From: Bacteroidales bacterium
GTDB taxonomy: Bacteria; Bacteroidota; Bacteroidia; Bacteroidales; P3
Assembly: GCA_031272705.1 (NCBI GenBank)
Contig: JAISTG010000036.1
Location: 1-64,000, forward strand
Direction of reading: 5' to 3'
Length of the DNA stretch: 64,000 bases
Part shown: piece by piece, positions 1 through 64,000 of the stretch
How the letters are laid out: the number at the start of each line of letters is the position of its first letter
Position numbering within the stretch: position 1 is the stretch's first letter
Program-made: the position numbers and the translations under genes
Notes under the pieces: generated by a model
Told to the model about the DNA's origin: nothing
The model's database searches: none
The model's input: the letters and a program-made list of their open reading frames with translations, nothing else

Positions 1-109
1 CATACAAAGTTAGCGATTAAATATGAAATAAACAAACAGGATATAAAATAAAAAATTTATAACTAACTATAAAACAGCGATATAACAAGGAAAAGAAAAT
101 TGAAGAAAA

Positions 110-322
110 TCAAAGAAAATCATAATTTACTGCTTTCTCGGCAAGTTTATTTATCTGTACAGGTAATTCAATAAGTATTTTACCATCCTGCACTTTCCCA
201 TCCAATACATCGGTTATGAATTGAGAAACTTTTTGTACGGAGTTAAACGCCTCAACTTGTTTCTGTAATGCGTTTCTTACAGCGTTATTATATACACGCT
301 TCATTTCATTTACATCAAGCAC
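110..322 (-). CDS. Unrecognised 70-residue reading frame beyond the hxsC break
   Basis: I do not recognise this product. The frame begins at a GTG, is soluble and helical in character with no signal peptide or membrane segment, and ends in NYDFL. The same frame stays open upstream of the GTG through the hxsC remnant (to about position 450), so the GTG is only a formal start. It may be the 3' part of another gene joined to the broken hxsC, or a chance frame. No ribosome binding site is evident. The remaining bases 1-109 are AT-rich and I see nothing in them. Confidence 0.3.
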   Translation of the reverse strand: MLDVNEMKRVYNNAVRNALQKQVEAFNSVQKVSQFITDVLDGKVQDGKILIELPVQINKLAEKAVNYDFL

Positions 323-344
323 GACATCTTTTGCAAGTCCTGTT

Positions 345-695
345 TTAGCAAGGTTGCCGACACATAATGCAACGGTGGTTGCAGCGCTCTGTCGCCATAA
401 TCGCGTTGTGCAGAGATTTGATTTCGTACAGTACGTTGATTGAGCCTTACGGTGTGATTAAAACTACATCGCCCTCATTCAATTCCGAAAGTCCCTGAAT
501 TTCAGATATTACCGCTTGTTTAGTATTTGTTACGTCAATGTTTGACAACACAGCAGGGTAACCTTTTGGAATGTCGGACGTGTCCTGTACAACGCAAACC
601 AAATCTTTCTTGGAAAAGATGTGATTTCGCTTGAAGGTAACTTTCCCAAGAATTTCCTCGCTGATATTTAATGTTTTACCTGTTAACCTTTTCAT
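345..695 (-). pseudogene. hxsC: hxsC remnant, second Hxs-system radical SAM protein, broken
   Basis: The first 82 codons (starting MKRLTGKTLN, ending LNEGDVVLITP) resemble the N-terminal region of the HxsC radical SAM protein of His-Xaa-Ser systems. An in-frame TAA at 447-449 interrupts it. The same frame then continues with GSINVLYEIKSLHNAIMATE and RCNHRCIMCRQPC, containing the CxxxCxxC iron-sulfur motif expected at that point of HxsC, and stops again at 345-347. The rest of the radical SAM barrel is absent. The gene starts 6 bases after hxsB, the expected operon position. The family assignment rests on my recollection of the HxsC motif; the nonsense codon and the truncation are seen directly. 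Confidence 0.75.
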
Positions 696-701
696 AATAC
701 A

Positions 702-2177
702 TTAACATATAGTCCGTTTAGTAATCCACGACCAAAAAACATTATTGATTTTCGAGTCATCTTTCTTAATCAGTTCAAGCAGATACTTGATTATCGCTTT
801 CGTTTTCCGGCACATATCACTTGTCGGACGGTGTCCTACAATATCGCCTTGTTCGGAAAAGTTACGGACAGGGTCAGCGCCGCAAAACGGCTGATATGCA
901 CACTCGGCGCACGCGGGCAAACATTCGGTACAGGAATTTTCTATGACACTGTGCAAAAACTCGCCGTTAAACATTTCCTGAAACGTATTTTCATTCACAT
1001 TGCCCATCTTGAAATACTGATTATTAACGCTTGCCATCATTCGCGCCTCGTCAGAAACATAAACATTGCCGTTGTAATCGTAAATAACACCGCTAATACC
1101 AACTCCGGCTGGCGACTGCAAATCAACAAAGCCCGTCGCAAACGGCGTCAAAATTCTCGTCAAAAGCAGTTCCGCAAAGCCCTCAACGATGAATTTTCCT
1201 TGCAAATTCAGGTCAATGATATAATCAAGCGCCTCTTTGTAGTTATCTATGAAAGCCGAAACCGGATAAGCGATTTTATGCTGGTCGCGCTTTGCAAAAC
1301 CGTAAGGATTCAGCGACCGCAGGAAAATGGAATTGAAACCAAGACGCACGTACTCATCGACAATTTTCTTGAAGCGTCCCAAACTGTAACAAGTTGTAGT
1401 CATCAAAGCCGAAACGCTGTCTTTACCCAATGCCTCGCGACACATCGCAAGTTTCTCTTCAAAGATTTCGTGGTTATATTTTCCTTTGAAAATCTTGCGA
1501 TTAAACTCTATATCCTGCAATGGACGATTAGTGTTGTGCAAATCACAGGGACCGTCCAATGAAGTCGAAATGTAGCACTTATGCTTTTTCAGATATTTCA
1601 GAATTTCAGGCGTTATCAGACTGATATTAGTGCAGATAACAAACTCCAAATGCTTCTTTTTGAAGAGGTTTTGCCACTCCGCCTCTTCCATAATATACTG
1701 CACCATCTCAAAATTAGTCAACGGCTCGCCACCCTGAAACTCAATCTTTATCGCGGGCGACGGGCTTGCGAAAATCGTTTTTACGACGTTCTTTGCTGTT
1801 TCCTTGCTCATATTGTAACCCTTGTCGTCAACCTCCTTTTTTGAAACCTGACAATAGATACAGTTTGAATTGCAGCGCAAAGTCGGCACAACCATCTGCA
1901 AACTTGTAAAGTCGTTGAGAATGCTCTTCTTTGTACGAAACTTAGTTGCCAGTATCTCAACAACAGGCGCAACGTCCGTATCAGTAGCCATCTGCTTTGA
2001 TTTCAGATTGTAGAACGTATCGCTCGCGGCATCTAACCGCCCGCCTACAAAATCTTTAAAATCAGAGTTTTGCAGAAACAGGAACTCGCCCACGTCGTTT
2101 GTGAGGAAATATTCCGCATCGTTGAACCGCTCAAAACGGAAGGGTAGTAGTTGATATTTATTTTCCATACTATTCAT
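702..2177 (-). CDS. hxsB: Radical SAM/SPASM maturase HxsB of a His-Xaa-Ser system
   Basis: A 491-residue radical SAM enzyme. The 4Fe-4S/SAM motif is C102-x3-C106-x2-C109 in TLRCNSNCIYCQ, preceded by about 90 residues of N-terminal domain. The GGEP motif (FQGGEPLTNF) follows. A C-terminal SPASM-type cysteine cluster (CTECLPACAECAYQPFCG, then a later MCRK) would hold auxiliary clusters. Such proteins modify ribosomally made peptides, and the Hxs family is named for a proposed His-Xaa-Ser repeat substrate, HxsA. The neighbouring HxsD and HxsC remnant support the assignment. ATG codons at 2177 and 2168 are both possible; the first overlaps the upstream lipoprotein gene by 8 bases. No HxsA-like repeat protein is visible in the window. 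Confidence 0.85.
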   Translation of the reverse strand: MNSMENKYQLLPFRFERFNDAEYFLTNDVGEFLFLQNSDFKDFVGGRLDAASDTFYNLKSKQMATDTDVAPVVEILATKFRTKKSILNDFTSLQMVVPTLRCNSNCIYCQVSKKEVDDKGYNMSKETAKNVVKTIFASPSPAIKIEFQGGEPLTNFEMVQYIMEEAEWQNLFKKKHLEFVICTNISLITPEILKYLKKHKCYISTSLDGPCDLHNTNRPLQDIEFNRKIFKGKYNHEIFEEKLAMCREALGKDSVSALMTTTCYSLGRFKKIVDEYVRLGFNSIFLRSLNPYGFAKRDQHKIAYPVSAFIDNYKEALDYIIDLNLQGKFIVEGFAELLLTRILTPFATGFVDLQSPAGVGISGVIYDYNGNVYVSDEARMMASVNNQYFKMGNVNENTFQEMFNGEFLHSVIENSCTECLPACAECAYQPFCGADPVRNFSEQGDIVGHRPTSDMCRKTKAIIKYLLELIKKDDSKINNVFWSWITKRTIC

Positions 2178-2583
2178 CTATTTGAATTATGTACTCCTTA
2201 CCTTCTTCTCCATATACAGTTGTTGACCCATCTTCGTCTAAATCAGCAGCATCAATATAGTCTTCATCTAACCAACCTCCATTGGGGAAATTAATTTGTA
2301 CGACTTGACAATCTTCGACTTCTACATCAAGTGTATAAGTTGCCGAATACCCTGTTTCTGGATTAAAATAATCTACTGTTGCAGAGTATATACCGTCTTC
2401 ATAGCCGCAATCAGAATAATCATTTTCTCCATAATCATCTTCATCGTATTCATCATCAGAATAATACGAATGATTATAACCTCTGTTGTTTTCGTTTTTA
2501 TTGCTTGTTTTTGAGCCACAAGCAATGGAAAATACTGAAAAGGCAAATACTAATAATAGATATGAATGTGTTTTCATCGACAT
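2170..2583 (-). CDS. Small acidic, Tyr/Asp-rich lipoprotein inside the hxs operon
   Basis: A 137-residue protein with a type II signal peptide and lipobox (SIAC, Cys22), so probably a membrane-anchored lipoprotein. After the Cys comes a low-complexity tract rich in Tyr, Asp, Glu and Ser (residues about 35-65, for example SDDEYDEDDYGENDYSD), then a beta-type domain (GIYSATVDYFNPETG, ending EYIIQIDE). The ATG shares one base with the hxsD stop (TAATG), and the 3' end overlaps hxsB, so it is translationally coupled to both. That placement suggests a role in, or as a substrate of, the Hxs system, but there is no His-Xaa-Ser repeat. An alternative ATG lies at 2577. Function unknown. Confidence 0.75.
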   Translation of the reverse strand: MSMKTHSYLLLVFAFSVFSIACGSKTSNKNENNRGYNHSYYSDDEYDEDDYGENDYSDCGYEDGIYSATVDYFNPETGYSATYTLDVEVEDCQVVQINFPNGGWLDEDYIDAADLDEDGSTTVYGEEGKEYIIQIDE

Positions 2584-2879
2584 TACTTGGTGTTTAAGGG
2601 TGAAAATGCCTGTTTAACAATGAGATTGCGGATTTCGCCGAATTTTTGTTCGGTGTCGTAGCGTATTTGCTGGTCGATGAGTTCATTTTCAAACTCTTTC
2701 GCTAACAGTTCGGATTTTACGACTTGTTCGGGTTTAGCCGTAAAAGTTACTTCAATGCCATTTTCAACTCTGTTTTGCGAAACAAAGTAACGGTCGGTAA
2801 ATTTATAAACCGCTGCCGTAATGACTTCCTGCTTGTAGATGCTCAAATCTACTTTGATTTTTAGAGGGTTGTCTGCCAT
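2583..2879 (-). CDS. hxsD: Hxs-system protein HxsD
   Basis: A 98-residue soluble protein. The N-terminal DLSIYKQEVITAAVYKFTDR, the FENELIDQQIRY segment and the C-terminal IRNLIVKQAF match my memory of the HxsD family, a small protein of unknown role encoded with the HxsB and HxsC radical SAM proteins. Length fits the family (about 100 residues). It is the first clear gene of the leftward operon and is coupled to the lipoprotein gene through a TAATG junction. The leader upstream contains the TATACGTATA repeat array. Confidence 0.8.
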   Translation of the reverse strand: MADNPLKIKVDLSIYKQEVITAAVYKFTDRYFVSQNRVENGIEVTFTAKPEQVVKSELLAKEFENELIDQQIRYDTEQKFGEIRNLIVKQAFSPLNTK

Positions 2880-2956
2880 ATTTTAAAAGTTAGAATTTCT
2901 ACTTATTTGATTTTGTGATATATCCGTCAGAGGAATAGTAAGCATTTCAATTCTCA

Positions 2957-3174
2957 TATACGTATACGAAGTTTTCATATACGTATACCAAAGTTTCATA
3001 TACGTATACGGAAGTTTCATATACGTATACGAAGTTTCATATACGTATACGAAGTTTTCATATACGTATACAGAGTTTTCATATACGTATACCAAAGTTT
3101 CATATACGTATACCAAAGTTTCATATACGTATACAGAGTTTTCATATACATATACAAAGTTTCCGATACATATC
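2957..3174. repeat. Tandem 21-bp repeat of palindrome TATACGTATA (11 units)
   Basis: Palindromic TATACGTATA boxes start at 2957, 2978, 2999, 3020, 3040, 3061, 3082, 3103 and 3124, then TATACATATA at 3145 and a decayed GATACATATC at 3165. Spacing is 21 bp with two 20-bp steps. Between boxes lies a short variable linker (CGAAGTTTTCA, CCAAAGTTTCA, CAGAGTTTTCA types). Because 21 bp is seven codons, the array is open in several frames and makes apparent heptapeptide proteins (YVYENS-, YTYMKLW-like), which I regard as artefacts. It lies between hxsD and the leftward promoter at 3440-3470. Confidence 0.95.
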
Positions 3175-3439
3175 CAAAAAGATTTTCAGCAAAGGAAGAA
3201 ATTTTGTAATCCGTTGCAGAAATTATAAGATTGTAAAATGTGGAAAAATTTCTTGTAGAACAAAGGTCAAAATTTAGCCCCGCAGAAGCCGCTACAGTCG
3301 CTTCTAACGTATTATTTTGCAGCGAGTTACCCCCCCCTCCCGCAGTTTGCGGAAGTGGCTGCAAACACCTTATTTATGCTTAATTTAATGCCTTTATTTT
3401 TGTTCATTTTTAATACTTTTTTAGTATTTTAATCGGCTG

Positions 3440-3470
3440 CAAAAGTACAACTAATTTTTTAATCTGCAAA
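3440..3470 (-). promoter_or_regulatory. Bacteroidetes-type promoter reading toward the hxs operon
   Basis: On the minus strand TTTG (3470-3467), a 19-base spacer and TACTTTTG (3447-3440) match the TTTG-N19-TAnnTTTG pattern. It would start a transcript with a leader of about 550 bases containing the 21-bp repeat array before hxsD. Confidence 0.65.
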
Positions 3471-3552
3471 CAAATTGCAACCAAAAGTAAAAAATATAAT
3501 ATCGGAATAATTTGAACAATATATCTTGAAAATATCTATTTATTTGGAATTA

Positions 3553-3584
3553 TTTGCCCAATTCAAAAAAAAATTGTAATTTTG
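3553..3584 (+). promoter_or_regulatory. Promoter of rplY
   Basis: TTTG at 3553-3556, a 20-base spacer and TAATTTTG at 3577-3584, followed by CAACCC. This matches the Bacteroidetes -33/-7 pattern about 50 bases before the rplY start. Confidence 0.75.
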
Positions 3585-3634
3585 CAACCCGAAAATATAA
3601 TTATATTTGTATTAACTAAAACAAACAAAACAAA

Positions 3635-4213
3635 ATGAAAGTAGTATCTATGAGTGGTTCTCTCCGCGAGAACGTAGGGAAAAAAGATGCAAAACAACTG
3701 CGTAAAGCAGATTTAGTGCCATGTGTTTTATATGGAGGCAAGCAGGAACAAATTCGTTTCAGCGTTCCACAAAAGGAGTTTAAGCCTTTGTTATTCACTC
3801 CTGACACACATTACGTTGAATTGTCCATTGAAGGCAAACAATTTATGGCTATTTTGCAGGAAATACAGTATCATCCTGTAAGTGATGAGGTGTTGCATGC
3901 GGACTTTTTACAGATTTTTAACGACAAACCTATCACCGTTTCAGTACCAATAAAGACAATTGGAACTGCTCCGGGTGTGTTACAGGGTGGAAAATTAGAG
4001 GTAAAAATCAGAAAAATGAAATTGAAAGGATTACCTGATATTTTACCGCAATACGTTGAAATAGATGTAAGTAAGTTAGAAATTGCTCAAAGCGTAAAGG
4101 TTGAAGATATTGTTATAGAAAAAGCAGAAATCTTAAACGTTAAAAGCAGTATTGTTGTCTGGGTTAAGCCGACGCGTAATTCAGCAAAGGCTACCACGAC
4201 AGGCGAAGCATAA
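3635..4213 (+). CDS. rplY: 50S ribosomal protein L25 (Ctc/TL5 type)
   Basis: A 192-residue two-domain L25. Residues about 1-90 form the 5S rRNA-binding domain (KVVSMSGSLRENVGKK, VPCVLYGG, LQEIQYHPVSDEVLHADFLQ). Residues about 95-180 form the TL5-type C-terminal domain (PIKTIGTAPGVLQGGKLEVK, ending IVVWVKPT). The length fits the long form found in Bacteroidota. It has its own promoter and a terminator before pth, a common pairing. Confidence 0.95.
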   Translation: MKVVSMSGSLRENVGKKDAKQLRKADLVPCVLYGGKQEQIRFSVPQKEFKPLLFTPDTHYVELSIEGKQFMAILQEIQYHPVSDEVLHADFLQIFNDKPITVSVPIKTIGTAPGVLQGGKLEVKIRKMKLKGLPDILPQYVEIDVSKLEIAQSVKVEDIVIEKAEILNVKSSIVVWVKPTRNSAKATTTGEA

Positions 4214-4229
4214 TCTTTGCTCAATAATA

Positions 4230-4264
4230 AACAGGCTGTATCATCTTTATGGTGCAGCCTGTTT
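4230..4264 (+). terminator. Intrinsic terminator after rplY
   Basis: AACAGGCTG pairs with CAGCCTGTT across a 17-base, partly paired loop, followed by TTG. It lies 17 bases after the rplY stop and just before pth; some read-through into pth is likely because pth has no obvious promoter of its own. Confidence 0.7.
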
Positions 4265-4283
4265 TGTAAAATAGAAAAGGGAA

Positions 4284-4862
4284 ATGAAATATCTAATTGT
4301 TGGTTTGGGTAATCCAACGGCAGAATATGCAGAAACACGCCATAATATAGGATATATGGTTCTGGATAATTTTGTTCGCAATCTTAATGCAAATAATCCG
4401 CAATATAAATTTTCACTTGAACGCCACGCCTTTGTATGCGAAGTAAGATTAAAGGGTAGAACATTGTTATTGATAAAACCAACAACATATATGAATCTTA
4501 GCGGCAAAGCAGTAAATTACTGGCTCACAAAAGAAAAAATACCTATAGAAAATATGCTTGTTATTGTTGATGACATTGCTCTTGATTTGGGTACTTTGCG
4601 ATTAAGAATGACAGGTAGTGACGGCGGACATAATGGATTGTTAAATATAATAGAAACGCTGGGTACAACAAAATTTAATAGACTTCGCTTCGGTATCGGC
4701 AGTAACTTTCCAAAAGGACGACAGATTGATTACGTTTTGGGGCATTTTTCCAATGATGAATTAAGTATAATAAGCCCTAAATTAGACGTTTGCGATGATA
4801 TAATTAAATCTTTTGTCGCGATAGGAATGGACAGAACAATGAACCTTTTTAACGGAAAGTAA
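4284..4862 (+). CDS. pth: Peptidyl-tRNA hydrolase
   Basis: A 192-residue cytoplasmic enzyme that releases peptides from drop-off peptidyl-tRNA. The GLGNPTAEYAETRHNIGY signature gives Asn10 and catalytic His20. The VVDD-type motif at 95-97 holds the catalytic aspartate, and GSDGGHNGL (111-119) supplies the conserved Asn117. Full length for the family. It follows rplY as in many genomes. Confidence 0.97.
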   Translation: MKYLIVGLGNPTAEYAETRHNIGYMVLDNFVRNLNANNPQYKFSLERHAFVCEVRLKGRTLLLIKPTTYMNLSGKAVNYWLTKEKIPIENMLVIVDDIALDLGTLRLRMTGSDGGHNGLLNIIETLGTTKFNRLRFGIGSNFPKGRQIDYVLGHFSNDELSIISPKLDVCDDIIKSFVAIGMDRTMNLFNGK

Positions 4863-5015
4863 ATAATAAGAATTTGGCTTAAATCGTTTGCAAGAAAGGA
4901 ATATTTTGGCTTAAAAACACTAAATTATTATTATTTTCACGTATCAAAATAATTGCTTATAATCAATGTATTATGCATAAAGAGTAAATTATTTTTGTGT
5001 TTTTTTGAGAAAAAG

Positions 5016-5046
5016 TTTGCTGTTAAGAAAAAAAGTTGTACCTTTG
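5016..5046 (+). promoter_or_regulatory. Promoter of tRNA-Asn
   Basis: TTTG at 5016-5019, a 19-base spacer and TACCTTTG at 5039-5046, ending 14 bases before the mature tRNA 5' end. Confidence 0.8.
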
Positions 5047-5060
5047 CACCCTCTTTTAGA

Positions 5061-5134
5061 GCCTCCTTAGCTCAGTTGGTTAGAGCACATGACTGTTAAT
5101 CATGGGGTCCAAGGTTCAAGTCCTTGAGGGGGCG
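5061..5134 (+). tRNA. tRNA-Asn (anticodon GTT)
   Basis: A cloverleaf can be drawn: acceptor GCCTCCT/AGGGGGC, D-arm with AGCTCAGTTGGTTAGAGC, anticodon stem CATGA/TCATG around loop CTGTTAA (anticodon GTT, Asn), and a T-arm with GGTTCAAGTCC. The 3' CCA is not encoded. Confidence 0.95.
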
Positions 5135-5161
5135 CAACTAAGTTAAATGATTGTAAATTTT

Positions 5162-5187
5162 GGCTACTGCGTTTGTGGTAGCCTTTT
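5162..5187 (+). terminator. Terminator after tRNA-Asn
   Basis: GGCTAC pairs with GTAGCC over a 10-base loop and is followed by TTTTG, 28 bases after the tRNA. Confidence 0.75.
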
Positions 5188-5210
5188 GTTTATCACTATA
5201 AATAAAAAAT

Positions 5211-6128
5211 ATGAAAGTTAGTGGATTTTCCTTTATAAGAAACGCATTACGTTTTGACTATCCAATCGTTGAAGCAATAAGTTCTATTCTGCCATTGTGT
5301 GATGAATTTGTGCTTGCATTGGGAAATTCCGATGACGCAACAGAGGAACTTATCAGTTCAATCAACAGCCCTAAAATAAAAATCATACATACAATTTGGG
5401 ACGAAACCCTGCGAAAAGGCGGACGAGTTCTTGCCGTTGAAACAGACAAGGCTTTACAGCAAATTTCTGCGGATTCCGATTGGGCTTTCTATATTCAAGG
5501 AGATGAAGTAGTACATGAAAAATACTATTCGGCAATAAGAGATGCAATGTTCAAATATAAAGACTGCCAGATGATAGAAGGCTTACTTTTTAATTATACT
5601 CATTTCTACGGGTCTTATGATTTTATTGGAGATTCTCGCCGTTGGTATCGCAAGGAAATTCGCATTGTCCGTCCTCATATTGGCGTCCATTCGTGGGGAG
5701 ATGCTCAGGGCTTTCGTATTGATAATCGGGCATTGAAGGTAGTTCCTGTTGATGCCGAAATCTATCATTACGGATGGGTTAAATCACCGTTTTTTCAACA
5801 GGAAAAACAAAAGTATTTCCATTCTTTATGGCACGATGACGCTTGGTTGGATAAACACATAGCCAAAACGCAGGATTTTGATTACTCACAAATAGATTCT
5901 CTTAAACGATTTCAAGGAACACACCCCAAAGTTATGCAGCAAAGAATAGATAATAAAAATTGGCAATTTGACTTTGACCCGACTAAAAAGAATTTTGGTT
6001 TCAAAGCCGCATTGCTTCACAAAATTGAACAATGGACAGGTTGGCGTGTTGGCGAGTATAAAAATTATTGTCGTATTGACGGAAGAATTAAGACGTTACA
6101 TAAAAATGGACTTAATGGACAAAAGTAA
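5211..6128 (+). CDS. GT2-like glycosyltransferase
   Basis: A 305-residue soluble protein with a nucleotide-sugar transferase (GT-A) look: N-terminal SGFSFIRNALRFDYP, EFVLALGNSDDATEE, then DWAFYIQGDEVVHEKY, where the GDE could serve as the DxD-type metal site. I infer transfer of a sugar to a surface glycan; donor and acceptor cannot be told. The C-terminal third (WHDDAWLDKH and following) is not recognised. It stands alone between the tRNA and the convergent mazG operon. Confidence 0.7.
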   Translation: MKVSGFSFIRNALRFDYPIVEAISSILPLCDEFVLALGNSDDATEELISSINSPKIKIIHTIWDETLRKGGRVLAVETDKALQQISADSDWAFYIQGDEVVHEKYYSAIRDAMFKYKDCQMIEGLLFNYTHFYGSYDFIGDSRRWYRKEIRIVRPHIGVHSWGDAQGFRIDNRALKVVPVDAEIYHYGWVKSPFFQQEKQKYFHSLWHDDAWLDKHIAKTQDFDYSQIDSLKRFQGTHPKVMQQRIDNKNWQFDFDPTKKNFGFKAALLHKIEQWTGWRVGEYKNYCRIDGRIKTLHKNGLNGQK

Positions 6129-6165
6129 GACTGAAAAAAGCATCTAATGAATAAAAGCACAGCAG

Positions 6166-6954
6166 TTATTCCTCTTTTTTCGCCTGTTCCCATATTTTAT
6201 CCATTTCGGCAAGAGTCATATCTCTTAATTTTTTCCCGTCCGCTGCAACGGTTTGTTCCAAATACTGAAAACGCCTTATGAATTTGCGGTTGGTCTGTTC
6301 CAACGCATTCTCAGGATTTACGTCAATGAAACGAGCATAATTTATAAGAGCAAAAAGCACATCACCAAACTCCGCAAAGGTCTTTTCTCTGTTACCCTTG
6401 GCAATTTCTTCCTTCATTTCGGCAATTTCTTCCTCCACCTTATCCCATACTTGTTGCGGATTGTCCCAGTCAAAGCCTACTCCACTCGCCTTCTCCTGCA
6501 CTCTGTAAGCCTTTATGAGAGCAGGCAGAGTTTTAGGCACTCCGTCCAACGCCGACTTACGCCCTTCCGTCATCTTAATCTGCTCCCAGTTATCTTTAAC
6601 ATCCTGTGCCGACGTAACCTTAACTTCTCCGTAGATATGAGGATGACGCCGTATGAGTTTATCACAAAGAGAATCAATAACGCTTTTCATATCAAAGTCA
6701 TTAGTTTCGCTGCCTATCTGTGCATAAAAGACAATGTGAAGCAACAAATCGCCCAATTCTTTGCGTATATCGTCATTAAGCTTCTCTTCTATAGCCTCTG
6801 CAAGTTCATATACCTCCTCTACGGTGTTGGTTTTCAGGGAAGCAAAGGTCTGTTTCCTATCCCATGGGCATTTCTCCCTCAATTCGCTCATTATAATGAG
6901 AAGTCGTTCAAAGGAAGCAAGCGTATCTTTATATTTATTGCTTATTTCGTTCAT
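6166..6954 (-). CDS. mazG: Nucleoside triphosphate pyrophosphohydrolase MazG
   Basis: A 262-residue two-domain MazG, which hydrolyses NTPs to NMP and pyrophosphate. The N-terminal domain has LREKCPWDRKQTFASLKTN, the EExxE motif (EEVYELAEAI) and ExxD in KELGDLLLHIVFYA; the second domain repeats the pattern with KVEEEIAEMKEE and EFGDVLFALINYAR. I place the start at the ATG at 6954 because its ATGA overlaps the TGA of the upstream glycosyltransferase gene, a typical coupling; the longer frame reaching 7011 would run 61 bases back into that gene. Confidence 0.93.
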   Translation of the reverse strand: MNEISNKYKDTLASFERLLIIMSELREKCPWDRKQTFASLKTNTVEEVYELAEAIEEKLNDDIRKELGDLLLHIVFYAQIGSETNDFDMKSVIDSLCDKLIRRHPHIYGEVKVTSAQDVKDNWEQIKMTEGRKSALDGVPKTLPALIKAYRVQEKASGVGFDWDNPQQVWDKVEEEIAEMKEEIAKGNREKTFAEFGDVLFALINYARFIDVNPENALEQTNRKFIRRFQYLEQTVAADGKKLRDMTLAEMDKIWEQAKKEE

Positions 6955-7958
6955 TTTATTATGTTGTTTGTAGTTTTTATTATTGCTTTTACGTCCTGCT
7001 GACGCATACATTTGAAATGGCGTTTAGGGCATCGCTTATACCCTAATTTGCTGCAAGGGCGGCACTTTAAGCCTTTAACTTCAAAATTATACACTTCAAA
7101 ATCCGCATCCTCAGGCTTACAGGCACTCATACCAAAATCCATTACGGTATTGCCCCAAACCGCTACTGTGTTTCTGTGCAACGCCGCCGCAATGTGCATT
7201 AAGCCAGTATCACCCGTTATTACTGCCTCAGCATTTGCAACAATAGCCGCCGTTTGATTGATGTTAAACACTCCGCAGGCATTAAAAACCTTTGCTCCAA
7301 CTGCATTCTCTATCTCTATGGCTTTCCTTCTATCGTTCTTATCTCCCAGCAGCACAACCGGTAATGCCAATCCCAGACATATTTGCACTAACATATCGGT
7401 AGGGAGTTGTTTTGTGGCGTGCTGCGACCCGCAGGCAATGGCTACAAATCCATTTTCGAAGTTTTGCGGCAGGTTTGCAACCGATTCAAAGTCATATTCG
7501 TTAAGGTGATATTCCGTTCCCTTGCCATCATTCCTTACATTAAGGCATTCAAGAGCCATAAAATATCTGTCAATCACGTGAATATGAGGCAAAAGATTGA
7601 TTTTGAAAACAGTCAAAAGCCATTTGCGAACGTTTAACTTTGGAAACGTAAAACGGGATTTACGCAATCGCAAAGCAACCATACGGGAACGCAGATTGCG
7701 TTGCAGGTCTATGACGGTTGAATACTTTTCCTCACGTAACTCCTTAATGATTTCGGAAGGAGAGACTTTGAATGAATAAATTTTATCCAAAAAAGGATTG
7801 TTTGAAAGAATAATCGCGTTTCGTTCTTTGGTTAAGAAATGAACCTCAACGTCCGTTACCTGTGATTTTAAGGCTCTTATGACAGGTGTAGTCAGCACTA
7901 TATCACCTATGGAACTGAAACGGATAATTAAAATCTTTCGCTTGGGTACTTCGTCCAT
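6951..7958 (-). CDS. Glycosyltransferase family 9 (heptosyltransferase-like)
   Basis: A 335-residue protein with KILIIRFSSIGDIVLTTPVI at the N-terminus and VITGDTGLMHIAAAL near residue 250, both typical of ADP-heptose:LPS heptosyltransferases (GT9). It probably adds a sugar to lipopolysaccharide core on the cytoplasmic face. The C-terminus has several cysteines (LKCRPCSKLGYKRCPKRHFKC), also seen in some family members. It is translationally coupled to mazG by an ATGA overlap and preceded by a promoter. Confidence 0.88.
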   Translation of the reverse strand: MDEVPKRKILIIRFSSIGDIVLTTPVIRALKSQVTDVEVHFLTKERNAIILSNNPFLDKIYSFKVSPSEIIKELREEKYSTVIDLQRNLRSRMVALRLRKSRFTFPKLNVRKWLLTVFKINLLPHIHVIDRYFMALECLNVRNDGKGTEYHLNEYDFESVANLPQNFENGFVAIACGSQHATKQLPTDMLVQICLGLALPVVLLGDKNDRRKAIEIENAVGAKVFNACGVFNINQTAAIVANAEAVITGDTGLMHIAAALHRNTVAVWGNTVMDFGMSACKPEDADFEVYNFEVKGLKCRPCSKLGYKRCPKRHFKCMRQQDVKAIIKTTNNIIK

Positions 7959-7985
7959 TTGTAAAAAAACGTTTGATTAGGCTTG

Positions 7986-7993
7986 CAAAGATA
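7986..7993 (-). promoter_or_regulatory. -7 box of the GT9-mazG operon
   Basis: On the minus strand TATCTTTG followed by CAAGC, about 28 bases upstream of the GT9 ATG. No clear TTTG -33 element at the usual distance. Confidence 0.55.
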
Positions 7994-8101
7994 CAAAATT
8001 TAAATAAATAAGATATAATGCAAAAAAAAAATTACTAAGCACAATGCAAAACATTATGTAGTTACCTTACCTGTTATCATAACTTTATCCTCTATTCCTG
8101 A

Positions 8102-8173
8102 AATCAAATTATAGCGAGTTAGAATCAAATTATAGAACGCTGTAATTTGATTCTAATTTTCTATAATCAAATT
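8102..8173. repeat. 21-bp box array A (4 boxes)
   Basis: AATCAAATT at 8102, AATCAAATT at 8123, AATTTGATT at 8144 and AATCAAATT at 8165, each separated by exactly 12 bases (atagcgagttag, atagaacgctgt, ctaattttctat). Orientation R-R-F-R, where F is AATTTGATT. It lies between the 3' end of rimM and the promoter of the GT9 operon. Confidence 0.95.
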
Positions 8174-8224
8174 CTAAAAATACGGGACGGAGTTTTATGC
8201 CGTTAAAATTTTCTTTTATCTAAT

Positions 8225-8752
8225 TTATTCAAGGTAAAGTTCTATCAAACCTTCGGGTGCGTTGATGGTAATCTGTTGTTTGTTGCGGTCAATTTTGGTT
8301 ATAACTTGGTCTATTATCGGTATCAAAACCTCTTTTCCCTCATGGTCAATGCTGAAAAGGGCTTGCGGCGAATTATCCAGCACTTCGGTTATCGTACCTA
8401 CAAACCCAAACCGACTGTCTTCTACCTTAAAACCAATGACTTCGTGATAATAAAACTTCGTTCCGTCCAAAGGCGGCAACAAAGTTAGAGGAAGATAAAG
8501 GTCTTTGCCGATAAGCCGTTCGCTGTCTTCAACATCGGTATCCTTAAATCTGATAACCGCCTTGTTATTGTTCAGTCTTATCGCTGCTATTTCATACAAT
8601 ATCAATCGGTTATTTATTTCCACAAATACGCCGTCAAGTTCCGCATAGTCCAAAGGATTATCCACGTCAAGGAAAGCAACAAGTTCCCCCTTGAAACTAA
8701 ACGGTTTAACAATCTTACCAAGATAAAAACAGTCCTTCTTTTCCATCATCAT
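8225..8752 (-). CDS. rimM: 16S rRNA processing protein RimM
   Basis: A 175-residue 30S maturation factor. The N-terminal RimM beta-barrel begins at CFYLGKIVKPFSFKGELVAF. The C-terminal PRC-barrel domain includes KFYYHEVIGFKV, GFVGTITEVLDNSPQALFSI, and the strongly conserved EVLIPIIDQVI and APEGLIELYLE. It follows parE by 9 bases on the same strand and is probably co-transcribed with it. Confidence 0.95.
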   Translation of the reverse strand: MMMEKKDCFYLGKIVKPFSFKGELVAFLDVDNPLDYAELDGVFVEINNRLILYEIAAIRLNNNKAVIRFKDTDVEDSERLIGKDLYLPLTLLPPLDGTKFYYHEVIGFKVEDSRFGFVGTITEVLDNSPQALFSIDHEGKEVLIPIIDQVITKIDRNKQQITINAPEGLIELYLE

Positions 8753-8761
8753 TCTTATATC

Positions 8762-10624
8762 TTATTCATTCACCGCCTCTTCATAACGCAGATTCTCTAT
8801 AATGAACTCCTGCCGTTCGGGAGTGTTGTCTCCCATGTAGAAAGCCAAAACCTCTTTTATTCCACTCTCCTTATTGAGCAGTACAGGCTCAAGTCGCATA
8901 TCTTTTCCTATGAAATGAGCAAACTCATCGGGCGAAATCTCTCCCAGACCCTTAAACCGCGTTATCTCTGCCGAAGAACCCAAATCGGAAATAGCCTTTT
9001 GACGCTCGGCATCGGTGTAACAATAAAACGTTTGTTTGCGATTACGAACGCGGAAAAGAGGTGTTTGCAGTATATAAACGTGTCCGCTTTTAACAAGTTC
9101 AGGGAAGAACGACAGGAAAAAAGTCATCAACAGCATACGAATGTGCATTCCATCCACGTCGGCGTCGGTTGCGATAACTATATTGTTATAACGCAGGTTG
9201 TCCATTTCCTCGTCAATGTTCAAAGCGTTGTGAAGGAGGTTAAACTCTTCGTTTGTATAAACTACTTCTTTAGTCTTGTTGTAGCAATTATAGGGTTTGC
9301 CTCGCAAAGAAAAGACTGCCTGCGTCTGAACGTCCCTACTCTTTGTTATAGACCCACTTGCCGAGTCGCCCTCCGTGATAAAGAGCGTTGATTCCAATCT
9401 TCGCTCGTCTTTTGAGTTATAATGTATTTTGCAATCGCGGAGTTTCTTGTTTGTAAGGCTGACTTTCTTTGCCGATTCCCGTGCTAACTTCTTCACATTT
9501 TGCATTCCCTTCCGCTCTTTCTCATTGATGATTATCTTTTGCAGAAGAGCCTCCGCTACATCGCCGTGAATGTGCAGGTAATCGTCAAAAGCCTTCTTCA
9601 CGGTCTCAATAATGAAGGTCTTAACCGCCTGTCCGCTGCCGTCGGGTTTCATATTGGTAGAGCCGAGTTTGGTTTTGGTCTGGCTCTCAAAAACAGGCTC
9701 TTCTATGCGAAGGCTTATCGCCGACACCATTCCCGACCTAACGTCAGAGGGTTCAAAATCCCTGTGATAGAAATCACGTGCTACCTTCACGATAGCCTCT
9801 CTGAATGCCGATAAATGCGTTCCTCCCTGCGTTGTATGCTGACCATTGACAAAGGAATAGTTTTCTTCACTTACCACTTTGTCGCTGTGCGTTATGGCAA
9901 ACTCAAAGCCGTTTTCCAAAAGATGAACCACGGGATACAAACCCTCACCTTCCATATTGTTTTGCAGCAAATCAAGCAAACCATTCCGCGATTGAAACTT
10001 CTGTCCGTTGAAAAGAATGGTCAGTCCTTTGTTAAGATAGGCGTAATTCCAAATCATCTTTTCCACGTATTCGCTTAAAAAAGTGTAGTTGGCAAATAAA
10101 CGTCGGTCGCTGTCGGGTTTGAAAGTTATGATAGTGCCGTTTGGTTCGCCGCAAGCAATGATTGGATTGTCTTCAACGAGTTCTCCGGCGGCGAAAGAGG
10201 CTGTTTTGGTTTTGCCGTCCCGAATTGACTGCACGTGAAAGTACTCACTGAGGGCATTAACCGCCTTTACACCGACACCATTCATTCCTACGGACTTTTG
10301 AAAAGCCACGCTGTCGTACTTTCCGCCGGTATTCATCTTTGAAACGCAATCAACAACGCTTTCCAAAGGGATTCCGCGTCCGTAATCCCTCACTTTAACG
10401 AGACCGCTATCAAAATCTATATCAATGTCTATCTGCTTTCCTGCCCCCATAGCAAACTCATCAATGCTGTTATCCACGACTTCCTTGAGCAGGACATAAA
10501 TTCCATCATCGGACGAAGCCCCTTCGCCGAGTTTTCCTATGTACATACCGGGGCGGAGCCTGATATGTTCGTTCCATTTCAGGCTTTTAATGTTTTCTTG
10601 TGTGTAGTTGATTTGGTTTTCCAT
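8762..10624 (-). CDS. parE: DNA topoisomerase IV subunit B
   Basis: A 620-residue type IIA topoisomerase B subunit. GHKL ATPase motifs: [10 protein letters not shown] (Asn), VRDYGRGIP and [14 protein letters not shown]. Transducer and TOPRIM regions follow: [12 protein letters not shown] (catalytic Glu) and [15 protein letters not shown] (Asp-x-Asp metal site). At 620 residues, without a longer C-terminal extension, it fits ParE; the start [20 protein letters not shown] and the lack of gyrA nearby favour ParE over GyrB. The parC partner is not in the window. Confidence 0.9.
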
Positions 10625-10649
10625 TGAGTTATCTGTTCAAAATCGGGTG

Positions 10650-10657
10650 CAAAAGTA
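10650..10657 (-). promoter_or_regulatory. -7 box of parE
   Basis: Minus strand TACTTTTG followed by CACCC, 26 bases upstream of the parE ATG. A -33 TTTG is not evident. Confidence 0.55.
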
Positions 10658-10706
10658 CTAAAAATTTGCTTTATGGCGGTCGGTTTTCTTTTCGCAGATT
10701 GTTTTT

Positions 10707-12671
10707 TCAGGAACTGTAAGGCAGGTCGCTTTTTGTGGTTTCTATTATGCCTAATCCTTTGTAATGCAATTTGTTTCTAAAATCAAACATATCTTTTTCT
10801 GCAACCTTGGGAGCAAAAATCACTTCCTCAGTATTTGGACTCAAGTTTCCATATTCAATGTAAAACGCTTCGCTTTCCGCGTCATGCTTAACTCTTTTCT
10901 TATTTTTCAGCATTTCTACCTGAATTATGCGGCATTCCTGCTCCTCTTTGAACGCCACGTGCTTAACCAAATAACGCAAATTCAACAATAACTTTCCTAC
11001 AACCTCCTCATCCAAACCCTCTATCTTTGTTTTCAACTCATCTAACTTCGTTTGAACCGCTTTCTTTGTCGTTTTAATTTTATCTTCGTACGTTTCAATA
11101 TTATTCTTCTCTTCTTGCTTCAGCGTATAACTATCTTTATGTCCTACGGACTCAACAAAACCTGTGTCAGGGTCAAGATATATGCAGCGGAAAAGAGGAT
11201 ATTTTTCTCCCTTTTTTATTTCTATTTTATCCCTTTCATTTTCCCCTCCCATTGCAGTAATTTCTACGGACACACATTGAGCAATTTTATCCTTAAAATA
11301 GTATTTGTTCAGCACAATGCTTACTCCTGTTGCCTCCTTGCCTTCATTGTTTTTGCCGTAAAGCCGAAACTGATTAAGGTTATTAAGATTGAAGGTGAAA
11401 GAACCAATAAAGGCATTGTAAGTATCCGATAATGCTGCATCCTTTTGCTCTATCTTCATTGCATTAAGAAGAGTCAGCCCTTCCTGAGGGTCATTCATCG
11501 TATTGGAAATGCCAAGCCGAAACGGGCTACCATTAGAAGGTTCTTTTTTATCACCAAAGAACAGTATCTTTGCCGTATCCAATTTTGTATAATGGGCAAA
11601 GGCGATCTCATAATCGTTCTTTGTGCCAACCATTTCAACAAAGCATTCCTTCATAATCAGCAAAGACTGAATATAAACATCCTTATATTTCTTTGTTTTC
11701 TTAAATCCTTGCATTGCTTCATTGAAAAAGGGGTCGTATTCTTTGTCTTCCAAAAGTTTATAAACAAATTCAGTTGGATTCTCTTCATAGTTTATCCTAT
11801 CTAAAACGTCTAATAACGGACAATTTCCTTTTTTCAGATTTTTAACTGCTGATTTTATCTTTCCAAGATTTTTATAAGCAAATCCCATATTGTTGTATGC
11901 ATCTTCGTAATTGGGATTTAATTTTATTGCCTTCTTATAACATTTTATTGCTTCCTTGTATTGTCCGTTCCAATTCGCATAAGCAACGCCCATATTGTTG
12001 TATGCGGCTGCGTAATTGGGATTTAATTTTATTGCCTTCTTATAATATTCTATTGCTTTTTCATATTGTTTGTTCCAATTCGCATAAGCATTTCCCATAT
12101 TGTTGTATGCGTATGCGTAATTGGGCTGTAACTCTATTGCCTTCTCATAACATTCTATTGCTTTCTCGTATTGCCCGTTCCAATCCTTATAAGCATTTCC
12201 CATATTGTAGTATGCGGCTACATAATTGGGCTGTAACTCTATTGCCTTCTTATAACATTCTATCGCTTCTTTGTAATTTTGTTTCCCATCCGCATAAGCA
12301 TTTCCCATATTGTTGTATGCATCTGCGTCATCAGGCTCTAATTCTATTGCCTTCTCATAACATTCTATCGCTTTTTTGTAATTTTGTTTCCCATCCGCAT
12401 AAGCAACGCCCATATTGAAATAAGCCTCTGCAAAACCGGGCTTATACTCTATAGCCTTCTCATAACATTCTATTGCTTTTTTGTAATTTTGTTTCCCATC
12501 CGCATAAGCAACGCCCATACATAAGTATGCGGCTGCGTAATCGGGCTGTAACTCTATTGCCTTCTCATACCATTCTATTGCTTTTTCGTAATCCAGATTA
12601 TGAAATGCATCTACACCTTCATTATAGTACTTTTCGGCTAATTGTTCTTTTCTTCTGCTGTCGTTTTTCAT
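10707..12671 (-). CDS. TPR protein with C-terminal DUF2971-like domain
   Basis: A 654-residue protein and the only TPR copy here with an added domain. Residues 1-285 are about seven 35-residue TPR units (YEKAIECYEKAIELQPNYA type; some with DGKQN in place of NWNGQ). Residues 290-360 are helical. From about 365 to 640 the sequence resembles DUF2971: FAHYTKLDTAKILFFGD, then FRLGISNTMNDPQEG (the family's NDPxE-type motif), and later VAFKEEQECRIIQVE near the C-terminus. DUF2971 has no settled biochemical role that I know. It is last in a two-gene run with the 12695-13723 gene (23-base gap). No signal peptide, so probably cytoplasmic. Confidence 0.75.
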   Translation of the reverse strand: MKNDSRRKEQLAEKYYNEGVDAFHNLDYEKAIEWYEKAIELQPDYAAAYLCMGVAYADGKQNYKKAIECYEKAIEYKPGFAEAYFNMGVAYADGKQNYKKAIECYEKAIELEPDDADAYNNMGNAYADGKQNYKEAIECYKKAIELQPNYVAAYYNMGNAYKDWNGQYEKAIECYEKAIELQPNYAYAYNNMGNAYANWNKQYEKAIEYYKKAIKLNPNYAAAYNNMGVAYANWNGQYKEAIKCYKKAIKLNPNYEDAYNNMGFAYKNLGKIKSAVKNLKKGNCPLLDVLDRINYEENPTEFVYKLLEDKEYDPFFNEAMQGFKKTKKYKDVYIQSLLIMKECFVEMVGTKNDYEIAFAHYTKLDTAKILFFGDKKEPSNGSPFRLGISNTMNDPQEGLTLLNAMKIEQKDAALSDTYNAFIGSFTFNLNNLNQFRLYGKNNEGKEATGVSIVLNKYYFKDKIAQCVSVEITAMGGENERDKIEIKKGEKYPLFRCIYLDPDTGFVESVGHKDSYTLKQEEKNNIETYEDKIKTTKKAVQTKLDELKTKIEGLDEEVVGKLLLNLRYLVKHVAFKEEQECRIIQVEMLKNKKRVKHDAESEAFYIEYGNLSPNTEEVIFAPKVAEKDMFDFRNKLHYKGLGIIETTKSDLPYSS

Positions 12672-12694
12672 CGTTTTAATGGGTATTTAATTAA

Positions 12695-13723
12695 CTATTT
12701 GATGTTGTTTGCTTGAAGCCAGTCTTTTGCTTGCTTATATCCGAGTTTTGCAGCCTGCTTCATACAATCTATTCCCTCATCATAGTACTTTAATTTCATA
12801 TAAGCAGCTCCCAGATTGAAATATGCGTATGCGTCATTAGGATTATATTCTATCCCTTTCTCAAAACATTCTATTGCTTTCTCATACTGCCCGTTCCAAG
12901 TCGCATAAGCAAGTCCCATATTAAAATATGCCGTTGCGTCATCGGGATTATACTCCAATGCCTTTTGATAACATTCTATTGCTTTCGCATAATCCTGCTT
13001 ACACATCGCATATGCATTTCCCAGATTTTGATAAACATCTATGTATTCGGTTTTATATTTTGCAGCCTTCTCATAACATTCCAATGCTTTTTCGTATTGT
13101 CCGTTCCACATCCAATAAGCATTTCCCAGATAGAAGTAAGTATTTGCCGCATCAGGTTTTAACTCTATTGCCTTTTGAAAACATTCTATTGCTTTCTCAT
13201 AATCCTGCTTCCAAGCCGCATAAGCACCTCCCATATTGCTGTATGCGTCTGCGAAATCGGGCTTATACTTTATTGCTTCCTTGTAACAGTTTATTGCTTT
13301 GTTGTGTTGTCCGTTCCACTTCTCATAAGCCTCTCCCATAGCATAATATGCTTCCACATTATCGTGTTTATACTCTATGGATTTCTTATAACATTCTATT
13401 GCCTTTGCGTATTGTTCGTTCCAATCCTCATAAGCATGTCCCATAACATAATATACTTCTGCGTAATTATAATATGCGTTCGGGTCATTGGGCGATAATT
13501 CTATTAACTTTTGAAAACATTCTATCGCTTTCTCAAACTGTCCATGCCAAGTAGCATAAGCCATTCCCATATCGTAATATGCGGCTGCGTAATCGGGCTT
13601 ACAGGTTACTGCCCGCTTATAACAATCTATTGCTTTTTCGCAATCATTGTTTTTAAATGCCGTATTGCCTTCCTTTAAGTAAGTTTCGGCTAATTTTTCA
13701 TTTATTTCGTTATCGTTCAACAT
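12695..13723 (-). CDS. TPR-repeat protein, cytoplasmic type
   Basis: A 342-residue protein of about nine 35-residue TPR units. Its N-terminal module (AFKNNDCEKAIDCYKRAVTCKPDYA) is the TCKPD version shared with the genes at 16003, 17023, 21072 and 22358. One unit near residue 80 carries an insert (YYNYAEVYYVMGHAYEDW). It ends with the common cap, GIDCMKQAAKLGYKQAKDWL. No signal peptide. Probably a protein-binding scaffold; partner unknown. First gene after its own promoter, followed by the TPR-DUF2971 gene. Confidence 0.85.
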   Translation of the reverse strand: MLNDNEINEKLAETYLKEGNTAFKNNDCEKAIDCYKRAVTCKPDYAAAYYDMGMAYATWHGQFEKAIECFQKLIELSPNDPNAYYNYAEVYYVMGHAYEDWNEQYAKAIECYKKSIEYKHDNVEAYYAMGEAYEKWNGQHNKAINCYKEAIKYKPDFADAYSNMGGAYAAWKQDYEKAIECFQKAIELKPDAANTYFYLGNAYWMWNGQYEKALECYEKAAKYKTEYIDVYQNLGNAYAMCKQDYAKAIECYQKALEYNPDDATAYFNMGLAYATWNGQYEKAIECFEKGIEYNPNDAYAYFNLGAAYMKLKYYDEGIDCMKQAAKLGYKQAKDWLQANNIK

Positions 13724-13760
13724 AATTTTAATAGGTATTTAATCAAATAATATCAGGTTG

Positions 13761-13768
13761 CAAATATA
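13761..13768 (-). promoter_or_regulatory. -7 box of the 13723-10707 TPR operon
   Basis: Minus strand TATATTTG followed by CAACCTGATATT, the same initial transcribed sequence as the other TPR promoters, but without the GTACG palindrome. Confidence 0.5.
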
Positions 13769-13784
13769 CTATAATTTTTCCAAA

Positions 13785-13810
13785 CGGGACTACGGATAGC
13801 CTAAAGCCCG
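13785..13810 (-). terminator. 3' hairpin of TPR gene (copy 1 of 3)
   Basis: On the minus strand, immediately after the stop codon of the 13811 gene: CGGGCTTTAGGCTATCCG then TAGTCCCG. GGCTA can pair with TAGTCC (one bulge) around TCCG, or the outer CGGG with CCCG. Nearly identical copies follow the TPR genes ending at 19387 and 28260. Confidence 0.65.
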
Positions 13811-14728
13811 TTATTCTATTCCGTTTGCTTTAAGCCAGTCTTTTGCAGGCTCATATCCGAGTTGTGCAGCCTGCTTCATAGATGCTATTGCCTGCTCATT
13901 ATCCCCTAATGTTTCATAAGTAATTCCCATAAGATAATATGCGAGTTCATAATCGGGCGAATGCTCTATTGCTTTTTTATAACATTCTATCGCTTTCTCG
14001 TATTGTTCGTTCCAATGCCTATAAGCATTTCCCATACATAAGTATGCCTCTGCGTAATCGGGCTTCAACGCTATAGCCTTCTCGTAACATTCTATCGCTT
14101 TATCATAATCAAAGTTGTCTGCCGCAGAAGCATTTCCCGTATTGTAGTATGCGTCTGCAAAGTCGGGCAGTAATTTTTTTGTCTGCTCATAACTCCATTT
14201 CCATTCCTCATAAGCATCGCCCATATCGCAATAAGCCTCCGCATAATCGGGCTTATACTTTATTGCCTTCTCGTAACATTCTATTGCCGCCTTATACTGC
14301 GTGTCCCAATCCATATAAACACGTCCCATAAGGTAATATGCGTACCCATAATCCTCCTTATACATTACGGCATGCTCCAAGCATTTTATTGCTTTATCAT
14401 ATTGTTCGTTCCAAATATAATAAGCAAGTCCCATACTATAATATGCGTCTGAATAATCGGGCTTATATTCTATTGCCTTTTGATAACATTCTATTGCTTT
14501 ATCATATTGACTGTCCAAATTATAATAAGCAACTCCCATAAGATAATAAGCCTCTGCATAATCGGGCTTATATTTTATTGCCTTCTCACAACATTTTATT
14601 GCCTTCTTGTATTGTCCGTTGTTATACAAGTCAATGCCTTCGGTAAGATGCTTTGAGGCAACATAATCCTGCGACCAACCCTGTAAAGCGAGCATCACTA
14701 ATACCGAAATAAGAATAAATTTTTTCAT
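13811..14728 (-). CDS. Secreted TPR-repeat protein
   Basis: About 305 residues from the ATG at 14728, which gives a clean signal peptide (MKKFILISVLVMLALQGWSQ); an upstream ATG at 14755 adds nine residues. About eight TPR units follow, beginning LTEGIDLYNNGQYKKAIKCC. One unit is shortened (EEWKWSYEQTKKLLPDFADAY). C-terminal cap: LGDNEQAIASMKQAAQLGYE. The product is probably periplasmic, unlike its neighbours. Single-gene unit with the palindrome-containing promoter upstream and the conserved hairpin downstream. Confidence 0.85.
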   Translation of the reverse strand: MKKFILISVLVMLALQGWSQDYVASKHLTEGIDLYNNGQYKKAIKCCEKAIKYKPDYAEAYYLMGVAYYNLDSQYDKAIECYQKAIEYKPDYSDAYYSMGLAYYIWNEQYDKAIKCLEHAVMYKEDYGYAYYLMGRVYMDWDTQYKAAIECYEKAIKYKPDYAEAYCDMGDAYEEWKWSYEQTKKLLPDFADAYYNTGNASAADNFDYDKAIECYEKAIALKPDYAEAYLCMGNAYRHWNEQYEKAIECYKKAIEHSPDYELAYYLMGITYETLGDNEQAIASMKQAAQLGYEPAKDWLKANGIE

Positions 14729-14769
14729 TTTTTTAATGTGTTTATTTGTTATCAATTTTTATCAGGCTG

Positions 14770-14819
14770 CAAAGATAAATAAAATTGTTATAATGAGAGT
14801 ACGACACGTACCAAAGATA
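14770..14819 (-). promoter_or_regulatory. Tandem TPR promoter with palindrome GTACG-TGT-CGTAC
   Basis: Minus strand: TATCTTTG (14819-14812), palindrome GTACGTGTCGTAC (14811-14799), then a second TATCTTTG (14777-14770) exactly 42 bp further on. The same layout is found before three other TPR genes. Confidence 0.7.
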
Positions 14820-14866
14820 CTATAATTTTCTATAATAAAATTTCTATTCTCTTAAAGTACGTTATA

Positions 14867-15973
14867 TTACTTAGTTCTTTCAATCCACCTCTTTGCTGCC
14901 TCATCTCCGAGTTGTGCAGCCTGCTTCATAGATGCTATTGCCTGTTCCTTATCTCCCAGATCCTCATATGCATGTCCCATCCAGTAATAAGCGGCTGCGT
15001 AATCGGGCTTTAACTCTATTGCCTTTTGAAAACATTCTATTGCCTTCTCGTATTGTCCGTTCCAAGCCTCATAAGCATCTCCCATCCAGAAATAAGCGTC
15101 CGCGTAATCGGGCTTATACTCTATTGCCTTTTGATAATATTCTATTGCTTTTTGATATTGTCCGTTCCAATACCTATAAGCATGTCCCATCCAGAAATAA
15201 GCGTCCGCGTCATCGGGCTTATACTCTATAGCCTTTTGATAATATTCTATTGCCTTCTCATATTGTTCATTCCAATTCTCATAAGCACGTCCCATCCAGT
15301 AATAAGCGTATACTGAATTAGGCTCTAATTCTATTACCTTTCCGTAACATTCTATTGCTTTCTCATATTGTCCGTTCCAATGCCTATAAGCATGTCCCAT
15401 CCAAAGATAAGCGTCTGCATAATTGGGCTTTAATTCAATAGCCTTTTGATAACATTCTATTGCCTTTTGATATTGTCCATTCCAATTCTTATAAGCCCAT
15501 CCCATCCAAAGATAAGCGTATGCAAAATCGGGCTGTAATTTTATACATTTCTTAAAACATTCTATTGCTTTTTCGTATTGTCCATTCCAATCCGCATAAG
15601 CACTCCCCATAAGTCCATAAAATATTGAGGCTTGGGGCTTTAATTTTATTGCTTCCTTATAACATTCTATTGCTTTTTCGTATTGTCCGTCCCAATTCTT
15701 ATAAACACTCCCCATACCCCAATAAGCGAATACAAAATCGGGCTGTAATTTTATACATTTCTTAAAACATTCTATTGCTTTCTCATATTGCCCGTCCCAA
15801 TCTCTATAAGTACTCCCCATCCAAAGATAAGCGAGTACGTAATCGGGCTTTAACTCAATAGCCTTTTGAAAATATTCTATCGCTTTGGCGTAATTGTCAT
15901 TCTTTAATGCCACATAACCTTCATCATAGTATTTTTCGGCTAACTGTTCGTTTGTTTGGCTGTCGTTTTCCAT
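14867..15973 (-). CDS. TPR-repeat protein, cytoplasmic type, WMG variant
   Basis: A 368-residue protein of about ten 35-residue units. Most have WMG (AYLWMGSTYRDWDGQ, AYFWMGHAYRYWNGQ) where paralogues have NMG, so unit types have been homogenised within this gene. N-terminus MENDSQTNEQLAEKYYDEG is shared with the 19387 gene. The cap is LGDKEQAIASMKQAAQLGDE and it ends in KRWIERTK. Third gene of the 19257-14867 operon. Confidence 0.85.
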   Translation of the reverse strand: MENDSQTNEQLAEKYYDEGYVALKNDNYAKAIEYFQKAIELKPDYVLAYLWMGSTYRDWDGQYEKAIECFKKCIKLQPDFVFAYWGMGSVYKNWDGQYEKAIECYKEAIKLKPQASIFYGLMGSAYADWNGQYEKAIECFKKCIKLQPDFAYAYLWMGWAYKNWNGQYQKAIECYQKAIELKPNYADAYLWMGHAYRHWNGQYEKAIECYGKVIELEPNSVYAYYWMGRAYENWNEQYEKAIEYYQKAIEYKPDDADAYFWMGHAYRYWNGQYQKAIEYYQKAIEYKPDYADAYFWMGDAYEAWNGQYEKAIECFQKAIELKPDYAAAYYWMGHAYEDLGDKEQAIASMKQAAQLGDEAAKRWIERTK

Positions 15974-16002
15974 AATTTTAACGGGTGTTTAATTAACTAA
16001 TT

Positions 16003-17004
16003 TTATGACATTCTTTTAATCCATTCCTTTGCGTCCTCATTTCCAAGTTCTGCGGCTTGCTTAAAATATGTTTTTGCCTGCTCTCTGTTGCCTATTGCAA
16101 GATAAGTACCCCCCATATTGCAATAAGCGGCTGCAAAATCGGGATTTAACTCTATTGCCTTCTTATAACATTCTATTGCTTTCTCATATTGTCCGTTCCA
16201 AGCCTCATAAGCAACGCCCATACCTTTATAAGCGGACGCGTAATCGGGCTTTAATTCTATTGCTTTCTCAAAACATTCTATTGCCTTCTCGTATTGTCCG
16301 TTCCATTTCGCATAAGCATTTCCCATATCGTAGTATGCGCCTGCGTAATCGGGCTTTAATTCTATTGCCTTTTGATAACATTCTATTGCTTTTTCATATT
16401 GTCCGTTCCAATTCTCATAAGCAATTGCCATAAGGTTATAAAAGATTAAGTCTTGGGACTTTAATTTTATTGCTTCCTTATAACATTCTATTGCTTTTTC
16501 ATATTGTCCGTTCCAAGCCTCATAAGCACTCCCCATACCCCAATAAGTGAATACAAAATCGGGCTTTAATTTTATTGCTTCCTTATAACATTCTATTGCT
16601 TTCTCATATTGTCCGTTCCAATCTGCATAAACATGTCCCATCCGATAGTAAGCGTCCGCGTCATCGGGCTCATATTCTATAGCCTTCTTATAACATTCTA
16701 TTGCTTTCTCGTATTGTCCGTTCCATTCATAGTAAGCCTCTCCCATCCAGGAATAAGCGTCTGCGTAATCGGGATCTAACTCAATAGCCTTTTGAAAACA
16801 TTCTATTGCCTTTTCGTATTGTCTGTTCCACACCCAATAAGTATACCCCATCCAATAATAAGCGTCTGCGTAATCGGGCTTACAGGTTACTGCCCGCTTA
16901 TAACAATCTATTGCTTTTTCGTAATCATTATCTTCAAAGGCTGTTTCGCCTTCTTCAAAGTATTTTTCGGCTAACTGTTCTTTTATTCTGCTGTCGTTTT
17001 CCAT
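16003..17004 (-). CDS. TPR-repeat protein, cytoplasmic type
   Basis: A 333-residue protein with about nine 35-residue units. N-terminus MENDSRIKEQLAEKYFEEGE and first unit with TCKPDYA, nearly identical to the 17023 gene. Two middle units carry KLKPDFVFTYWGMGSAYE and KLKSQDLIFYNLMAIAYE, also present in diverged form in the 14867 gene, which points to exchange between neighbours. Cap of the second type: AKTYFKQAAELGNEDAKEW. Gaps of 18 and 29 bases to its neighbours indicate an operon. Confidence 0.85.
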   Translation of the reverse strand: MENDSRIKEQLAEKYFEEGETAFEDNDYEKAIDCYKRAVTCKPDYADAYYWMGYTYWVWNRQYEKAIECFQKAIELDPDYADAYSWMGEAYYEWNGQYEKAIECYKKAIEYEPDDADAYYRMGHVYADWNGQYEKAIECYKEAIKLKPDFVFTYWGMGSAYEAWNGQYEKAIECYKEAIKLKSQDLIFYNLMAIAYENWNGQYEKAIECYQKAIELKPDYAGAYYDMGNAYAKWNGQYEKAIECFEKAIELKPDYASAYKGMGVAYEAWNGQYEKAIECYKKAIELNPDFAAAYCNMGGTYLAIGNREQAKTYFKQAAELGNEDAKEWIKRMS

Positions 17005-17022
17005 CGTTTTAAGGGTATTTAA

Positions 17023-19257
17023 TCAATGTTTCATTTTACAAAAAAGAGATTTCAATGCTTTGAAAAACCGATATTTTATGCTGTTTTTTTGAAGCCACTT
17101 TTTTGCTTTATCATTTCCAAGTTCTGCGGCTTTCTTAAAATATGTTTTTGCCTGCTTTCGGTCTCTTAAAAAAAGATAAGTAAATCCTGTAAAGCAATAA
17201 GCCATTGCAAAATTGGGCTCTAACTCTATTGCCTTCTTATAACATTCTATTGCTTTTTCATAATCCTGCTTCCAATTCTCATAAACAAGTCCCATATTGA
17301 CGTATGCCACTACATCATCGGGCTTTAACTCTATTGCCTTTTGATAACATTCTATTGCCTTTTCGTATTGTCCGTTCCAATGCCTATAAGCAAGTCCCAT
17401 AAAGAAATAAGCCTCCGCAAAATCGGGCTTTAATTCTAATGCATTCTCAAAACATTCTATTGCTTGTTCATAATCCTGTATTTCTACATAAGCATATCCC
17501 ATACTTGAAAAATAATGGGGTGCGTTATCGGGCTTATACTTTATAGCCTTTTCATAACATTCTATTGCAACCTCATAATTCTGTTTCCATTTCTCATAAG
17601 CAAGTCCCATTTTGTAGTAAGCCCTTGCGTAATCGGGCTTATAACCTATAGCCTTTTGATAGTAGCCTATTGCTTTCTCGTAATCCTTGTTACAAAACGC
17701 CGTTCCACCTTTCTCAAAGTACTTTTCGGCTACTTGTTCGTTTGTTTTGCCGAGTTCTATTGCTCTCTTAAAATATATATTTGCCTGTTTTCTATCTCCC
17801 AAATTTTCATAAGCATTTCCAATATCAAAATAAGCGTTTGCGTCATCGGGATAATACTCTAATGCCTTCTCGTAACATTCTATTACTTTTTTATCTTGTC
17901 CGTTCCAATTCGCATAAGCACCTCCCATATTGTTGTATGCGGCGGCAAAATCGGGCTTTAACTCTATTGCCTTTTGATAACATTCTATTGCTTTTTCATA
18001 ATCCAGCTTCCAATACTTATAAGCATTTCCCATATTGACGTATGCTTTTGCGTAATCGGGCTTATACTTTATTGCCTTTTGATAACATTCTATTGCTTTT
18101 TCGTATTGTCCGTTCCAATTAAAATAAACATTTCCCATATTGTAGTATGCGTATGCGTAATTGGGTCTTAATTCTATTGCCTTTTCATAACATTCTATTG
18201 CTTTCGCATATTGTCCATTCCAAGCCGCATAAGCACCTCCCATTACAAAATAAGCATCTGCGTCATCAGGATTATACTTTATTGCCTTTTCGTAACAATT
18301 TATTGCTTTTTCATATTGCCAGTTCCAATTCTCATAAACACGTCCCATAGAGAAATAAGCCTCTGCGTCATCAGGCTCTAATTCTATTACCTTCCCGTAA
18401 CATTCTATTGCTTTCTCATATTGTCCGTTCCAATTCTCATAAGCAAGTCCCATATTGTAATATGCATCCGCGTCATCAGGCTTATACTCTATTGCCTCTT
18501 CATAACATTCTATTGCCTTTTCGTATTGTCCGTTCCAATTCTCATAAGCCCGTCCCATATCGTAATATACAAATGCTTTTTCGGGAAAATATTCTAATGC
18601 TTTCTTAAAACATTCTATTGCCTTCTCGTATTGTCCGTTCCAAGCCGCATAAGCATTTCCCATATATAAATAAACCTCGGCGGCATCCTCAGGAGATTTA
18701 ATAACTTCTTCCCAACATCTTATCGCTTCCCCGTAACATTCTATTGCCTTTTCGTATTGTCCGTTCCAATTATAATAAGCATCTCCCATTTTGAAATGAG
18801 CCGTCACGTGATCGGGGTCATATTCTATTACCTTCTTAAAACATTCTATTGCTTTTTCATATTGTCCGTCAAAATCCTTATAAGCATTTCCCATATTGTA
18901 GTAAGCATCTGCGTAATCAGGCTTATACTTTATTGCCTTTTGATAACATTCTATTGCTTTTTCAAATTGCCAGTTCCAATTTCTATAAGTAATCCCCATA
19001 AAGAAGTAAGCGTCTGCGTAATCAGGCTTTAATTCAATAGCCTTTTGATAACAATCTATTGCTTTTTCATATTGCCAGTTCCAATTCTGATAAACACGTC
19101 CCATAGAGAAATAAGCCTCTGCGTAATCAGGCTTACAGGTTACTGCCCGCTTATAACAATCTATTGCTTTTTCGTAATCATTATCTTCAAAGGCTGTTTC
19201 GCCTTCTTCAAAGTATGTTTCGGCTAACTGTTCTTTTATTCTGCTGTCGTTTTCCAT
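17023..19257 (-). CDS. Long TPR-repeat protein, apparent fusion of two paralogues
   Basis: A 744-residue protein with about twenty TPR units. Near residue 500 (about position 17757) a C-terminal cap (LGDRKQANIYFKRAIELG) is followed directly by an N-terminal module (KTNEQVAEKYFEKGGTAFCN), so the gene reads as two ancestral TPR genes joined in frame. Another irregularity is an extended unit near residue 170 (YGEAIRCWEEVIKSPEDAAE). The C-terminus continues past the usual cap (KWLQKNSIKYRFFKALKSLF). No signal peptide. First gene of its operon, after the palindrome promoter. Confidence 0.85.
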   Translation of the reverse strand: MENDSRIKEQLAETYFEEGETAFEDNDYEKAIDCYKRAVTCKPDYAEAYFSMGRVYQNWNWQYEKAIDCYQKAIELKPDYADAYFFMGITYRNWNWQFEKAIECYQKAIKYKPDYADAYYNMGNAYKDFDGQYEKAIECFKKVIEYDPDHVTAHFKMGDAYYNWNGQYEKAIECYGEAIRCWEEVIKSPEDAAEVYLYMGNAYAAWNGQYEKAIECFKKALEYFPEKAFVYYDMGRAYENWNGQYEKAIECYEEAIEYKPDDADAYYNMGLAYENWNGQYEKAIECYGKVIELEPDDAEAYFSMGRVYENWNWQYEKAINCYEKAIKYNPDDADAYFVMGGAYAAWNGQYAKAIECYEKAIELRPNYAYAYYNMGNVYFNWNGQYEKAIECYQKAIKYKPDYAKAYVNMGNAYKYWKLDYEKAIECYQKAIELKPDFAAAYNNMGGAYANWNGQDKKVIECYEKALEYYPDDANAYFDIGNAYENLGDRKQANIYFKRAIELGKTNEQVAEKYFEKGGTAFCNKDYEKAIGYYQKAIGYKPDYARAYYKMGLAYEKWKQNYEVAIECYEKAIKYKPDNAPHYFSSMGYAYVEIQDYEQAIECFENALELKPDFAEAYFFMGLAYRHWNGQYEKAIECYQKAIELKPDDVVAYVNMGLVYENWKQDYEKAIECYKKAIELEPNFAMAYCFTGFTYLFLRDRKQAKTYFKKAAELGNDKAKKWLQKNSIKYRFFKALKSLFCKMKH

Positions 19258-19294
19258 AAGTTCAAGGGGTATTTAATCAAATAATATCAGGTTG

Positions 19295-19344
19295 CAAAGA
19301 TAAATAAATTTTCTATAACGGGAGTACGACACGTACCAAAGATA
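19295..19344 (-). promoter_or_regulatory. Tandem TPR promoter with palindrome
   Basis: Minus strand: TATCTTTG (19344-19337), GTACGTGTCGTAC (19336-19324), then TATCTTTG (19302-19295), 42 bp apart, followed by CAACCTGATATT. It drives the 19257-14867 operon. Confidence 0.7.
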
Positions 19345-19360
19345 AATAAACTTTTTCAAA

Positions 19361-19386
19361 CGGGACTACGGACAGCCAAAAGCCCG
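19361..19386 (-). terminator. 3' hairpin of TPR gene (copy 2 of 3)
   Basis: Minus strand, directly after the stop of the 19387 gene: CGGGCTTTTGGCTGTCCG then TAGTCCCG. Same structure as copies at 13785 and 28261, with two base changes. Confidence 0.65.
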
Positions 19387-20079
19387 TTATTCTATGCCAT
19401 TAACTGCAAGCAAATTCTTTGCGTTCTCATTTCCGAGTCGTGCAGCCTGCTTTATACAACTTATTCCCCAACTTTCGTCTCCTAATTCAAAATAAGCAAC
19501 TCCCATATTGCAATAAGCCTCTGCGTAATCGGGCTTTAATTTTATTGCTTCCCCGTAACATTCTATTGCTTTTGCGTATTGTCCGTTCCAATAATAATAA
19601 GCAAGTCCCATACAATAATATGCATCTGCGTAATCGGGCTTATATTTTATTACTTCCTTATAACATTCTATGGCTTTCTCATATTGTCCGTTCCAATTGA
19701 AATAAGCATTTCCCATATTGTAGTATGCGTCTGCGTAATCGGGCTTTAATTCTATTGCTTTCTCATAATATTCTATTGCCTTCACATATTGTCCGTTCCA
19801 ATCCTTATAAGCATTTCCCATATTGCTGTATGCGCCTGCGTAATCGGGCTTTAACTCAATAGCCTTCTTATAATATTCTATCGCTTTTTGATATTGTCCG
19901 TTCCAAAATTGATAAGCACTTCCTATATTGTTGCATGCTCCTGCAAAATCGGGCTTATATTCTAATGCTTTCTTAAAACATTCTATTGCCTTTTCGTAAT
20001 TACGGTTATGAAATGCTATTTCACCTTCATCAAAGTACTTTTTGGCTAATTGTTCGTTTGTTTGGCTGTCGTTTTCCAT
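19387..20079 (-). CDS. TPR-repeat protein, cytoplasmic type
   Basis: A 230-residue protein of about six units with N-terminus MENDSQTNEQLAKKYFDEGE (shared with 14867) and first unit AFHNRNYEKAIECFKKALEY. The cap is diverged (GDESWGISCIKQAARLGNEN). Last gene of the five-gene TPR operon that starts at 22945; 23 bases after the 20103 gene. Confidence 0.85.
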   Translation of the reverse strand: MENDSQTNEQLAKKYFDEGEIAFHNRNYEKAIECFKKALEYKPDFAGACNNIGSAYQFWNGQYQKAIEYYKKAIELKPDYAGAYSNMGNAYKDWNGQYVKAIEYYEKAIELKPDYADAYYNMGNAYFNWNGQYEKAIECYKEVIKYKPDYADAYYCMGLAYYYWNGQYAKAIECYGEAIKLKPDYAEAYCNMGVAYFELGDESWGISCIKQAARLGNENAKNLLAVNGIE

Positions 20080-20102
20080 AATTTTAATAGGTATTTAATC
20101 AA

Positions 20103-21041
20103 CTATTTTATTCCGTTTTCTTTAAGCCATGCCTTTGCAAAATAACTTCCAAGTTCTGCGGCTTTCTTCATAGATGTTACAGCCTGCTTGCGGTCTCCTA
20201 ATGCTTCATAAGCATCTCCCATATTATAGTATGCATCTGCAAAATCGTGCTTATACTCTATTGCCTTCTTATAACATTCTATGGCTTTCTCATATTGTTC
20301 GTTCCAATCATAATAAGTAAGTCCCATATCGTTGTAAGCATCTGCGTAATCGGGCTTTAATTCTATAGCCTTCTCATAACATTCTATTGCTTTTTCGTGT
20401 TGAGAATTCCAATCCTCATAAGCATTTCCCATAAGGTAATACGTGAATGCATTATCTCCATTGTACTTTATTGCCTTTTGAAAACATTCTATTGCTTTTT
20501 CGTGTTGTTCGCCCCATCTTTCATACGCATATCCTATGCGGAAATAATCGTATGCTAAATCGGGATTCAACGCTATTGCCTTTTCGTAACATTCTATTGC
20601 TTTCCCATGTTGTAGTAACCAATCCTGATAGGCAAGTCCCATATTATAGTATGCGGCTGTGTCATCGGGCTTTAACTCTATTGCCTTCTCGTAACATTCT
20701 ATTGCTTTTTCGTATTGATTATTCCAACCACAATAAGCATCGCCCATATAAAAATATGCGTCTGCCGCATCAGGCTCTAATTCTATTACCTTTTGAAAAC
20801 ATTCTATTGCTTTTTCGTATTGTTCGTAACCAAACTGATAAGCACTTCCCATATTGAGATAGGCATCTACGTAATCGGGCTTTAACGCAATAGCCTGCTC
20901 GCAACACGCTATTACTTTCTCATAATCCCTGCTTTCAAATGCTTTTGTGCCTTGTTGAAACCATTCTTCAGCCGTTTGTGAGTTGGCATTAAACCCGATA
21001 CAACCAAATATCAGGCTCGTAATAATTGCTTTAATTTTCAT
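20103..21041 (-). CDS. Secreted TPR-repeat protein
   Basis: A 312-residue protein with a signal peptide (MKIKAIITSLIFGCIGFNANS, cleavage probably before QTAEEW). About eight TPR units follow, starting AFESRDYEKVIACCEQAIAL. The leader and the TAEEWFQQG motif are shared with the 21494 gene, so these are a secreted subfamily. Cap: LGDRKQAVTSMKKAAELGSY. Some units use other linkers (LLQHGKAIECY, GEQHEKAIECF). Probably periplasmic. Confidence 0.85.
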   Translation of the reverse strand: MKIKAIITSLIFGCIGFNANSQTAEEWFQQGTKAFESRDYEKVIACCEQAIALKPDYVDAYLNMGSAYQFGYEQYEKAIECFQKVIELEPDAADAYFYMGDAYCGWNNQYEKAIECYEKAIELKPDDTAAYYNMGLAYQDWLLQHGKAIECYEKAIALNPDLAYDYFRIGYAYERWGEQHEKAIECFQKAIKYNGDNAFTYYLMGNAYEDWNSQHEKAIECYEKAIELKPDYADAYNDMGLTYYDWNEQYEKAIECYKKAIEYKHDFADAYYNMGDAYEALGDRKQAVTSMKKAAELGSYFAKAWLKENGIK

Positions 21042-21071
21042 GTCTCTTCGTTTTAATGTTGTTTTTATTAA

Positions 21072-21470
21072 CTATTCTATTCCGTTTTCTTTAAGCCAAT
21101 TCTTTGCAGACTCATGTCCGAGTTGTGCAGCCTGCTTCATAGATGCTATTGCCTGCTCGTTGTCTCCTGTTTTAAGATAAGCAGCCCCCATATTGTAGTA
21201 TGCCATTGATAAATCCAGCTTATGCTCTATTGCCTTCTCCCAACATTCTATTGCCTTTTGATAACATTCTATTGCTTTTTCATATTGTTTGTTCCAATGA
21301 TAATAAGCACCCCCCATATTAACGTATGCGTATGCTAAATCGGGCTTACAGGTTACTGCCCGCTTATAACAATCTATTGCCTTTTCGCAATCATTGTTGC
21401 TAAATGCCGTATTGCCTTCTTTAAAGTATGTTTCGGCTAATTGTTCTTTTATTCTGCTGTCGTTTTCCAT
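21072..21470 (-). CDS. Short TPR-repeat protein
   Basis: A 132-residue member with only about three TPR units: the TCKPD first module, one unit with an internal ten-residue duplication (CYQKAIECWEKAIEHK) and the cap LGDNEQAIASMKQAAQLG-type (here TGDNEQAIASMKQAAQLGHE). It looks like a minimal N-module plus cap, perhaps formed by unequal deletion. In the middle of the five-gene operon. Confidence 0.8.
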   Translation of the reverse strand: MENDSRIKEQLAETYFKEGNTAFSNNDCEKAIDCYKRAVTCKPDLAYAYVNMGGAYYHWNKQYEKAIECYQKAIECWEKAIEHKLDLSMAYYNMGAAYLKTGDNEQAIASMKQAAQLGHESAKNWLKENGIE

Positions 21471-21493
21471 AATTTTAACGGGTGTTTAATCAA

Positions 21494-22327
21494 CTATTTA
21501 ATTCCGTTTTCTTTAAGCCAATATTTTGCATCCTCATCTCCGAGTTCTGCAGTCTTCTTTATACAACTTATTGCTTGCTTGTCGTCTCCCATTAAGCCAT
21601 AAGCAGCCCCCATATTGCGATAAGCGGCTGCTAAATCGGGCTTTAATTCTATTGCCTTCTTATAACATTCTATGGCTTTATCATATTGTCCATTCCAATC
21701 CCTATAAGCATTTCCCATATAAAAATATGCCGTTGCGTAATCGGGATTATACTCTAATGCCTTTTGATAACATTCTATTGCTTTCGCATATTGTCCATTC
21801 CAATTCGCATAAGCAAGTCCCATATAAAAATAAGCGTTCGCGTAATCGGGATTATACTCTAATGCCTTTTGATAACATTCTATTGCTTTCGCATATTGTC
21901 CATTCCAAGCCGTATAAGTAATTCCCATATTGTGGTATGCTTTTGCGTCATCAGGCTTTAATTTTATACATTTCTTATAACATTCTATTGCTTTTTCATA
22001 TTGCCCGTTCCACTTATAATAAGCAACTCCCATATTGTTGTATGCTCCTGCAGAATCGGGCTTTAATTCTATAGCCTTCTCATAACATTCTATTGCTTTC
22101 TCATATTGTCCGTTCCAATCACAATAAGCATCGCCCATATTGAAATAAGCCTCTGCAAAATCGGGCTTATATTCTAATGCTTTCTCCAAACATTTTATCG
22201 CTTTCTCATAATCACTATTATCAAAGGCTGTTTCGCCTTGTTGAAACCATTCTTCAGCCGTTTGCGATTTGGTATTAAACCCGAGAAAACCAAATATCGA
22301 ATTGTTAATAACTGCTTTAATTTTCAT
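21494..22327 (-). CDS. Secreted TPR-repeat protein
   Basis: A 277-residue protein with signal peptide MKIKAVINNSIFGFLGFNTK (then SQTAEEW) and about seven TPR units. Two consecutive units (YAKAIECYQKALEYNPDYA) are almost identical in DNA, a recent 105-bp duplication. Cap: MGDDKQAISCIKKTAELGDE. Second gene of the operon from 22945, gaps of 30 and 23 bases. Confidence 0.85.
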   Translation of the reverse strand: MKIKAVINNSIFGFLGFNTKSQTAEEWFQQGETAFDNSDYEKAIKCLEKALEYKPDFAEAYFNMGDAYCDWNGQYEKAIECYEKAIELKPDSAGAYNNMGVAYYKWNGQYEKAIECYKKCIKLKPDDAKAYHNMGITYTAWNGQYAKAIECYQKALEYNPDYANAYFYMGLAYANWNGQYAKAIECYQKALEYNPDYATAYFYMGNAYRDWNGQYDKAIECYKKAIELKPDLAAAYRNMGAAYGLMGDDKQAISCIKKTAELGDEDAKYWLKENGIK

Positions 22328-22357
22328 GTCTATTCGTTTTAATGTTGTTTTTATTAA

Positions 22358-22945
22358 CTATTTTATTCCGTTTTCCAGAAGCCATTGCTTTGCGTCCTCA
22401 TCTCCGAGTTGTGCAGCCTGCTTTATACAACTTATTGCCTTGTTTCCGTCTCCCATTAAGCCATAAGCCCCTCCCATAAAAAAGTATGCATCTGCTAAAT
22501 CGGGATTATACTCTATTGCCTTCTCCCAACATTCTATTGCTTTCTCATATTGCTCGTTCCAAGCCGCATAAGCATTTCCCATATTGTTGTATGCGTTTGC
22601 GTAATCGGGCTTTAATTCTATTGCCTTCTCCCAACATTCTATTGCTTTCTCATATTGCTCGTTCCAATGCTTATAAGCATGTCCCATATTGTTGTATGCG
22701 TTTGCGTAATCGGGCTTATACTCTATAGCCTTCTCATAGCATTCTATCGCTTTCTCATATTGTCCGTTCCAAGCCGCATAAGCAATTCCCATATTGTAGT
22801 AAGCGTATGCGGCATCGGGCTTACAGGTTACTGCCCGCTTATAACATTCTATTGCTTTCTCGTAATCCTTATTATAAAATGCAATTACACCTTCACCAAA
22901 GTATGTTTCGGCTAATTGTTCTTTTATTCTGCTGTCGATTTCCAT
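22358..22945 (-). CDS. TPR-repeat protein, cytoplasmic type
   Basis: A 195-residue protein with about five units, N-terminus MEIDSRIKEQLAETYFGEGV and the TCKPD first module. Two middle units share YEKAIECWEKAIELKPD with a Trp in place of Tyr. Cap: MGDGNKAISCIKQAAQLGDE, ending WLLENGIK. First gene of the five-gene operon, with a TATCTTTG promoter box at 22983-22990 (minus strand). Confidence 0.85.
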   Translation of the reverse strand: MEIDSRIKEQLAETYFGEGVIAFYNKDYEKAIECYKRAVTCKPDAAYAYYNMGIAYAAWNGQYEKAIECYEKAIEYKPDYANAYNNMGHAYKHWNEQYEKAIECWEKAIELKPDYANAYNNMGNAYAAWNEQYEKAIECWEKAIEYNPDLADAYFFMGGAYGLMGDGNKAISCIKQAAQLGDEDAKQWLLENGIK

Positions 22946-22982
22946 AGTTTTAATGTTGTTTTAATCAATTAAATTCAGGTTG

Positions 22983-22990
22983 CAAAGATA
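22983..22990 (-). promoter_or_regulatory. -7 box of the 22945-19387 TPR operon
   Basis: Minus strand TATCTTTG followed by CAACCTGAATTTAAT, as in the other TPR promoters, but with no palindrome. The upstream sequence TTACAAATAATTTTAA also precedes the second -7 box at 26724. Confidence 0.6.
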
Positions 22991-23045
22991 TTAAAATTAT
23001 TTGTAACGAGAAAATTATTTAATAAAATAAAATTTCAACGCAGTT

Positions 23046-23061
23046 TGGCACGATTATTGCT
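23046..23061 (+). promoter_or_regulatory. Probable sigma-54 (RpoN) promoter
   Basis: TGGCACGATTATTGCT fits the -24/-12 consensus TGGCAC-N5-TTGCW, with GG (23047-23048) and GC (23059-23060) 12 bases apart. It points at the HU-like gene; the start site would be near 23072. No TAnnTTTG box lies on this strand here. Confidence 0.75.
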
Positions 23062-23089
23062 ATGAATAATTTGAAAAAAACACAACAAA

Positions 23090-23215
23090 ATGAAAACAAA
23101 AGCAATCAAAATCCCGCAAGGGTCAATGCTCAACAAAGCATTGCAGAAAGAAAACAAAGTTACAAACCCATTAAAAGCAGAAAGGAGGTATTATTATGAG
23201 TATCAAGTATGTTAA
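23090..23215 (+). CDS. Possible 41-residue leader peptide before the HU-like gene
   Basis: ATG at 23090 opens a basic 41-codon frame (MKTKAIKIPQGSMLNKALQK, ending YYYEYQVC) that overlaps the start of the HU-like gene by 20 bases. It is the first ATG downstream of the predicted sigma-54 start site. A second frame from 23062 ends in an ATGA overlap with the HU-like start but begins upstream of the predicted start site. The AAAGGAGG at about 23180-23187 is a strong Shine-Dalgarno for the ATG at 23196, unusual in this phylum. Coding status uncertain. Confidence 0.35.
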   Translation: MKTKAIKIPQGSMLNKALQKENKVTNPLKAERRYYYEYQVC

Positions 23216-23603
23216 AGTGCAACGAAACATCAGCACAGGCACCACTCCGGGAGTACGTTATTTGGCAAGGATTTTCCGTTCAGGCAACATCACCATTGAG
23301 CAACTTGCAGCCGAAATATCGGAAGCAACCACCGTCTCTTTCCCTGACGTTTTGGCTTCGGTAAAAGCATTGGAGATTATCATATCTCGTCATGTGCTTA
23401 ACTCGGAAGCAGTGAAACTCGGTATGTTGGGAATGTTCGCTCCGGGCATCAAGGCTACCGCCAAATCAACTCTTGCACAGGTTGACCCCACTACCATTCA
23501 ACGGGCTTACTGTCGCTTCTATCCCTCGGCTACATTTATGAATCAGTTGGATAAGGCTTCGTTTGAGGAGGCTAACTTGGATATTACAGGTCTGCAGCCT
23601 TAA
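23196..23603 (+). CDS. HU-like DNA-binding protein
   Basis: A 135-residue protein resembling the Bacteroidetes HU-related family: YVKVQRNISTGTTPGVRYLA, then EQLAAEISEATTVSFPDVLA, where the HU helical dimerisation region would lie, and SEAVKLGMLGMFAPGIKATA leading into the DNA-arm region. HU-like proteins bend and compact DNA. The gene has a probable sigma-54 promoter, a strong ribosome binding site and a terminator, so it is a separate regulated unit. A 14-box 21-bp array follows directly. Confidence 0.8.
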   Translation: MSIKYVKVQRNISTGTTPGVRYLARIFRSGNITIEQLAAEISEATTVSFPDVLASVKALEIIISRHVLNSEAVKLGMLGMFAPGIKATAKSTLAQVDPTTIQRAYCRFYPSATFMNQLDKASFEEANLDITGLQP

Positions 23604-23648
23604 ATTCCAACCCGTAGAAAACAAAATTACATTCTACTCTTTCAAACC

Positions 23649-23682
23649 GGGATAATCCTTAACGGGTTATCCCAATTTTTTT
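23649..23682 (+). terminator. Terminator after the HU-like gene
   Basis: GGGATAA pairs with TTATCCC over TCCTTAACGGG and is followed by AATTTTTTTG. Confidence 0.85.
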
Positions 23683-23702
23683 GCCTTTTTGCGTCCCAAC
23701 GA

Positions 23703-23984
23703 AACCTGATTCTGCGTTCACGAAACTTGATTATAGAATCACGAAACTTGATTATAGAATTCTATAATTTGATTCTAGCGTTCCGGAATCAAGTTTCGTG
23801 ATTCTATAATCAAGTTTCAGGATTCCGTGATTTGATTCTATGGCGTTGGCATCAAATTACGGAAAATTACAATCAAATTCCGCCGTTTTTACATCAAATT
23901 TCACGAAATTTTCATCAAATAATAACAGATTACAATCAAAATTTATCATATTATATTCAAATAATAACAGATTATAATCACGAA
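23703..23984. repeat. 21-bp box array B (14 positions, graded decay)
   Basis: Boxes start every 21 bp from 23703 to 23976. Left boxes are AACCTGATT and AACTTGATT variants; the middle has AATTTGATT, AATCAAGTT (twice), GATTTGATT and CATCAAATT; the right end decays to CATCAAATA, AATCAAAAT, ATTCAAATA and AATCACGAA while keeping the 21-bp step. It fills most of the gap between the HU-like gene and cdd (23604-24079), which contains no gene. Confidence 0.93.
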
Positions 23985-24045
23985 ATATCAAAATAAAATC
24001 AAAAAAAATGATAACCGAAACCGTATCCGATAAAATTAAAATGAG

Positions 24046-24053
24046 TATCTTTG
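24046..24053 (+). promoter_or_regulatory. -7 box of cdd
   Basis: TATCTTTG followed by CCGCC, 27 bases before the cdd ATG. Confidence 0.55.
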
Positions 24054-24079
24054 CCGCCGAAAAAAAGATATAAAACAGT

Positions 24080-24547
24080 ATGAAAAAGCAAAAAATAATT
24101 CATTACCAAGAGTTTGACAGCCTTAATGCCCTTCCGCCTGACGATAAGGAACTTATGCTCATGGCAAGGCAGGCTGCAACCGGTTCCTACAGCCCTTTCT
24201 CCCGGTTCAAAGTCGGTTCTGCCGTCCGTTTGGACGATAACACGGTGGTCTTCGGCTCTAATCAGGAGAACGTATCGTATCCCAACGGGCTGTGTGCCGA
24301 AAGGGTCGCTCTCTTTGCAGCGGGCAGCGATGTTAAAGGTCGCAGGGTGAAGGCAATAGCAGTGTCGGCAGAAAAGGACGGACATCTCGCTGCGGCGATG
24401 CCCTGTGGTGCTTGCCTGCAAACAATGTTGGAGACCGAAAAACGCAGTAATCAGCCGATTACCGTTCTTATCGCTCTCGGCGAAGAGCGTTGTATGAAGG
24501 TTGAAGGGGTGAAGAATTTGATGCCTTTTGCCTTCAACGAATTTTAA
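24080..24547 (+). CDS. cdd: Cytidine deaminase
   Basis: A 155-residue zinc enzyme that deaminates cytidine and deoxycytidine for pyrimidine salvage. YSPFSRFKVGSAV is the substrate-binding signature; CAER (Cys plus catalytic Glu, near residue 73) and PCGAC (two Cys, about residues 109-112) form the zinc site. Full length for the homotetrameric class, with a short N-terminal extension. Own promoter; single gene. Confidence 0.95.
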   Translation: MKKQKIIHYQEFDSLNALPPDDKELMLMARQAATGSYSPFSRFKVGSAVRLDDNTVVFGSNQENVSYPNGLCAERVALFAAGSDVKGRRVKAIAVSAEKDGHLAAAMPCGACLQTMLETEKRSNQPITVLIALGEERCMKVEGVKNLMPFAFNEF

Positions 24548-24575
24548 GCAAATGATACCGTTATCTCAACCGCAT

Positions 24576-24606
24576 TTTGTCATATCAAAACGTTTTTGTA
24601 CCTTTG
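24576..24606 (+). promoter_or_regulatory. Promoter of the small membrane protein and mutL
   Basis: TTTG at 24576-24579, a 19-base spacer and TACCTTTG at 24599-24606. Confidence 0.75.
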
Positions 24607-24649
24607 CCGAGTTTTAATTTGTATTTGTATAACGATATTTCAATAAATT

Positions 24650-24922
24650 ATGAGGTTCTTAAAAGTTAATAAACCAAGACAGTTTGAGTACAAACCCCGC
24701 TTCTACGACCCCAAAAAGGAGAAATTGGAGCAGTTAAAGGCGAAGTACGGGGCTATAGAAGGCGAACGATACAACAGAAGGATAAATTTCCGCGCCGCAA
24801 TGAACGAAAAGAAAAGCGAAAAGATAGGAAAACCCGTCCCAATGCTGAAAATAATCGTCTATGCCTGCGTTGCGGTGGCACTGATTTACGTCTTACTTTA
24901 CTTCATTGAGCAATGGCGATAA
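24650..24922 (+). CDS. Small basic single-pass membrane protein upstream of mutL
   Basis: A 90-residue protein with a basic cytoplasmic N-terminal region (RFYDPKKEKLEQLKAKYGA) and one C-terminal membrane helix (MLKIIVYACVAVALIYVLLY). Its end overlaps the mutL start by 10 bases, so the two are coupled. I recall similar small proteins before mutL in Bacteroidetes, but no function is known to me. Confidence 0.8.
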   Translation: MRFLKVNKPRQFEYKPRFYDPKKEKLEQLKAKYGAIEGERYNRRINFRAAMNEKKSEKIGKPVPMLKIIVYACVAVALIYVLLYFIEQWR

Positions 24923-26658
24923 TCAAAGTTCTTAACGACAACATAGCAAACCAGATTGCTGCGGGGGAAGTGGTGAATCGTCCCGCTTCTGTGGTGAAAG
25001 AACTGATGGAAAACTCCATTGACGCAGGGGCTACGCAAATTACGCTCATTGTAAAGGACGCCGGCAAAACGCTTATCCAAATCATAGACAACGGATGCGG
25101 TATGGACAGGGACGATGCTCAGGTTTGTTTCACTCCTCACGCCACTTCCAAAATCTCTTCCGCCGATGACCTGTACTCATTGCAGACTATGGGGTTCAGA
25201 GGTGAGGCTTTGGCGTCCATAGCAGCCATTTCCTTTGTGGAATTGCGAACGAAGAGAAAGACAGACAAGGCTCCCACAGGTACGCTTGTTTGCGTTGAGG
25301 GCGGCGAAATCAAAAAAGTAGAAGAGGTTCTTTGCGATAACGGCACATCTATCAGCGTTAAGAACATCTTTTTTAATACTCCGGCAAGGCGAAACTTCCT
25401 TAAATCGGACAGCATTGAGAATTCACACATCACGGAAGAGTTTATCCGTATAGCCCTCTGTCGTAACGAAATAGCCTTCACCTGTTACAGCAACGACAAA
25501 CTGCTCTTTAAACTCGACAAAACCCCATTCCGCAAACGTATAACCGACATCTTCGGCAAGCGATACGAGGAAAAACTCCTCCCAATCACCGAAGAAACCG
25601 ACATAGTGAGCATCAACGGCTTCATATCCAAAATCGACCTCGTTAGAAAAAGCAAAGACGAGCAGTATTTCTTTGTTAATGGCAGGTTTATGAGACATCC
25701 GTACTTTGCAAACGCCATCTCGCGTGCCTATACGGGACTTATTCCCGATGGAACGCACCCCTGTTTTGTTGTTTGCCTGCAAGTGAAGCCCGAAAACATA
25801 GATGTGAATATCCATCCCTCAAAAACGGAAATCAAATTCTTGGATGAACGCTTCATATACAGCATTCTGCACGCTGCAGCCAAGCGTTGTCTCGGTCTTT
25901 TCGCACTTGAGACTCAGATAGACTGGGATTTGCCGACCACCATTGAGTTTTCACCCAAACCAACCGACACTCCACCCAAACCGCCTACCATTTCATACAA
26001 CCCAAACTACACTCCCTTTAAGGCAAATACCGATTTTGACCGTCCAACGCCCAATCCTACGGAACTGAACATCGTTCTGCCGCAACCGACGGACACTCCG
26101 CCGCCGCCCAAACCCTTTCAAACGGCACAGAAATATATTGTGGTGCCGCACAGGGAGAGTTTGGTTATAATCAATCAACAAAGGGCTTCGTTCAAAGTGC
26201 TTTACGACAGGTTTATGTCGGCTGCCGAGTCGGTGATAACCCCTCAAAAACTGCTCTTTCCTCATAACCATTTCTTCAATCCTGCCATCAGTTTCAGGTT
26301 GTTGGAATTTGGTGCGGAGTTACAACGCTTTGGTTTTGAGGTTGCTTATAAGGCTGACGGTTCTTTTGACATCACGGCGACTCCAGCCGATTTCACCATA
26401 GAGCAATCAACGGATGCCATTGACCAATGGCTCAACGATATTGCCACAATGAGCGATGACGATGACCAGCGCCGACATCATACCGCCGTAACCTTCGCTC
26501 AACGCCTCAGCATCCGCAACGGACAGAGCCTCAGCGAAGAAGAAATTAACAGCCTCCTGTCTCAACTCTACGCCACCGCCGATTGCGAACATACCTGCCT
26601 CAACGAACGTATCTTAATCCGCATTTCACCCGACCGTTTGGACACCCTGTTTCAATAA
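24913..26658 (+). CDS. mutL: DNA mismatch repair protein MutL
   Basis: A 581-residue MutL. The N-terminal GHKL ATPase has VKELMENSIDAGA (catalytic Glu and Asn), IIDNGCGMD, and TMGFRGEALASIAA; the transducer region has QYFFVNGRFMRHP and DVNIHPSKTEIKF. A Pro-rich linker spans about residues 345-405. In the C-terminal dimerisation domain, the place where endonuclease-type MutL has DQHA-x2-E-x4-E reads NQQRASFKVLYD, so metal-binding residues of that motif are missing. Coupled to the preceding small membrane protein gene. Confidence 0.95.
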   Translation: MAIIKVLNDNIANQIAAGEVVNRPASVVKELMENSIDAGATQITLIVKDAGKTLIQIIDNGCGMDRDDAQVCFTPHATSKISSADDLYSLQTMGFRGEALASIAAISFVELRTKRKTDKAPTGTLVCVEGGEIKKVEEVLCDNGTSISVKNIFFNTPARRNFLKSDSIENSHITEEFIRIALCRNEIAFTCYSNDKLLFKLDKTPFRKRITDIFGKRYEEKLLPITEETDIVSINGFISKIDLVRKSKDEQYFFVNGRFMRHPYFANAISRAYTGLIPDGTHPCFVVCLQVKPENIDVNIHPSKTEIKFLDERFIYSILHAAAKRCLGLFALETQIDWDLPTTIEFSPKPTDTPPKPPTISYNPNYTPFKANTDFDRPTPNPTELNIVLPQPTDTPPPPKPFQTAQKYIVVPHRESLVIINQQRASFKVLYDRFMSAAESVITPQKLLFPHNHFFNPAISFRLLEFGAELQRFGFEVAYKADGSFDITATPADFTIEQSTDAIDQWLNDIATMSDDDDQRRHHTAVTFAQRLSIRNGQSLSEEEINSLLSQLYATADCEHTCLNERILIRISPDRLDTLFQ

Positions 26659-26681
26659 AACGGCATTCCGTAAAATTTATT

Positions 26682-26731
26682 TATCTTTGGTACGTGTCGT
26701 ACTGAAGTTACAAATAATTTTAGTATCTTTG
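26682..26731 (+). promoter_or_regulatory. Tandem TPR promoter with palindrome
   Basis: TATCTTTG (26682-26689), GTACGTGTCGTAC (26690-26702) and a second TATCTTTG (26724-26731), 42 bp after the first, followed by CAGCCTGATATT. It begins 24 bases after the mutL stop. Confidence 0.7.
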
Positions 26732-26751
26732 CAGCCTGATATTATAAAGTT

Positions 26752-28260
26752 ATGGAATGGCTAAATATTGTTTGTGATTGCTTAAATGCTGACAGAACGA
26801 TTGCGATTGTAAGTCTTATTATTGCGATTGTAGGTCTTTTTATTACGTTTAAGGCTTGGAATTCTGCTAAAGAAGCAAACAAAAACACAAAGGAAATACT
26901 AACTGATATACAAAAAACTACAAGAACTATAAAAATACTTCTCGAAAACCTGATTTCAAAGATTGTAAAAGAAAATCCAAATCCAAATGACTTATTACCA
27001 AACGATATAAAGACTATTAAGGCTTATGATGAAATCAATACCAATCCTCAAACTGCCGAAGAATTGTTCTTGAAAGGTTATGCCGCACAAACGAAAAATG
27101 AATATGAAAACGCAATAGAATATTATAAGAAAGCAATAGAATTAAAGCCCGATGAACCCGTCCCATACAACAATATGGGAAATGCTTATCAGAATTGGAA
27201 CGGACAATATGAAAAAGCAACAGAATGTTTTGAGAAAGCAATAGAATGTTATGAGAAGGCAATAAAATTAAAGCCCAATTACGCAGATGCATACTACAAT
27301 ATGGGAAATGCTTATCAGAATTGGAACGGACAATACGAAAAGGCAATAGAATGTTATAAAAAGGCAATAGAATTAAATCCCGATGACGCAGTCGCATACA
27401 ACAATATGGGAAATGCTTATGGAACAGGATTGCAACAATATGAGAAAACAATAGAATGTTATAAGAAGGCAATAGAATTAAAGCCCGATTACGCGGACGC
27501 TTACTACAATATGGGAAATGCTTATGGAACAGGATTGCAACAATACAAGAAAGCAATAGAATGTTATGAGAAGGCAATAGAATTAAAGCCCGATGACGCA
27601 GACGCTTACTACAATATGGGAAATGCTTATGGAACAGGATTGCAACAATATGAGAAAGCAATAGAATGTTATAAGAAGGCAATAGAATTAAAGCCCGATT
27701 ACGCGGACGCATACAACAATATAGGAGTTGCTTATGAAAAAGGATTGCAACAATACAAGAAAGCAATAGAATGTTATGAGAAGGCAATAGAATTAAAGCC
27801 CGATGACGCGGTCGCATACTACAATATGGGATATGCTTATGACGATTGGAAAGGACAATATGAGAAAGCGGTAGAATGTTACGAAAAGGCAATAGAGTTA
27901 AAGCCCGATTATGCAGAGGCTTATAATAATATGGGATTGGCTTATAATAATTGGAAACGGGATTATGAAAAAGCAATAAAATGTTATGAGAAGGCAATAG
28001 AATTAAAGCCCGATGACGCGGACGCATACTACAATATGGGAAATGCTTATGCGAATTGGAACGGACAATATGAAAAAGCAATAGAATGTTATGAGAAGGC
28101 AATAGAGTTAAAGCCCGATGATGCAGATGCTTACTACAATATGGGACTTGCTTATGCGGAATTAGGAGACAACGAGCAAGCAATAGCATCTATGAAGCAG
28201 GCTGAACAACTCGGAGATGAGCCTGCAAAGCAATGGCTTGAAGAAAACGGAATAAAATAA
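26752..28260 (+). CDS. Membrane-anchored TPR-repeat protein
   Basis: A 502-residue protein. Residues about 14-37 form one membrane helix (TIAIVSLIIAIVGLFITF), followed by a coiled linker (about 40-95), then about eleven TPR units and the cap LGDNEQAIASMKQAEQLGDE. Four units use GTGLQQ in place of NWNGQ (AYGTGLQQYEKAIECYKK), a variant amplified only here. One unit has a ten-residue internal duplication (CFEKAIECYEKAI). Same family as the leftward cluster, with the same promoter and 3' hairpin, so probably a transposed or dispersed copy. Confidence 0.87.
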   Translation: MEWLNIVCDCLNADRTIAIVSLIIAIVGLFITFKAWNSAKEANKNTKEILTDIQKTTRTIKILLENLISKIVKENPNPNDLLPNDIKTIKAYDEINTNPQTAEELFLKGYAAQTKNEYENAIEYYKKAIELKPDEPVPYNNMGNAYQNWNGQYEKATECFEKAIECYEKAIKLKPNYADAYYNMGNAYQNWNGQYEKAIECYKKAIELNPDDAVAYNNMGNAYGTGLQQYEKTIECYKKAIELKPDYADAYYNMGNAYGTGLQQYKKAIECYEKAIELKPDDADAYYNMGNAYGTGLQQYEKAIECYKKAIELKPDYADAYNNIGVAYEKGLQQYKKAIECYEKAIELKPDDAVAYYNMGYAYDDWKGQYEKAVECYEKAIELKPDYAEAYNNMGLAYNNWKRDYEKAIKCYEKAIELKPDDADAYYNMGNAYANWNGQYEKAIECYEKAIELKPDDADAYYNMGLAYAELGDNEQAIASMKQAEQLGDEPAKQWLEENGIK

Positions 28261-28287
28261 CGGGCTTTGGGCTATCCGTAGTCCCGT
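28261..28287 (+). terminator. 3' hairpin of TPR gene (copy 3 of 3)
   Basis: Immediately after the stop: CGGGCTTTGGGCTATCCG then TAGTCCCG. GGGCTA pairs with TAGTCCC (one bulge) around TCCG. Confidence 0.65.
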
Positions 28288-28306
28288 TGTAGAAAATTAT
28301 AATCCC

Positions 28307-28394
28307 TTTGGTACGTGTCGTACTGACGTTATAAAAAATTTATTTATCTTTGGTACGTGTCGTACTCACGTTATAGAAAATTTATTTATCTTTG
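28307..28394 (+). promoter_or_regulatory. Triplicated 42-bp TPR promoter module
   Basis: Palindrome GTACGTGTCGTAC at 28311 and again at 28353, each preceded by a -7 type box (degenerate CCCTTTG at 28304; TATCTTTG at 28345), and a final TATCTTTG at 28387. Every step is 42 bp. Confidence 0.7.
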
Positions 28395-28430
28395 CAGCCT
28401 GAAATTAGTTGATAAAAAAATCTTAAAACT

Positions 28431-29366
28431 ATGAATTACATTGACAAAATAAAGGCATACCTCGCCAAAAGGCAATGGTACAAAGGCAAAAAAGCCTTCA
28501 AAACACGACAATACGAAAAAGGAATACAACATTACGAAAAAGCCCTGAAATTAAAGCCTAATTACCCTGAGGCTTACCGCAGTATGGGAGTTTGTTACGC
28601 CGCTTGGCACGGTCAATACGAAAAAGCAATAGAATGTTATCAAAAAGCAATAGATTTAAAACCCAACTACGCAGAGGCTTATCGCAATATGGGAGTTGCT
28701 TACTCCGCTTGGAAATGGCAATACGAAAAAGCAATGGAATGTTTTCAAACCGCCGTAATATATAAGCCCGACTTGGCAGAGGCTTACTTCAATATGGGAA
28801 CCGTTTACAGAGACTGGAACAAACAATTCCAAAAAGCAATAAAATGTTATAAAAAAGCCATTGATTGCAAACCCGATTACGCAAAGGCTTATCTCAATAT
28901 GGGAACGGCTTACAGGTTTTGGAAAAGAAAGTTTGAGCAGGCAGTGAAATGTTACGAGATGGCAATAGAATTAAAGCCCGATTACGTAGATGCTTATCTC
29001 AATCTGGGAAAAACTTATCGTGTCTGGAATAAACAATACGAAAAAGCAATAGAATATTACAAAAAAGTATTGGAATTAAATCCCAATCTGGCGGAGGCTT
29101 ATTACAATCTGGGAAAACTTTATCGCGTTTGGGACAATCAATACGACAAAGCCTTTGAATACTTTGATAAAGCATTGAAACTGAAACCCGACTATGCAAA
29201 ATTATATCTCTATATGGGCAAAATGTATCTAAGTATGGGTAACAAAGAACGTGGAACGGAAGCCATAAAAAAAGCAGCGGATTTAGGCGTTAAGGCAGCC
29301 AAAGATTTACTTGCCGAAAACGACCCCGACGCAATAAGTTTGCAGGATATTGAAACGGAAGATTAA
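28431..29366 (+). CDS. TPR-repeat protein, diverged member
   Basis: A 311-residue protein with about eight TPR units of the same 35-residue type (AYRNMGVAYSAWKWQYEKAM) but more divergent in codons and linkers (WNKQ, WKRKFEQAVKCYEMA). N-terminus MNYIDKIKAYLAKRQWYKGK is unique. Cap: MGNKERGTEAIKKAADLGVK, then an acidic tail. No signal peptide. Same promoter module as its neighbour. Confidence 0.85.
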   Translation: MNYIDKIKAYLAKRQWYKGKKAFKTRQYEKGIQHYEKALKLKPNYPEAYRSMGVCYAAWHGQYEKAIECYQKAIDLKPNYAEAYRNMGVAYSAWKWQYEKAMECFQTAVIYKPDLAEAYFNMGTVYRDWNKQFQKAIKCYKKAIDCKPDYAKAYLNMGTAYRFWKRKFEQAVKCYEMAIELKPDYVDAYLNLGKTYRVWNKQYEKAIEYYKKVLELNPNLAEAYYNLGKLYRVWDNQYDKAFEYFDKALKLKPDYAKLYLYMGKMYLSMGNKERGTEAIKKAADLGVKAAKDLLAENDPDAISLQDIETED

Positions 29367-29390
29367 GGTTTCCTCTGCCGTTTAACCATA

Positions 29391-29927
29391 ATGATAAAGC
29401 AACTTTCCAATAAGGATTTGGGGCGAATAAGCCCTCAGGAGTTTCGCCTGACGGAAAAGATTCCGCTCGTGGTAGTCTTGGACGGCATTCGCAGCATGCA
29501 CAATGTCGGCAGCGTCTTTAGAACCTGCGATGCGTTTTGTGTAGAGCGGCTTGTGTTGTGCGGAATTACGCCTACGCCACCGCACAGAGAGATTCAAAAG
29601 ACAGCCTTAGGAGCAACCGAAACCGTTCTTTGGGAATATGAGGCGGATATAACAGAAATCATCAAACGTTTTAAGGCGGAAGGTCGTATTGTTTATGCAC
29701 TTGAACAAACCAATCAAAGCATCCTGCTTAACGAAATGACAATCAATCCCGATGAAAAGGCTGTTTTGATACTCGGCAATGAGGTTTTTGGAGTATCACA
29801 GGAGGTTTTAGACCTTGTGGATGCGGCTATAGAAATACGGATGACAGGCAGCAAACATTCCTTAAATGTTTCGGTGGCGGCAGGAATTGGTATCTATAAA
29901 TTCTTTGAGGCAACCATCGGATTATAA
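29391..29927 (+). CDS. TrmH/SpoU-family RNA 2'-O-methyltransferase
   Basis: A 178-residue SPOUT enzyme. VVLDGIRSMHNVGSVFRTCD is motif 1, LILGNEVFGVSQEVLD motif 2 and IRMTGSKHSLNVSVAAGIGI motif 3, which together form the knotted SAM site. The family methylates ribose in tRNA or rRNA; the exact target cannot be told. No N-terminal RNA-binding extension. It starts 24 bases after the TPR gene. Confidence 0.9.
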   Translation: MIKQLSNKDLGRISPQEFRLTEKIPLVVVLDGIRSMHNVGSVFRTCDAFCVERLVLCGITPTPPHREIQKTALGATETVLWEYEADITEIIKRFKAEGRIVYALEQTNQSILLNEMTINPDEKAVLILGNEVFGVSQEVLDLVDAAIEIRMTGSKHSLNVSVAAGIGIYKFFEATIGL

Positions 29928-29968
29928 GCACATAAGGGCTGTTTTCATACGGCATTATGGCGGTTGGT

Positions 29969-29999
29969 TTTGTCAATTCGGAAAATTATTGTACCTTTG
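29969..29999 (+). promoter_or_regulatory. Promoter of buk
   Basis: TTTG at 29969-29972, a 19-base spacer and TACCTTTG at 29992-29999, followed by CACC. Confidence 0.8.
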
Positions 30000-30035
30000 C
30001 ACCTTCGTTTTAGTAAAATTTTGTTAATTTACATT

Positions 30036-31115
30036 ATGGGGAAAAGAAATTTAATTTTGGCTATAAACCCGGGTTCTACCTCTACAAAGATAGCCATTTA
30101 CGAGGATAACACGCCTCTTTTTACAAAGAATATAAAGCACTCTGCAAATGAACTTAATCAATTTGCAAAGATAACCGACCAATACGGCTTCCGTAAAAAT
30201 CTTATACTGGAAGAGGTTGGCAATGCGGGCTTTGACATAAACGAAATTCGCATCGTGATAGGCAGAGGTGGCTTATTAAAACCTATCAAATCAGGAGTCT
30301 GGATGGTGAATGCTGCAATGCTTGACGACTTACAGGCAAGCCGTTACGGGCAACACGCAAGTAATCTCGGTGCAATCATTGCTCACAATATCGCATCCTC
30401 CATTGAGGGTGCCGAAGCCATAATTGCCGATCCCGTTGTGGTGGATGAACTGTCCGATATGGCTCGTATAAGCGGTCATCCCTTGATGCCGCGAAAATCT
30501 ATCTTCCATGCCCTTAATCAAAAGGCTATTGCACGGCGGTATGCTGCCGAATGCGGAAAAAAATATGAAGATTTGAACCTCATTGTAGTTCATTTGGGCG
30601 GCGGCATATCAATAGGTGCGCACGAGAAAGGACTTGTTACGGATGTCAATCAGGCTTTGGACGGCGATGGACCTTTTTCTCCCGAACGTACAGGCTCGTT
30701 ACCGGTTAATGAAGTGATAAATATATGTTTCAGCGGCAAGTATAGCGAAAATGAAATAAGGAAAATGGTTTGCGGAGCGGGCGGATACGTTGCCTATCTC
30801 GGTACTAACGATGCTCTTGTTGTTGAAACGAAAGCGCAGGAAGGAGATAAGGAGTCTGCCTTCCTTCAATCGGCTATGGTATATCAGGTTGCCAAGTCCG
30901 TAGGAGCAGCAGCCACCGTGTTAAAAGGAGATATTGACGCTATTTTGGTTACCGGTGGCATAGCGTACAGCAAACCCTTCACGGCAGAACTCACGGAACG
31001 CATAGCATTTCTTGCACCAGTTAAGATTTATCCGGGCGAAGACGAGATGGGAGCCTTGGCTCAAAACGCTGCAATGTACCTTAAAGGTGAAGCAAAGGCA
31101 AAAGAATACAAATAA
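30036..31115 (+). CDS. buk: Butyrate kinase
   Basis: A 359-residue acetokinase-family enzyme, converting butyryl-phosphate and ADP to butyrate and ATP. AINPGSTSTKIAIY is the N-terminal phosphate-binding signature; VVHLGGGISIGAHEKG and VTGGIAYSKPF are the family's other conserved blocks. Length matches Buk rather than acetate kinase (about 400). I start at the ATG at 30036 because the promoter -7 box ends at 29999, so the longer frame from 29964 would lie outside the transcript. No phosphotransbutyrylase gene (ptb) is adjacent. Confidence 0.9.
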   Translation: MGKRNLILAINPGSTSTKIAIYEDNTPLFTKNIKHSANELNQFAKITDQYGFRKNLILEEVGNAGFDINEIRIVIGRGGLLKPIKSGVWMVNAAMLDDLQASRYGQHASNLGAIIAHNIASSIEGAEAIIADPVVVDELSDMARISGHPLMPRKSIFHALNQKAIARRYAAECGKKYEDLNLIVVHLGGGISIGAHEKGLVTDVNQALDGDGPFSPERTGSLPVNEVINICFSGKYSENEIRKMVCGAGGYVAYLGTNDALVVETKAQEGDKESAFLQSAMVYQVAKSVGAAATVLKGDIDAILVTGGIAYSKPFTAELTERIAFLAPVKIYPGEDEMGALAQNAAMYLKGEAKAKEYK

Positions 31116-31224
31116 ATCTGCTTCCCCTACTCTTTTTCTTCAATCCGCTGTAACCATTGCAGCCTTCGACGAAAGGAATCGGTAATTTGTTATTCCGTAA
31201 TGAAATTTGTAAGATATATGGTTT

Positions 31225-32259
31225 ATGAAGGTGAATATGAAAGTTATTTTTGAGACGGTATGTCTTTCATTTGTTGTCCTTATTGCCGTATCCTGCGGAG
31301 GCAAACAGGCTTCCGTTGAACGTATTACGCTTGACGGACTGATTCAAGGGACTTATTATCATATCGTATATTACTCTCCAACAACGGATAACTCATTACA
31401 GGTGAAGCAAGGCATAAACCGTATCTTCAAAGCGGTAGATGCAAGTCTTTCTCTCTGGAATGAAGAGTCGGTTCTTTCAAAAGCCAACAACGGAGAAAAC
31501 ATTGAACTTGACAGTATTTTTATTGACAATTTTAATCTCTCACAGGAAATTTCCAAACTGACCGACGGGGCATTTGATATAACCATCGGCAATTTGGTAA
31601 AGGCGTATGGATTTGCCAATAAGCAACGTATAAAACTGTCTGATGCTCAAATAGATTCTTTACTTCAAGGAGTGGATTACAGGAAAGTTGCGATTACGGC
31701 AGACAAACGCCTGAAAAAATTACCAGTAACTTCTTTGGATTTCAATGCAATAGCACAAGGATACACCACAGACCTGATAAGCAGTTATCTTCTCTCGGTT
31801 GGCATAAATGATTTCGTGGTAGATGTCGGCGGAGAGGTGTTTGCACATGGCAGCAAACCAAATAATGAAGCGTGGTTGGTAGCAATAGAAGAGCCGTCAG
31901 TTGATTCGCTGAGCGAGCAAACTTACAAAAAGGCGGTTTATTTGCGGAATGAAAGTATCGTAACTTCGGGTTCTTATCGCAAATACTACGTTGAGAACGG
32001 CATAAAGTACTCTCATACCATTGATCCCCGAAATGGCAAACCCGTAACGCACAGCCTGTTATCCGTATCGGTCATTGCAAAGAAGAGTTATGAGGCTGAC
32101 GGATTGGCAACGGCGTTTATGGTTATGGGGTTGGAGCGTTCCAAGGCGTTCCTTGCTCATCATACGGAGTACGATGCTTATTTCATTTATTCGGATACCA
32201 AAGGAAATTACGCTACTTACGCCACTGCAGGATTTCAAAAGAAAATTCAATCAAATTAA
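31225..32259 (+). CDS. apbE: FAD:protein FMN transferase (lipoprotein)
   Basis: A 344-residue ApbE. A type II signal peptide with lipobox VSCGG anchors it in the membrane; a second ATG at 31237 gives a tidier signal. DFNAIAQGYTTDLI and VVDVGGEVFAHG are family signatures, as is the C-terminal YSHTIDPRNGKPV. It flavinylates Thr residues of proteins such as the NQR and RNF complexes using FAD; no such target is in the window. Gap of 109 bases after buk with no visible promoter. Confidence 0.93.
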   Translation: MKVNMKVIFETVCLSFVVLIAVSCGGKQASVERITLDGLIQGTYYHIVYYSPTTDNSLQVKQGINRIFKAVDASLSLWNEESVLSKANNGENIELDSIFIDNFNLSQEISKLTDGAFDITIGNLVKAYGFANKQRIKLSDAQIDSLLQGVDYRKVAITADKRLKKLPVTSLDFNAIAQGYTTDLISSYLLSVGINDFVVDVGGEVFAHGSKPNNEAWLVAIEEPSVDSLSEQTYKKAVYLRNESIVTSGSYRKYYVENGIKYSHTIDPRNGKPVTHSLLSVSVIAKKSYEADGLATAFMVMGLERSKAFLAHHTEYDAYFIYSDTKGNYATYATAGFQKKIQSN

Positions 32260-32281
32260 AACTTTGTTGTACGATTGTTGT

Positions 32282-32437
32282 AATTTGATTTCGTATTCCT
32301 GAAATCAAATTCCGGCAAACCGGAATTTGATTATAGAAAATTATAATCAAATTACGGCGTTCTATAATTTGATTATAGATTTCTGTAATTTGATTCTAAC
32401 ACGCTATAATTTGATTTCATTTTCCTGTAATCAAATT
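32282..32437. repeat. 21-bp box array C (8 boxes)
   Basis: Boxes at 32282, 32303, 32324, 32345, 32366, 32387, 32408 and 32429, orientation F-R-F-R-F-F-F-R, every spacer exactly 12 bases (tcgtattcctga, ccggcaaaccgg, atagaaaattat, acggcgttctat, atagatttctgt, ctaacacgctat, tcattttcctgt). All eight boxes are perfect. Between apbE and the lgt promoter. Confidence 0.97.
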
Positions 32438-32452
32438 CTATGAATTTAAAAC

Positions 32453-32481
32453 TTTGTTTTCAAACTTTTTTCTTACTTTTG
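32453..32481 (+). promoter_or_regulatory. Promoter of lgt
   Basis: TTTG at 32453-32456 and TACTTTTG at 32474-32481, 17-base spacer (slightly short). Confidence 0.55.
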
Positions 32482-32533
32482 CAGCGGCTAAAACAAAGGT
32501 TTGAACCGTTAATTTCTTAAAAATATATAATAT

Positions 32534-33367
32534 ATGAATGATTTGCTGTTGTCAATCGTGTGGAACGTGTCGCCGAAAATCTTTTCCGTCGGCGGAATTG
32601 ATATAAACTGGTATGGCGTTCTTTTTGCTACTGCATTCGTAGCAGGTTTTCTTTTTATGAAAAAGGCATTTAAGATAGATAATGTGCCGCTTAAACAGTT
32701 GGATTCCCTTGCTGTATATATCTTTTTCGGCACTTTCATAGGTGCAAGGCTGGGACACTGCCTGTTTTATGAGCCTGCGTATTATTTTTCGCACCCTTTG
32801 GAAATGCTTTTGCCTGTAAAACATTACGAAAGTGGCTGGAAGTTCATCGGATACAGGGGGTTGGCTTCGCATGGAGCAGCAATAGGAATACAGATTGCTA
32901 TTTGGCTGCATTCCCGTAAGACAAAACTACCTGTATTCTGGTCATTGGACAGGATTGTTATGGTCGTTGCGTTGGCTGGAGTGTTCATTCGTACGGGTAA
33001 TCTGTTCAATTCGGAGATTTATGGTAATGCAACGTCTCTGCCGTGGGGCTTTATATTTGTGCGTGAAGGCGAAACGATACCAAAACATCCAACACAGATT
33101 TATGAGGCATTGGCTTATCTGCTTCTCTTTGCCGTGCTTTATGTAATTTATAAAAAGACAAAGGGCAAGCAACAGGGCGTTATCTTTGGTCTTTTCCTGA
33201 TTGTGCTGTTTGCTTCGCGGTTTTTGATAGAATTTATGAAAGAACCGCAGGAATTATGGGAGCAGAATATGGTTATCAATATGGGACAGATATTGAGCAT
33301 TCCTTTCATTCTGGAAGGTATAGCAGTGCTTTGGTGGTCATTAAAGCAAAAAAAATCACTTTCCTAA
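32534..33367 (+). CDS. lgt: Prolipoprotein diacylglyceryl transferase
   Basis: A 277-residue inner-membrane enzyme with about seven membrane helices that transfers diacylglycerol from phosphatidylglycerol to the lipobox Cys, the first step of lipoprotein maturation. The Lgt signature appears as FIRTGNLFNSEIYG; WYGVLFATAFVAGF and YRGLASHGAAIG are the other conserved blocks, and HPTQIYEAL near residue 185 is typical. Its last 12 bases overlap the convergent pgi gene. Confidence 0.95.
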   Translation: MNDLLLSIVWNVSPKIFSVGGIDINWYGVLFATAFVAGFLFMKKAFKIDNVPLKQLDSLAVYIFFGTFIGARLGHCLFYEPAYYFSHPLEMLLPVKHYESGWKFIGYRGLASHGAAIGIQIAIWLHSRKTKLPVFWSLDRIVMVVALAGVFIRTGNLFNSEIYGNATSLPWGFIFVREGETIPKHPTQIYEALAYLLLFAVLYVIYKKTKGKQQGVIFGLFLIVLFASRFLIEFMKEPQELWEQNMVINMGQILSIPFILEGIAVLWWSLKQKKSLS

Positions 33368-34642
33368 CAGCCTGAACATATTCCGTTTGTACGCTTCAAC
33401 GCCCGGTTGATTGAATGGATTAACGCCAAGCAGGTATCCACTCAATCCGCATGCAAATTCAAAGAAATAAATTAGTTCTCCAATACTTTCTTCGTTAATT
33501 TTGTCTATGCTGATAGTTATTTGCGGAACATCGCCTTCAAGATGTGCCTGTTGCGTACCTTCTTCTGCCCTGTGATTAATGTAAGTCAGGGATTTATCTT
33601 GCAGATATTGCAATCCGTCTTCGTCATTTGCATTTTGCGGAATGACAACCCGCGAACGTGAATGTTCAATATGGATTGTGGTTTCAAACATCAGCCGCAT
33701 ACCTTCCTGTATATACTGCCCCAAAGAGTGCAAATCGGTGGTATTATTCACTGATGCAGGAAACAGCCCTTTGTTTTCCTTGCCTTCACTTTCGCCAAAG
33801 AGTTGCTTCCACCACTCGGAAAAATATGTGAGATTGGGCTTATAATTCACCATTAACTCAATCACTTTTCCGTTTTCCAACAATGCATTGCGTATTGCAG
33901 CATATTGCCATGCCGGATTGCTGTCGTGCTTTTGCATAACTTCATCTCGCATTCGGCAAGCACCATTAACAATAGATGAAATATCAAAACCAGCCACTGC
34001 TATCGGTAAAAGTCCAACGGGAGTAAGCACTGAGAAGCGTCCTCCCACATCGTCAGGCACTGTGTAAGTCTTATACCCTTCACGAATGGCTAAAGATTTC
34101 AATACTCCTTTATCTCTGTCGGTTATGGCAATGATTCGCTGCCGTGCTTCTTCTTTACCATACTTTTTTTCAAGATGTGATTTAAGTATTCTTAAAGCAA
34201 TAGCAGGCTCAGTGGTTGTTCCGGATTTGGAAATGACCGCAAGACAATAATCCTTTTGGTCTAATATATCAAGCAAATCAGCCATATAATCTTCGGAAAG
34301 GGTCTGTCCTGCAAAGAGAATCAAAGGATATTGGCGGTCTTTGTGCAAAGCGTTGAAATTATTGCTCAATGCCTCAATCACAGCCTTTGCTCCAAGATAA
34401 CTACCTCCTATTCCGATGACTACAAACGCTTCACACTTTTGCTGAATAGATGTTGCCGTTTGCTTAATATCGGCAATCTGATCTTTAATATTAAGCGGCA
34501 AATCAATCCAACCAAGCAAATCATTGCCAAAACCTTTGCCATCAAGCAATATATCGTGTATTTGCGGCAAGCGATTTAACAAATCGTTGTACGCATTGTT
34601 AAATCGCCTGTTGATATTTGAATGTTTAAATTCTATATTCAT
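33356..34642 (-). CDS. pgi: Glucose-6-phosphate isomerase
   Basis: A 428-residue Pgi of the short bacterial type, interconverting glucose-6-P and fructose-6-P. FVVIGIGGSYLGAKAVIEAL and AVISKSGTTTEPAIALRILK form the sugar-phosphate (SIS) sites; VGGRFSVLTPVGLLPIA is the Pgi signature, and NPFNQPGVEAYKRNMF lies at the C-terminus. It follows the DUF2723 gene by 5 bases on the same strand, so it is probably co-transcribed. Confidence 0.95.
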   Translation of the reverse strand: MNIEFKHSNINRRFNNAYNDLLNRLPQIHDILLDGKGFGNDLLGWIDLPLNIKDQIADIKQTATSIQQKCEAFVVIGIGGSYLGAKAVIEALSNNFNALHKDRQYPLILFAGQTLSEDYMADLLDILDQKDYCLAVISKSGTTTEPAIALRILKSHLEKKYGKEEARQRIIAITDRDKGVLKSLAIREGYKTYTVPDDVGGRFSVLTPVGLLPIAVAGFDISSIVNGACRMRDEVMQKHDSNPAWQYAAIRNALLENGKVIELMVNYKPNLTYFSEWWKQLFGESEGKENKGLFPASVNNTTDLHSLGQYIQEGMRLMFETTIHIEHSRSRVVIPQNANDEDGLQYLQDKSLTYINHRAEEGTQQAHLEGDVPQITISIDKINEESIGELIYFFEFACGLSGYLLGVNPFNQPGVEAYKRNMFRLLGK

Positions 34643-34647
34643 ATCTT

Positions 34648-37600
34648 TTATTGTTGCATTGCAAAAGATTGAACCATGTTATTAAGAATTGGATTTGATT
34701 TTATTTTGGTCAATACTTCCGGAAGTTGATGTTGTTGAGCGTTTTGAGCAATAAAGTTTATCAGTTGTTGAGTTCTTTCCGTCAGTTCGGTATCTCCATT
34801 ACTTAATTCCAACATTTGCGATACCCTGTCCAACACAGCATTAAACGTTGCGGTCGCTTCCTGTTTTTTATCGGCTCTTGCCAAACCTGCGGCTTCATTT
34901 ATACTATTCACAATGTCATTATACATCATTCTTGCCTGTTGAAGATTGTCCATAGCAGCAAGTTCGGGAACGGAAGCCTTACGCTGTTGCAATGAAGTAA
35001 CTCCTGCCCGCTGTGCAGCGTCAATAACGTAGGCAAGCATTTGAATATTAAATTGTCTGTCGCTTTCAACATTACGTGCTTTTTTGCCCCTGAATAATTT
35101 ATAATAATCATAATAACCCTTATAATAGTCAAAGATTTTATTGAAAATCTCTTCTCCCATCTTTTTATCGCCCGCTTCACAATATAATTCAGCCAAAGGA
35201 ATGTCTCCTCGTCCGAAAGGAACATTGTATTCGGGTAATTCCTTAATGGTTTTGTTAAGAATGTCAAGGGCTTTTTTGCTTTGTCCTTCTTCTACAAGAG
35301 CCTTTGCCAATACCGCATTGTAACTCCGCATAACTTCTATGGTATTTTTGGACACTGCATTCTCCACATAATATCCAGCTTCGCTCACATTACCCCATGT
35401 AAATGTGTTCATGAACTTATCATAACTTATATCTGTATTTACATTTGTAAAAGCATTTGACCTATAAGGCACTATACGGAAAAGAATACCTTCCTGTCGC
35501 ATATAGTCTGTTAGGTTTGGTATTATATCTCTAAATTGTTGAGGACTCATTATGTACATTGGGCGTTTGAAAGCGTTGGTTGCAATCATATCAAGAACCA
35601 TAAGACTACTGCGAGGCAATTCTTTTATGCCCTGACTTGCTTCAACAGGGATAGTAAATTCAAATATACCCTGCTCATTATCAACCATATCTTTGGGATA
35701 ACAGCCTTTTGCCGCCATTTCAGCCTTATTGAACGGCACAATCCAATGATTCCCGTTCAGCACACAAATTGTGTCAATCAGAGGGTCTCGTATAAAATTA
35801 GCCGAAGGCTCTGCCTTAATGTTTTTAAGTACTTCCGTACCAAGTTTAGTTTCAACAGACGGGTACAAAAGCACAGATTCCGCACCCAGACCATAATACT
35901 GTATCGGTAAAGTAAAGTTTATCTTATCCGCATCATACACCTTATTATATAGTTGTTCTACATACCAATTCATTCCTGCAAGAGTAACATTTACTATACG
36001 TACATCGGGACGTACGCCTTCTACTTCCTGTACATACCAGAGAGGGAAGGTATCGTTATCTCCAAAAACAAACAATATGGCATCTTTTTCACACGACTCC
36101 AAATAGTTTCTTGCCATATCTCTTGTTAAATATCGGTTGCTTCTGTCGTGGTCGTCCCATTCCTGACTCGCCATCAGTATCGGTACGGCAATCAAACAGA
36201 CTGCTGTAATACCTATTGCTTTTATGTTTTCAGGTATTTTGACTTTACGTAACCAGTCAAACAAAGCATAAACTCCCAATCCAATCCAGATAGCGAAAGC
36301 ATAAAAAGAACCTGCGTAAGCATAATCACGCTCACGTGGCTGAGTAGGCGGCTGATTCAAATAAATAACAATAGCAAGTCCTGTCATAAAGAACAGCAAA
36401 AAGACAACAAAAGCATCTTTTTTCCTTCTCTTAATATGAAATACTAATCCCGCGATACCAAGCAGCAATGGCAAACAGAACAAACGGTTTTTGGCTTTAT
36501 TGTTTGCTAAATCAGGAGGAAGGTTCTTTTGAGGACCAAGTCGCCATGAGTCAATAAAATCAATACCTGTTATCCAGTTGCCTTCTATTAAGTTTTTCGT
36601 GCCATTGGAAGGTGCATCGGGGTTGTTACCATCGTAATTCAAGCCATAGTTTTGCATATCATTCTGTCGTCCTGCAAAGTTCCACAGAAAGTATCTCCAA
36701 TACATGTGATTTACTTGATACTTAAAGAAGTAAGCGAGGTTCTCTCCAAACGTAGGTTTGCGGTCTCCGTTTATACCTGTGTAAAGTTTGTACCATGCAG
36801 TATGAGGTCTGGAGTAATCCTTGCTGTACATACGAGGGAACAATGTGCAGTAATCATCCTGAAAAACAGGTTCGCCACGTTGTTTTACTTCAATATACTG
36901 CTTGTTAATGGTATCTTTGATATATTTACTGTTTCCCTGCTTGTATTCTTTGAAAGGAGCGTTGTAATATTGACCATAAATCAATGGTGAAGAGCCATAC
37001 TGGTCTCGGTTAAAGTACGAAAGCAGGCTCATTGCGTCCTTTGGAGCATTCTCATTTATAGGAGTATTGGCATTAGCCCTTATTATAATGGTAGCAAAGG
37101 TTGAATAACCTATAAGGAAGAAAAGAAAAGACAGAACTATTGTATTCAAAACAGGCTTTTCTTTCTTCTTTGAATAAAGCAATCCCCAAATAATGAGACC
37201 AATAAGTAAGATAAAGAATATAACGGTACCCGAATTGAACGGCATACCAATTGAATTGATGAAAAATACTTCAAATTTGCTCGCAAACTTTATAATCCAT
37301 GGTATCACTACATACATCACCGCACCGACTATAACTACGGAAAGTACTCCTGCCCAGAACAATCCCTTCCTTGTTGTCTTATATTTCTTGTAGTAAAAGA
37401 CATAAACAATTGCCGGAATAGTCAATAAGTTCAACAAATGGACACCTATGGCTATACCTATCAAGAAGGAAATCAGTATAAGCCAGCGTAAATTATGCTT
37501 ATCGTCCGCCTGCGACTCCCACTTCAAAATTGCCCAGAAGGTAACAGCCGTAAAGAATGACGACATTGCATAAACCTCGCCCTCAACAGCCGAATACCAG

Positions 37601-38007
37601 AACGTATCGCTGAAAGTATAAGCCAAAGCCCCTACAATACCGCTGCCAAAGACTGCAATAGTTTGAGCAGAGGTCATTTCCTCAACATTTTTCACAAATT
37701 TCCGTGCCAGCAACGTAATAGACCAGAACAGGAAAAGAATTGTCAAACCACTGGAAATAGCACTCATTGCATTAACTGTATAAGCCACAGTAGCCTTGTC
37801 GCCTGCGAAGAGAGCAAAAATACGTCCTATTATCTGGAAGGTTGGTGCTCCGGGAGGGTGTCCCACTTCCAATTTAGCCGTTGTAGCGATATATTCTCCG
37901 CAATCCCACCAAGACGCTGTCGGTTCAGCCGTCAGTAAATACACAATGCAGGCTACGATACACACAGCCCAGCCCAAAATGTTGTTAATCAAATTATATT
38001 TCTTCAT
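34648..38007 (-). CDS. DUF2723 integral membrane protein (glycosyltransferase-like)
   Basis: About 1119 residues. The N-terminal half has roughly a dozen membrane helices and the DUF2723 signature PTASWWDCGEYIATTAKLEV and GHPPGAPTFQIIGR, a family thought to be related to protein O-mannosyltransferases. The middle (about residues 380-640) includes PPTQPRERDYAYAGSFYAFA, and the C-terminal half is a large soluble part with TPR-like helices (LVEEGQSKKALDILNKTIKE). I start at the ATG at 38007 because the -7 box at 38037-38044 lies upstream of it, while the longer frame from 38076 starts before that box. Substrate unknown. Confidence 0.85.
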   Translation of the reverse strand: MKKYNLINNILGWAVCIVACIVYLLTAEPTASWWDCGEYIATTAKLEVGHPPGAPTFQIIGRIFALFAGDKATVAYTVNAMSAISSGLTILFLFWSITLLARKFVKNVEEMTSAQTIAVFGSGIVGALAYTFSDTFWYSAVEGEVYAMSSFFTAVTFWAILKWESQADDKHNLRWLILISFLIGIAIGVHLLNLLTIPAIVYVFYYKKYKTTRKGLFWAGVLSVVIVGAVMYVVIPWIIKFASKFEVFFINSIGMPFNSGTVIFFILLIGLIIWGLLYSKKKEKPVLNTIVLSFLFFLIGYSTFATIIIRANANTPINENAPKDAMSLLSYFNRDQYGSSPLIYGQYYNAPFKEYKQGNSKYIKDTINKQYIEVKQRGEPVFQDDYCTLFPRMYSKDYSRPHTAWYKLYTGINGDRKPTFGENLAYFFKYQVNHMYWRYFLWNFAGRQNDMQNYGLNYDGNNPDAPSNGTKNLIEGNWITGIDFIDSWRLGPQKNLPPDLANNKAKNRLFCLPLLLGIAGLVFHIKRRKKDAFVVFLLFFMTGLAIVIYLNQPPTQPRERDYAYAGSFYAFAIWIGLGVYALFDWLRKVKIPENIKAIGITAVCLIAVPILMASQEWDDHDRSNRYLTRDMARNYLESCEKDAILFVFGDNDTFPLWYVQEVEGVRPDVRIVNVTLAGMNWYVEQLYNKVYDADKINFTLPIQYYGLGAESVLLYPSVETKLGTEVLKNIKAEPSANFIRDPLIDTICVLNGNHWIVPFNKAEMAAKGCYPKDMVDNEQGIFEFTIPVEASQGIKELPRSSLMVLDMIATNAFKRPMYIMSPQQFRDIIPNLTDYMRQEGILFRIVPYRSNAFTNVNTDISYDKFMNTFTWGNVSEAGYYVENAVSKNTIEVMRSYNAVLAKALVEEGQSKKALDILNKTIKELPEYNVPFGRGDIPLAELYCEAGDKKMGEEIFNKIFDYYKGYYDYYKLFRGKKARNVESDRQFNIQMLAYVIDAAQRAGVTSLQQRKASVPELAAMDNLQQARMMYNDIVNSINEAAGLARADKKQEATATFNAVLDRVSQMLELSNGDTELTERTQQLINFIAQNAQQHQLPEVLTKIKSNPILNNMVQSFAMQQ

Positions 38008-38036
38008 TTGCACAAAATGTTTTTGAAAATTGGCTG

Positions 38037-38044
38037 CAAAGATA
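38037..38044 (-). promoter_or_regulatory. -7 box of the DUF2723-pgi operon
   Basis: Minus strand TATCTTTG followed by CAGCC, about 30 bases upstream of the ATG at 38007. It decides the start of the DUF2723 gene. Confidence 0.65.
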
Positions 38045-38176
38045 CTCTTTTTTTTTGAATTATGCTTACTTTCCATTATATTATGCCGATATTTCCGTAT
38101 TTACAACTACTCTTATATTATAAAAATACCCTGTAATCATTATTGATTATCAGTAAGTTTGCTTTCCGTTTTCCGA

Positions 38177-38269
38177 AATCAAATTACAGAAATCTATAAT
38201 CAAATTCCGGCACGCTATAATTTGATTCCAGCACGCTGTAATTTGATTCTAATTTCCTGGAATTTGATT
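38177..38269. repeat. 21-bp box array D (5 boxes)
   Basis: Boxes at 38177, 38198, 38219, 38240 and 38261, orientation R-R-F-F-F, all perfect, 12-base spacers (acagaaatctat, ccggcacgctat, ccagcacgctgt, ctaatttcctgg). It occupies the divergent gap between the DUF2723 promoter and the 38421 gene's promoter; no gene lies in 38077-38420. Confidence 0.97.
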
Positions 38270-38359
38270 CTAAAAATTTATAGTTAAGTTATCAATGATA
38301 TGAAATTAATTTCAAATCACGCAAAATAGGTATACAAAAATTTTTTTTTGCCAAAAACC

Positions 38360-38390
38360 TTTGTTTTATCAAATAGTTTTTATACCTTTG
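38360..38390 (+). promoter_or_regulatory. Promoter of the 38421 gene and secG
   Basis: TTTG at 38360-38363, a 19-base spacer and TACCTTTG at 38383-38390. Confidence 0.8.
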
Positions 38391-38420
38391 CAAACCCAAA
38401 ATTAACACTTTTTGTAATTG

Positions 38421-39014
38421 ATGGACAGGACAACTCTTAATAATATATTGAAGATTGACGATATGGACTTGAACCTGCAAACCCTTCTTATAACAGGAAG
38501 AATGAGCGAAAAATTTCCTTATTGTGCGCTGTTGCATCTTTACAAGGCTAAAATTTCCGCAAAGATAAATCATCTGAATCGGGAAGAAGCCTTGCACGAT
38601 GCCGCCGCCGCTTGCCCAAGTCGCAGAATGTTAAAAGCCGCTTTTGAAAGGATTGTTGAAGTAGAGGCTCTTGACAAAATAAAAGCGGCAAACGATGAGT
38701 TGGAAGAGTATTTTTCAGAAAGGAAAGAGAATAAAAAACCAACCAAAGAAGCGTTGATTGACAGGTTTTTAAGAGAAGAAATTGCTATAAAACCGAAAAC
38801 AAACAATGAAGCAGAAGAACGGTTTAACATAGAAAAGAATGTGAAGAGCAGTGTAAGCGAAGACTTTAAGTTTGTAACGGAAACGATGGCTAAAATCTAT
38901 CTTAAACAAGGTAATAAGGACAAAGCAATGCGGATTTACAAGCAATTAATTGCCGAAAATCCTGCAAAGAAAATTTATTTTGAGAATCAAATAAAACGAA
39001 TAGAAGATAAATAA
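38421..39014 (+). CDS. Conserved TPR-tailed protein upstream of secG
   Basis: A 197-residue soluble helical protein that I do not recognise by name. The first 100 residues (starting MDRTTLNNILKIDDMDLNLQ) include FPYCALLHLYKAKIS, the middle is charged and probably a coiled linker, and the C-terminus has one TPR-like hairpin (ETMAKIYLKQGNKDKAMRIY). Start at ATG 38421. It precedes secG by 22 bases and shares its promoter, so a link to export is possible but unproven. It is unrelated in detail to the large TPR family. Confidence 0.75.
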   Translation: MDRTTLNNILKIDDMDLNLQTLLITGRMSEKFPYCALLHLYKAKISAKINHLNREEALHDAAAACPSRRMLKAAFERIVEVEALDKIKAANDELEEYFSERKENKKPTKEALIDRFLREEIAIKPKTNNEAEERFNIEKNVKSSVSEDFKFVTETMAKIYLKQGNKDKAMRIYKQLIAENPAKKIYFENQIKRIEDK

Positions 39015-39036
39015 CAAATAAAAAAGGAGATAAATT

Positions 39037-39378
39037 ATGTATGTATTTGTAACCATATTGGCAATTATAGTTGCTATTTTACTGGCGCTTGTTGTGCTTG
39101 TACAGAACAGTAAAGGAGGCGGTTTGGCGGCTAATTTTGCTGCTCAAACGCAGGTTATGGGTGTTAGAAAGACGGCAGACTTTTTGGAAAAGGCTACTTG
39201 GTCTCTTGCAGTTGCGTTGTTGGTTTTGTCTTTAGCGGCTACGGCTCTCGTGCCAAAGCAGAGTACGATTGACACAACCAAGACAGATCTCAATCCTAAT
39301 GCAATCAAGACCAATGTTCCTGCACCTCAGCCTGCTGCACAGCCAACACAGTCAACCGCATTGCCCGTTCAGCAATAG
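39037..39378 (+). CDS. secG: Preprotein translocase subunit SecG
   Basis: A 113-residue membrane protein of the SecYEG channel. Two membrane helices (VFVTILAIIVAILLALVVLV and SLAVALLVLSLAATALV) flank the conserved loop LVQNSKGGGLAANFAAQTQV, with GVRKTADFLEKATW. The C-terminal tail is Pro/Gln/Ala-rich, as in other Bacteroidetes SecG. An AAGGAG ribosome binding site lies just upstream. Confidence 0.93.
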   Translation: MYVFVTILAIIVAILLALVVLVQNSKGGGLAANFAAQTQVMGVRKTADFLEKATWSLAVALLVLSLAATALVPKQSTIDTTKTDLNPNAIKTNVPAPQPAAQPTQSTALPVQQ

Positions 39379-39395
39379 AAAACAGACATAAAAAA

Positions 39396-39447
39396 TGTCA
39401 AAATGTGTCAAAATGTCACTCAAAGGCATTTTGGCATAAGTTTTGTT
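39396..39447 (+). promoter_or_regulatory. Candidate sigma-54-like promoter of groESL with upstream repeats
   Basis: TTTGGCATAAGTTTTGTT (39430-39447) matches -24/-12 spacing (GG at 39433-39434, GT at 39445-39446, 12 bases apart), though the -12 reads TTGT rather than TTGC. It aligns base by base with the promoter at 23046. Upstream are direct repeats of GTCAAAATGT and an inverted CATTTTGG at 39427, a possible activator site. No CIRCE element (TTAGCACTC-N9-GAGTGCTAA) is present. Confidence 0.5.
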
Positions 39448-39509
39448 ATGCAGGACAATGTTAAAATTAAATTATAAAGAAATAATAAATTAAAAAAACA
39501 AATTGAATT

Positions 39510-39788
39510 ATGGCAAACATAAATGTGAAACCATTAGCGGACAGAGTTATAGTTAAACCTGCCGATGTAGAACAAAAGACTGCTGCCGGTATTATCATAC
39601 CTGACACAGCCAAAGAAAAGCCTGTAAAAGGCGAAGTGGTAGCCGTTGGCAATGGAAAGAAAGATGAGCCAATGTCTGTAAAAGTTGGAGATGTTGTTCT
39701 CTACGGAAAGTACTCAGGAACGGAAATTAACATTGACGGAACAGAGTATCTGATTATGCGAGAGAGCGATATTTACGCAATAATTTAA
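39510..39788 (+). CDS. groES: Co-chaperonin GroES
   Basis: A 92-residue Gro[22 protein letters not shown], the mobile loop ([20 protein letters not shown]) that binds Gro[25 protein letters not shown] and [14 protein letters not shown]. It forms the heptameric lid of the chaperonin. Located 30 bases upstream of groEL. Confidence 0.98.
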
Positions 39789-39794
39789 TGTTAA

Positions 39795-41456
<1,662 letters not shown>

Positions 41457-41486
41457 GAAAAAACTTTTTCATAATATTATTTTGGA

Positions 41487-41516
41487 GGGCAGTTTCATTG
41501 CAAACAGCCCTTTTTT
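41487..41516 (+). terminator. Terminator of groESL
   Basis: GGGCAGTTT pairs with AAACAGCCC (one A-A mismatch) over CATTGC, followed by six T. Confidence 0.85.
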
Positions 41517-41536
41517 CTTTTTCTTTGTTTTATTAG

Positions 41537-41671
41537 AATTTGATTACAGAAGAATATAATCAAATTCCAGCGTTTTAGAATCAAATTATAGAATTCTGAA
41601 ATCAAATTACAGAACGCTGGAATTTGATTCTAATTTTTTATAATTTGATTTTAGAAAACGGTAATTTGATC
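41537..41671. repeat. 21-bp box array E (7 boxes)
   Basis: Boxes at 41537, 41558, 41579, 41600, 41621, 41642 and 41663 (last AATTTGATC), orientation F-R-R-R-F-F-F, 12-base spacers throughout (acagaagaatat, ccagcgttttag, atagaattctga, acagaacgctgg, ctaattttttat, ttagaaaacggt). It follows the groESL terminator in a convergent gap. Confidence 0.97.
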
Positions 41672-41849
41672 ACATAAAATAAGGTTCAAGATACCGAAAG
41701 AGAAAATAGTACTTTTATGGGCGGAAAATAGAAAAGTACAAAAGTAAAATTGCCTAATTTGCTGTTTTTTATAAATTTATCCTGTTTTATCTTAAAAATA
41801 GAAAAGTACAAAATTTCGTTAAAATACAACATATCCGCCGAAAAATTTC

Positions 41850-41996
41850 TTGAAACCGCCTTTTGTTGCTCTGAACACGCACTTTGTCATAATAAAGTGC
41901 GTCTTTATTTTCGTAAAGTGCGCCTTTATTAAAATAAAGTGCGTGTTTATTTTCACGAAAGCGGCTTTCAGGAAAATAAAAGGAGGTGAAATTTTT
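41850..41996. repeat. Third 21-bp repeat array, AAAGTGCG type (7 units)
   Basis: Seven 21-bp units at 41850, 41871, 41892, 41913, 41934, 41955 and 41976. The core of the three best is WTAAAGTGCG followed by YCTTTATT or TGTTTATT; the flanking units are diverged (ACACGCACTTTG, CGAAAGCGGCTTT). The cores are partly palindromic (AAAG...CTTT). In one frame they give heptapeptide steps (KAHFTKI, KTHFIMT), an artefact of the seven-codon period. The gap 41457-42088 holds this array, array E and no convincing gene. Confidence 0.85.
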
Positions 41997-42088
41997 CCGA
42001 ACAGTAGATATATTCTATCAATCAAACACTTTCAGCCTCTCTTTTGGCAATTAAGCCAATTTGTATAAATAAATACGTTTTTTTTTGA

Positions 42089-42880
42089 TTATTTAATCCC
42101 CACGGAAGAAAAATTATTTATCCGCAAAAGTAGGTGGGTTAATGTGTTAGTTTGCATGTCCTCAATGCCATCACGTGTTAAATAATCTATCCGAACTTTA
42201 CCCGAAGCATGAATTATTTTACCGTCACCAAGAGCAATTCCAACGTGAGTTATCCGTTCGTGTTGAGGCTGCGAAAAGAAACAAAGGTCGCCCGCCTGTG
42301 CATTATCAACACGTTCTCCCAATTCAACCTGTTGCGAAGCGTCCCTTGGCAACTTTATTCCCGCAAAACGATAACACAACTGCACAAAACCCGAACAATC
42401 AATTCCCAAAACACTGCGTCCCCCCCATTGGTAAGGAACATTCAAAAGATTTTTCGCCATATCAATCACATAAAGCAAATCCCCCTGACGCACAGGTGCA
42501 ACATCAGTACGTTCAATGGAAAAGGCGTAATTCCCAGCCATATAATTGTAATAGCATATCGGCGACCCAAAAGAAAGAGGCAAAAGTTCTATCTGTCCGT
42601 TACGTAAATCAGTCTGCTGTATAGTTGTCAGAAATTTAGTTGTCAAAAGAGCGGGAACTGCGGTCAATTTTTCCAAATCGTTAGCATCTATGGACATAAA
42701 TTGTTTTTTACTTATCCATCCTTTATAGGAGTCGTGATGAATCCTTATTAAGCACTTGTCTGTAGTCTTTTCCAATATATCAAAAGTCTCTCCGAAAAGC
42801 AGTTGGCTTACCTGCTCCGACACATTATAAGGTTCTCTTCTCACAGAAACAACCGCCAGATTGCAAAAACCGTAATCCAT
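42089..42880 (-). CDS. NlpC/P60 peptidoglycan endopeptidase with SH3 domain
   Basis: A 263-residue cell-wall hydrolase. Residues about 5-60 are an SH3-like domain (VSVRREPYNVSEQVSQLLFG). The NlpC/P60 domain (about 140-255) has catalytic Cys162 in IDCSGFVQLCYR, His212 in THVGIALGDG and a polar His224 in IIHASGKVR, a complete triad. It would cut the D-Glu-to-diamino-acid bond in stem peptides. No clear signal peptide is visible from this ATG, which is odd for an exported enzyme. It ends 48 bases from where the gap begins and lies 5 bases after the DUF4294 gene. Confidence 0.9.
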   Translation of the reverse strand: MDYGFCNLAVVSVRREPYNVSEQVSQLLFGETFDILEKTTDKCLIRIHHDSYKGWISKKQFMSIDANDLEKLTAVPALLTTKFLTTIQQTDLRNGQIELLPLSFGSPICYYNYMAGNYAFSIERTDVAPVRQGDLLYVIDMAKNLLNVPYQWGGRSVLGIDCSGFVQLCYRFAGIKLPRDASQQVELGERVDNAQAGDLCFFSQPQHERITHVGIALGDGKIIHASGKVRIDYLTRDGIEDMQTNTLTHLLLRINNFSSVGIK

Positions 42881-42885
42881 AATAA

Positions 42886-43479
42886 TTATATTTTATTTGC
42901 TTCTATTGCAGCGATAATTCGTTCTATTACTCTGTCTTCTACGCTGTTTTGAGGGTCATATTTGACCTTCAAATCATAACCAAAGAGTTTTCCAATCGTT
43001 TGATAGAATGACGCGCGGAAACTTCCACGCATATCTTTCAACAAATTGTAAGAATCGCTACCTGTTTCGCGGTCTATGAGTTTGAGAAGAATTTTGCCCT
43101 GAGTCTTACTAAGTTTTTCAAGTGAAGAACCGAAGCGATTTTTTATATCTTCCTCAGCTTGTTTCATATATTTCTTTCGCTGGGAGTCGTTTTGGGCGGT
43201 GGCAAGTTTCGCACTGTAAGCCTGTAAAAGTTTTCCAGCCTCTTTAGCATAAGGATAAGTTTTCTTAACGTTCTTTATAAGTTTCTTATACGCAGTAAGT
43301 TCAGAGTCGGATAAAGGACAGGAATAACCATTCACTACTACGGTCGGCAGATACGTCAAAGGAATGGTATCTCCGTCAAGAATGGTTGCCATAACAAGTT
43401 GTCCCTGACCACGCAAACAACATACGGACAACGTACAAAGAGCAATAAATATCAGTATTTTTCGCATAAATTTCATCAT
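42886..43479 (-). CDS. DUF4294 exported protein
   Basis: A 197-residue protein with an N-terminal signal peptide (MRKILIFIALCTLSVCCLRG; this ATG is at codon 5), then DGDTIPLTYLPTVVV and LIKNVKKTYPYAKEAGKLLQ, which mark DUF4294, a Bacteroidetes family of unknown function. Its position just upstream of the NlpC/P60 gene suggests a shared role in the envelope. A TATCTTTG box lies on the minus strand at 43502-43509. Confidence 0.8.
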   Translation of the reverse strand: MMKFMRKILIFIALCTLSVCCLRGQGQLVMATILDGDTIPLTYLPTVVVNGYSCPLSDSELTAYKKLIKNVKKTYPYAKEAGKLLQAYSAKLATAQNDSQRKKYMKQAEEDIKNRFGSSLEKLSKTQGKILLKLIDRETGSDSYNLLKDMRGSFRASFYQTIGKLFGYDLKVKYDPQNSVEDRVIERIIAAIEANKI

Positions 43480-43520
43480 ATTTGTTATTAAAACACGGCT
43501 GCAAAGATATAAATTATTTC

Positions 43521-43886
43521 TTATTTCATTTGATTATATTCTTCCTGCTTTTTCTTTGGCAGTTTTTTGATTACCTCATCTTTGGAATGCAAAATCAATT
43601 CTTTCAACTGTTTATCAGGCATTCCCATCTCAAAATATACCGTATTCCAATATAATCCGTTCATGTGCCAACCTTGCTTTATGTAAGCATAACGCTCTCT
43701 TAATTCAATACTTTTTTGTGGGTCGCACTTGAGATTTAACCATCGTCCGCCATCTTTCTGTTCCAATGCAACCAACGCAAATATCTTTCCCATCACTTTG
43801 AAAACCAATGTATTGTCATCGAAAGGCATACTTTCCGAAGCCCCTTTCACCGACAGGCAAAACTCTCTCAATTCCTCTATATTCAT
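43521..43886 (-). CDS. MmcQ/YjbR family protein
   Basis: A 121-residue small DNA-binding-fold protein: LREFCLSVKGASESMPFDDN, LVFKVMGKIFALVAL, WLNLKCDPQKSIELRERY and GWHMNGLYWNTVYF are all typical of the MmcQ/YjbR (CyaY-like fold) family. Biochemical role not established. Own -7 box TACCTTTG on the minus strand at 43912-43919. Confidence 0.9.
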   Translation of the reverse strand: MNIEELREFCLSVKGASESMPFDDNTLVFKVMGKIFALVALEQKDGGRWLNLKCDPQKSIELRERYAYIKQGWHMNGLYWNTVYFEMGMPDKQLKELILHSKDEVIKKLPKKKQEEYNQMK

Positions 43887-43964
43887 ACTTCACGGTATTA
43901 AAACAGGGTGCAAAGGTATAAAAATTTTGTTTCATAACATTAAAATCCCGTTTCGTATTCCTGA

Positions 43965-44057
43965 AATCAAATTCCGGCGTTCTGTAATTTGATTATAGAA
44001 CGCCGGAATTTGATTATAGAAAATTAGAATCAAATTACAGCATTCTGTAATTTGATT
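43965..44057. repeat. 21-bp box array F (5 boxes)
   Basis: Boxes at 43965, 43986, 44007, 44028 and 44049, orientation R-F-F-R-F, all perfect, spacers ccggcgttctgt, atagaacgccgg, atagaaaattag, acagcattctgt. A decayed box may precede at 43944 (AATCCCGTT). Between the PPIase 3' end and the MmcQ promoter. Confidence 0.97.
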
Positions 44058-44107
44058 CTAAAAATTTATTACTTGACTTCGTGAAAACGTAAAGCCCTTT
44101 AAGATTC

Positions 44108-46264
44108 TTAAAAGAAGAATGAAAAGTTATTATTGATGGTTGCCTTTTCCTGTAATATGGTCATAGGCATACGCAACTGAGTTGTTTTTTGACTTAACCG
44201 CGTATTGTATTGCTGTTGCACTGCGGCAGCATCCTGTTTTGTTGCTTTCTGTCCAATGTTATCAACGTTCAGGATGTAGATACCGTTGAAGCCCTTAATC
44301 GGTTTAAGCAAACCGGTTTTTGTTACTGCGGAAAGCGTACCTATAACTCGCATTTCCGGTCCTGCTTGAGCAAAGTAAGGGTCTGCAAACGAAGTTCCGC
44401 TAACACTGTCTATGGTTACGTTGGCGGCAGTTGCTACAGCCTCAATGGTTTTGTTTGACGACAGTATTTTTTCTGCTTTTTCCATCAGTTTTTCAGCCTT
44501 TTTGTCTAATTTTACTTGCTGTTCCAACTGAGTTTTTATTTTGTCTAACGGTAGCGTTCCTTTCTCCCAAATATCTTTTAGCCCAACAACTAAAAACATA
44601 TCACTCAACTGATAGACTTCAGCAGCAACATCACCTTTTTTAGTCTTGTCATTGTAAGCCCATTTGATAATTTCACGACAATAAGGCGTGCCTTGCAACT
44701 GATAATCCATATCTCTAACGTTGGCGGTCTGGATATTGAGGTTCTGTTTCTGTGCTACAGCGGTCAGTTCGTCAATATTCTTAACCTTACCCAGCAAAAC
44801 ATCTGCCTTATCCTTGACATCATTAAACGTTTTTTCCGTAGGGCGAATGTCAATGGTTATTGTAGCCATCTGAATTTTGCTTACCGACTCCGATTTGTCC
44901 GTAAGTTTTATAATAATTTTGCCTGTGCTGTCAGGGAAATTAGGATTCATAACATTAGCATCAACAGAAAATATGCTGTTTTTAGGCAGGAGACGAAGTG
45001 AATCAAAGATTCTGCCGTCTATATTGCCGTTATCAACTATCCAACCCACATCTCCCATCTTATCTTTTGTGGAGTTGTCATCGGAATTCTGCACGAAGGA
45101 TTCAAACATAGCAGGGTTTGCCTTTGATGTTTTGAGAATACTGTCTATTAAAGCATCTGCCTGCTCCGGCGAACGTGGGATTTCCTTTGATATTTTGTTG
45201 TTAAGAATTGCTATCATAGAGAAGCGTACGGAGTCAGGGCGGCTTTGGATATTGGTTATCTTGCCCATAACCCACGTAGAACCTGCTAAACGCGGTTCAA
45301 TGAAAGAACCAATGCCTTTATTGGCAAGGATTGAATCAGGGAAATACTGTTTCAGGTCTTCCTTTTTGTAATAGGCACTGTCGTAATGCTTTTCGGAATT
45401 AAGCGAAACGAAACTTGTCATATCTTTTTCTTCGGTTGTCAGGAACTCATTGTAGATTTTGGTAACCGAATCGTTGATAGCCTTAATATCTTCCTGTGTA
45501 GGAGTTACGGCAAACTTCACAAAATTAAGTTCGCGAAAGTCTTCTGCTATAACAAATTCTTTTATGTGTTCATTATAATACTTTTTGTAGTCTTCATCCG
45601 TAAGTTTTATATCCTTGTCGTCAATAGAAGCGAAGGGTAAAACCACATAACGAGAATCTACGGTTTTGTTTGAAACTTCTGCAATATGCTCTGCAATAGA
45701 TTTTGGCATATATAAACCCGCTGAAAGCAACTTTTCATACTTTTGTTGCAGCGTTGATGAACGCACATAGTTCTCAAGATTTTTCCAAGCGACTTGTTGT
45801 TCGGGTGGAAGTTTGTCAAACTGGGCTATTTGCTGCTTTATAGCCTGCACATTCACCTGTCCTGTTTGCGGATCTGTCGCTTGCTGCCGAACGTATGGAT
45901 GAATAAAATCTCCCATAAACAGATCGTTCATCTCCTCTTCTCCAATAACCAAGCCCAATTTCTCACACTGTTCCTGCAAAAGTTTTTCCTGTACCAACTG
46001 AGCAAAAACCTGTTGCTTTGCTATAAAACTTTGTTCATTTGTAAGAGCAGTAGTCTGATATTGCTGCTTCATATTGTTTTCAGCCTGCTCCACATTGAAG
46101 TTAAATTCGTTGAAAGTGATGTCATAATCATCTACTTTTGCAATTTCATTAGGCTGTTTCTGTCCCCTTTTTGAAAGGTCACCTAAAATAAAGGCAATAA
46201 TTGCTATCGCAACAACAGCAACGGCAATCCAGCCTTTTTTCCTTATACTACCAATAATAGCCAT
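44108..46264 (-). CDS. Membrane-anchored periplasmic peptidyl-prolyl isomerase (PpiD/SurA-like)
   Basis: A 718-residue protein. A single N-terminal membrane helix (WIAVAVVAIAIIAFILGDL) anchors it, followed by a SurA_N-like chaperone region (NEFNFNVEQAENNMKQQYQT, LVQEKLLQEQCEKLGL), a parvulin-like middle region (about 340-460) and a long C-terminal region with a second parvulin-like part. It would assist folding of exported proteins at the inner membrane. A TACTTTTG box lies on the minus strand at 46310-46317. The parvulin catalytic residues are not clear to me, so isomerase activity is inferred. Confidence 0.85.
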   Translation of the reverse strand: MAIIGSIRKKGWIAVAVVAIAIIAFILGDLSKRGQKQPNEIAKVDDYDITFNEFNFNVEQAENNMKQQYQTTALTNEQSFIAKQQVFAQLVQEKLLQEQCEKLGLVIGEEEMNDLFMGDFIHPYVRQQATDPQTGQVNVQAIKQQIAQFDKLPPEQQVAWKNLENYVRSSTLQQKYEKLLSAGLYMPKSIAEHIAEVSNKTVDSRYVVLPFASIDDKDIKLTDEDYKKYYNEHIKEFVIAEDFRELNFVKFAVTPTQEDIKAINDSVTKIYNEFLTTEEKDMTSFVSLNSEKHYDSAYYKKEDLKQYFPDSILANKGIGSFIEPRLAGSTWVMGKITNIQSRPDSVRFSMIAILNNKISKEIPRSPEQADALIDSILKTSKANPAMFESFVQNSDDNSTKDKMGDVGWIVDNGNIDGRIFDSLRLLPKNSIFSVDANVMNPNFPDSTGKIIIKLTDKSESVSKIQMATITIDIRPTEKTFNDVKDKADVLLGKVKNIDELTAVAQKQNLNIQTANVRDMDYQLQGTPYCREIIKWAYNDKTKKGDVAAEVYQLSDMFLVVGLKDIWEKGTLPLDKIKTQLEQQVKLDKKAEKLMEKAEKILSSNKTIEAVATAANVTIDSVSGTSFADPYFAQAGPEMRVIGTLSAVTKTGLLKPIKGFNGIYILNVDNIGQKATKQDAAAVQQQYNTRLSQKTTQLRMPMTILQEKATINNNFSFFF

Positions 46265-46363
46265 ATTTTGTTATATGTTTTTGTTAAAAATTAACGTTTT
46301 TTGAGCCTGCAAAAGTATGAATAAAATTGAAAATACACAAATAAACATTGAAAAAAAATTTTC

Positions 46364-46397
46364 TTTGTCTCATATTCATAAAATTTAGTTACTTTTG
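46364..46397 (+). promoter_or_regulatory. Promoter of the S41 protease gene
   Basis: TTTG at 46364-46367, 22-base spacer, TACTTTTG at 46390-46397. Confidence 0.6.
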
Positions 46398-46420
46398 CCG
46401 CTTTGTAAAATAAGAAATTT

Positions 46421-48061
46421 ATGAATAGAATAAAAATTTTTATCTTATGCTTTTTTGTTCCCCTCTTTGCTTTTTCTCAGGTAAATAATGAGGACAAAAG
46501 TTTTGAACTAAGTAAGAATCTGGAAATTTTTTCTGCCGTTTATCGTGCGCTACATACAACTTACGTTGATGATATTCAAAGCGGCGATTTGGTAAAAACG
46601 GCAATAGATGCTATGCTTGCTAAACTTGACCCATATACAAACTTCTTTCCCGAAGCGGATATGGAAGATGTGAAAATGCAGTTGCTCGGTCAGTACGGGG
46701 GAATAGGCTCTTTGATACATCAGAAAGGTGATAAGGTTTATATTTCCGAGCCTTTTGAAGGCTTACCTGCTTATGAGGCGGGATTGAAAGCAGGAGATGT
46801 GATTTTGGAAATCAACGGAATGAGTGCCAAAGGCAAGACAAGTAATCAGGTAACGGAGATTTTACGCGGTCAAGCAGGCTCTGACATAAGTATAAAGGTG
46901 GAACGAGATGGCAAATCGCTTGAAATGAAGTTCAAACGCAGCGAAATAAAGTTACCGAATGTCCCTTATGCAGGAGTGGTTGGCAATAATATCGGTTATA
47001 TAAAACTGAATGAATTTACGCAGGAAGCAGGTAATCACGTTGCAGAAGCATTTCGCAATCTTAAATCCAAGAACAATATCAACGGATTGATAATTGATTT
47101 ACGTGGAAACGGCGGCGGACTGCTCAATGAGGCGGTTAATATAGTCAATATCTTTGTAGAAAAAGGGCAACTCATTGTTTCAACGAAAGGAAAACTGAAA
47201 GAACGCGACCAAAACTTCAAAACACAGATGCAACCCCTTGATATGAATATCCCAATCATCGTTTTGGTAGATAATTACTCTGCTTCGGCATCGGAAATTG
47301 TTGCAGGAAGTCTGCAGGATCTTGACAGGGCGGTAATAATGGGACAAAGAACCTTTGGCAAAGGGTTAGTTCAAAACATTATACCTTTATTATATAATAC
47401 GCAAATGAAGGTTACCGTCAGCAAGTACTACATTCCAAGCGGTCGTTGCATACAAGCCATTGACTATTCGCACAGAAACAGTGCGGGAAAAGCCGAAAAG
47501 ATACCCGATTCTCTACGTACAGCCTTCAAAACCAAAGGAGGACGGATTGTTTATGACGGTTTGGGTATAGAACCTGACGTTTCGCTTGAGTCAAAATGGG
47601 CTTCCAATATTGCCATAGCCCTTATTACCAAATATCTTGCCTTTGATTATGCTACCGAATTTGTGAAAAAACATCCGCAAATTGCGTCTGCAAAAGATTT
47701 TATCGTAACTGACGAAATTTATAATGACTTCCTGAATTTCCTGAAAGACAAGGATTATTCTTACAAAACCGAGACCGAACGAGATATTGAAGACTTAAAG
47801 AAACAGGCAGAAGAAGAAAAATTTGACAAGGCAACCATTGACGAAATAGAACGTCTGAAACAGAAAGTAATAGAGGATAAAAGTGATGACCTTATGAAGT
47901 TTAAGGACGATATAAAGAACATTCTTTTAGCGGAAATCATAGTTCGTTATTACAATCAAAAGGGTCGTATTGAGGCTTTGCTGCCTTATGATGACGAAGT
48001 GAAACAGGCGATAAATCTTTTGCAGGATAAGGACAGATACAACAAGATTCTTAAACCTTAA
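46421..48061 (+). CDS. C-terminal processing protease (S41, CtpA/Prc)
   Basis: A 546-residue exported serine protease with a signal peptide (MNRIKIFILCFFVPLFAFSQ). A PDZ domain (about residues 90-165: YGGIGSLIHQKGDKVYISEP, AGDVILEINGMSAKG) precedes the S41 core with VDNYSASASEIVAGSLQD (catalytic Ser) and GQRTFGKGLVQNII (catalytic Lys). The C-terminal 130 residues are charged and helical (EDLKKQAEEEKFDKATIDEI). It degrades or trims periplasmic proteins. Confidence 0.93.
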   Translation: MNRIKIFILCFFVPLFAFSQVNNEDKSFELSKNLEIFSAVYRALHTTYVDDIQSGDLVKTAIDAMLAKLDPYTNFFPEADMEDVKMQLLGQYGGIGSLIHQKGDKVYISEPFEGLPAYEAGLKAGDVILEINGMSAKGKTSNQVTEILRGQAGSDISIKVERDGKSLEMKFKRSEIKLPNVPYAGVVGNNIGYIKLNEFTQEAGNHVAEAFRNLKSKNNINGLIIDLRGNGGGLLNEAVNIVNIFVEKGQLIVSTKGKLKERDQNFKTQMQPLDMNIPIIVLVDNYSASASEIVAGSLQDLDRAVIMGQRTFGKGLVQNIIPLLYNTQMKVTVSKYYIPSGRCIQAIDYSHRNSAGKAEKIPDSLRTAFKTKGGRIVYDGLGIEPDVSLESKWASNIAIALITKYLAFDYATEFVKKHPQIASAKDFIVTDEIYNDFLNFLKDKDYSYKTETERDIEDLKKQAEEEKFDKATIDEIERLKQKVIEDKSDDLMKFKDDIKNILLAEIIVRYYNQKGRIEALLPYDDEVKQAINLLQDKDRYNKILKP

Positions 48062-48069
48062 CTCTTATT

Positions 48070-49485
48070 TTATCCCACCGAACCTTCCAAAGAAACAGAC
48101 AAAAGTTTCTGTGCTTCAACCGCAAACTCCATTGGAAGTTTGTTTAACACGTCTTTGGCATATCCATTGACTATTAAACCGATGGCAGCCTCCTGACTTA
48201 TTCCGCGCTGACGGGCATAAAATAACTGATCTTCGGAAATTTTTGACGTAGTCGCCTCATGCTCAACAATAGATGACTGATTTGCCACATCAATATAGGG
48301 AAAAGTATTGGCACCGCACCTGTCCGTCAAGAGCAACGAGTCGCACTGCGAATAGTTACGGCAATTCACCGCATTTTTAGCCACTCTTACCAAACCGCGA
48401 TAGGAGTTGCAACTTTCACCTGCCGATATTCCTTTACTTATTATGGTGGAACGTGAATTTTTTCCCAGATGTATCATTTTTGTTCCCGTGTCTGCCTGTT
48501 GTTTATTGCTCGTTACGGCAACCGAATAGAACTCTCCGCTGGAGTTTTCGCCCTGAAGAACGCAACTGGGGTACTTCCAAGTGATGGCAGACCCCGTTTC
48601 AACCTGAGTCCAAGAGAGTTTTGCGTTAGCACCCTTGCATATTCCGCGTTTGGTCACAAAGTTAAATATGCCTCCTCTGCCTTCTTTGTCGCCGGGGTAC
48701 CAGTTTTGAACCGTAGAGTACTTGACTTCCGCATCTTTCATCACGACTATTTCTACTATTGCCGCGTGTAATTGATTTTTGTCGCGGTGTGGCGCGGTGC
48801 AACCCTCCATATATGATACGTAAGAGCCTTCTTCGGCAACAATTAACGTGCGTTCGAACTGACCGGTGCCTGCGGCGTTGATACGAAAGTAGGTAGAAAG
48901 GTCTATGGGACAGCGTATCCCTTTGGGGATATAGCAGAACGAGCCATCGGAAAACACAGCCGAGTTAAGGGCAGCAAAGAAATTATCACCGAAAGGAACA
49001 ACCGATGCCATATATCGTCGTATAAGTTCGGGGTAACGTTGAACGGCTTCACTGAAAGAACAGAAAATTATCCCCAAAGCCGCCAACTGCTCACTGAACG
49101 TGGTTTTAACGGAAGCAGAATCCATAACCGCATCAACAGCAAAGGCGGATGTCTTTTCGTCAATGCCGACTCCTAACTTCTCGAAGGTCTTTTCAATTTC
49201 CACATCTGCCTTATTAATAGGTGCAGCGTAGTAAATAATGTCCTGAAAGTCTATTTCGGGAATTTTTAAGCAAGCCCAGTTCGGCTGTTTCATTGTTTGC
49301 CACTTGCGAAACGCCGTAAGACGAAAATTCAACAGCCAATCGGGTTCGTTTTTCTTGGAAGAAATTTTACGAATCACGCTTTCGTTCAAACCTTTCTCAA
49401 TAAAATCGGTATCAATCTTGGTTTCGAATCCGCTTTCGTAGTCTTTGTTGGCTACATCGTTGATTATATTATTTTTTTTGTTCAT
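48070..49485 (-). CDS. sufB: Fe-S cluster assembly scaffold SufB
   Basis: A 471-residue SufB, scaffold of the SufBCD complex. Conserved blocks: [68 protein letters not shown], and [20 protein letters not shown] with the C-terminal [21 protein letters not shown] start at ATG 49485; the longer frame to 49614 crosses the -7 box TATTTTTG (minus strand, 49507-49514). It is unusual that sufC, sufD and sufS are not adjacent: the next gene is convergent with it. Confidence 0.95.
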
Positions 49486-49622
49486 AAAAATTCGCTTTAG
49501 AGGCTGCAAAAATAACATTTTTTCCGCAAATGATATGTCCATTCCCACGATTGTAACCGAATATCCGCACAAACGTAATGAAAAAGTAACAATTCGGGCA
49601 TACTTTTGCAACAAAAAAAAGA

Positions 49623-49798
49623 ATGAACGGACGACTAAAACAACGGATTGCCTTTATGTTTTGGCGACCGGCGGCACGGACATAGAAACTGCAAGACCTT
49701 TGGCTTATGGTACGGCGTTGGTTTTGATAGTTCTGGTACTTATTTCTAACATTGCGGTTTCCATTTTACGGAAAGCAAGGAAAAATAAACAAATTTGA
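49623..49798 (+). pseudogene. Collapsed phosphate ABC transporter permease (pst) remnant
   Basis: An ATG at 49623, preceded by a -7 box TACTTTTG (49601-49608), opens [15 protein letters not shown], which looks like the cytoplasmic start of a permease. In another frame the sequence then reads [20 protein letters not shown] and GTALVLIVLVLISNIAVSIL, the last membrane helix and basic tail expected of PstA/PstC-type permeases. I infer one gene with its middle deleted and a frameshift at the junction. A 13-bp perfect hairpin follows. No other pst gene is in the window. Confidence 0.55.
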
Positions 49799-49804
49799 GG
49801 TATT

Positions 49805-49833
49805 ATTTTCATAACTCGGGGAGTTATGAAAAT
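49805..49833 (+). terminator. Hairpin after the pst remnant
   Basis: ATTTTCATAACTC pairs perfectly with GAGTTATGAAAAT over loop GGG. It lacks a long T-run but is AT-flanked on both sides. It may be the terminator of the lost transporter gene. Confidence 0.6.
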
Positions 49834-49899
49834 AAGTACGGCGATAATTTTGACAACTCGCCGACTTCTGATAATCAATTACTTACAAAAGCAGATTTT

Positions 49900-51018
49900 T
49901 TACAGCCCTTTGGTTATTTTTTGCACGAATTTCCACCTGATAAAGAACTCTTTCGCAATGATTCTCAGGAATGTATAAACAGGAATGGCTAATATCATCC
50001 CGATAATCCCGCCAATGTGTCCGGCAACAAGGATAACAAGAAAAATTTCCAAAGGATGAGCCTTCACACTCTTTGAGTAAATTAGCGGTTGAAGCACAAA
50101 ATCATCAATAATCTTCACAGTCGCAAAAACAATCACAAACTTCAATATCACGGGAGCAATGTTCATATCGGGATTCAGGCTTAAAAATCCCGTCAAACAA
50201 ATCATCAATCCGATAATCCCCCCGATAAACACACCAATATAAGGTAATATCACAAAAACTCCGCAGAAACAGGCAATAAGTACCACGTTGGAAAAGCCAA
50301 CTGCGTAAAAACCAATTATCAACAGCACTATCATAATCAGGATTTCAAGAAATATGCCAATGAAATATCGGGAGATAAGGTTACGGGCGGAGGTAAGAAT
50401 GTTATGAACCTCGGTTAGGTGCTTATCAGGCGTGATTGCGTCTATGAAATCGTGGAGAAGATGGCTGTCTTTTAGGAAGAAAAATGCAAAAAATATGACT
50501 ATAAATGTCCCCATCACAAAGTTCCCCGACAAAGTTAGAAGGATATTAGCCGCTTCCGTGAGGTTGAACATAGTAAATAGCCCCATGATTTTCTGAGAAA
50601 CAAGTTCCGTTAAACTCATCTCGTCATGCATCAGGTTATATTCCCGAAGAAAAATTTCTATCTTCTTGATTGGTTCTGCGTAATAGTCGGCTACGGTGTA
50701 AATGTCAAGGTTTGAGAACGCCATTGCTTGCGATATAATCATCGGAACAAGGAAATATAACACCGTAACAAACACTCCTATCACCACAAGCAGACTTACC
50801 GACGCCGAAAACGCATTTCCGATATGGAACTTCTTATAATGTATTCGTTGAATGAGACTTTTCAGCGGTCTTCCCATAAAAGAAATTACTATTGCAATGA
50901 ATATGCACGACACAAGGAAGCGAAAATACCACACAAGCCAAACCACAATCCCCAAAACAGCAATAGAAACTATCCATCGGGCGATTGCAGGAAACTGATA
51001 TCTTTTGTTATTTGCCAT
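49900..51018 (-). CDS. AI-2E family (PerM-like) transporter
   Basis: A 372-residue membrane protein with about seven or eight helices, beginning with YQFPAIARWIVSIAVLGIVV. The C-terminal signature LPYIGVFIGGIIGLMICLTG and VKAHPLEIFLVILVAGHIGG typifies the AI-2E/PerM family of exporters; the substrate cannot be inferred. I use ATG 51018, since the -7 box (minus strand TACTTTTG, 51048-51041) lies just upstream and the longer frame to 51051 does not fit. Confidence 0.9.
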   Translation of the reverse strand: MANNKRYQFPAIARWIVSIAVLGIVVWLVWYFRFLVSCIFIAIVISFMGRPLKSLIQRIHYKKFHIGNAFSASVSLLVVIGVFVTVLYFLVPMIISQAMAFSNLDIYTVADYYAEPIKKIEIFLREYNLMHDEMSLTELVSQKIMGLFTMFNLTEAANILLTLSGNFVMGTFIVIFFAFFFLKDSHLLHDFIDAITPDKHLTEVHNILTSARNLISRYFIGIFLEILIMIVLLIIGFYAVGFSNVVLIACFCGVFVILPYIGVFIGGIIGLMICLTGFLSLNPDMNIAPVILKFVIVFATVKIIDDFVLQPLIYSKSVKAHPLEIFLVILVAGHIGGIIGMILAIPVYTFLRIIAKEFFIRWKFVQKITKGL

Positions 51019-51048
51019 AATACCTGTATTATTTTGTTTGCAAAAGTA

Positions 51049-51148
51049 CATAAATTTTTCAATTGCACTCTAACGAATAAAAATACTTGGAGAAAAATCA
51101 GCCTTGTCAATTTTTTTTATTCGTTAGAGTGCAATTGAAAAATTTATG
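51049..51148. promoter_or_regulatory. 35-bp perfect inverted repeat forming a divergent promoter
   Basis: Bases 51049-51083 (starting CATAAATTTTTCAATTGCAC) are the exact reverse complement of 51114-51148, with 30 bases between. Just outside each arm is a -7 box pointing outward: TACTTTTG on the minus strand (51048-51041) for the AI-2E gene and TACCTTTG on the plus strand (51150-51157) for the DUF2156 gene. So both genes have mirror-image upstream regions. Confidence 0.9.
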
Positions 51149-51179
51149 TTACCTTTGCACGCCGATAGATAAAATAAAA

Positions 51180-52085
51180 ATGAATTTTAAGGACATAAAA
51201 ATAGAAGATAAGGGTATTTTTGATGAATACTTGCCTTATAAACAGATTCAAAATTGCGAAACAAGTTTTGCAAACATCATAGCATACAATTTTAAATACC
51301 ATTCACAGTTTGCAATACTTGATGACGCCTTATGCGTAAGGAGTTTCAGTAATGATAAAAACCATTTTACATACTTTATGCCCATAACCAAAAACTCCGG
51401 AGACGCATCTATTGATACAAAACGCAAAATTATTGATAGTTTTATACGGGACAGTAAAGACAAAGGCAAGATTATGAGTATGATAATCAATGATTGTTGT
51501 GATTTTTTGAAAGATTACCCAAATTTTACGGCTCAACCATCAAGAGATTTCTACGATTACATTTATCTTAAAGAGGATTTGGCTGAATTGAAGGGCAGAA
51601 AATATCAGGCAAAACGTAATCATATCAATCAAATAACAAAGCATAAATATGAAATAATAGAATTGTCCGACAGTAATTTTTGCGAATTTTTTGCTATTCA
51701 AATGTTTCTGTTGAATGAAGCAAAGGCTCGAAATCCCGAATACGCAAATGACTACGAGGAAGAGAACAGAGTAATTCATTATTTACTGATGAATTACAAA
51801 GAATTGGATGTTTTGGGACTTGCTCTTCGCATAAACGGACAAGGAGTTGCCTTTTCGTTGGGCAGTCCTATAAATAAGGATACTTTTGATGTGCATATTG
51901 AAAAAGCAACACGTGATAATGGTACATTTGCACTTATTAACAGAGAAATGGCTAACCGTATCCCTTCGCAGTATCTTTATATTAACAGAGAGGAAGACCT
52001 TGGTATTGAAGGCTTGCGAAAGGCTAAACTTTCATATCATCCTTCCAAAATGATAGAAAAATGTTTCGTAACACTTAAACAATAA
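51180..52085 (+). CDS. DUF2156 (phosphatidylglycerol lysyltransferase-C-like) protein
   Basis: A 301-residue soluble protein starting MNFKDIKIEDKGIFDEYLPY. SFANIIAYNFKYHSQFAI and the later RKYQAKRNHINQITKHKYEI resemble DUF2156, a double GNAT-fold family related to the catalytic part of aminoacyl-tRNA-dependent lysyltransferases (MprF). LYINREEDLGIEGLRKAKLS at the C-terminus is also characteristic. The ATG at 51180 lies after the promoter box; the longer frame from 51087 runs through the inverted repeat. Coupled by a 5-base gap to the GNAT gene. Confidence 0.85.
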   Translation: MNFKDIKIEDKGIFDEYLPYKQIQNCETSFANIIAYNFKYHSQFAILDDALCVRSFSNDKNHFTYFMPITKNSGDASIDTKRKIIDSFIRDSKDKGKIMSMIINDCCDFLKDYPNFTAQPSRDFYDYIYLKEDLAELKGRKYQAKRNHINQITKHKYEIIELSDSNFCEFFAIQMFLLNEAKARNPEYANDYEEENRVIHYLLMNYKELDVLGLALRINGQGVAFSLGSPINKDTFDVHIEKATRDNGTFALINREMANRIPSQYLYINREEDLGIEGLRKAKLSYHPSKMIEKCFVTLKQ

Positions 52086-52090
52086 TAAAT

Positions 52091-53146
52091 ATGGAATTAA
52101 AAAACGCTATATCACAAGCAAAACAAATTTGGGAAGCAATTTTTGGCGATTCAAGAGAATTTATTGAGAAATACTTTGAATATGTTGGAGAAGAGAACAT
52201 TATTTATCTTGAAAACAAAGACAGACTGTTCGGTTTCTGTCTCATACCTTCTTATAAACTGTCTATATTCAATGATATTATTCAGGCGGATTACATTTCG
52301 GGCTTGTGCGTTGCTGATGACGAGAGACGGAAAGGCAATGGTAAAACTATAATTGAAAATGCTATAAAACACAGTTTTGAAAGCGGACATCAGGTTATTT
52401 TTCTCGTGGCACAGGATAACGAAATGATGCAGTATTATCAGCAGTTTGGTTTTGGTAATTGCAGCATCAATGACCGCCGAGTCTTCAAATTAAAAGACGT
52501 AAATGAAGTTTTCCTTGATACGCATACGCTTAATTTTGATTACATAACATTTCTTAAGAACTACGATTGCGGAGATATACAGTCAGGAAAGTTCATTCTG
52601 CACGAGCGAAAGACCTTAGACCTTTATCATGATAGCGGTTACTTATTTGCAAACGTCATTGACGATGAAGATGAGGGCTTTTCTCCGGGTGCGATTTTCG
52701 TTGAAGAGGACGACTACCTTAACGTGATAGAACTGAATGTCAAAAACAGATTGCAAAAGACTATTATCCTTTCGTTACTTGCCGATAGATATGAAAAGGA
52801 TGTTCATTACAAAGAACCAATGAAAGAATACAATTCGGAAGGAATTTATATGGACATCTTCAACAAAAGTAAGAGGGATATATATCAAATGATGAGGATA
52901 GTAGATGTAGATACCTGTCTGTCAATCTTTGCTGCCAATCACCCGTTTGTTGATACTATTTTGAAAATAGAAGATAATCTTATAGCAGAAAACAACAAGA
53001 CGGTATGGATAAAAAATGGCGAGTTGATAATCTTTGATGATCCTTATGACGTACCGGGACAACGCGAAATTAAAGATATGACCGTGAAACGTTTAACGAC
53101 ACTTTGCCTGAGCAATATCTACCTTACGCTACTCTTTGATGAGTAG
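52091..53146 (+). CDS. GNAT acetyltransferase, Eis-like layout
   Basis: A 351-residue protein. Residues about 40-140 are a GNAT domain with ISGLCVADDERRKGNGKTII (acetyl-CoA loop, R-x-x-G-x-G type) and MMQYYQQFGFGNC. The C-terminal part (about 200-350) reads like the second GNAT and SCP2-type regions of Eis proteins. Substrate unknown. It forms a two-gene operon with the DUF2156 gene, a combination I recall from other Bacteroidetes. Confidence 0.85.
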   Translation: MELKNAISQAKQIWEAIFGDSREFIEKYFEYVGEENIIYLENKDRLFGFCLIPSYKLSIFNDIIQADYISGLCVADDERRKGNGKTIIENAIKHSFESGHQVIFLVAQDNEMMQYYQQFGFGNCSINDRRVFKLKDVNEVFLDTHTLNFDYITFLKNYDCGDIQSGKFILHERKTLDLYHDSGYLFANVIDDEDEGFSPGAIFVEEDDYLNVIELNVKNRLQKTIILSLLADRYEKDVHYKEPMKEYNSEGIYMDIFNKSKRDIYQMMRIVDVDTCLSIFAANHPFVDTILKIEDNLIAENNKTVWIKNGELIIFDDPYDVPGQREIKDMTVKRLTTLCLSNIYLTLLFDE

Positions 53147-53419
53147 TTAAAGTCGTGCAATGACAAGGAAAAATCCTAAAACCCAGAGAACAAAAATTAC
53201 ATACGTCCATCTGTAATAGGATTTTTTGCTTTTCTTGTGTCCTTCGCCCAACATAATTATCAGGATGCCGACTACACCACCCAGTAATTCAATTAAATGT
53301 AATACCTTTTCAGGTATTCGGTGATGGCTTTTTTTCTTTGCGAGATGTTTATCATATAAGAAGACAATTGCTCCCATAATATTCATCAGCACAATGTAAT
53401 ATACAAAGATTTTAATCAT
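53147..53419 (-). CDS. DUF1294 small membrane protein
   Basis: A 90-residue protein with three hydrophobic segments. YDKHLAKKKSHHRIPEKVLH and LIELLGGVVGILIIMLGEGH match the DUF1294 pattern (DK-x2-A, R-I-P-E, L-x3-GG). The His- and Lys-rich GEGHKKSKKSYYRW follows. Function unknown. It abuts the GNAT gene convergently with no spacer. A -7 box TACCTTTG lies on the minus strand at 53454-53461. Confidence 0.85.
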   Translation of the reverse strand: MIKIFVYYIVLMNIMGAIVFLYDKHLAKKKSHHRIPEKVLHLIELLGGVVGILIIMLGEGHKKSKKSYYRWTYVIFVLWVLGFFLVIARL

Positions 53420-53582
53420 AATCTAACCTTTCAAATACTTAAATTTGAGGCTGCAAAGGTATAAAAAAAATATCAAATACAAACTTCTAATTTATGAAAT
53501 CTTAAAAAAAAGTTACAAAAACCTTCTTTTACAAGCCTTTGTTCTCCTTTCCGTATTGCATTATTTTTGTTTGCTGTTCTGT

Positions 53583-53738
53583 AATTTGATTATAAAAAAC
53601 CGAAATCAAATTACAGCGTGCTATAATCAAATTATAGAACGCTAGAATTTGATTATAGAATTCTGTAATCAAATTCTAGCGTTCTATAATTTGATTCTAA
53701 TTTTTTGTAATCAAGTTTCAGAATCCTGTAATTTGATT
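53583..53738. repeat. 21-bp box array G (8 boxes)
   Basis: Boxes at 53583, 53604, 53625, 53646, 53667, 53688, 53709 (AATCAAGTT) and 53730, orientation F-R-R-F-R-F-R-F, spacers exactly 12 bases (for example acagcgtgctat, atagaacgctag, ctagcgttctat). No gene in 53447-53775. Confidence 0.97.
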
Positions 53739-53775
53739 CTAATACCCCAAAACTATATTTTTGAAAATTGTTACT

Positions 53776-54579
53776 TTACCGCAACAGGATTACACTACCT
53801 TTCTGTACCGATGAAACGCCGTCAAGTGTCTCAAAAGTAATGATATAGATATATGTTCCTTCGCTGCACAGCCTGCCATTCACTTCTCCGTTCCAGCCTT
53901 TCTCTATTGCGTTGGAACGAAATAGCGGTTGCCCATTACCATTAAATATCTGCATTTGATATGATTTCAATTCACGGTATGCAGGTTTGAATATGGTGTT
54001 GGAATTAGCCGAAGGAGTGAATGCAGACGGAATTATGAGTTGAGGAACAAGCTTTTGAGTGGTATTTATTCTCTCTTCTTCAATATCATTATCGGGATTT
54101 GTATCCTCAACATCGGGTATAGTTACATCGGTTTCAATTTTTGATTGTACCGGATTTGTTTTGACGTTGTTAAAGAAATTATTGATGTTGATATTGTCTT
54201 TTAATATATCATCGGTTTTTATTCTAAATTCCGTGTTTTCGGGTGTTGGCATAACCGATGGAGGATTTGGAGTTACAACTGCTAATGCCTGTTCATTAGA
54301 AACTGTGGTTGTTGGAGTTACAACGCTATTTTGAGTCTCCGTAACCTTTGTCGTAACTTTTGTAATGTTTTTTGTCGTTTTTTTTTCTTCGGGCTGCAAG
54401 AGCCAAAAAGCAACCGCCGCCGCCACAATCACAACTGCAAAAGCCGTAACGCTTTTATAAGGAAAGTGTTTGACCGATAGATGCTTACTGATATTGCTCC
54501 AAAGTTTCGCATCAGGCTTTTGCTCATATTCATTCAGCATTTGCCTTAAATAATCCAAGTTTTTATCCGTATCTTTCAT
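53776..54579 (-). CDS. Anti-sigma-like membrane protein with gliding-motility C-terminal domain
   Basis: A 267-residue protein encoded directly after an ECF sigma factor. Residues 1-50 are cytoplasmic (DYLRQMLNEYEQKPDAKLWS), about 51-72 form one membrane helix (AVVIVAAAVAFWLL), then a Thr/Pro/Asn-rich periplasmic region. Residues about 180-267 match the gliding motility-associated C-terminal type: IPSAFTPSANSNTIFKPAYR, MQIFNGNGQPLFRS, GWNGEVNGRLCSEGTYIYII, KGSVILLR. I infer it holds the sigma factor and senses something in the periplasm. The ATG overlaps the sigma gene's stop (ATGA). Confidence 0.8.
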   Translation of the reverse strand: MKDTDKNLDYLRQMLNEYEQKPDAKLWSNISKHLSVKHFPYKSVTAFAVVIVAAAVAFWLLQPEEKKTTKNITKVTTKVTETQNSVVTPTTTVSNEQALAVVTPNPPSVMPTPENTEFRIKTDDILKDNININNFFNNVKTNPVQSKIETDVTIPDVEDTNPDNDIEEERINTTQKLVPQLIIPSAFTPSANSNTIFKPAYRELKSYQMQIFNGNGQPLFRSNAIEKGWNGEVNGRLCSEGTYIYIITFETLDGVSSVQKGSVILLR

Positions 54580-55112
54580 AAGTTGAAATTTTCTTTATCC
54601 AATAATATCTTTTTTAACATTGATTTTGCTCTGTGATTCAGCACTCTTGCGGTTGTATTCGGTATATTCATTTGAGCAGAAGCCTCATCGTAAGAATAGC
54701 CTTCAACTTCTACAAGATTGAAAACAAATCGCTGATTATCAGGTAAAGCATTGATGGCACTGATTAGTTCTTCCGGCGTGAAGCGACTACGAAAGAAATC
54801 GGTATTAGATACATCTGTTTCAACCTCATCTATCTTCACATAAACCTTTGCAGATCTGTAATAATTCAAAGCACAGGTTACGAAAATCTTTCTCAACCAT
54901 CCCTCAAACGAACCAATGAAACTGAATTGCCTAACGATATTAAAAGTCTTTATAAAGGCTTCCTGAAATATGTCTTCGGCATCCTGTTTGTTGCGAGCGT
55001 ACCTTAAACACACGGCAAACATCTTTGCAGAATATCTGTCGTACAATGCCTTCTGGCTCAATGGCTTTTGCTTTTTGCAACCTTCTATTATGTCGTTTTC
55101 TTCACTTGTCAT
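54576..55112 (-). CDS. ECF-type RNA polymerase sigma factor
   Basis: A 178-residue sigma-70 family protein with region 2 (LYDRYSAKMFAVCLRYARNK, QDAEDIFQEAFIKTFN, GSFEGWLRKIFVTCALNYYR) and region 4 (ALPDNQRFVFNLVEVEGYSY, DEASAQMNIPNTTARVLNHR). It is paired by a 4-base overlap with the membrane protein that probably regulates it. Confidence 0.95.
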   Translation of the reverse strand: MTSEENDIIEGCKKQKPLSQKALYDRYSAKMFAVCLRYARNKQDAEDIFQEAFIKTFNIVRQFSFIGSFEGWLRKIFVTCALNYYRSAKVYVKIDEVETDVSNTDFFRSRFTPEELISAINALPDNQRFVFNLVEVEGYSYDEASAQMNIPNTTARVLNHRAKSMLKKILLDKENFNL

Positions 55113-55200
55113 AATCTGTTATAAAGACACATTAAACGAGTTATTTGTTTCAAAGAAATTACTTAAACTTGTTTGGGAAAATTTTTTTTATCCTTTTTAT

Positions 55201-57864
55201 TTATTCATTGCCCGTTTCCTGTTCCGCTTTGTAGCAAAGAATGGCGTAAGGACAATACTCACAATTTTTTTTGTTTTGATTACGTTCATAAAATGTTCCT
55301 TCACTGACAGCAAACAAGTTTTCAATAGATTCTTTCAGTATTTGACTGAACGTTTCGTGCATTTCGGCATCGTAAATATCAAATAAAGAACTTCCTCCAT
55401 TTGCTTTCAGTTTATGGATATAAAGCAGTTGAGGAGTGATTGATGAGAAAGAAATGTTGTGTTTTTGCTTAAAATCATCATTATCCCACAAAAGCCAGCA
55501 ATAAAACAGAATTTGAAAGACATAATCGGCTCTTTTGCCTTCCATATTGCGGAAAAGCAATGGTAAAGTCTTTAATTTCTGTGGTTCTCCGCCGGTTTTG
55601 TAATCCGTAATCGTGAGATTGCCGTTGCAAAAATCTATTCTGTCAATTATTCCTCCGAGTTTGATTTTCTGTTCCTTACCATTATTGATTTTTAACGTCT
55701 TTATAACAGGCTCTTCCGTCAAAAACGGCACCGTTTTCTGCTTTTGGTTGTATGCTATAAGTATTTCAAGATATTTAACCGTTATATCCTTGTGCATCTG
55801 TTTGATAAGCCTGCGTTCTTCCTCCTTTTCCATTTTATTCAAGGCAAGATTTACAATCTCCACAAGCGGTTTGTTGTTAATTATTCCCGTATTGTCGTAC
55901 AGCATTCCCGCACTGTGATGAAACAGATTACCAAAAGCAAGTGCCGACATATCACTTTGTTCATAGTCAAGGCTGTCCAATCGTAACAGATACTGAAAAT
56001 ACATTTTTAATTCGCAGTCAAGCATTGTGTTTATGAAGTGAGCCGACAAGTATTCCTTATTCAGTATCAGTGCAATATGTTCCTGCTTCTTTGGATATTC
56101 ATTTGGCTTAAAGACATCAAAATTTGCTTGTGATGTAACGTTAATATGTTCAAAAGATTTGCCCATTTCCAACTCTGCCTGCATTAAAAACCGACTCTTT
56201 TCCTTTACTTTTGTACTTTCTCCCTGTGTATTATAAACAAAAGTCAGTGTTTCCGCACAATGAAACAGGCGATAAAAATAATAGGCAAAGACAGAAATTC
56301 GCTTTTCAACCGACATTAATCCATAAAATTTGCGAAGAGAATGCGGAATAAAAGTAGAATAAGTGCTGACATTTGGAATATAATCATCATTTGTTGAAAG
56401 CATTAATACATGACGAAAATCCAAATTACGACTTTCAAGCATTCCCATAATCTGTAATCCCTTTGTATCATTGGATTGAAAAGGTAGAGACAGAGATCGT
56501 AAATCTGCCATAAGTGTTTTTTGAATAAACGTCTTGGACACAGCATTATCCGCAGTGTTTTTCAAAGCAGTAATCAAATCTTTTATTTTTACATCTATCT
56601 GATATGCAGATTCAATCAACACATTGTCGGTTTCGTTTTGTGATAATTTTCCATACATTTCACCAATCTGCATAGAAAGTTTTTCCAACGCAGCCACAGG
56701 AGTTAAATGGTCTGTTTCAGTGGTCATAAACTTTTCTACGAAATTATAAAGTGGCGTTTGAGCAAACGGATACCCCATAGTGATATTGACATCTGTTGCT
56801 TCGTTTCCAATCTTATCAGGTAAGGCTTTGACAACCACAGGCAATAAACTTTCATTTGCGAGAATTATTACCATATCTTCCTGTTTTAGAGTATCACCAT
56901 ATATTTCCGTTAAGTCGTTTACCCATTTTAATACGCAGGCAGCCTGTAAAGTTTCCCCATTAGATGCTACTATTCTAAGTTTCTGGTCATTTGTTTTTAT
57001 ATGATTAAAGTTTTCGTTTTCAAAAACTTTGTTTGGAAAATTTATTAAGTTATTACGTAAAAATGTACCTGCTTCCTGCTTGTGGTTATCGGTATAATAA
57101 ACATCATAATCCCAATAAAAATCAGCGGCATTATTATCTCGCAGATATTCAAATATCTTTTCCTCGCTTTTACTCAAAACATTAAAACCTGCAATCACAA
57201 ATTTGTAATCAGTAATTGATATTTCATTGTTTAATAACCGTTCATAAATTTCTCTATACATCATTCCCGAATAAGCCAAACCCTGTTTTTGCAAACGTAA
57301 ACGAAAATCTAAATAAATATCTGCAAGACAATCCCATATATCAGTAAAATTTTCTCTCAAAGATATTTCTTTCTGAGCTTTGAAAGAGTCAAAGAATTGT
57401 GTTAATAAATCTTTCTGTTCGGGTGTAAGAGGATTAAAACGACTTTCTATATCTTTGTATTGGTTTAGATTAGTAAAAAGCAATGAGGCATCAGCCAAAT
57501 GTTTGTCTATATCGTCAAAATCAGCAAGTACTATCTTGCCCCAAAAATAAAATTGCTCAAAAGATTCTTGTTCCATGCCGTTATTGCGAGCATAAAATAC
57601 ATTGCAATAAGACAAATAAAGGTTATAAATCAGCGAAATTTCATCTGCAAGTGTGTAACACGACCTTTTCTTAACCCAGTCGTCAATAGTAATGGAATGC
57701 GGAGCAAAGACAGGAGTATTGCTGTACTTTATAATTTCTTCATTGAGATATTGTATTGCACGGTGAGAAGGTAAGAGGACAATGGTATTTTGTAACAATT
57801 CCTTCTTTTCCACCAGAGCGGAAGCAAGACGCAAAAGAAAACCTGTCCTGTTTGATGTATTCAT
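55201..57864 (-). CDS. AddB-like PD-(D/E)XK nuclease/inactivated helicase
   Basis: An 887-residue protein. The N-terminal region (LLQNTIVLLPSHRAIQYLNE) and middle (EDMVIILANESLLPVVVKAL, LQIMGMLESRNLDFRHVLML) resemble the helicase-like domains of AddB. The C-terminal nuclease has GGIIDRIDFCNGNLTITDYK (D and D-x-K of PD-(D/E)XK) and a final Cys set (CEYCPYAILC) for a Fe-S cluster. AddAB repairs double-strand breaks; the UvrD-like AddA partner is not adjacent, which is unusual. Last gene of an operon with dapF, 4 bases apart. Confidence 0.85.
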   Translation of the reverse strand: MNTSNRTGFLLRLASALVEKKELLQNTIVLLPSHRAIQYLNEEIIKYSNTPVFAPHSITIDDWVKKRSCYTLADEISLIYNLYLSYCNVFYARNNGMEQESFEQFYFWGKIVLADFDDIDKHLADASLLFTNLNQYKDIESRFNPLTPEQKDLLTQFFDSFKAQKEISLRENFTDIWDCLADIYLDFRLRLQKQGLAYSGMMYREIYERLLNNEISITDYKFVIAGFNVLSKSEEKIFEYLRDNNAADFYWDYDVYYTDNHKQEAGTFLRNNLINFPNKVFENENFNHIKTNDQKLRIVASNGETLQAACVLKWVNDLTEIYGDTLKQEDMVIILANESLLPVVVKALPDKIGNEATDVNITMGYPFAQTPLYNFVEKFMTTETDHLTPVAALEKLSMQIGEMYGKLSQNETDNVLIESAYQIDVKIKDLITALKNTADNAVSKTFIQKTLMADLRSLSLPFQSNDTKGLQIMGMLESRNLDFRHVLMLSTNDDYIPNVSTYSTFIPHSLRKFYGLMSVEKRISVFAYYFYRLFHCAETLTFVYNTQGESTKVKEKSRFLMQAELEMGKSFEHINVTSQANFDVFKPNEYPKKQEHIALILNKEYLSAHFINTMLDCELKMYFQYLLRLDSLDYEQSDMSALAFGNLFHHSAGMLYDNTGIINNKPLVEIVNLALNKMEKEEERRLIKQMHKDITVKYLEILIAYNQKQKTVPFLTEEPVIKTLKINNGKEQKIKLGGIIDRIDFCNGNLTITDYKTGGEPQKLKTLPLLFRNMEGKRADYVFQILFYCWLLWDNDDFKQKHNISFSSITPQLLYIHKLKANGGSSLFDIYDAEMHETFSQILKESIENLFAVSEGTFYERNQNKKNCEYCPYAILCYKAEQETGNE

Positions 57865-57868
57865 TTTT

Positions 57869-58636
57869 TTATGTTATTTTGCCTTCAAAAACCCTTACTG
57901 CTTCACCTTCAAGAAAGGTATTACTGATTGTAGAGCCTTCTCCACAAATACGAACCTGCAAAATACCTCCTTTAGTACTTACTTTTACAACTTCATTTCC
58001 CGACATATTGTTTCCAATAAAATGTATTACGGCAGCCGCTGTTACAGCCGTACCACAGGAAAGAGTTTCTGCTTCCACCCCACGCTCATACGTCCTGATT
58101 TTCAAATGATTTGCCGTTACCTGAACAAAACTTGCATTTGTCCCTCCATACATTACAAAACGTTTATCAAAACGTATGATTTTGCCTTCCTTATTAACAT
58201 CAATCAAATCAACATTATCAACGAACTTTACAAAATGTTGTGTTCCCGTATCAATAAACCATCCGTCCTTAAATTGTTTCAAATTAGACGGATTACTCAT
58301 TGATAAAATTACATTGTTATCTTCTATTGTGGCTTTATGTTCTCCGTCAGGTGCAATAAAGAAACAATTATCAAAAATCAAACCCAAATCTCGTGCAAAA
58401 GCAACAGCACAGCGTCCTCCGTTGCCACAAAACATTCCCGTTGAACCATCCGGATTGTAAAACTTCATTTCAAAATCATAAACTTTGGGGTCAGTCTTTT
58501 GAAGTATGACTATACCATCCGCTCCTATTCCAAAATGTCTATCACACAAGTATTTAATTTGTTCTTCGGTTAAATGGGAACAATTATCCAACATAACAAA
58601 ATCGTTACCGCTTGCCTGATATTTTGCAAATTTCAT
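57869..58636 (-). CDS. dapF: Diaminopimelate epimerase
   Basis: A 255-residue enzyme converting LL- to meso-diaminopimelate for lysine and peptidoglycan. FAKYQASGNDFVMLDN is the N-terminal signature; catalytic cysteines lie in MFCGNGGRCAV and LSCGTAVTAAAV. Full length. Its start shares a base with the stop of the upstream membrane protein gene (TAATG). Confidence 0.95.
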   Translation of the reverse strand: MKFAKYQASGNDFVMLDNCSHLTEEQIKYLCDRHFGIGADGIVILQKTDPKVYDFEMKFYNPDGSTGMFCGNGGRCAVAFARDLGLIFDNCFFIAPDGEHKATIEDNNVILSMSNPSNLKQFKDGWFIDTGTQHFVKFVDNVDLIDVNKEGKIIRFDKRFVMYGGTNASFVQVTANHLKIRTYERGVEAETLSCGTAVTAAAVIHFIGNNMSGNEVVKVSTKGGILQVRICGEGSTISNTFLEGEAVRVFEGKIT

Positions 58637-59334
58637 TATTTGTGTTTAAGGTTTGCGATTGAAAGAATAAGTCCAAGCACTACTCCGAGCAATGCTGCAA
58701 ATAATACTCTATATTCTGACGGAAGTAAAAAAGTAATGGTATGAGCAGGATACCAGAAGAAAGGTATAGTTTTCTTGAAAACAAAATTCCATTGAACATT
58801 CCAGTTAAGATTTTGAATGATTCTGCCGAATGCAATAGGAGAGAAAAAAACTTTTAATGTTCCTTTGTTTTCCAAAATATGAGTATCGGTTATCTTATGA
58901 ACAGTCATTAAAACCGGAGCAAAAAAAGTATTCATAAAAAACGATACACAAAAAGCATACAACAGTTGAATACCAAAACACTGAGATGTAATATCGGTTG
59001 CAGACAGGGAAAGACCACAATAATGAAGAAAAGAAATTGTACCGCTTGCAAAAATAGACATTGCTATAGAAATTCCAACGCCCAGAACCCCCCAAACAAT
59101 AAATCGGGGGAACAATCCAAATCCTTTTTCATTATAGACACCTTTGCTGATTCTCAATCCGATACTTTCTCCTGTCGTAGCCAGAATACCAAATTTCAAA
59201 AAGGCAAGAACAAAATACCTTCCGTCTTTTGCCTTACTCCATTCCATAAACCAGTCTCTTAAAGGAATAATACAAAAGAATATTGCAACAATCAATATAC
59301 ATGAAGCAATGAAGAATAAATCCTGTTTCTTCAT
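58636..59334 (-). CDS. Mpv17/PMP22-like integral membrane protein
   Basis: A 232-residue protein with about four to five membrane helices. The C-terminal stretch WNVQWNFVFKKTIPFFWYPA followed by HTITFLLPSEYRVLFAALLG resembles the W-x2-WP-x2-N-F and vPxxxR pattern of the Mpv17/PMP22 family. Function in bacteria unknown. In an operon with dapF and the AddB-like gene; the spacing is zero to the preceding small membrane gene. Confidence 0.65.
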   Translation of the reverse strand: MKKQDLFFIASCILIVAIFFCIIPLRDWFMEWSKAKDGRYFVLAFLKFGILATTGESIGLRISKGVYNEKGFGLFPRFIVWGVLGVGISIAMSIFASGTISFLHYCGLSLSATDITSQCFGIQLLYAFCVSFFMNTFFAPVLMTVHKITDTHILENKGTLKVFFSPIAFGRIIQNLNWNVQWNFVFKKTIPFFWYPAHTITFLLPSEYRVLFAALLGVVLGLILSIANLKHK

Positions 59335-59616
59335 TTATTCCTCTGATATTTCTGGTTTATCAGGCTTTATTTCCTCTTTTTTGATTTCGTTAATCTGTTT
59401 GGAAAAATTGGAAATTTCTTTGCGAGCCTGCTTTAATAATCCTATTAGATGAACAACTGCATACATGATGTATATAAGAGCCGCCGAGACTACACCGAAG
59501 CATAGCCAGAACTTCCAATCCGGCAAGTCCATTCCGGACTGAATCAGTTGCATTACTAAAATTAAAAGGACAGCAATAAAAACAGCCATTAAACTTTTGA
59601 AATGAGAACTTTTCAT
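59335..59616 (-). CDS. Small two-helix membrane protein
   Basis: A 93-residue protein with two membrane helices (LMAVFIAVLLILVMQLI and FWLCFGVVSAALIYIMYAVV) and a charged, coiled-coil-like C-terminal tail (KQARKEISNFSKQINEIKKE). I do not recognise a family. First gene of the four-gene operon to the AddB-like gene; 31 bases after tdh, from which it may be read. Confidence 0.7.
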   Translation of the reverse strand: MKSSHFKSLMAVFIAVLLILVMQLIQSGMDLPDWKFWLCFGVVSAALIYIMYAVVHLIGLLKQARKEISNFSKQINEIKKEEIKPDKPEISEE

Positions 59617-59647
59617 ATTTTATTTATTTTTATGGATGTTAAACTAT

Positions 59648-60601
59648 TTACAACAACTTTTCGGAAAGTTTTTCCAGCATATCTACCGTCATTTTCGGTA
59701 AATCATATTTGGGTGCAAAGCCCCACTCTTTTCTTGCACAGGAATCATCCATCCAGTTTGGCCATAAATCTGCTATTGCCTGCTTTAACGGATCACTTTC
59801 ATAAGTCATAATAAAGTCTGGCTTATGTTTGCGAATTTCAGCGTATATTTCCTCAGGAGTGAAGTGCATTGCAGTAACATTAAATGAATTTCTATGAATC
59901 AATTTATCAGCATCAGCCTCCATTATATTTATTGCCGCATCTATCGCATCAGGCATATACATCATATCCAACTGTGTTTCCTTCGACAGCGGGCATACAA
60001 ATTTTTTTCCCATAACTGCCGCATAATAAATATCAACTGCATAATCCGTTGTACCACCTCCCGGAGGCATTACATAAGAAATCAAACCGGGAAAACGTAC
60101 TGACCGTGTATCTACCCCATATCGCGAAAAATAATAATCACTTAATAATTCGCCTGTCACTTTTGTAACTCCGTAAATTGTACGTGGTCTTTGGATTGTA
60201 TCCTGTGGAGTGCCGTTTAACGGGGTACCAGGACCAAAAGCCCCTATTGACGAAGGCGTGAACAATGCTGCTTTATATTCCCTCGCAACTTCCAAACAGT
60301 TTAGCAATGCTCCCATTCCTACGTTCCAACCAAGCATTGGATTTTTCTCTGCTGTAGCGGAAAGAATCGCAACCAAATTATATATTCCATCAATTTTATA
60401 ATCGGCTACAATCTGTGCTATTTGTTTTGCATCTGTTGCATCGCAGGCATGGCATGGTCCCCCGTCTTTTATCTGTTGTGTTAATCGGTTGGGGTTCAAA
60501 TCCGTTGCCACGACATTTGCTGCCCCATAAATTTCCCTTAATTTTAGTGTCAGTTCCGACCCTATTTGTCCGCCCGAACCAAGTACCAATATATTTTTCA
60601 T
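59648..60601 (-). CDS. L-threonine 3-dehydrogenase (SDR type)
   Basis: A 317-residue extended short-chain dehydrogenase, oxidising threonine to 2-amino-3-ketobutyrate. NAD site: ILVLGSGGQIGSELTLKLRE (GxxGxxG-like). Catalytic YxxxK is Tyr-Gly-Val-Thr-Lys in RPRTIYGVTKVTGELLSDYY. GAFGPGTPLNGTPQDTIQRP and GLISYVMPPGGGTTDYAVDI are characteristic of this SDR-type TDH class rather than other epimerases. I start at ATG 60601; the -7 box TACTTTTG (minus strand, 60647-60640) excludes the longer frame to 60661. Confidence 0.9.
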   Translation of the reverse strand: MKNILVLGSGGQIGSELTLKLREIYGAANVVATDLNPNRLTQQIKDGGPCHACDATDAKQIAQIVADYKIDGIYNLVAILSATAEKNPMLGWNVGMGALLNCLEVAREYKAALFTPSSIGAFGPGTPLNGTPQDTIQRPRTIYGVTKVTGELLSDYYFSRYGVDTRSVRFPGLISYVMPPGGGTTDYAVDIYYAAVMGKKFVCPLSKETQLDMMYMPDAIDAAINIMEADADKLIHRNSFNVTAMHFTPEEIYAEIRKHKPDFIMTYESDPLKQAIADLWPNWMDDSCARKEWGFAPKYDLPKMTVDMLEKLSEKLL

Positions 60602-60778
60602 ATCCTTATAATTATTAAAAACCTGTTTTTTTGAGAATGCAAAAGTAATAAAAATCTGCAAAACGACTTCCGAAGATATATTTTTTTGCGAAATTTCTTG
60701 CGAGAAGTTGTGTTTATAAGGGCAGATTAAGTGTTTTTTACAAATGGTTTGACAATTAACCCAACATTGAAATAAAAA

Positions 60779-60805
60779 AAGTAAGGGCTTTTTAAGCCCT
60801 TACTT
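60779..60805 (-). terminator. Terminator of the 60839 gene
   Basis: AAGTAAGGGCTT pairs perfectly with AAGCCCTTACTT over a 3-base loop; on the minus strand it is followed by a run of T. The rest of 60662-60838 shows nothing else. Confidence 0.85.
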
Positions 60806-60838
60806 ATATAAAAATAACACTAAAAAAACTTATTTCGT

Positions 60839-62089
60839 TTATCGCTGAACAGATTTTGACGTTGTAGTGCCGGAAGATTTGCTTGGAGTGGTTGTCGTTC
60901 TTGATTTTGTTGCAGTGGTTGTTGCTTTTGTAGAGGAGTTTTTTTCTTTTGTTGCAGCAGGTTTTTTAGTTGTCGTAGTGGTTGTTGATTGCTTTGTTGG
61001 GGTTATTTGCTTTTGTGTAGTTACAGGTTGCTTTGTGGTTGTTGTTTGTTTCGCAGACTGCTGTAAATTTTCCTCTTTATTTGAAGAATTGGTCTTTTGA
61101 ACAGGCTCTTTGGTAAGAACGGGTTGCGTAGCCTTTAATTCAGGTATTTCCTTTTTCGTTTCTGTATCCTTACTTGGCACAACAACAGTCTGTTGTGGGC
61201 GTTCGGAAACCACTTGCACGGGTTTAGCAAGTTCAAACTTCGGTGCATCTTTCTTATCCGCAGGTTTGAAGTCTTTAGCGGCAGTTCTATTGGTTTCAAT
61301 AGCCTTTGTGTCATTTGCTATCTTACTGTCATCAAAGGTTTTAGTTGGATTATCTTTCTTAAAATCGGTTTCCATAGCCGTTTCACTTGGTAATTGTTTC
61401 ACAAGTTGAAGTTCATTTGCATCAAAATACTGATTGGTACTTATCTCTTTGAAACTTGTTGAATTAGAACCTATACGCTCCCTGCCGTTACTTGCAGATG
61501 TTGAGCCACCTCTTGAATTCATATCCTCTCCTCTGCCGATAGACGTTGTTGTTCTTTGCGAACTGTTATAATCATTTGCGGTTTGATGATGGTTATGTCC
61601 GTTAGGATTGTAATGAGAGTCGTAATGGTCATGGCGATTGCAATAAGCACGATAATAGGAATCGTAATAGCCGTCTCTGTAACCTGCTGCGTATGCACTG
61701 TTATAGCGAGAGTTGTAACCATAAGCATAACTCCAGCCGAAGTAAGTGTAAAAGAAATACTCCCAATAGTCATCGCAACTGTTAATAACATCTACCGCAT
61801 ACTGACGAGCAAGTAATGAATAATTGATAGCACGACTATACTTTCTACGACTGTACATATGTTGTGCGTAATCATTATAATACACTGCCTTTGAGAGCGA
61901 TGAACCCTGCCAATAGTTGTAATAACTAACCATATCGTAGGCTTCATCAATGACATAAGCCGTTTTGTTAATTACATTTTTTGCCTGTGTCCTTTTGCTT
62001 GCACAAGCCTGTGTCGCAGAACCGAATAAGGTTACGACGATAATAGCAACTGAGACTATTCTTACTAAATTTTGAGTTAAGGATTTCAT
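60839..62089 (-). CDS. Secreted Tyr-rich protein with Thr/Lys-rich tail
   Basis: A 416-residue protein I do not recognise. A signal peptide (VRIVSVAIIVVTLFGSATQA) is followed by a region of about 130 residues rich in Tyr, Asn and Asp (YYNYWQGSSLSKAVYYNDYA, SYAYGYNSRYNSAYAAGYRD), then His/Asn-rich HYDSHYNPNGHNHHQ, and a low-complexity tail of Thr, Lys, Gln and Ser (TTTTTTKKPAATKEKNSSTK). Residues 33-110 have a helical, TPR-like look (KRTQAKNVINKTAYVIDEAY). The tail resembles wall-spanning linkers. Its terminator is clear. Confidence 0.75.
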   Translation of the reverse strand: MKSLTQNLVRIVSVAIIVVTLFGSATQACASKRTQAKNVINKTAYVIDEAYDMVSYYNYWQGSSLSKAVYYNDYAQHMYSRRKYSRAINYSLLARQYAVDVINSCDDYWEYFFYTYFGWSYAYGYNSRYNSAYAAGYRDGYYDSYYRAYCNRHDHYDSHYNPNGHNHHQTANDYNSSQRTTTSIGRGEDMNSRGGSTSASNGRERIGSNSTSFKEISTNQYFDANELQLVKQLPSETAMETDFKKDNPTKTFDDSKIANDTKAIETNRTAAKDFKPADKKDAPKFELAKPVQVVSERPQQTVVVPSKDTETKKEIPELKATQPVLTKEPVQKTNSSNKEENLQQSAKQTTTTKQPVTTQKQITPTKQSTTTTTTKKPAATKEKNSSTKATTTATKSRTTTTPSKSSGTTTSKSVQR

Positions 62090-62188
62090 TTTATTTTGCT
62101 TTTTTAGTTAATTAAATAAATTTTTTATTAGATAAGCAATTTACGTGCCAAAGAAAGAATTTTGCCATATTTTGTTTCATTTTTTTGA

Positions 62189-62260
62189 AATCAAATTATA
62201 GCATTCTATAATCAAATTACAGCGTGCTATAATCAAATTACGGAACGCTGTAATTTGATT
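62189..62260. repeat. 21-bp box array H (4 boxes)
   Basis: Boxes at 62189, 62210, 62231 and 62252 (R-R-R-F), spacers atagcattctat, acagcgtgctat, acggaacgctgt; a decayed AATGGTATT follows at 62273 in phase. It lies in the divergent gap 62090-62444, which has no gene. Confidence 0.95.
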
Positions 62261-62377
62261 TCAGAAAAGTGTAATGGTATTATGTGAAATTCAATCAGTT
62301 ATATAAAAGATTTTTTTTCTATTTTCATACCAAAGAAAAAAGGTAATGAAATGATATAATCGTTTTTACCAATCATT

Positions 62378-62411
62378 TTTGCCGGTTTAACATTTTTTTT
62401 TACTAACTTTG
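62378..62411 (+). promoter_or_regulatory. Promoter of the M6 protease gene
   Basis: TTTG at 62378-62381, 22-base spacer, TAACTTTG at 62404-62411. Confidence 0.6.
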
Positions 62412-62444
62412 CAAACCGTAAAATAAGTTTAAAATATATCAAAA

Positions 62445-64000
62445 ATGAATAAATATATCCTAAAATCAATATGTTATGTTGCTTGTCTTTGTATGGCAAG
62501 CGTAAATGCGTACGCCGTTGTGGCATATCCTTATCCTATTGATGTGAAGCAGTCAGACGGGACAACTATAACAGTGCAACTAAAAGGCGATGAGAAGGTT
62601 AATTGGGCTAAAACAATGGACGGATACACTCTTTTGAGAGCAAAGAACGGAGATTTTGTGTATGCGGTTTCCGACAATCAGGGAGGAATACAACCTTCTG
62701 ATGTTATAGCACATAACAGTGATATTCGCTCACCACAGGAAAAGGATTTCGTGGCACGATTGGACAAAAAACTGTTTTTTTCTCGTGAGCAGATTTCTCT
62801 GAAAAAGCAAATATGGGCAATACAGGAAGATTTTGAACACCGCAAAAGCCAAAGTGTAATTTCGGAAGACGGTATTGAACATTACAAAATGGTAGTTATT
62901 CTTATGAGTTACGCAGACCTGCCTTTCACAACGCCACGTCAGTCGGTTGATGATTTGTTTAATCAGGTTGGATATTCGTTAAACGGACATCAAGGCAGCG
63001 TACATGATTATTTTTCAGCATCTTCCTTTGGTAAATTGGACGTAGAAGCAACTGTTCTCGGTCCTTACACTTCCTATTATCAAATGACATATTATGGAAT
63101 TCGTGCTCAAGCACTAATAAGAGAGGCAGTTACGGCAGCAAATCCTTATATTGATTTTTCACAATATACCAATGGTGATGGGAATCAAGTATCCTGTGTT
63201 TATGTTCTTTACGCTGGTTTTGCCGAATCTTCGGGTACTTACGGTACAATCTGGCCTCATCGCTCTACATTGTACCCTCCGATGTATGTTGATGGAGTTG
63301 CCGTTGCCGATTACGGATGCAGTTCCGAGTTTTCAGGCAATTATGCCGGTAGTACTGACCCTTTGAAGATTGGAACTATATGTCACGAATTTGGACACGT
63401 GCTTGGCTTGCCTGACTTTTACGATACGGATTACGGAACCAACGGACAGTCTTACGATCCGGGAGAATGGGATATTATGGCTTCGGGTAATTACAATGGA
63501 GGGGAGATGTCGCCTCCTCTTTGGAATGCTTACGAACGCAGTACAAGAGGCTATATAAATATTACGGAATTGTCAGACATCGGTTCAAACACTCTACCTC
63601 CTTTGTCAAGAGAAAACTTTGCTTATAAAATGACAAACACATCGTTAGGTAACAATTCGTTAGAGTATTTCATACTTGAAAACAGACAGAAAGAGAGTTT
63701 TGACTATGCCTTACCGGGTCATGGAATGCTGATTTGGCATATCAATAAAACATTATCAGGCTGGAACAATCAATGTATTAACTGCATTCCCGACCAACAG
63801 GGTTATGATTTGATAGAAGCAAACGGTACAGGTAGCAGAGTAGGTAATCCTTTCCCTGGAACAACCAACAATACGGCATTCACAGGTTCTTCAACTCCCA
63901 ATTCAAATTACTTCCCTTATGGAACGTCATCTTCATCAGGCAAATCGCTTACCCAAATTACCGAAAACACACAAACACAAAATATAATCTTTAATTACAA
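62445..64000 (+). CDS. M6-family secreted metalloprotease (cut by window end)
   Basis: At least 518 residues; the frame is open at the window edge. Signal peptide MNKYILKSICYVACLCMASV, then NAYAVVAYPYPIDVKQSDGT. The zinc site is HEFGHVLGLPD (His314, Glu315, His318; third ligand His or Asp in the HExxHxxGxxD pattern, here Asp324), and the supporting EWDIMASGNYNGGEMSPPLW has the Met-turn. This is the immune-inhibitor-A/M6 type. The unseen C-terminus could carry a type IX secretion tag. Translated by eye from the sequence. Confidence 0.9.
   Translation, partial: MNKYILKSICYVACLCMASVNAYAVVAYPYPIDVKQSDGTTITVQLKGDEKVNWAKTMDGYTLLRAKNGDFVYAVSDNQGGIQPSDVIAHNSDIRSPQEKDFVARLDKKLFFSREQISLKKQIWAIQEDFEHRKSQSVISEDGIEHYKMVVILMSYADLPFTTPRQSVDDLFNQVGYSLNGHQGSVHDYFSASSFGKLDVEATVLGPYTSYYQMTYYGIRAQALIREAVTAANPYIDFSQYTNGDGNQVSCVYVLYAGFAESSGTYGTIWPHRSTLYPPMYVDGVAVADYGCSSEFSGNYAGSTDPLKIGTICHEFGHVLGLPDFYDTDYGTNGQSYDPGEWDIMASGNYNGGEMSPPLWNAYERSTRGYINITELSDIGSNTLPPLSRENFAYKMTNTSLGNNSLEYFILENRQKESFDYALPGHGMLIWHINKTLSGWNNQCINCIPDQQGYDLIEANGTGSRVGNPFPGTTNNTAFTGSSTPNSNYFPYGTSSSSGKSLTQITENTQTQNIIFNY

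Follow-up and report, generated by a model that had tools for sequence, protein, structure and literature searches.

Concerted evolution combined with diversifying selection on the binding face of a repeat is an established mark of non-self recognition in fungi and plants. Restorer-type PPR proteins are under diversifying selection at their recognition positions. Their genes, the plant restorer-of-fertility-like PPR clusters, are groups of paralogues encoding a two-helix repeat, for which an arms race has been described (PMC5075784, PMC5080715). In the repeats of fungal NLRs (Podospora HNWD; WD40, ANK and TPR repeats), concerted evolution, variation in repeat number and diversifying selection at the interaction positions have all been described (PMC4986451). 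In bacteria, proteins resembling antigen sensors are known to be diversified by retroelements (PMC10907252).

The TPR genes analyzed here resemble the fungal NLR repeats (PMC4986451) in having conserved units, concerted evolution within and between paralogues, variation in unit number and a selected interaction face, but differ in being bacterial, in occurring in predicted cytosolic, exported and anchored frames, and in including one member with a DUF2971 domain. No NACHT or NB-ARC domain was found among the best 25 families for six proteins, nor in separate scans of g1 and g12 outside their TPRs, and by analogy the family would work like the fungal NLR repeats without being a member of that group. 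The plant restorer PPRs likewise form clusters of paralogues built on a two-helix repeat; however, PPRs bind RNA, whereas the TPRs described here are expected to bind peptides or proteins. The retroelement-diversified sensors are similar in being bacterial and in the changed binding residues of putative antigen sensors. In contrast to these, point mutation, recombination and selection are taken to account for change in the present family, and the reverse transcriptase profile RVT_1 found no match across all four genomes of the genus, although controls were detected. By analogy, the family may be regarded as a bacterial counterpart of what has been described for the NLR repeats of fungi and the restorer PPR genes of plants. 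We interpret it as a genus-specific repertoire of TPR binding proteins shaped by concerted evolution and diversifying selection, and give this reading a probability of roughly three in four.

Gene inventory and the repeat unit

The window (the whole stretch of DNA analyzed, 64,000 nt) belongs to a 71-kb contig of a Bacteroidales genome of 2.15 Mb and contains 13 TPR genes by their open reading frames (Table 1). Eleven of these constitute a minus-strand tandem series (10707-22945), of which g11 is the first gene, and the remaining two form a plus-strand pair; the first-pass annotation had counted 12 genes with ten in tandem, figures that our recount replaces. It had correctly placed mutL (24913-26658) between the two groups, where an HU-like gene (23196) and a cytidine deaminase gene (24080) are also located. 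The TPR region is flanked by parE at the left end and by a gene for a SpoU-type methyltransferase on the right.

Table 1. TPR genes and 26-bp 3' elements of the window
Feature	Position	Strand	Description
g1	10707..12671	-	N-module of cytosolic type; 7 diversified TPR units; DUF2971 domain at the C-terminus, predicted to fold like ADP-ribosyltransferases
g2	12695..13723	-	cytosolic-type N-module, ~8 TPR units, C-cap
g3	13811..14755	-	signal-peptide type, ~6-7 TPR units, C-cap; likely start ATG a few codons in
g4	14867..15973	-	cytosolic type, 10 TPRs; AlphaFold2 model available
g5	16003..17004	-	cytosolic type; N-module DNA 98% identical to that of g6
g6	17023..19257	-	longest member, ~20 TPRs, internal second N-module-like segment
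g7	19387..20079	-	cytosolic type, ~6 TPRs
g8	20103..21041	-	signal-peptide type
g9	21072..21470	-	cytosolic type; shortest member, 2-3 TPRs
g10	21494..22327	-	signal-peptide type with a weak signal sequence; units duplicated in tandem
g11	22358..22945	-	cytosolic type
g12	26752..28260	+	N-terminal hydrophobic helix (putative membrane anchor), ~11 TPRs, recent two-unit duplications
g13	28431..29366	+	~8 TPRs; N-terminus and C-tail of its own
26-bp 3' element CGGGCTTTAGGCTATCCGTAGTCCCG	13785..13810	-	abuts g3 stop codon
26-bp 3' element	19361..19386	-	abuts g7 stop codon
26-bp 3' element	28261..28286	+	abuts g12 stop codon

The unit of 35 residues (105 bp) and its widely varying number per gene, from 2-3 in g9 to about 20 in g6, are as the annotation had described them: Tandem Repeats Finder recovers a period of 105 bp in nearly every gene, with matches between units of 67-84%. 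Assignment to the TPR family is clear, since the Pfam profiles TPR_1, TPR_8 and TPR_11 score far over their cut-offs, and the AlphaFold2 model of g4 (mean pLDDT 96) is a regular two-helix TPR solenoid with alternating helices. The TPR-S profile (PF20308) also reaches 64 bits on g12 against a cut-off of 27.6, a score that generic TPR profiles surpass by far. The best sequence matches in the PDB are the designed consensus TPR proteins (CTPR; 9qhb, 8bu0), which likewise have a near-constant scaffold; alignment with these shows that the natural unit is one residue longer than the classic TPR, the extra residue lying in the turn between helices A and B (W-N-G-Q).

The N-terminal classes that had been recognized at first pass, namely the TCKPD, TNEQ and signal-peptide types, are real. 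Cytosolic N-termini (MENDS...TCKPD and MENDSQTNEQ) are present in g1, g2, g4-g7, g9 and g11 and signal-peptide N-termini in g3, g8 and g10, while g12 is of a membrane-anchor type and g13 stands separately. Judging from these termini, the units are displayed in predicted cytosolic, exported, membrane-anchored and DUF2971-fused frames.

Genus-specific expansion and exchange of units

In a search with a unit profile, the genomes of the genus, four in number, yielded at least 109, at least 119, 3 and at least 95 copies; the 3 copies, from G002, include an array that a contig end interrupts. A further 57 genomes of the family or order (Bacteroidales) had 0 or 1 copy each. The expansion of the unit is genus-specific. 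In the sister species the TPR genes are situated at other loci, either single or in groups of up to four, and the parE and mutL neighbourhoods are without TPR genes. For example, three TPR genes separate purB from an ABC transporter in G001, whereas none lies there in G000, G002 or G003: purB and the transporter are immediate neighbours in G002 and G003 and have an HU-like gene between them in G000. Between species neither unit order nor locus position is conserved, and the units are clearly not identical.

Unit numbers were obtained from draft assemblies of about 20 to 130 contigs, in which longer identical repeats may therefore be lost, as identical longer duplicates, if any, would collapse or break contigs. 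The longest exact repeat in the present array is 87 bp, so that the array is resolvable by an assembler using longer k-mers. The MAG series to which the name of the nearest named relative belongs appears to come from termite guts (Md513_bin60, for example, is cited in connection with the termite Mastotermes; PMC12483993), and the window organism may accordingly live in a termite gut as well. Our literature searches found no description of this TPR unit family in termite-gut Bacteroidales.

Where residues agree, the excess of codon sharing (agreement beyond that predicted from codon usage) is 0.43-0.58 within genomes, also between different genes, and only 0.22-0.33 when the three well-sampled species are compared with one another. 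Silent sites at fixed positions form a dialect peculiar to each genome, with Lys19 written from genome to genome as AAA, AAA and AAG and Pro32 as CCC, CCC/CCT and CCT. Silent sites that are common across the loci of a genome and different between species support concerted evolution. The DUF2971-bearing g1 is a case in point: its units have a silent identity of 0.749 to other genes of their own genome versus 0.637 to the DUF2971 relative in G001, the DUF2971 domains of the two being 60% identical and their N-terminal modules of different type.

Exchange within and between genes, as well as the swapping of N-terminal modules and caps, had been proposed at first pass, and the genome-specific silent sites and shared modules bear both out, with N-terminal, C-terminal and 3' modules all shuffled. 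The 98% identity between g5 and g6 covers the first 141 bp, the units after it being 71-77% identical, and g3, g9 and g12, whose N-termini are of three kinds, nevertheless have C-caps with 88-89% identity. The 26-bp element, found on both strands, has only the three tabulated copies in the genome. At the other end of the genes, a putative promoter repeat precedes g2, g6 and g13 in 1, 2 or 3 copies. In the run g11-g10-g9-g8 a cytosolic-exported pair is repeated with near-identical spacers of 23 and 30 bp, which points to duplication of a gene pair, and exact repeats of 69 bp spaced by 105 bp in g10 and by 210 bp in g12 show recent duplications of units within genes.

Variability and selection at the ligand face

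Among 79 in-register units of the window, entropy is highest at positions 9 (3.37 bits), 2 (3.24), 12 (3.23), 13 (3.05), 5 (2.74) and 6 (2.64), and does not exceed 2.4 bits at the remaining positions; the scaffold positions 4, 7, 8, 11 and 20 are almost invariant. The sister species display a similar pattern, except that in them position 34 (2.73) exceeds position 6 (1.53). The most variable positions of TPRs in general are 2, 5, 9, 12 and 13 (and 33 and 34), which lie on the ligand face, and ligand contacts in HOP involve positions 2, 5, 6, 9, 12 and 13 (PMC1261162). The pattern itself is thus ordinary for TPRs at large; what is unusual is its occurrence within one genome, in paralogous units that are young and hardly vary in their scaffold. 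The residues at positions 5, 9, 12 and 13 form 80 distinct signatures among 86 units, of which only 4 and 1 recur in two sister species.

We estimated dN/dS by pairwise codon likelihood in three genomes, using disjoint adjacent units picked regardless of similarity, with positions 2, 5, 9, 12 and 13 as the concave class and five positions taken as convex as a control. Estimates from pairs chosen for low pS proved biased and were replaced by these unselected adjacent pairs together with simulations. At the concave positions dN/dS is 1.7 in the window genome and 3.0 and 9.0 (the grid limit) in the other two, with 2dlnL against neutrality of 26, 86 and 142, whereas the scaffold gives 0.3-0.6 and the convex positions 0.6-1.3. 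Because short conversion tracts in helix B could bias a whole-unit estimate, a second fit was confined to helix A, where the concave positions yield 3, 6 and 9 (2dlnL 34, 79 and 88). Recombination among units violates the pairwise model, making the absolute values approximate and the contrast between faces the robust part; the helix-A fits and the convex control address its regional effects. Neutral simulations of the concave codons returned estimates near 1. The diversification of the binding surface claimed at first pass is upheld by these position-specific dN/dS estimates, taken together with the scaffold and convex controls and the simulations.

It could be argued that selection was only relaxed, with slippage amplifying the repeats and the concave residues drifting in copies mostly devoid of a specific ligand. 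Repeat copies do often pass through relaxed purifying selection (PMC5120217) and unit number is freely variable here, yet neutral drift should keep dN/dS at or below 1, which the concave values of 1.7-9 exceed, and the pooled real data reach a 2dlnL of 186-223 as against at most 9.2 in the neutral simulations. As the exposed convex positions, moreover, remain at 0.6-0.8 overall and 13 of 13 TPR frames are open, we hold relaxation alone to be quite unlikely. Repeat proteins generally diverge fast among repeats and are then vertically conserved (PMC5120217), and part of the dN/dS signal could accordingly stem from an old burst. That the species share hardly any unit signatures argues against this, although they are not close (MutL identity 64-72%).

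TPR proteins of Bacteroidetes serve in cell-envelope assembly, gliding and secretion. The present family could be a structural or housekeeping scaffold of this kind with fixed partners, its past diversification being a subfunctionalisation that has now stopped, and the predicted export or anchoring of several members would suit such a role. Congeneric species, however, have hardly any unit signatures and few loci in common, which would be unusual for a fixed housekeeping function and makes this explanation unlikely. Targeted hypermutation, for instance by a diversity-generating retroelement acting on the concave codons, would fit codons 6, 9 and 13, which vary in bases 1-2 and have T as third base in 81-88% of the units of the window genome. 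However, young units under amino-acid selection would also have conserved third bases, and position 12 ends in G or T depending on the species, GAG, AAG and CAG not being obtainable from an AAY template. Given that RVT_1 is absent from the four assemblies of the genus, a retroelement mutator is unlikely, and we regard targeted hypermutation as highly improbable.

The DUF2971 member and a possible role in recognition

In the preferred reading of a genus-specific binding repertoire, each genome holds about 100 units of 35 residues that are similar in DNA, a pool that recombination reshuffles, while purifying selection maintains the two-helix scaffold and the concave residues 2, 5, 9, 12 and 13 are driven to change. 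Units of this pool would be presented in the cytosol, exported, anchored in the membrane or, in g1, fused to an effector-like DUF2971 domain. The proteins may bind a shifting range of peptides or proteins that come from an antagonist or a partner, such as a gut protist, a phage or a rival bacterium, so that new binding specificities would be favoured by selection; the first-pass annotation had put forward surface, phage or host factors as possible partners. A more specific and rather doubtful proposal is that of a bacterial recognition repertoire, in which the recombining TPR pool would feed predicted cytosolic, exported, membrane-bound and DUF2971-fused receptors tracking a changing antagonist or host, in the manner of NLRs but lacking an NLR core or a retroelement mutator. 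Spread over as many as about 10 loci of a 2-Mb genome and with its selected residues known, this family of a gut bacterium offers a tractable system, and its constant scaffold with about 80 binding signatures constitutes a natural TPR library for reading specificity.

The C-terminus of g1 matches DUF2971 (PF11185) with 24.2 bits against a gathering cut-off of 22. Relatives of this domain, most of them with N-terminal TPRs, are concentrated in gut-associated Bacteroidales, Fibrobacterota and spirochaetes, with further ones in Acinetobacter; DUF2971-TPR matches also carry the names Azobacteroides, Symbiothrix and Treponema. The best structural matches of its model (pLDDT 85) are the ADP-ribosyltransferases (ARTs) Tpt1/KptA and DarT, with other ARTs ranking lower; the top Z-scores, 5.7-6.9, are too low for a structural match to suffice by itself. 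Since Foldseek E-values for this model are also weak (>0.1), and the sequence profile of the domain reached no convincing ART, we treat the assignment as a lead, while considering an ADP-ribosyltransferase fold somewhat more likely than not. The motif AFKEEQECR is invariant in 32 homologues and, as a candidate active-site element, may have a catalytic role. PADLOC returned mainly generic TPR matches and none for the DUF2971 domain alone, and in Acinetobacter, Aggregatibacter and Dysgonomonas the genes around those for DUF2971 proteins made up no obvious defence island. A distant relative of the domain is encoded on two viral contigs.

Cassettes upstream of TPR genes

The intergenic cassettes that precede the TPR genes g2, g6 and g13 all open with one 26-bp element and end in TAnnTTTG promoter motifs of the Bacteroidetes-like type. 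Given that one, two and three copies are found respectively, the promoter-repeat number seems to vary among these cassettes.

Features in the window and at outside loci
Feature	Coordinates	Remark
Cassette before g2	13724-13810	1 promoter-motif copy
Cassette before g6	19258-19386	2 promoter-motif copies
Cassette before g13	28261-28430	3 promoter-motif copies
DUF2971 domain, g1 C-terminus	10707-11810	further loci L038-L071
HU-HIG DNA-binding protein gene	23196-23603	adjoins TPR cluster
Second HU-HIG gene	L083:2057-2482	purB-ABC junction
Intergenic array	2954-3162	includes ten TCATATACGTATACNAAGTTT units
Intergenic array	23699-24006	
Intergenic array	32351-32395	
Intergenic array	38177-38249	
Intergenic array	41882-41980	
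Intergenic array	43986-44030	
Intergenic array	53604-53742	
Intergenic array	62189-62254	

Terminal modules of the TPR proteins

The signal-peptide module of exported members in the sister species G001 (L012-L019) begins MKFHNIIRMFALVFSVFA, unlike that of genomes G000 and G003 (MKIK...NANSQ), and many C-caps terminate in SW. The DUF2971 domain of g1 has a predicted fold nearest to the DarT/Tpt1 ADP-ribosyltransferases, and its fusion to N-terminal TPRs is common in gut bacteria of several phyla (L038-L071).

Neighboring genes and arrays

The purB-ABC junction carries an HU-HIG gene at L083, whereas three TPR genes occupy it in a sister species. Intergenic arrays with a period of 21 bp (or 42 bp) were observed at eight sites across the window, their repeats frequently being variants of AATCAAATTATAGAACGCTAT or its complement.
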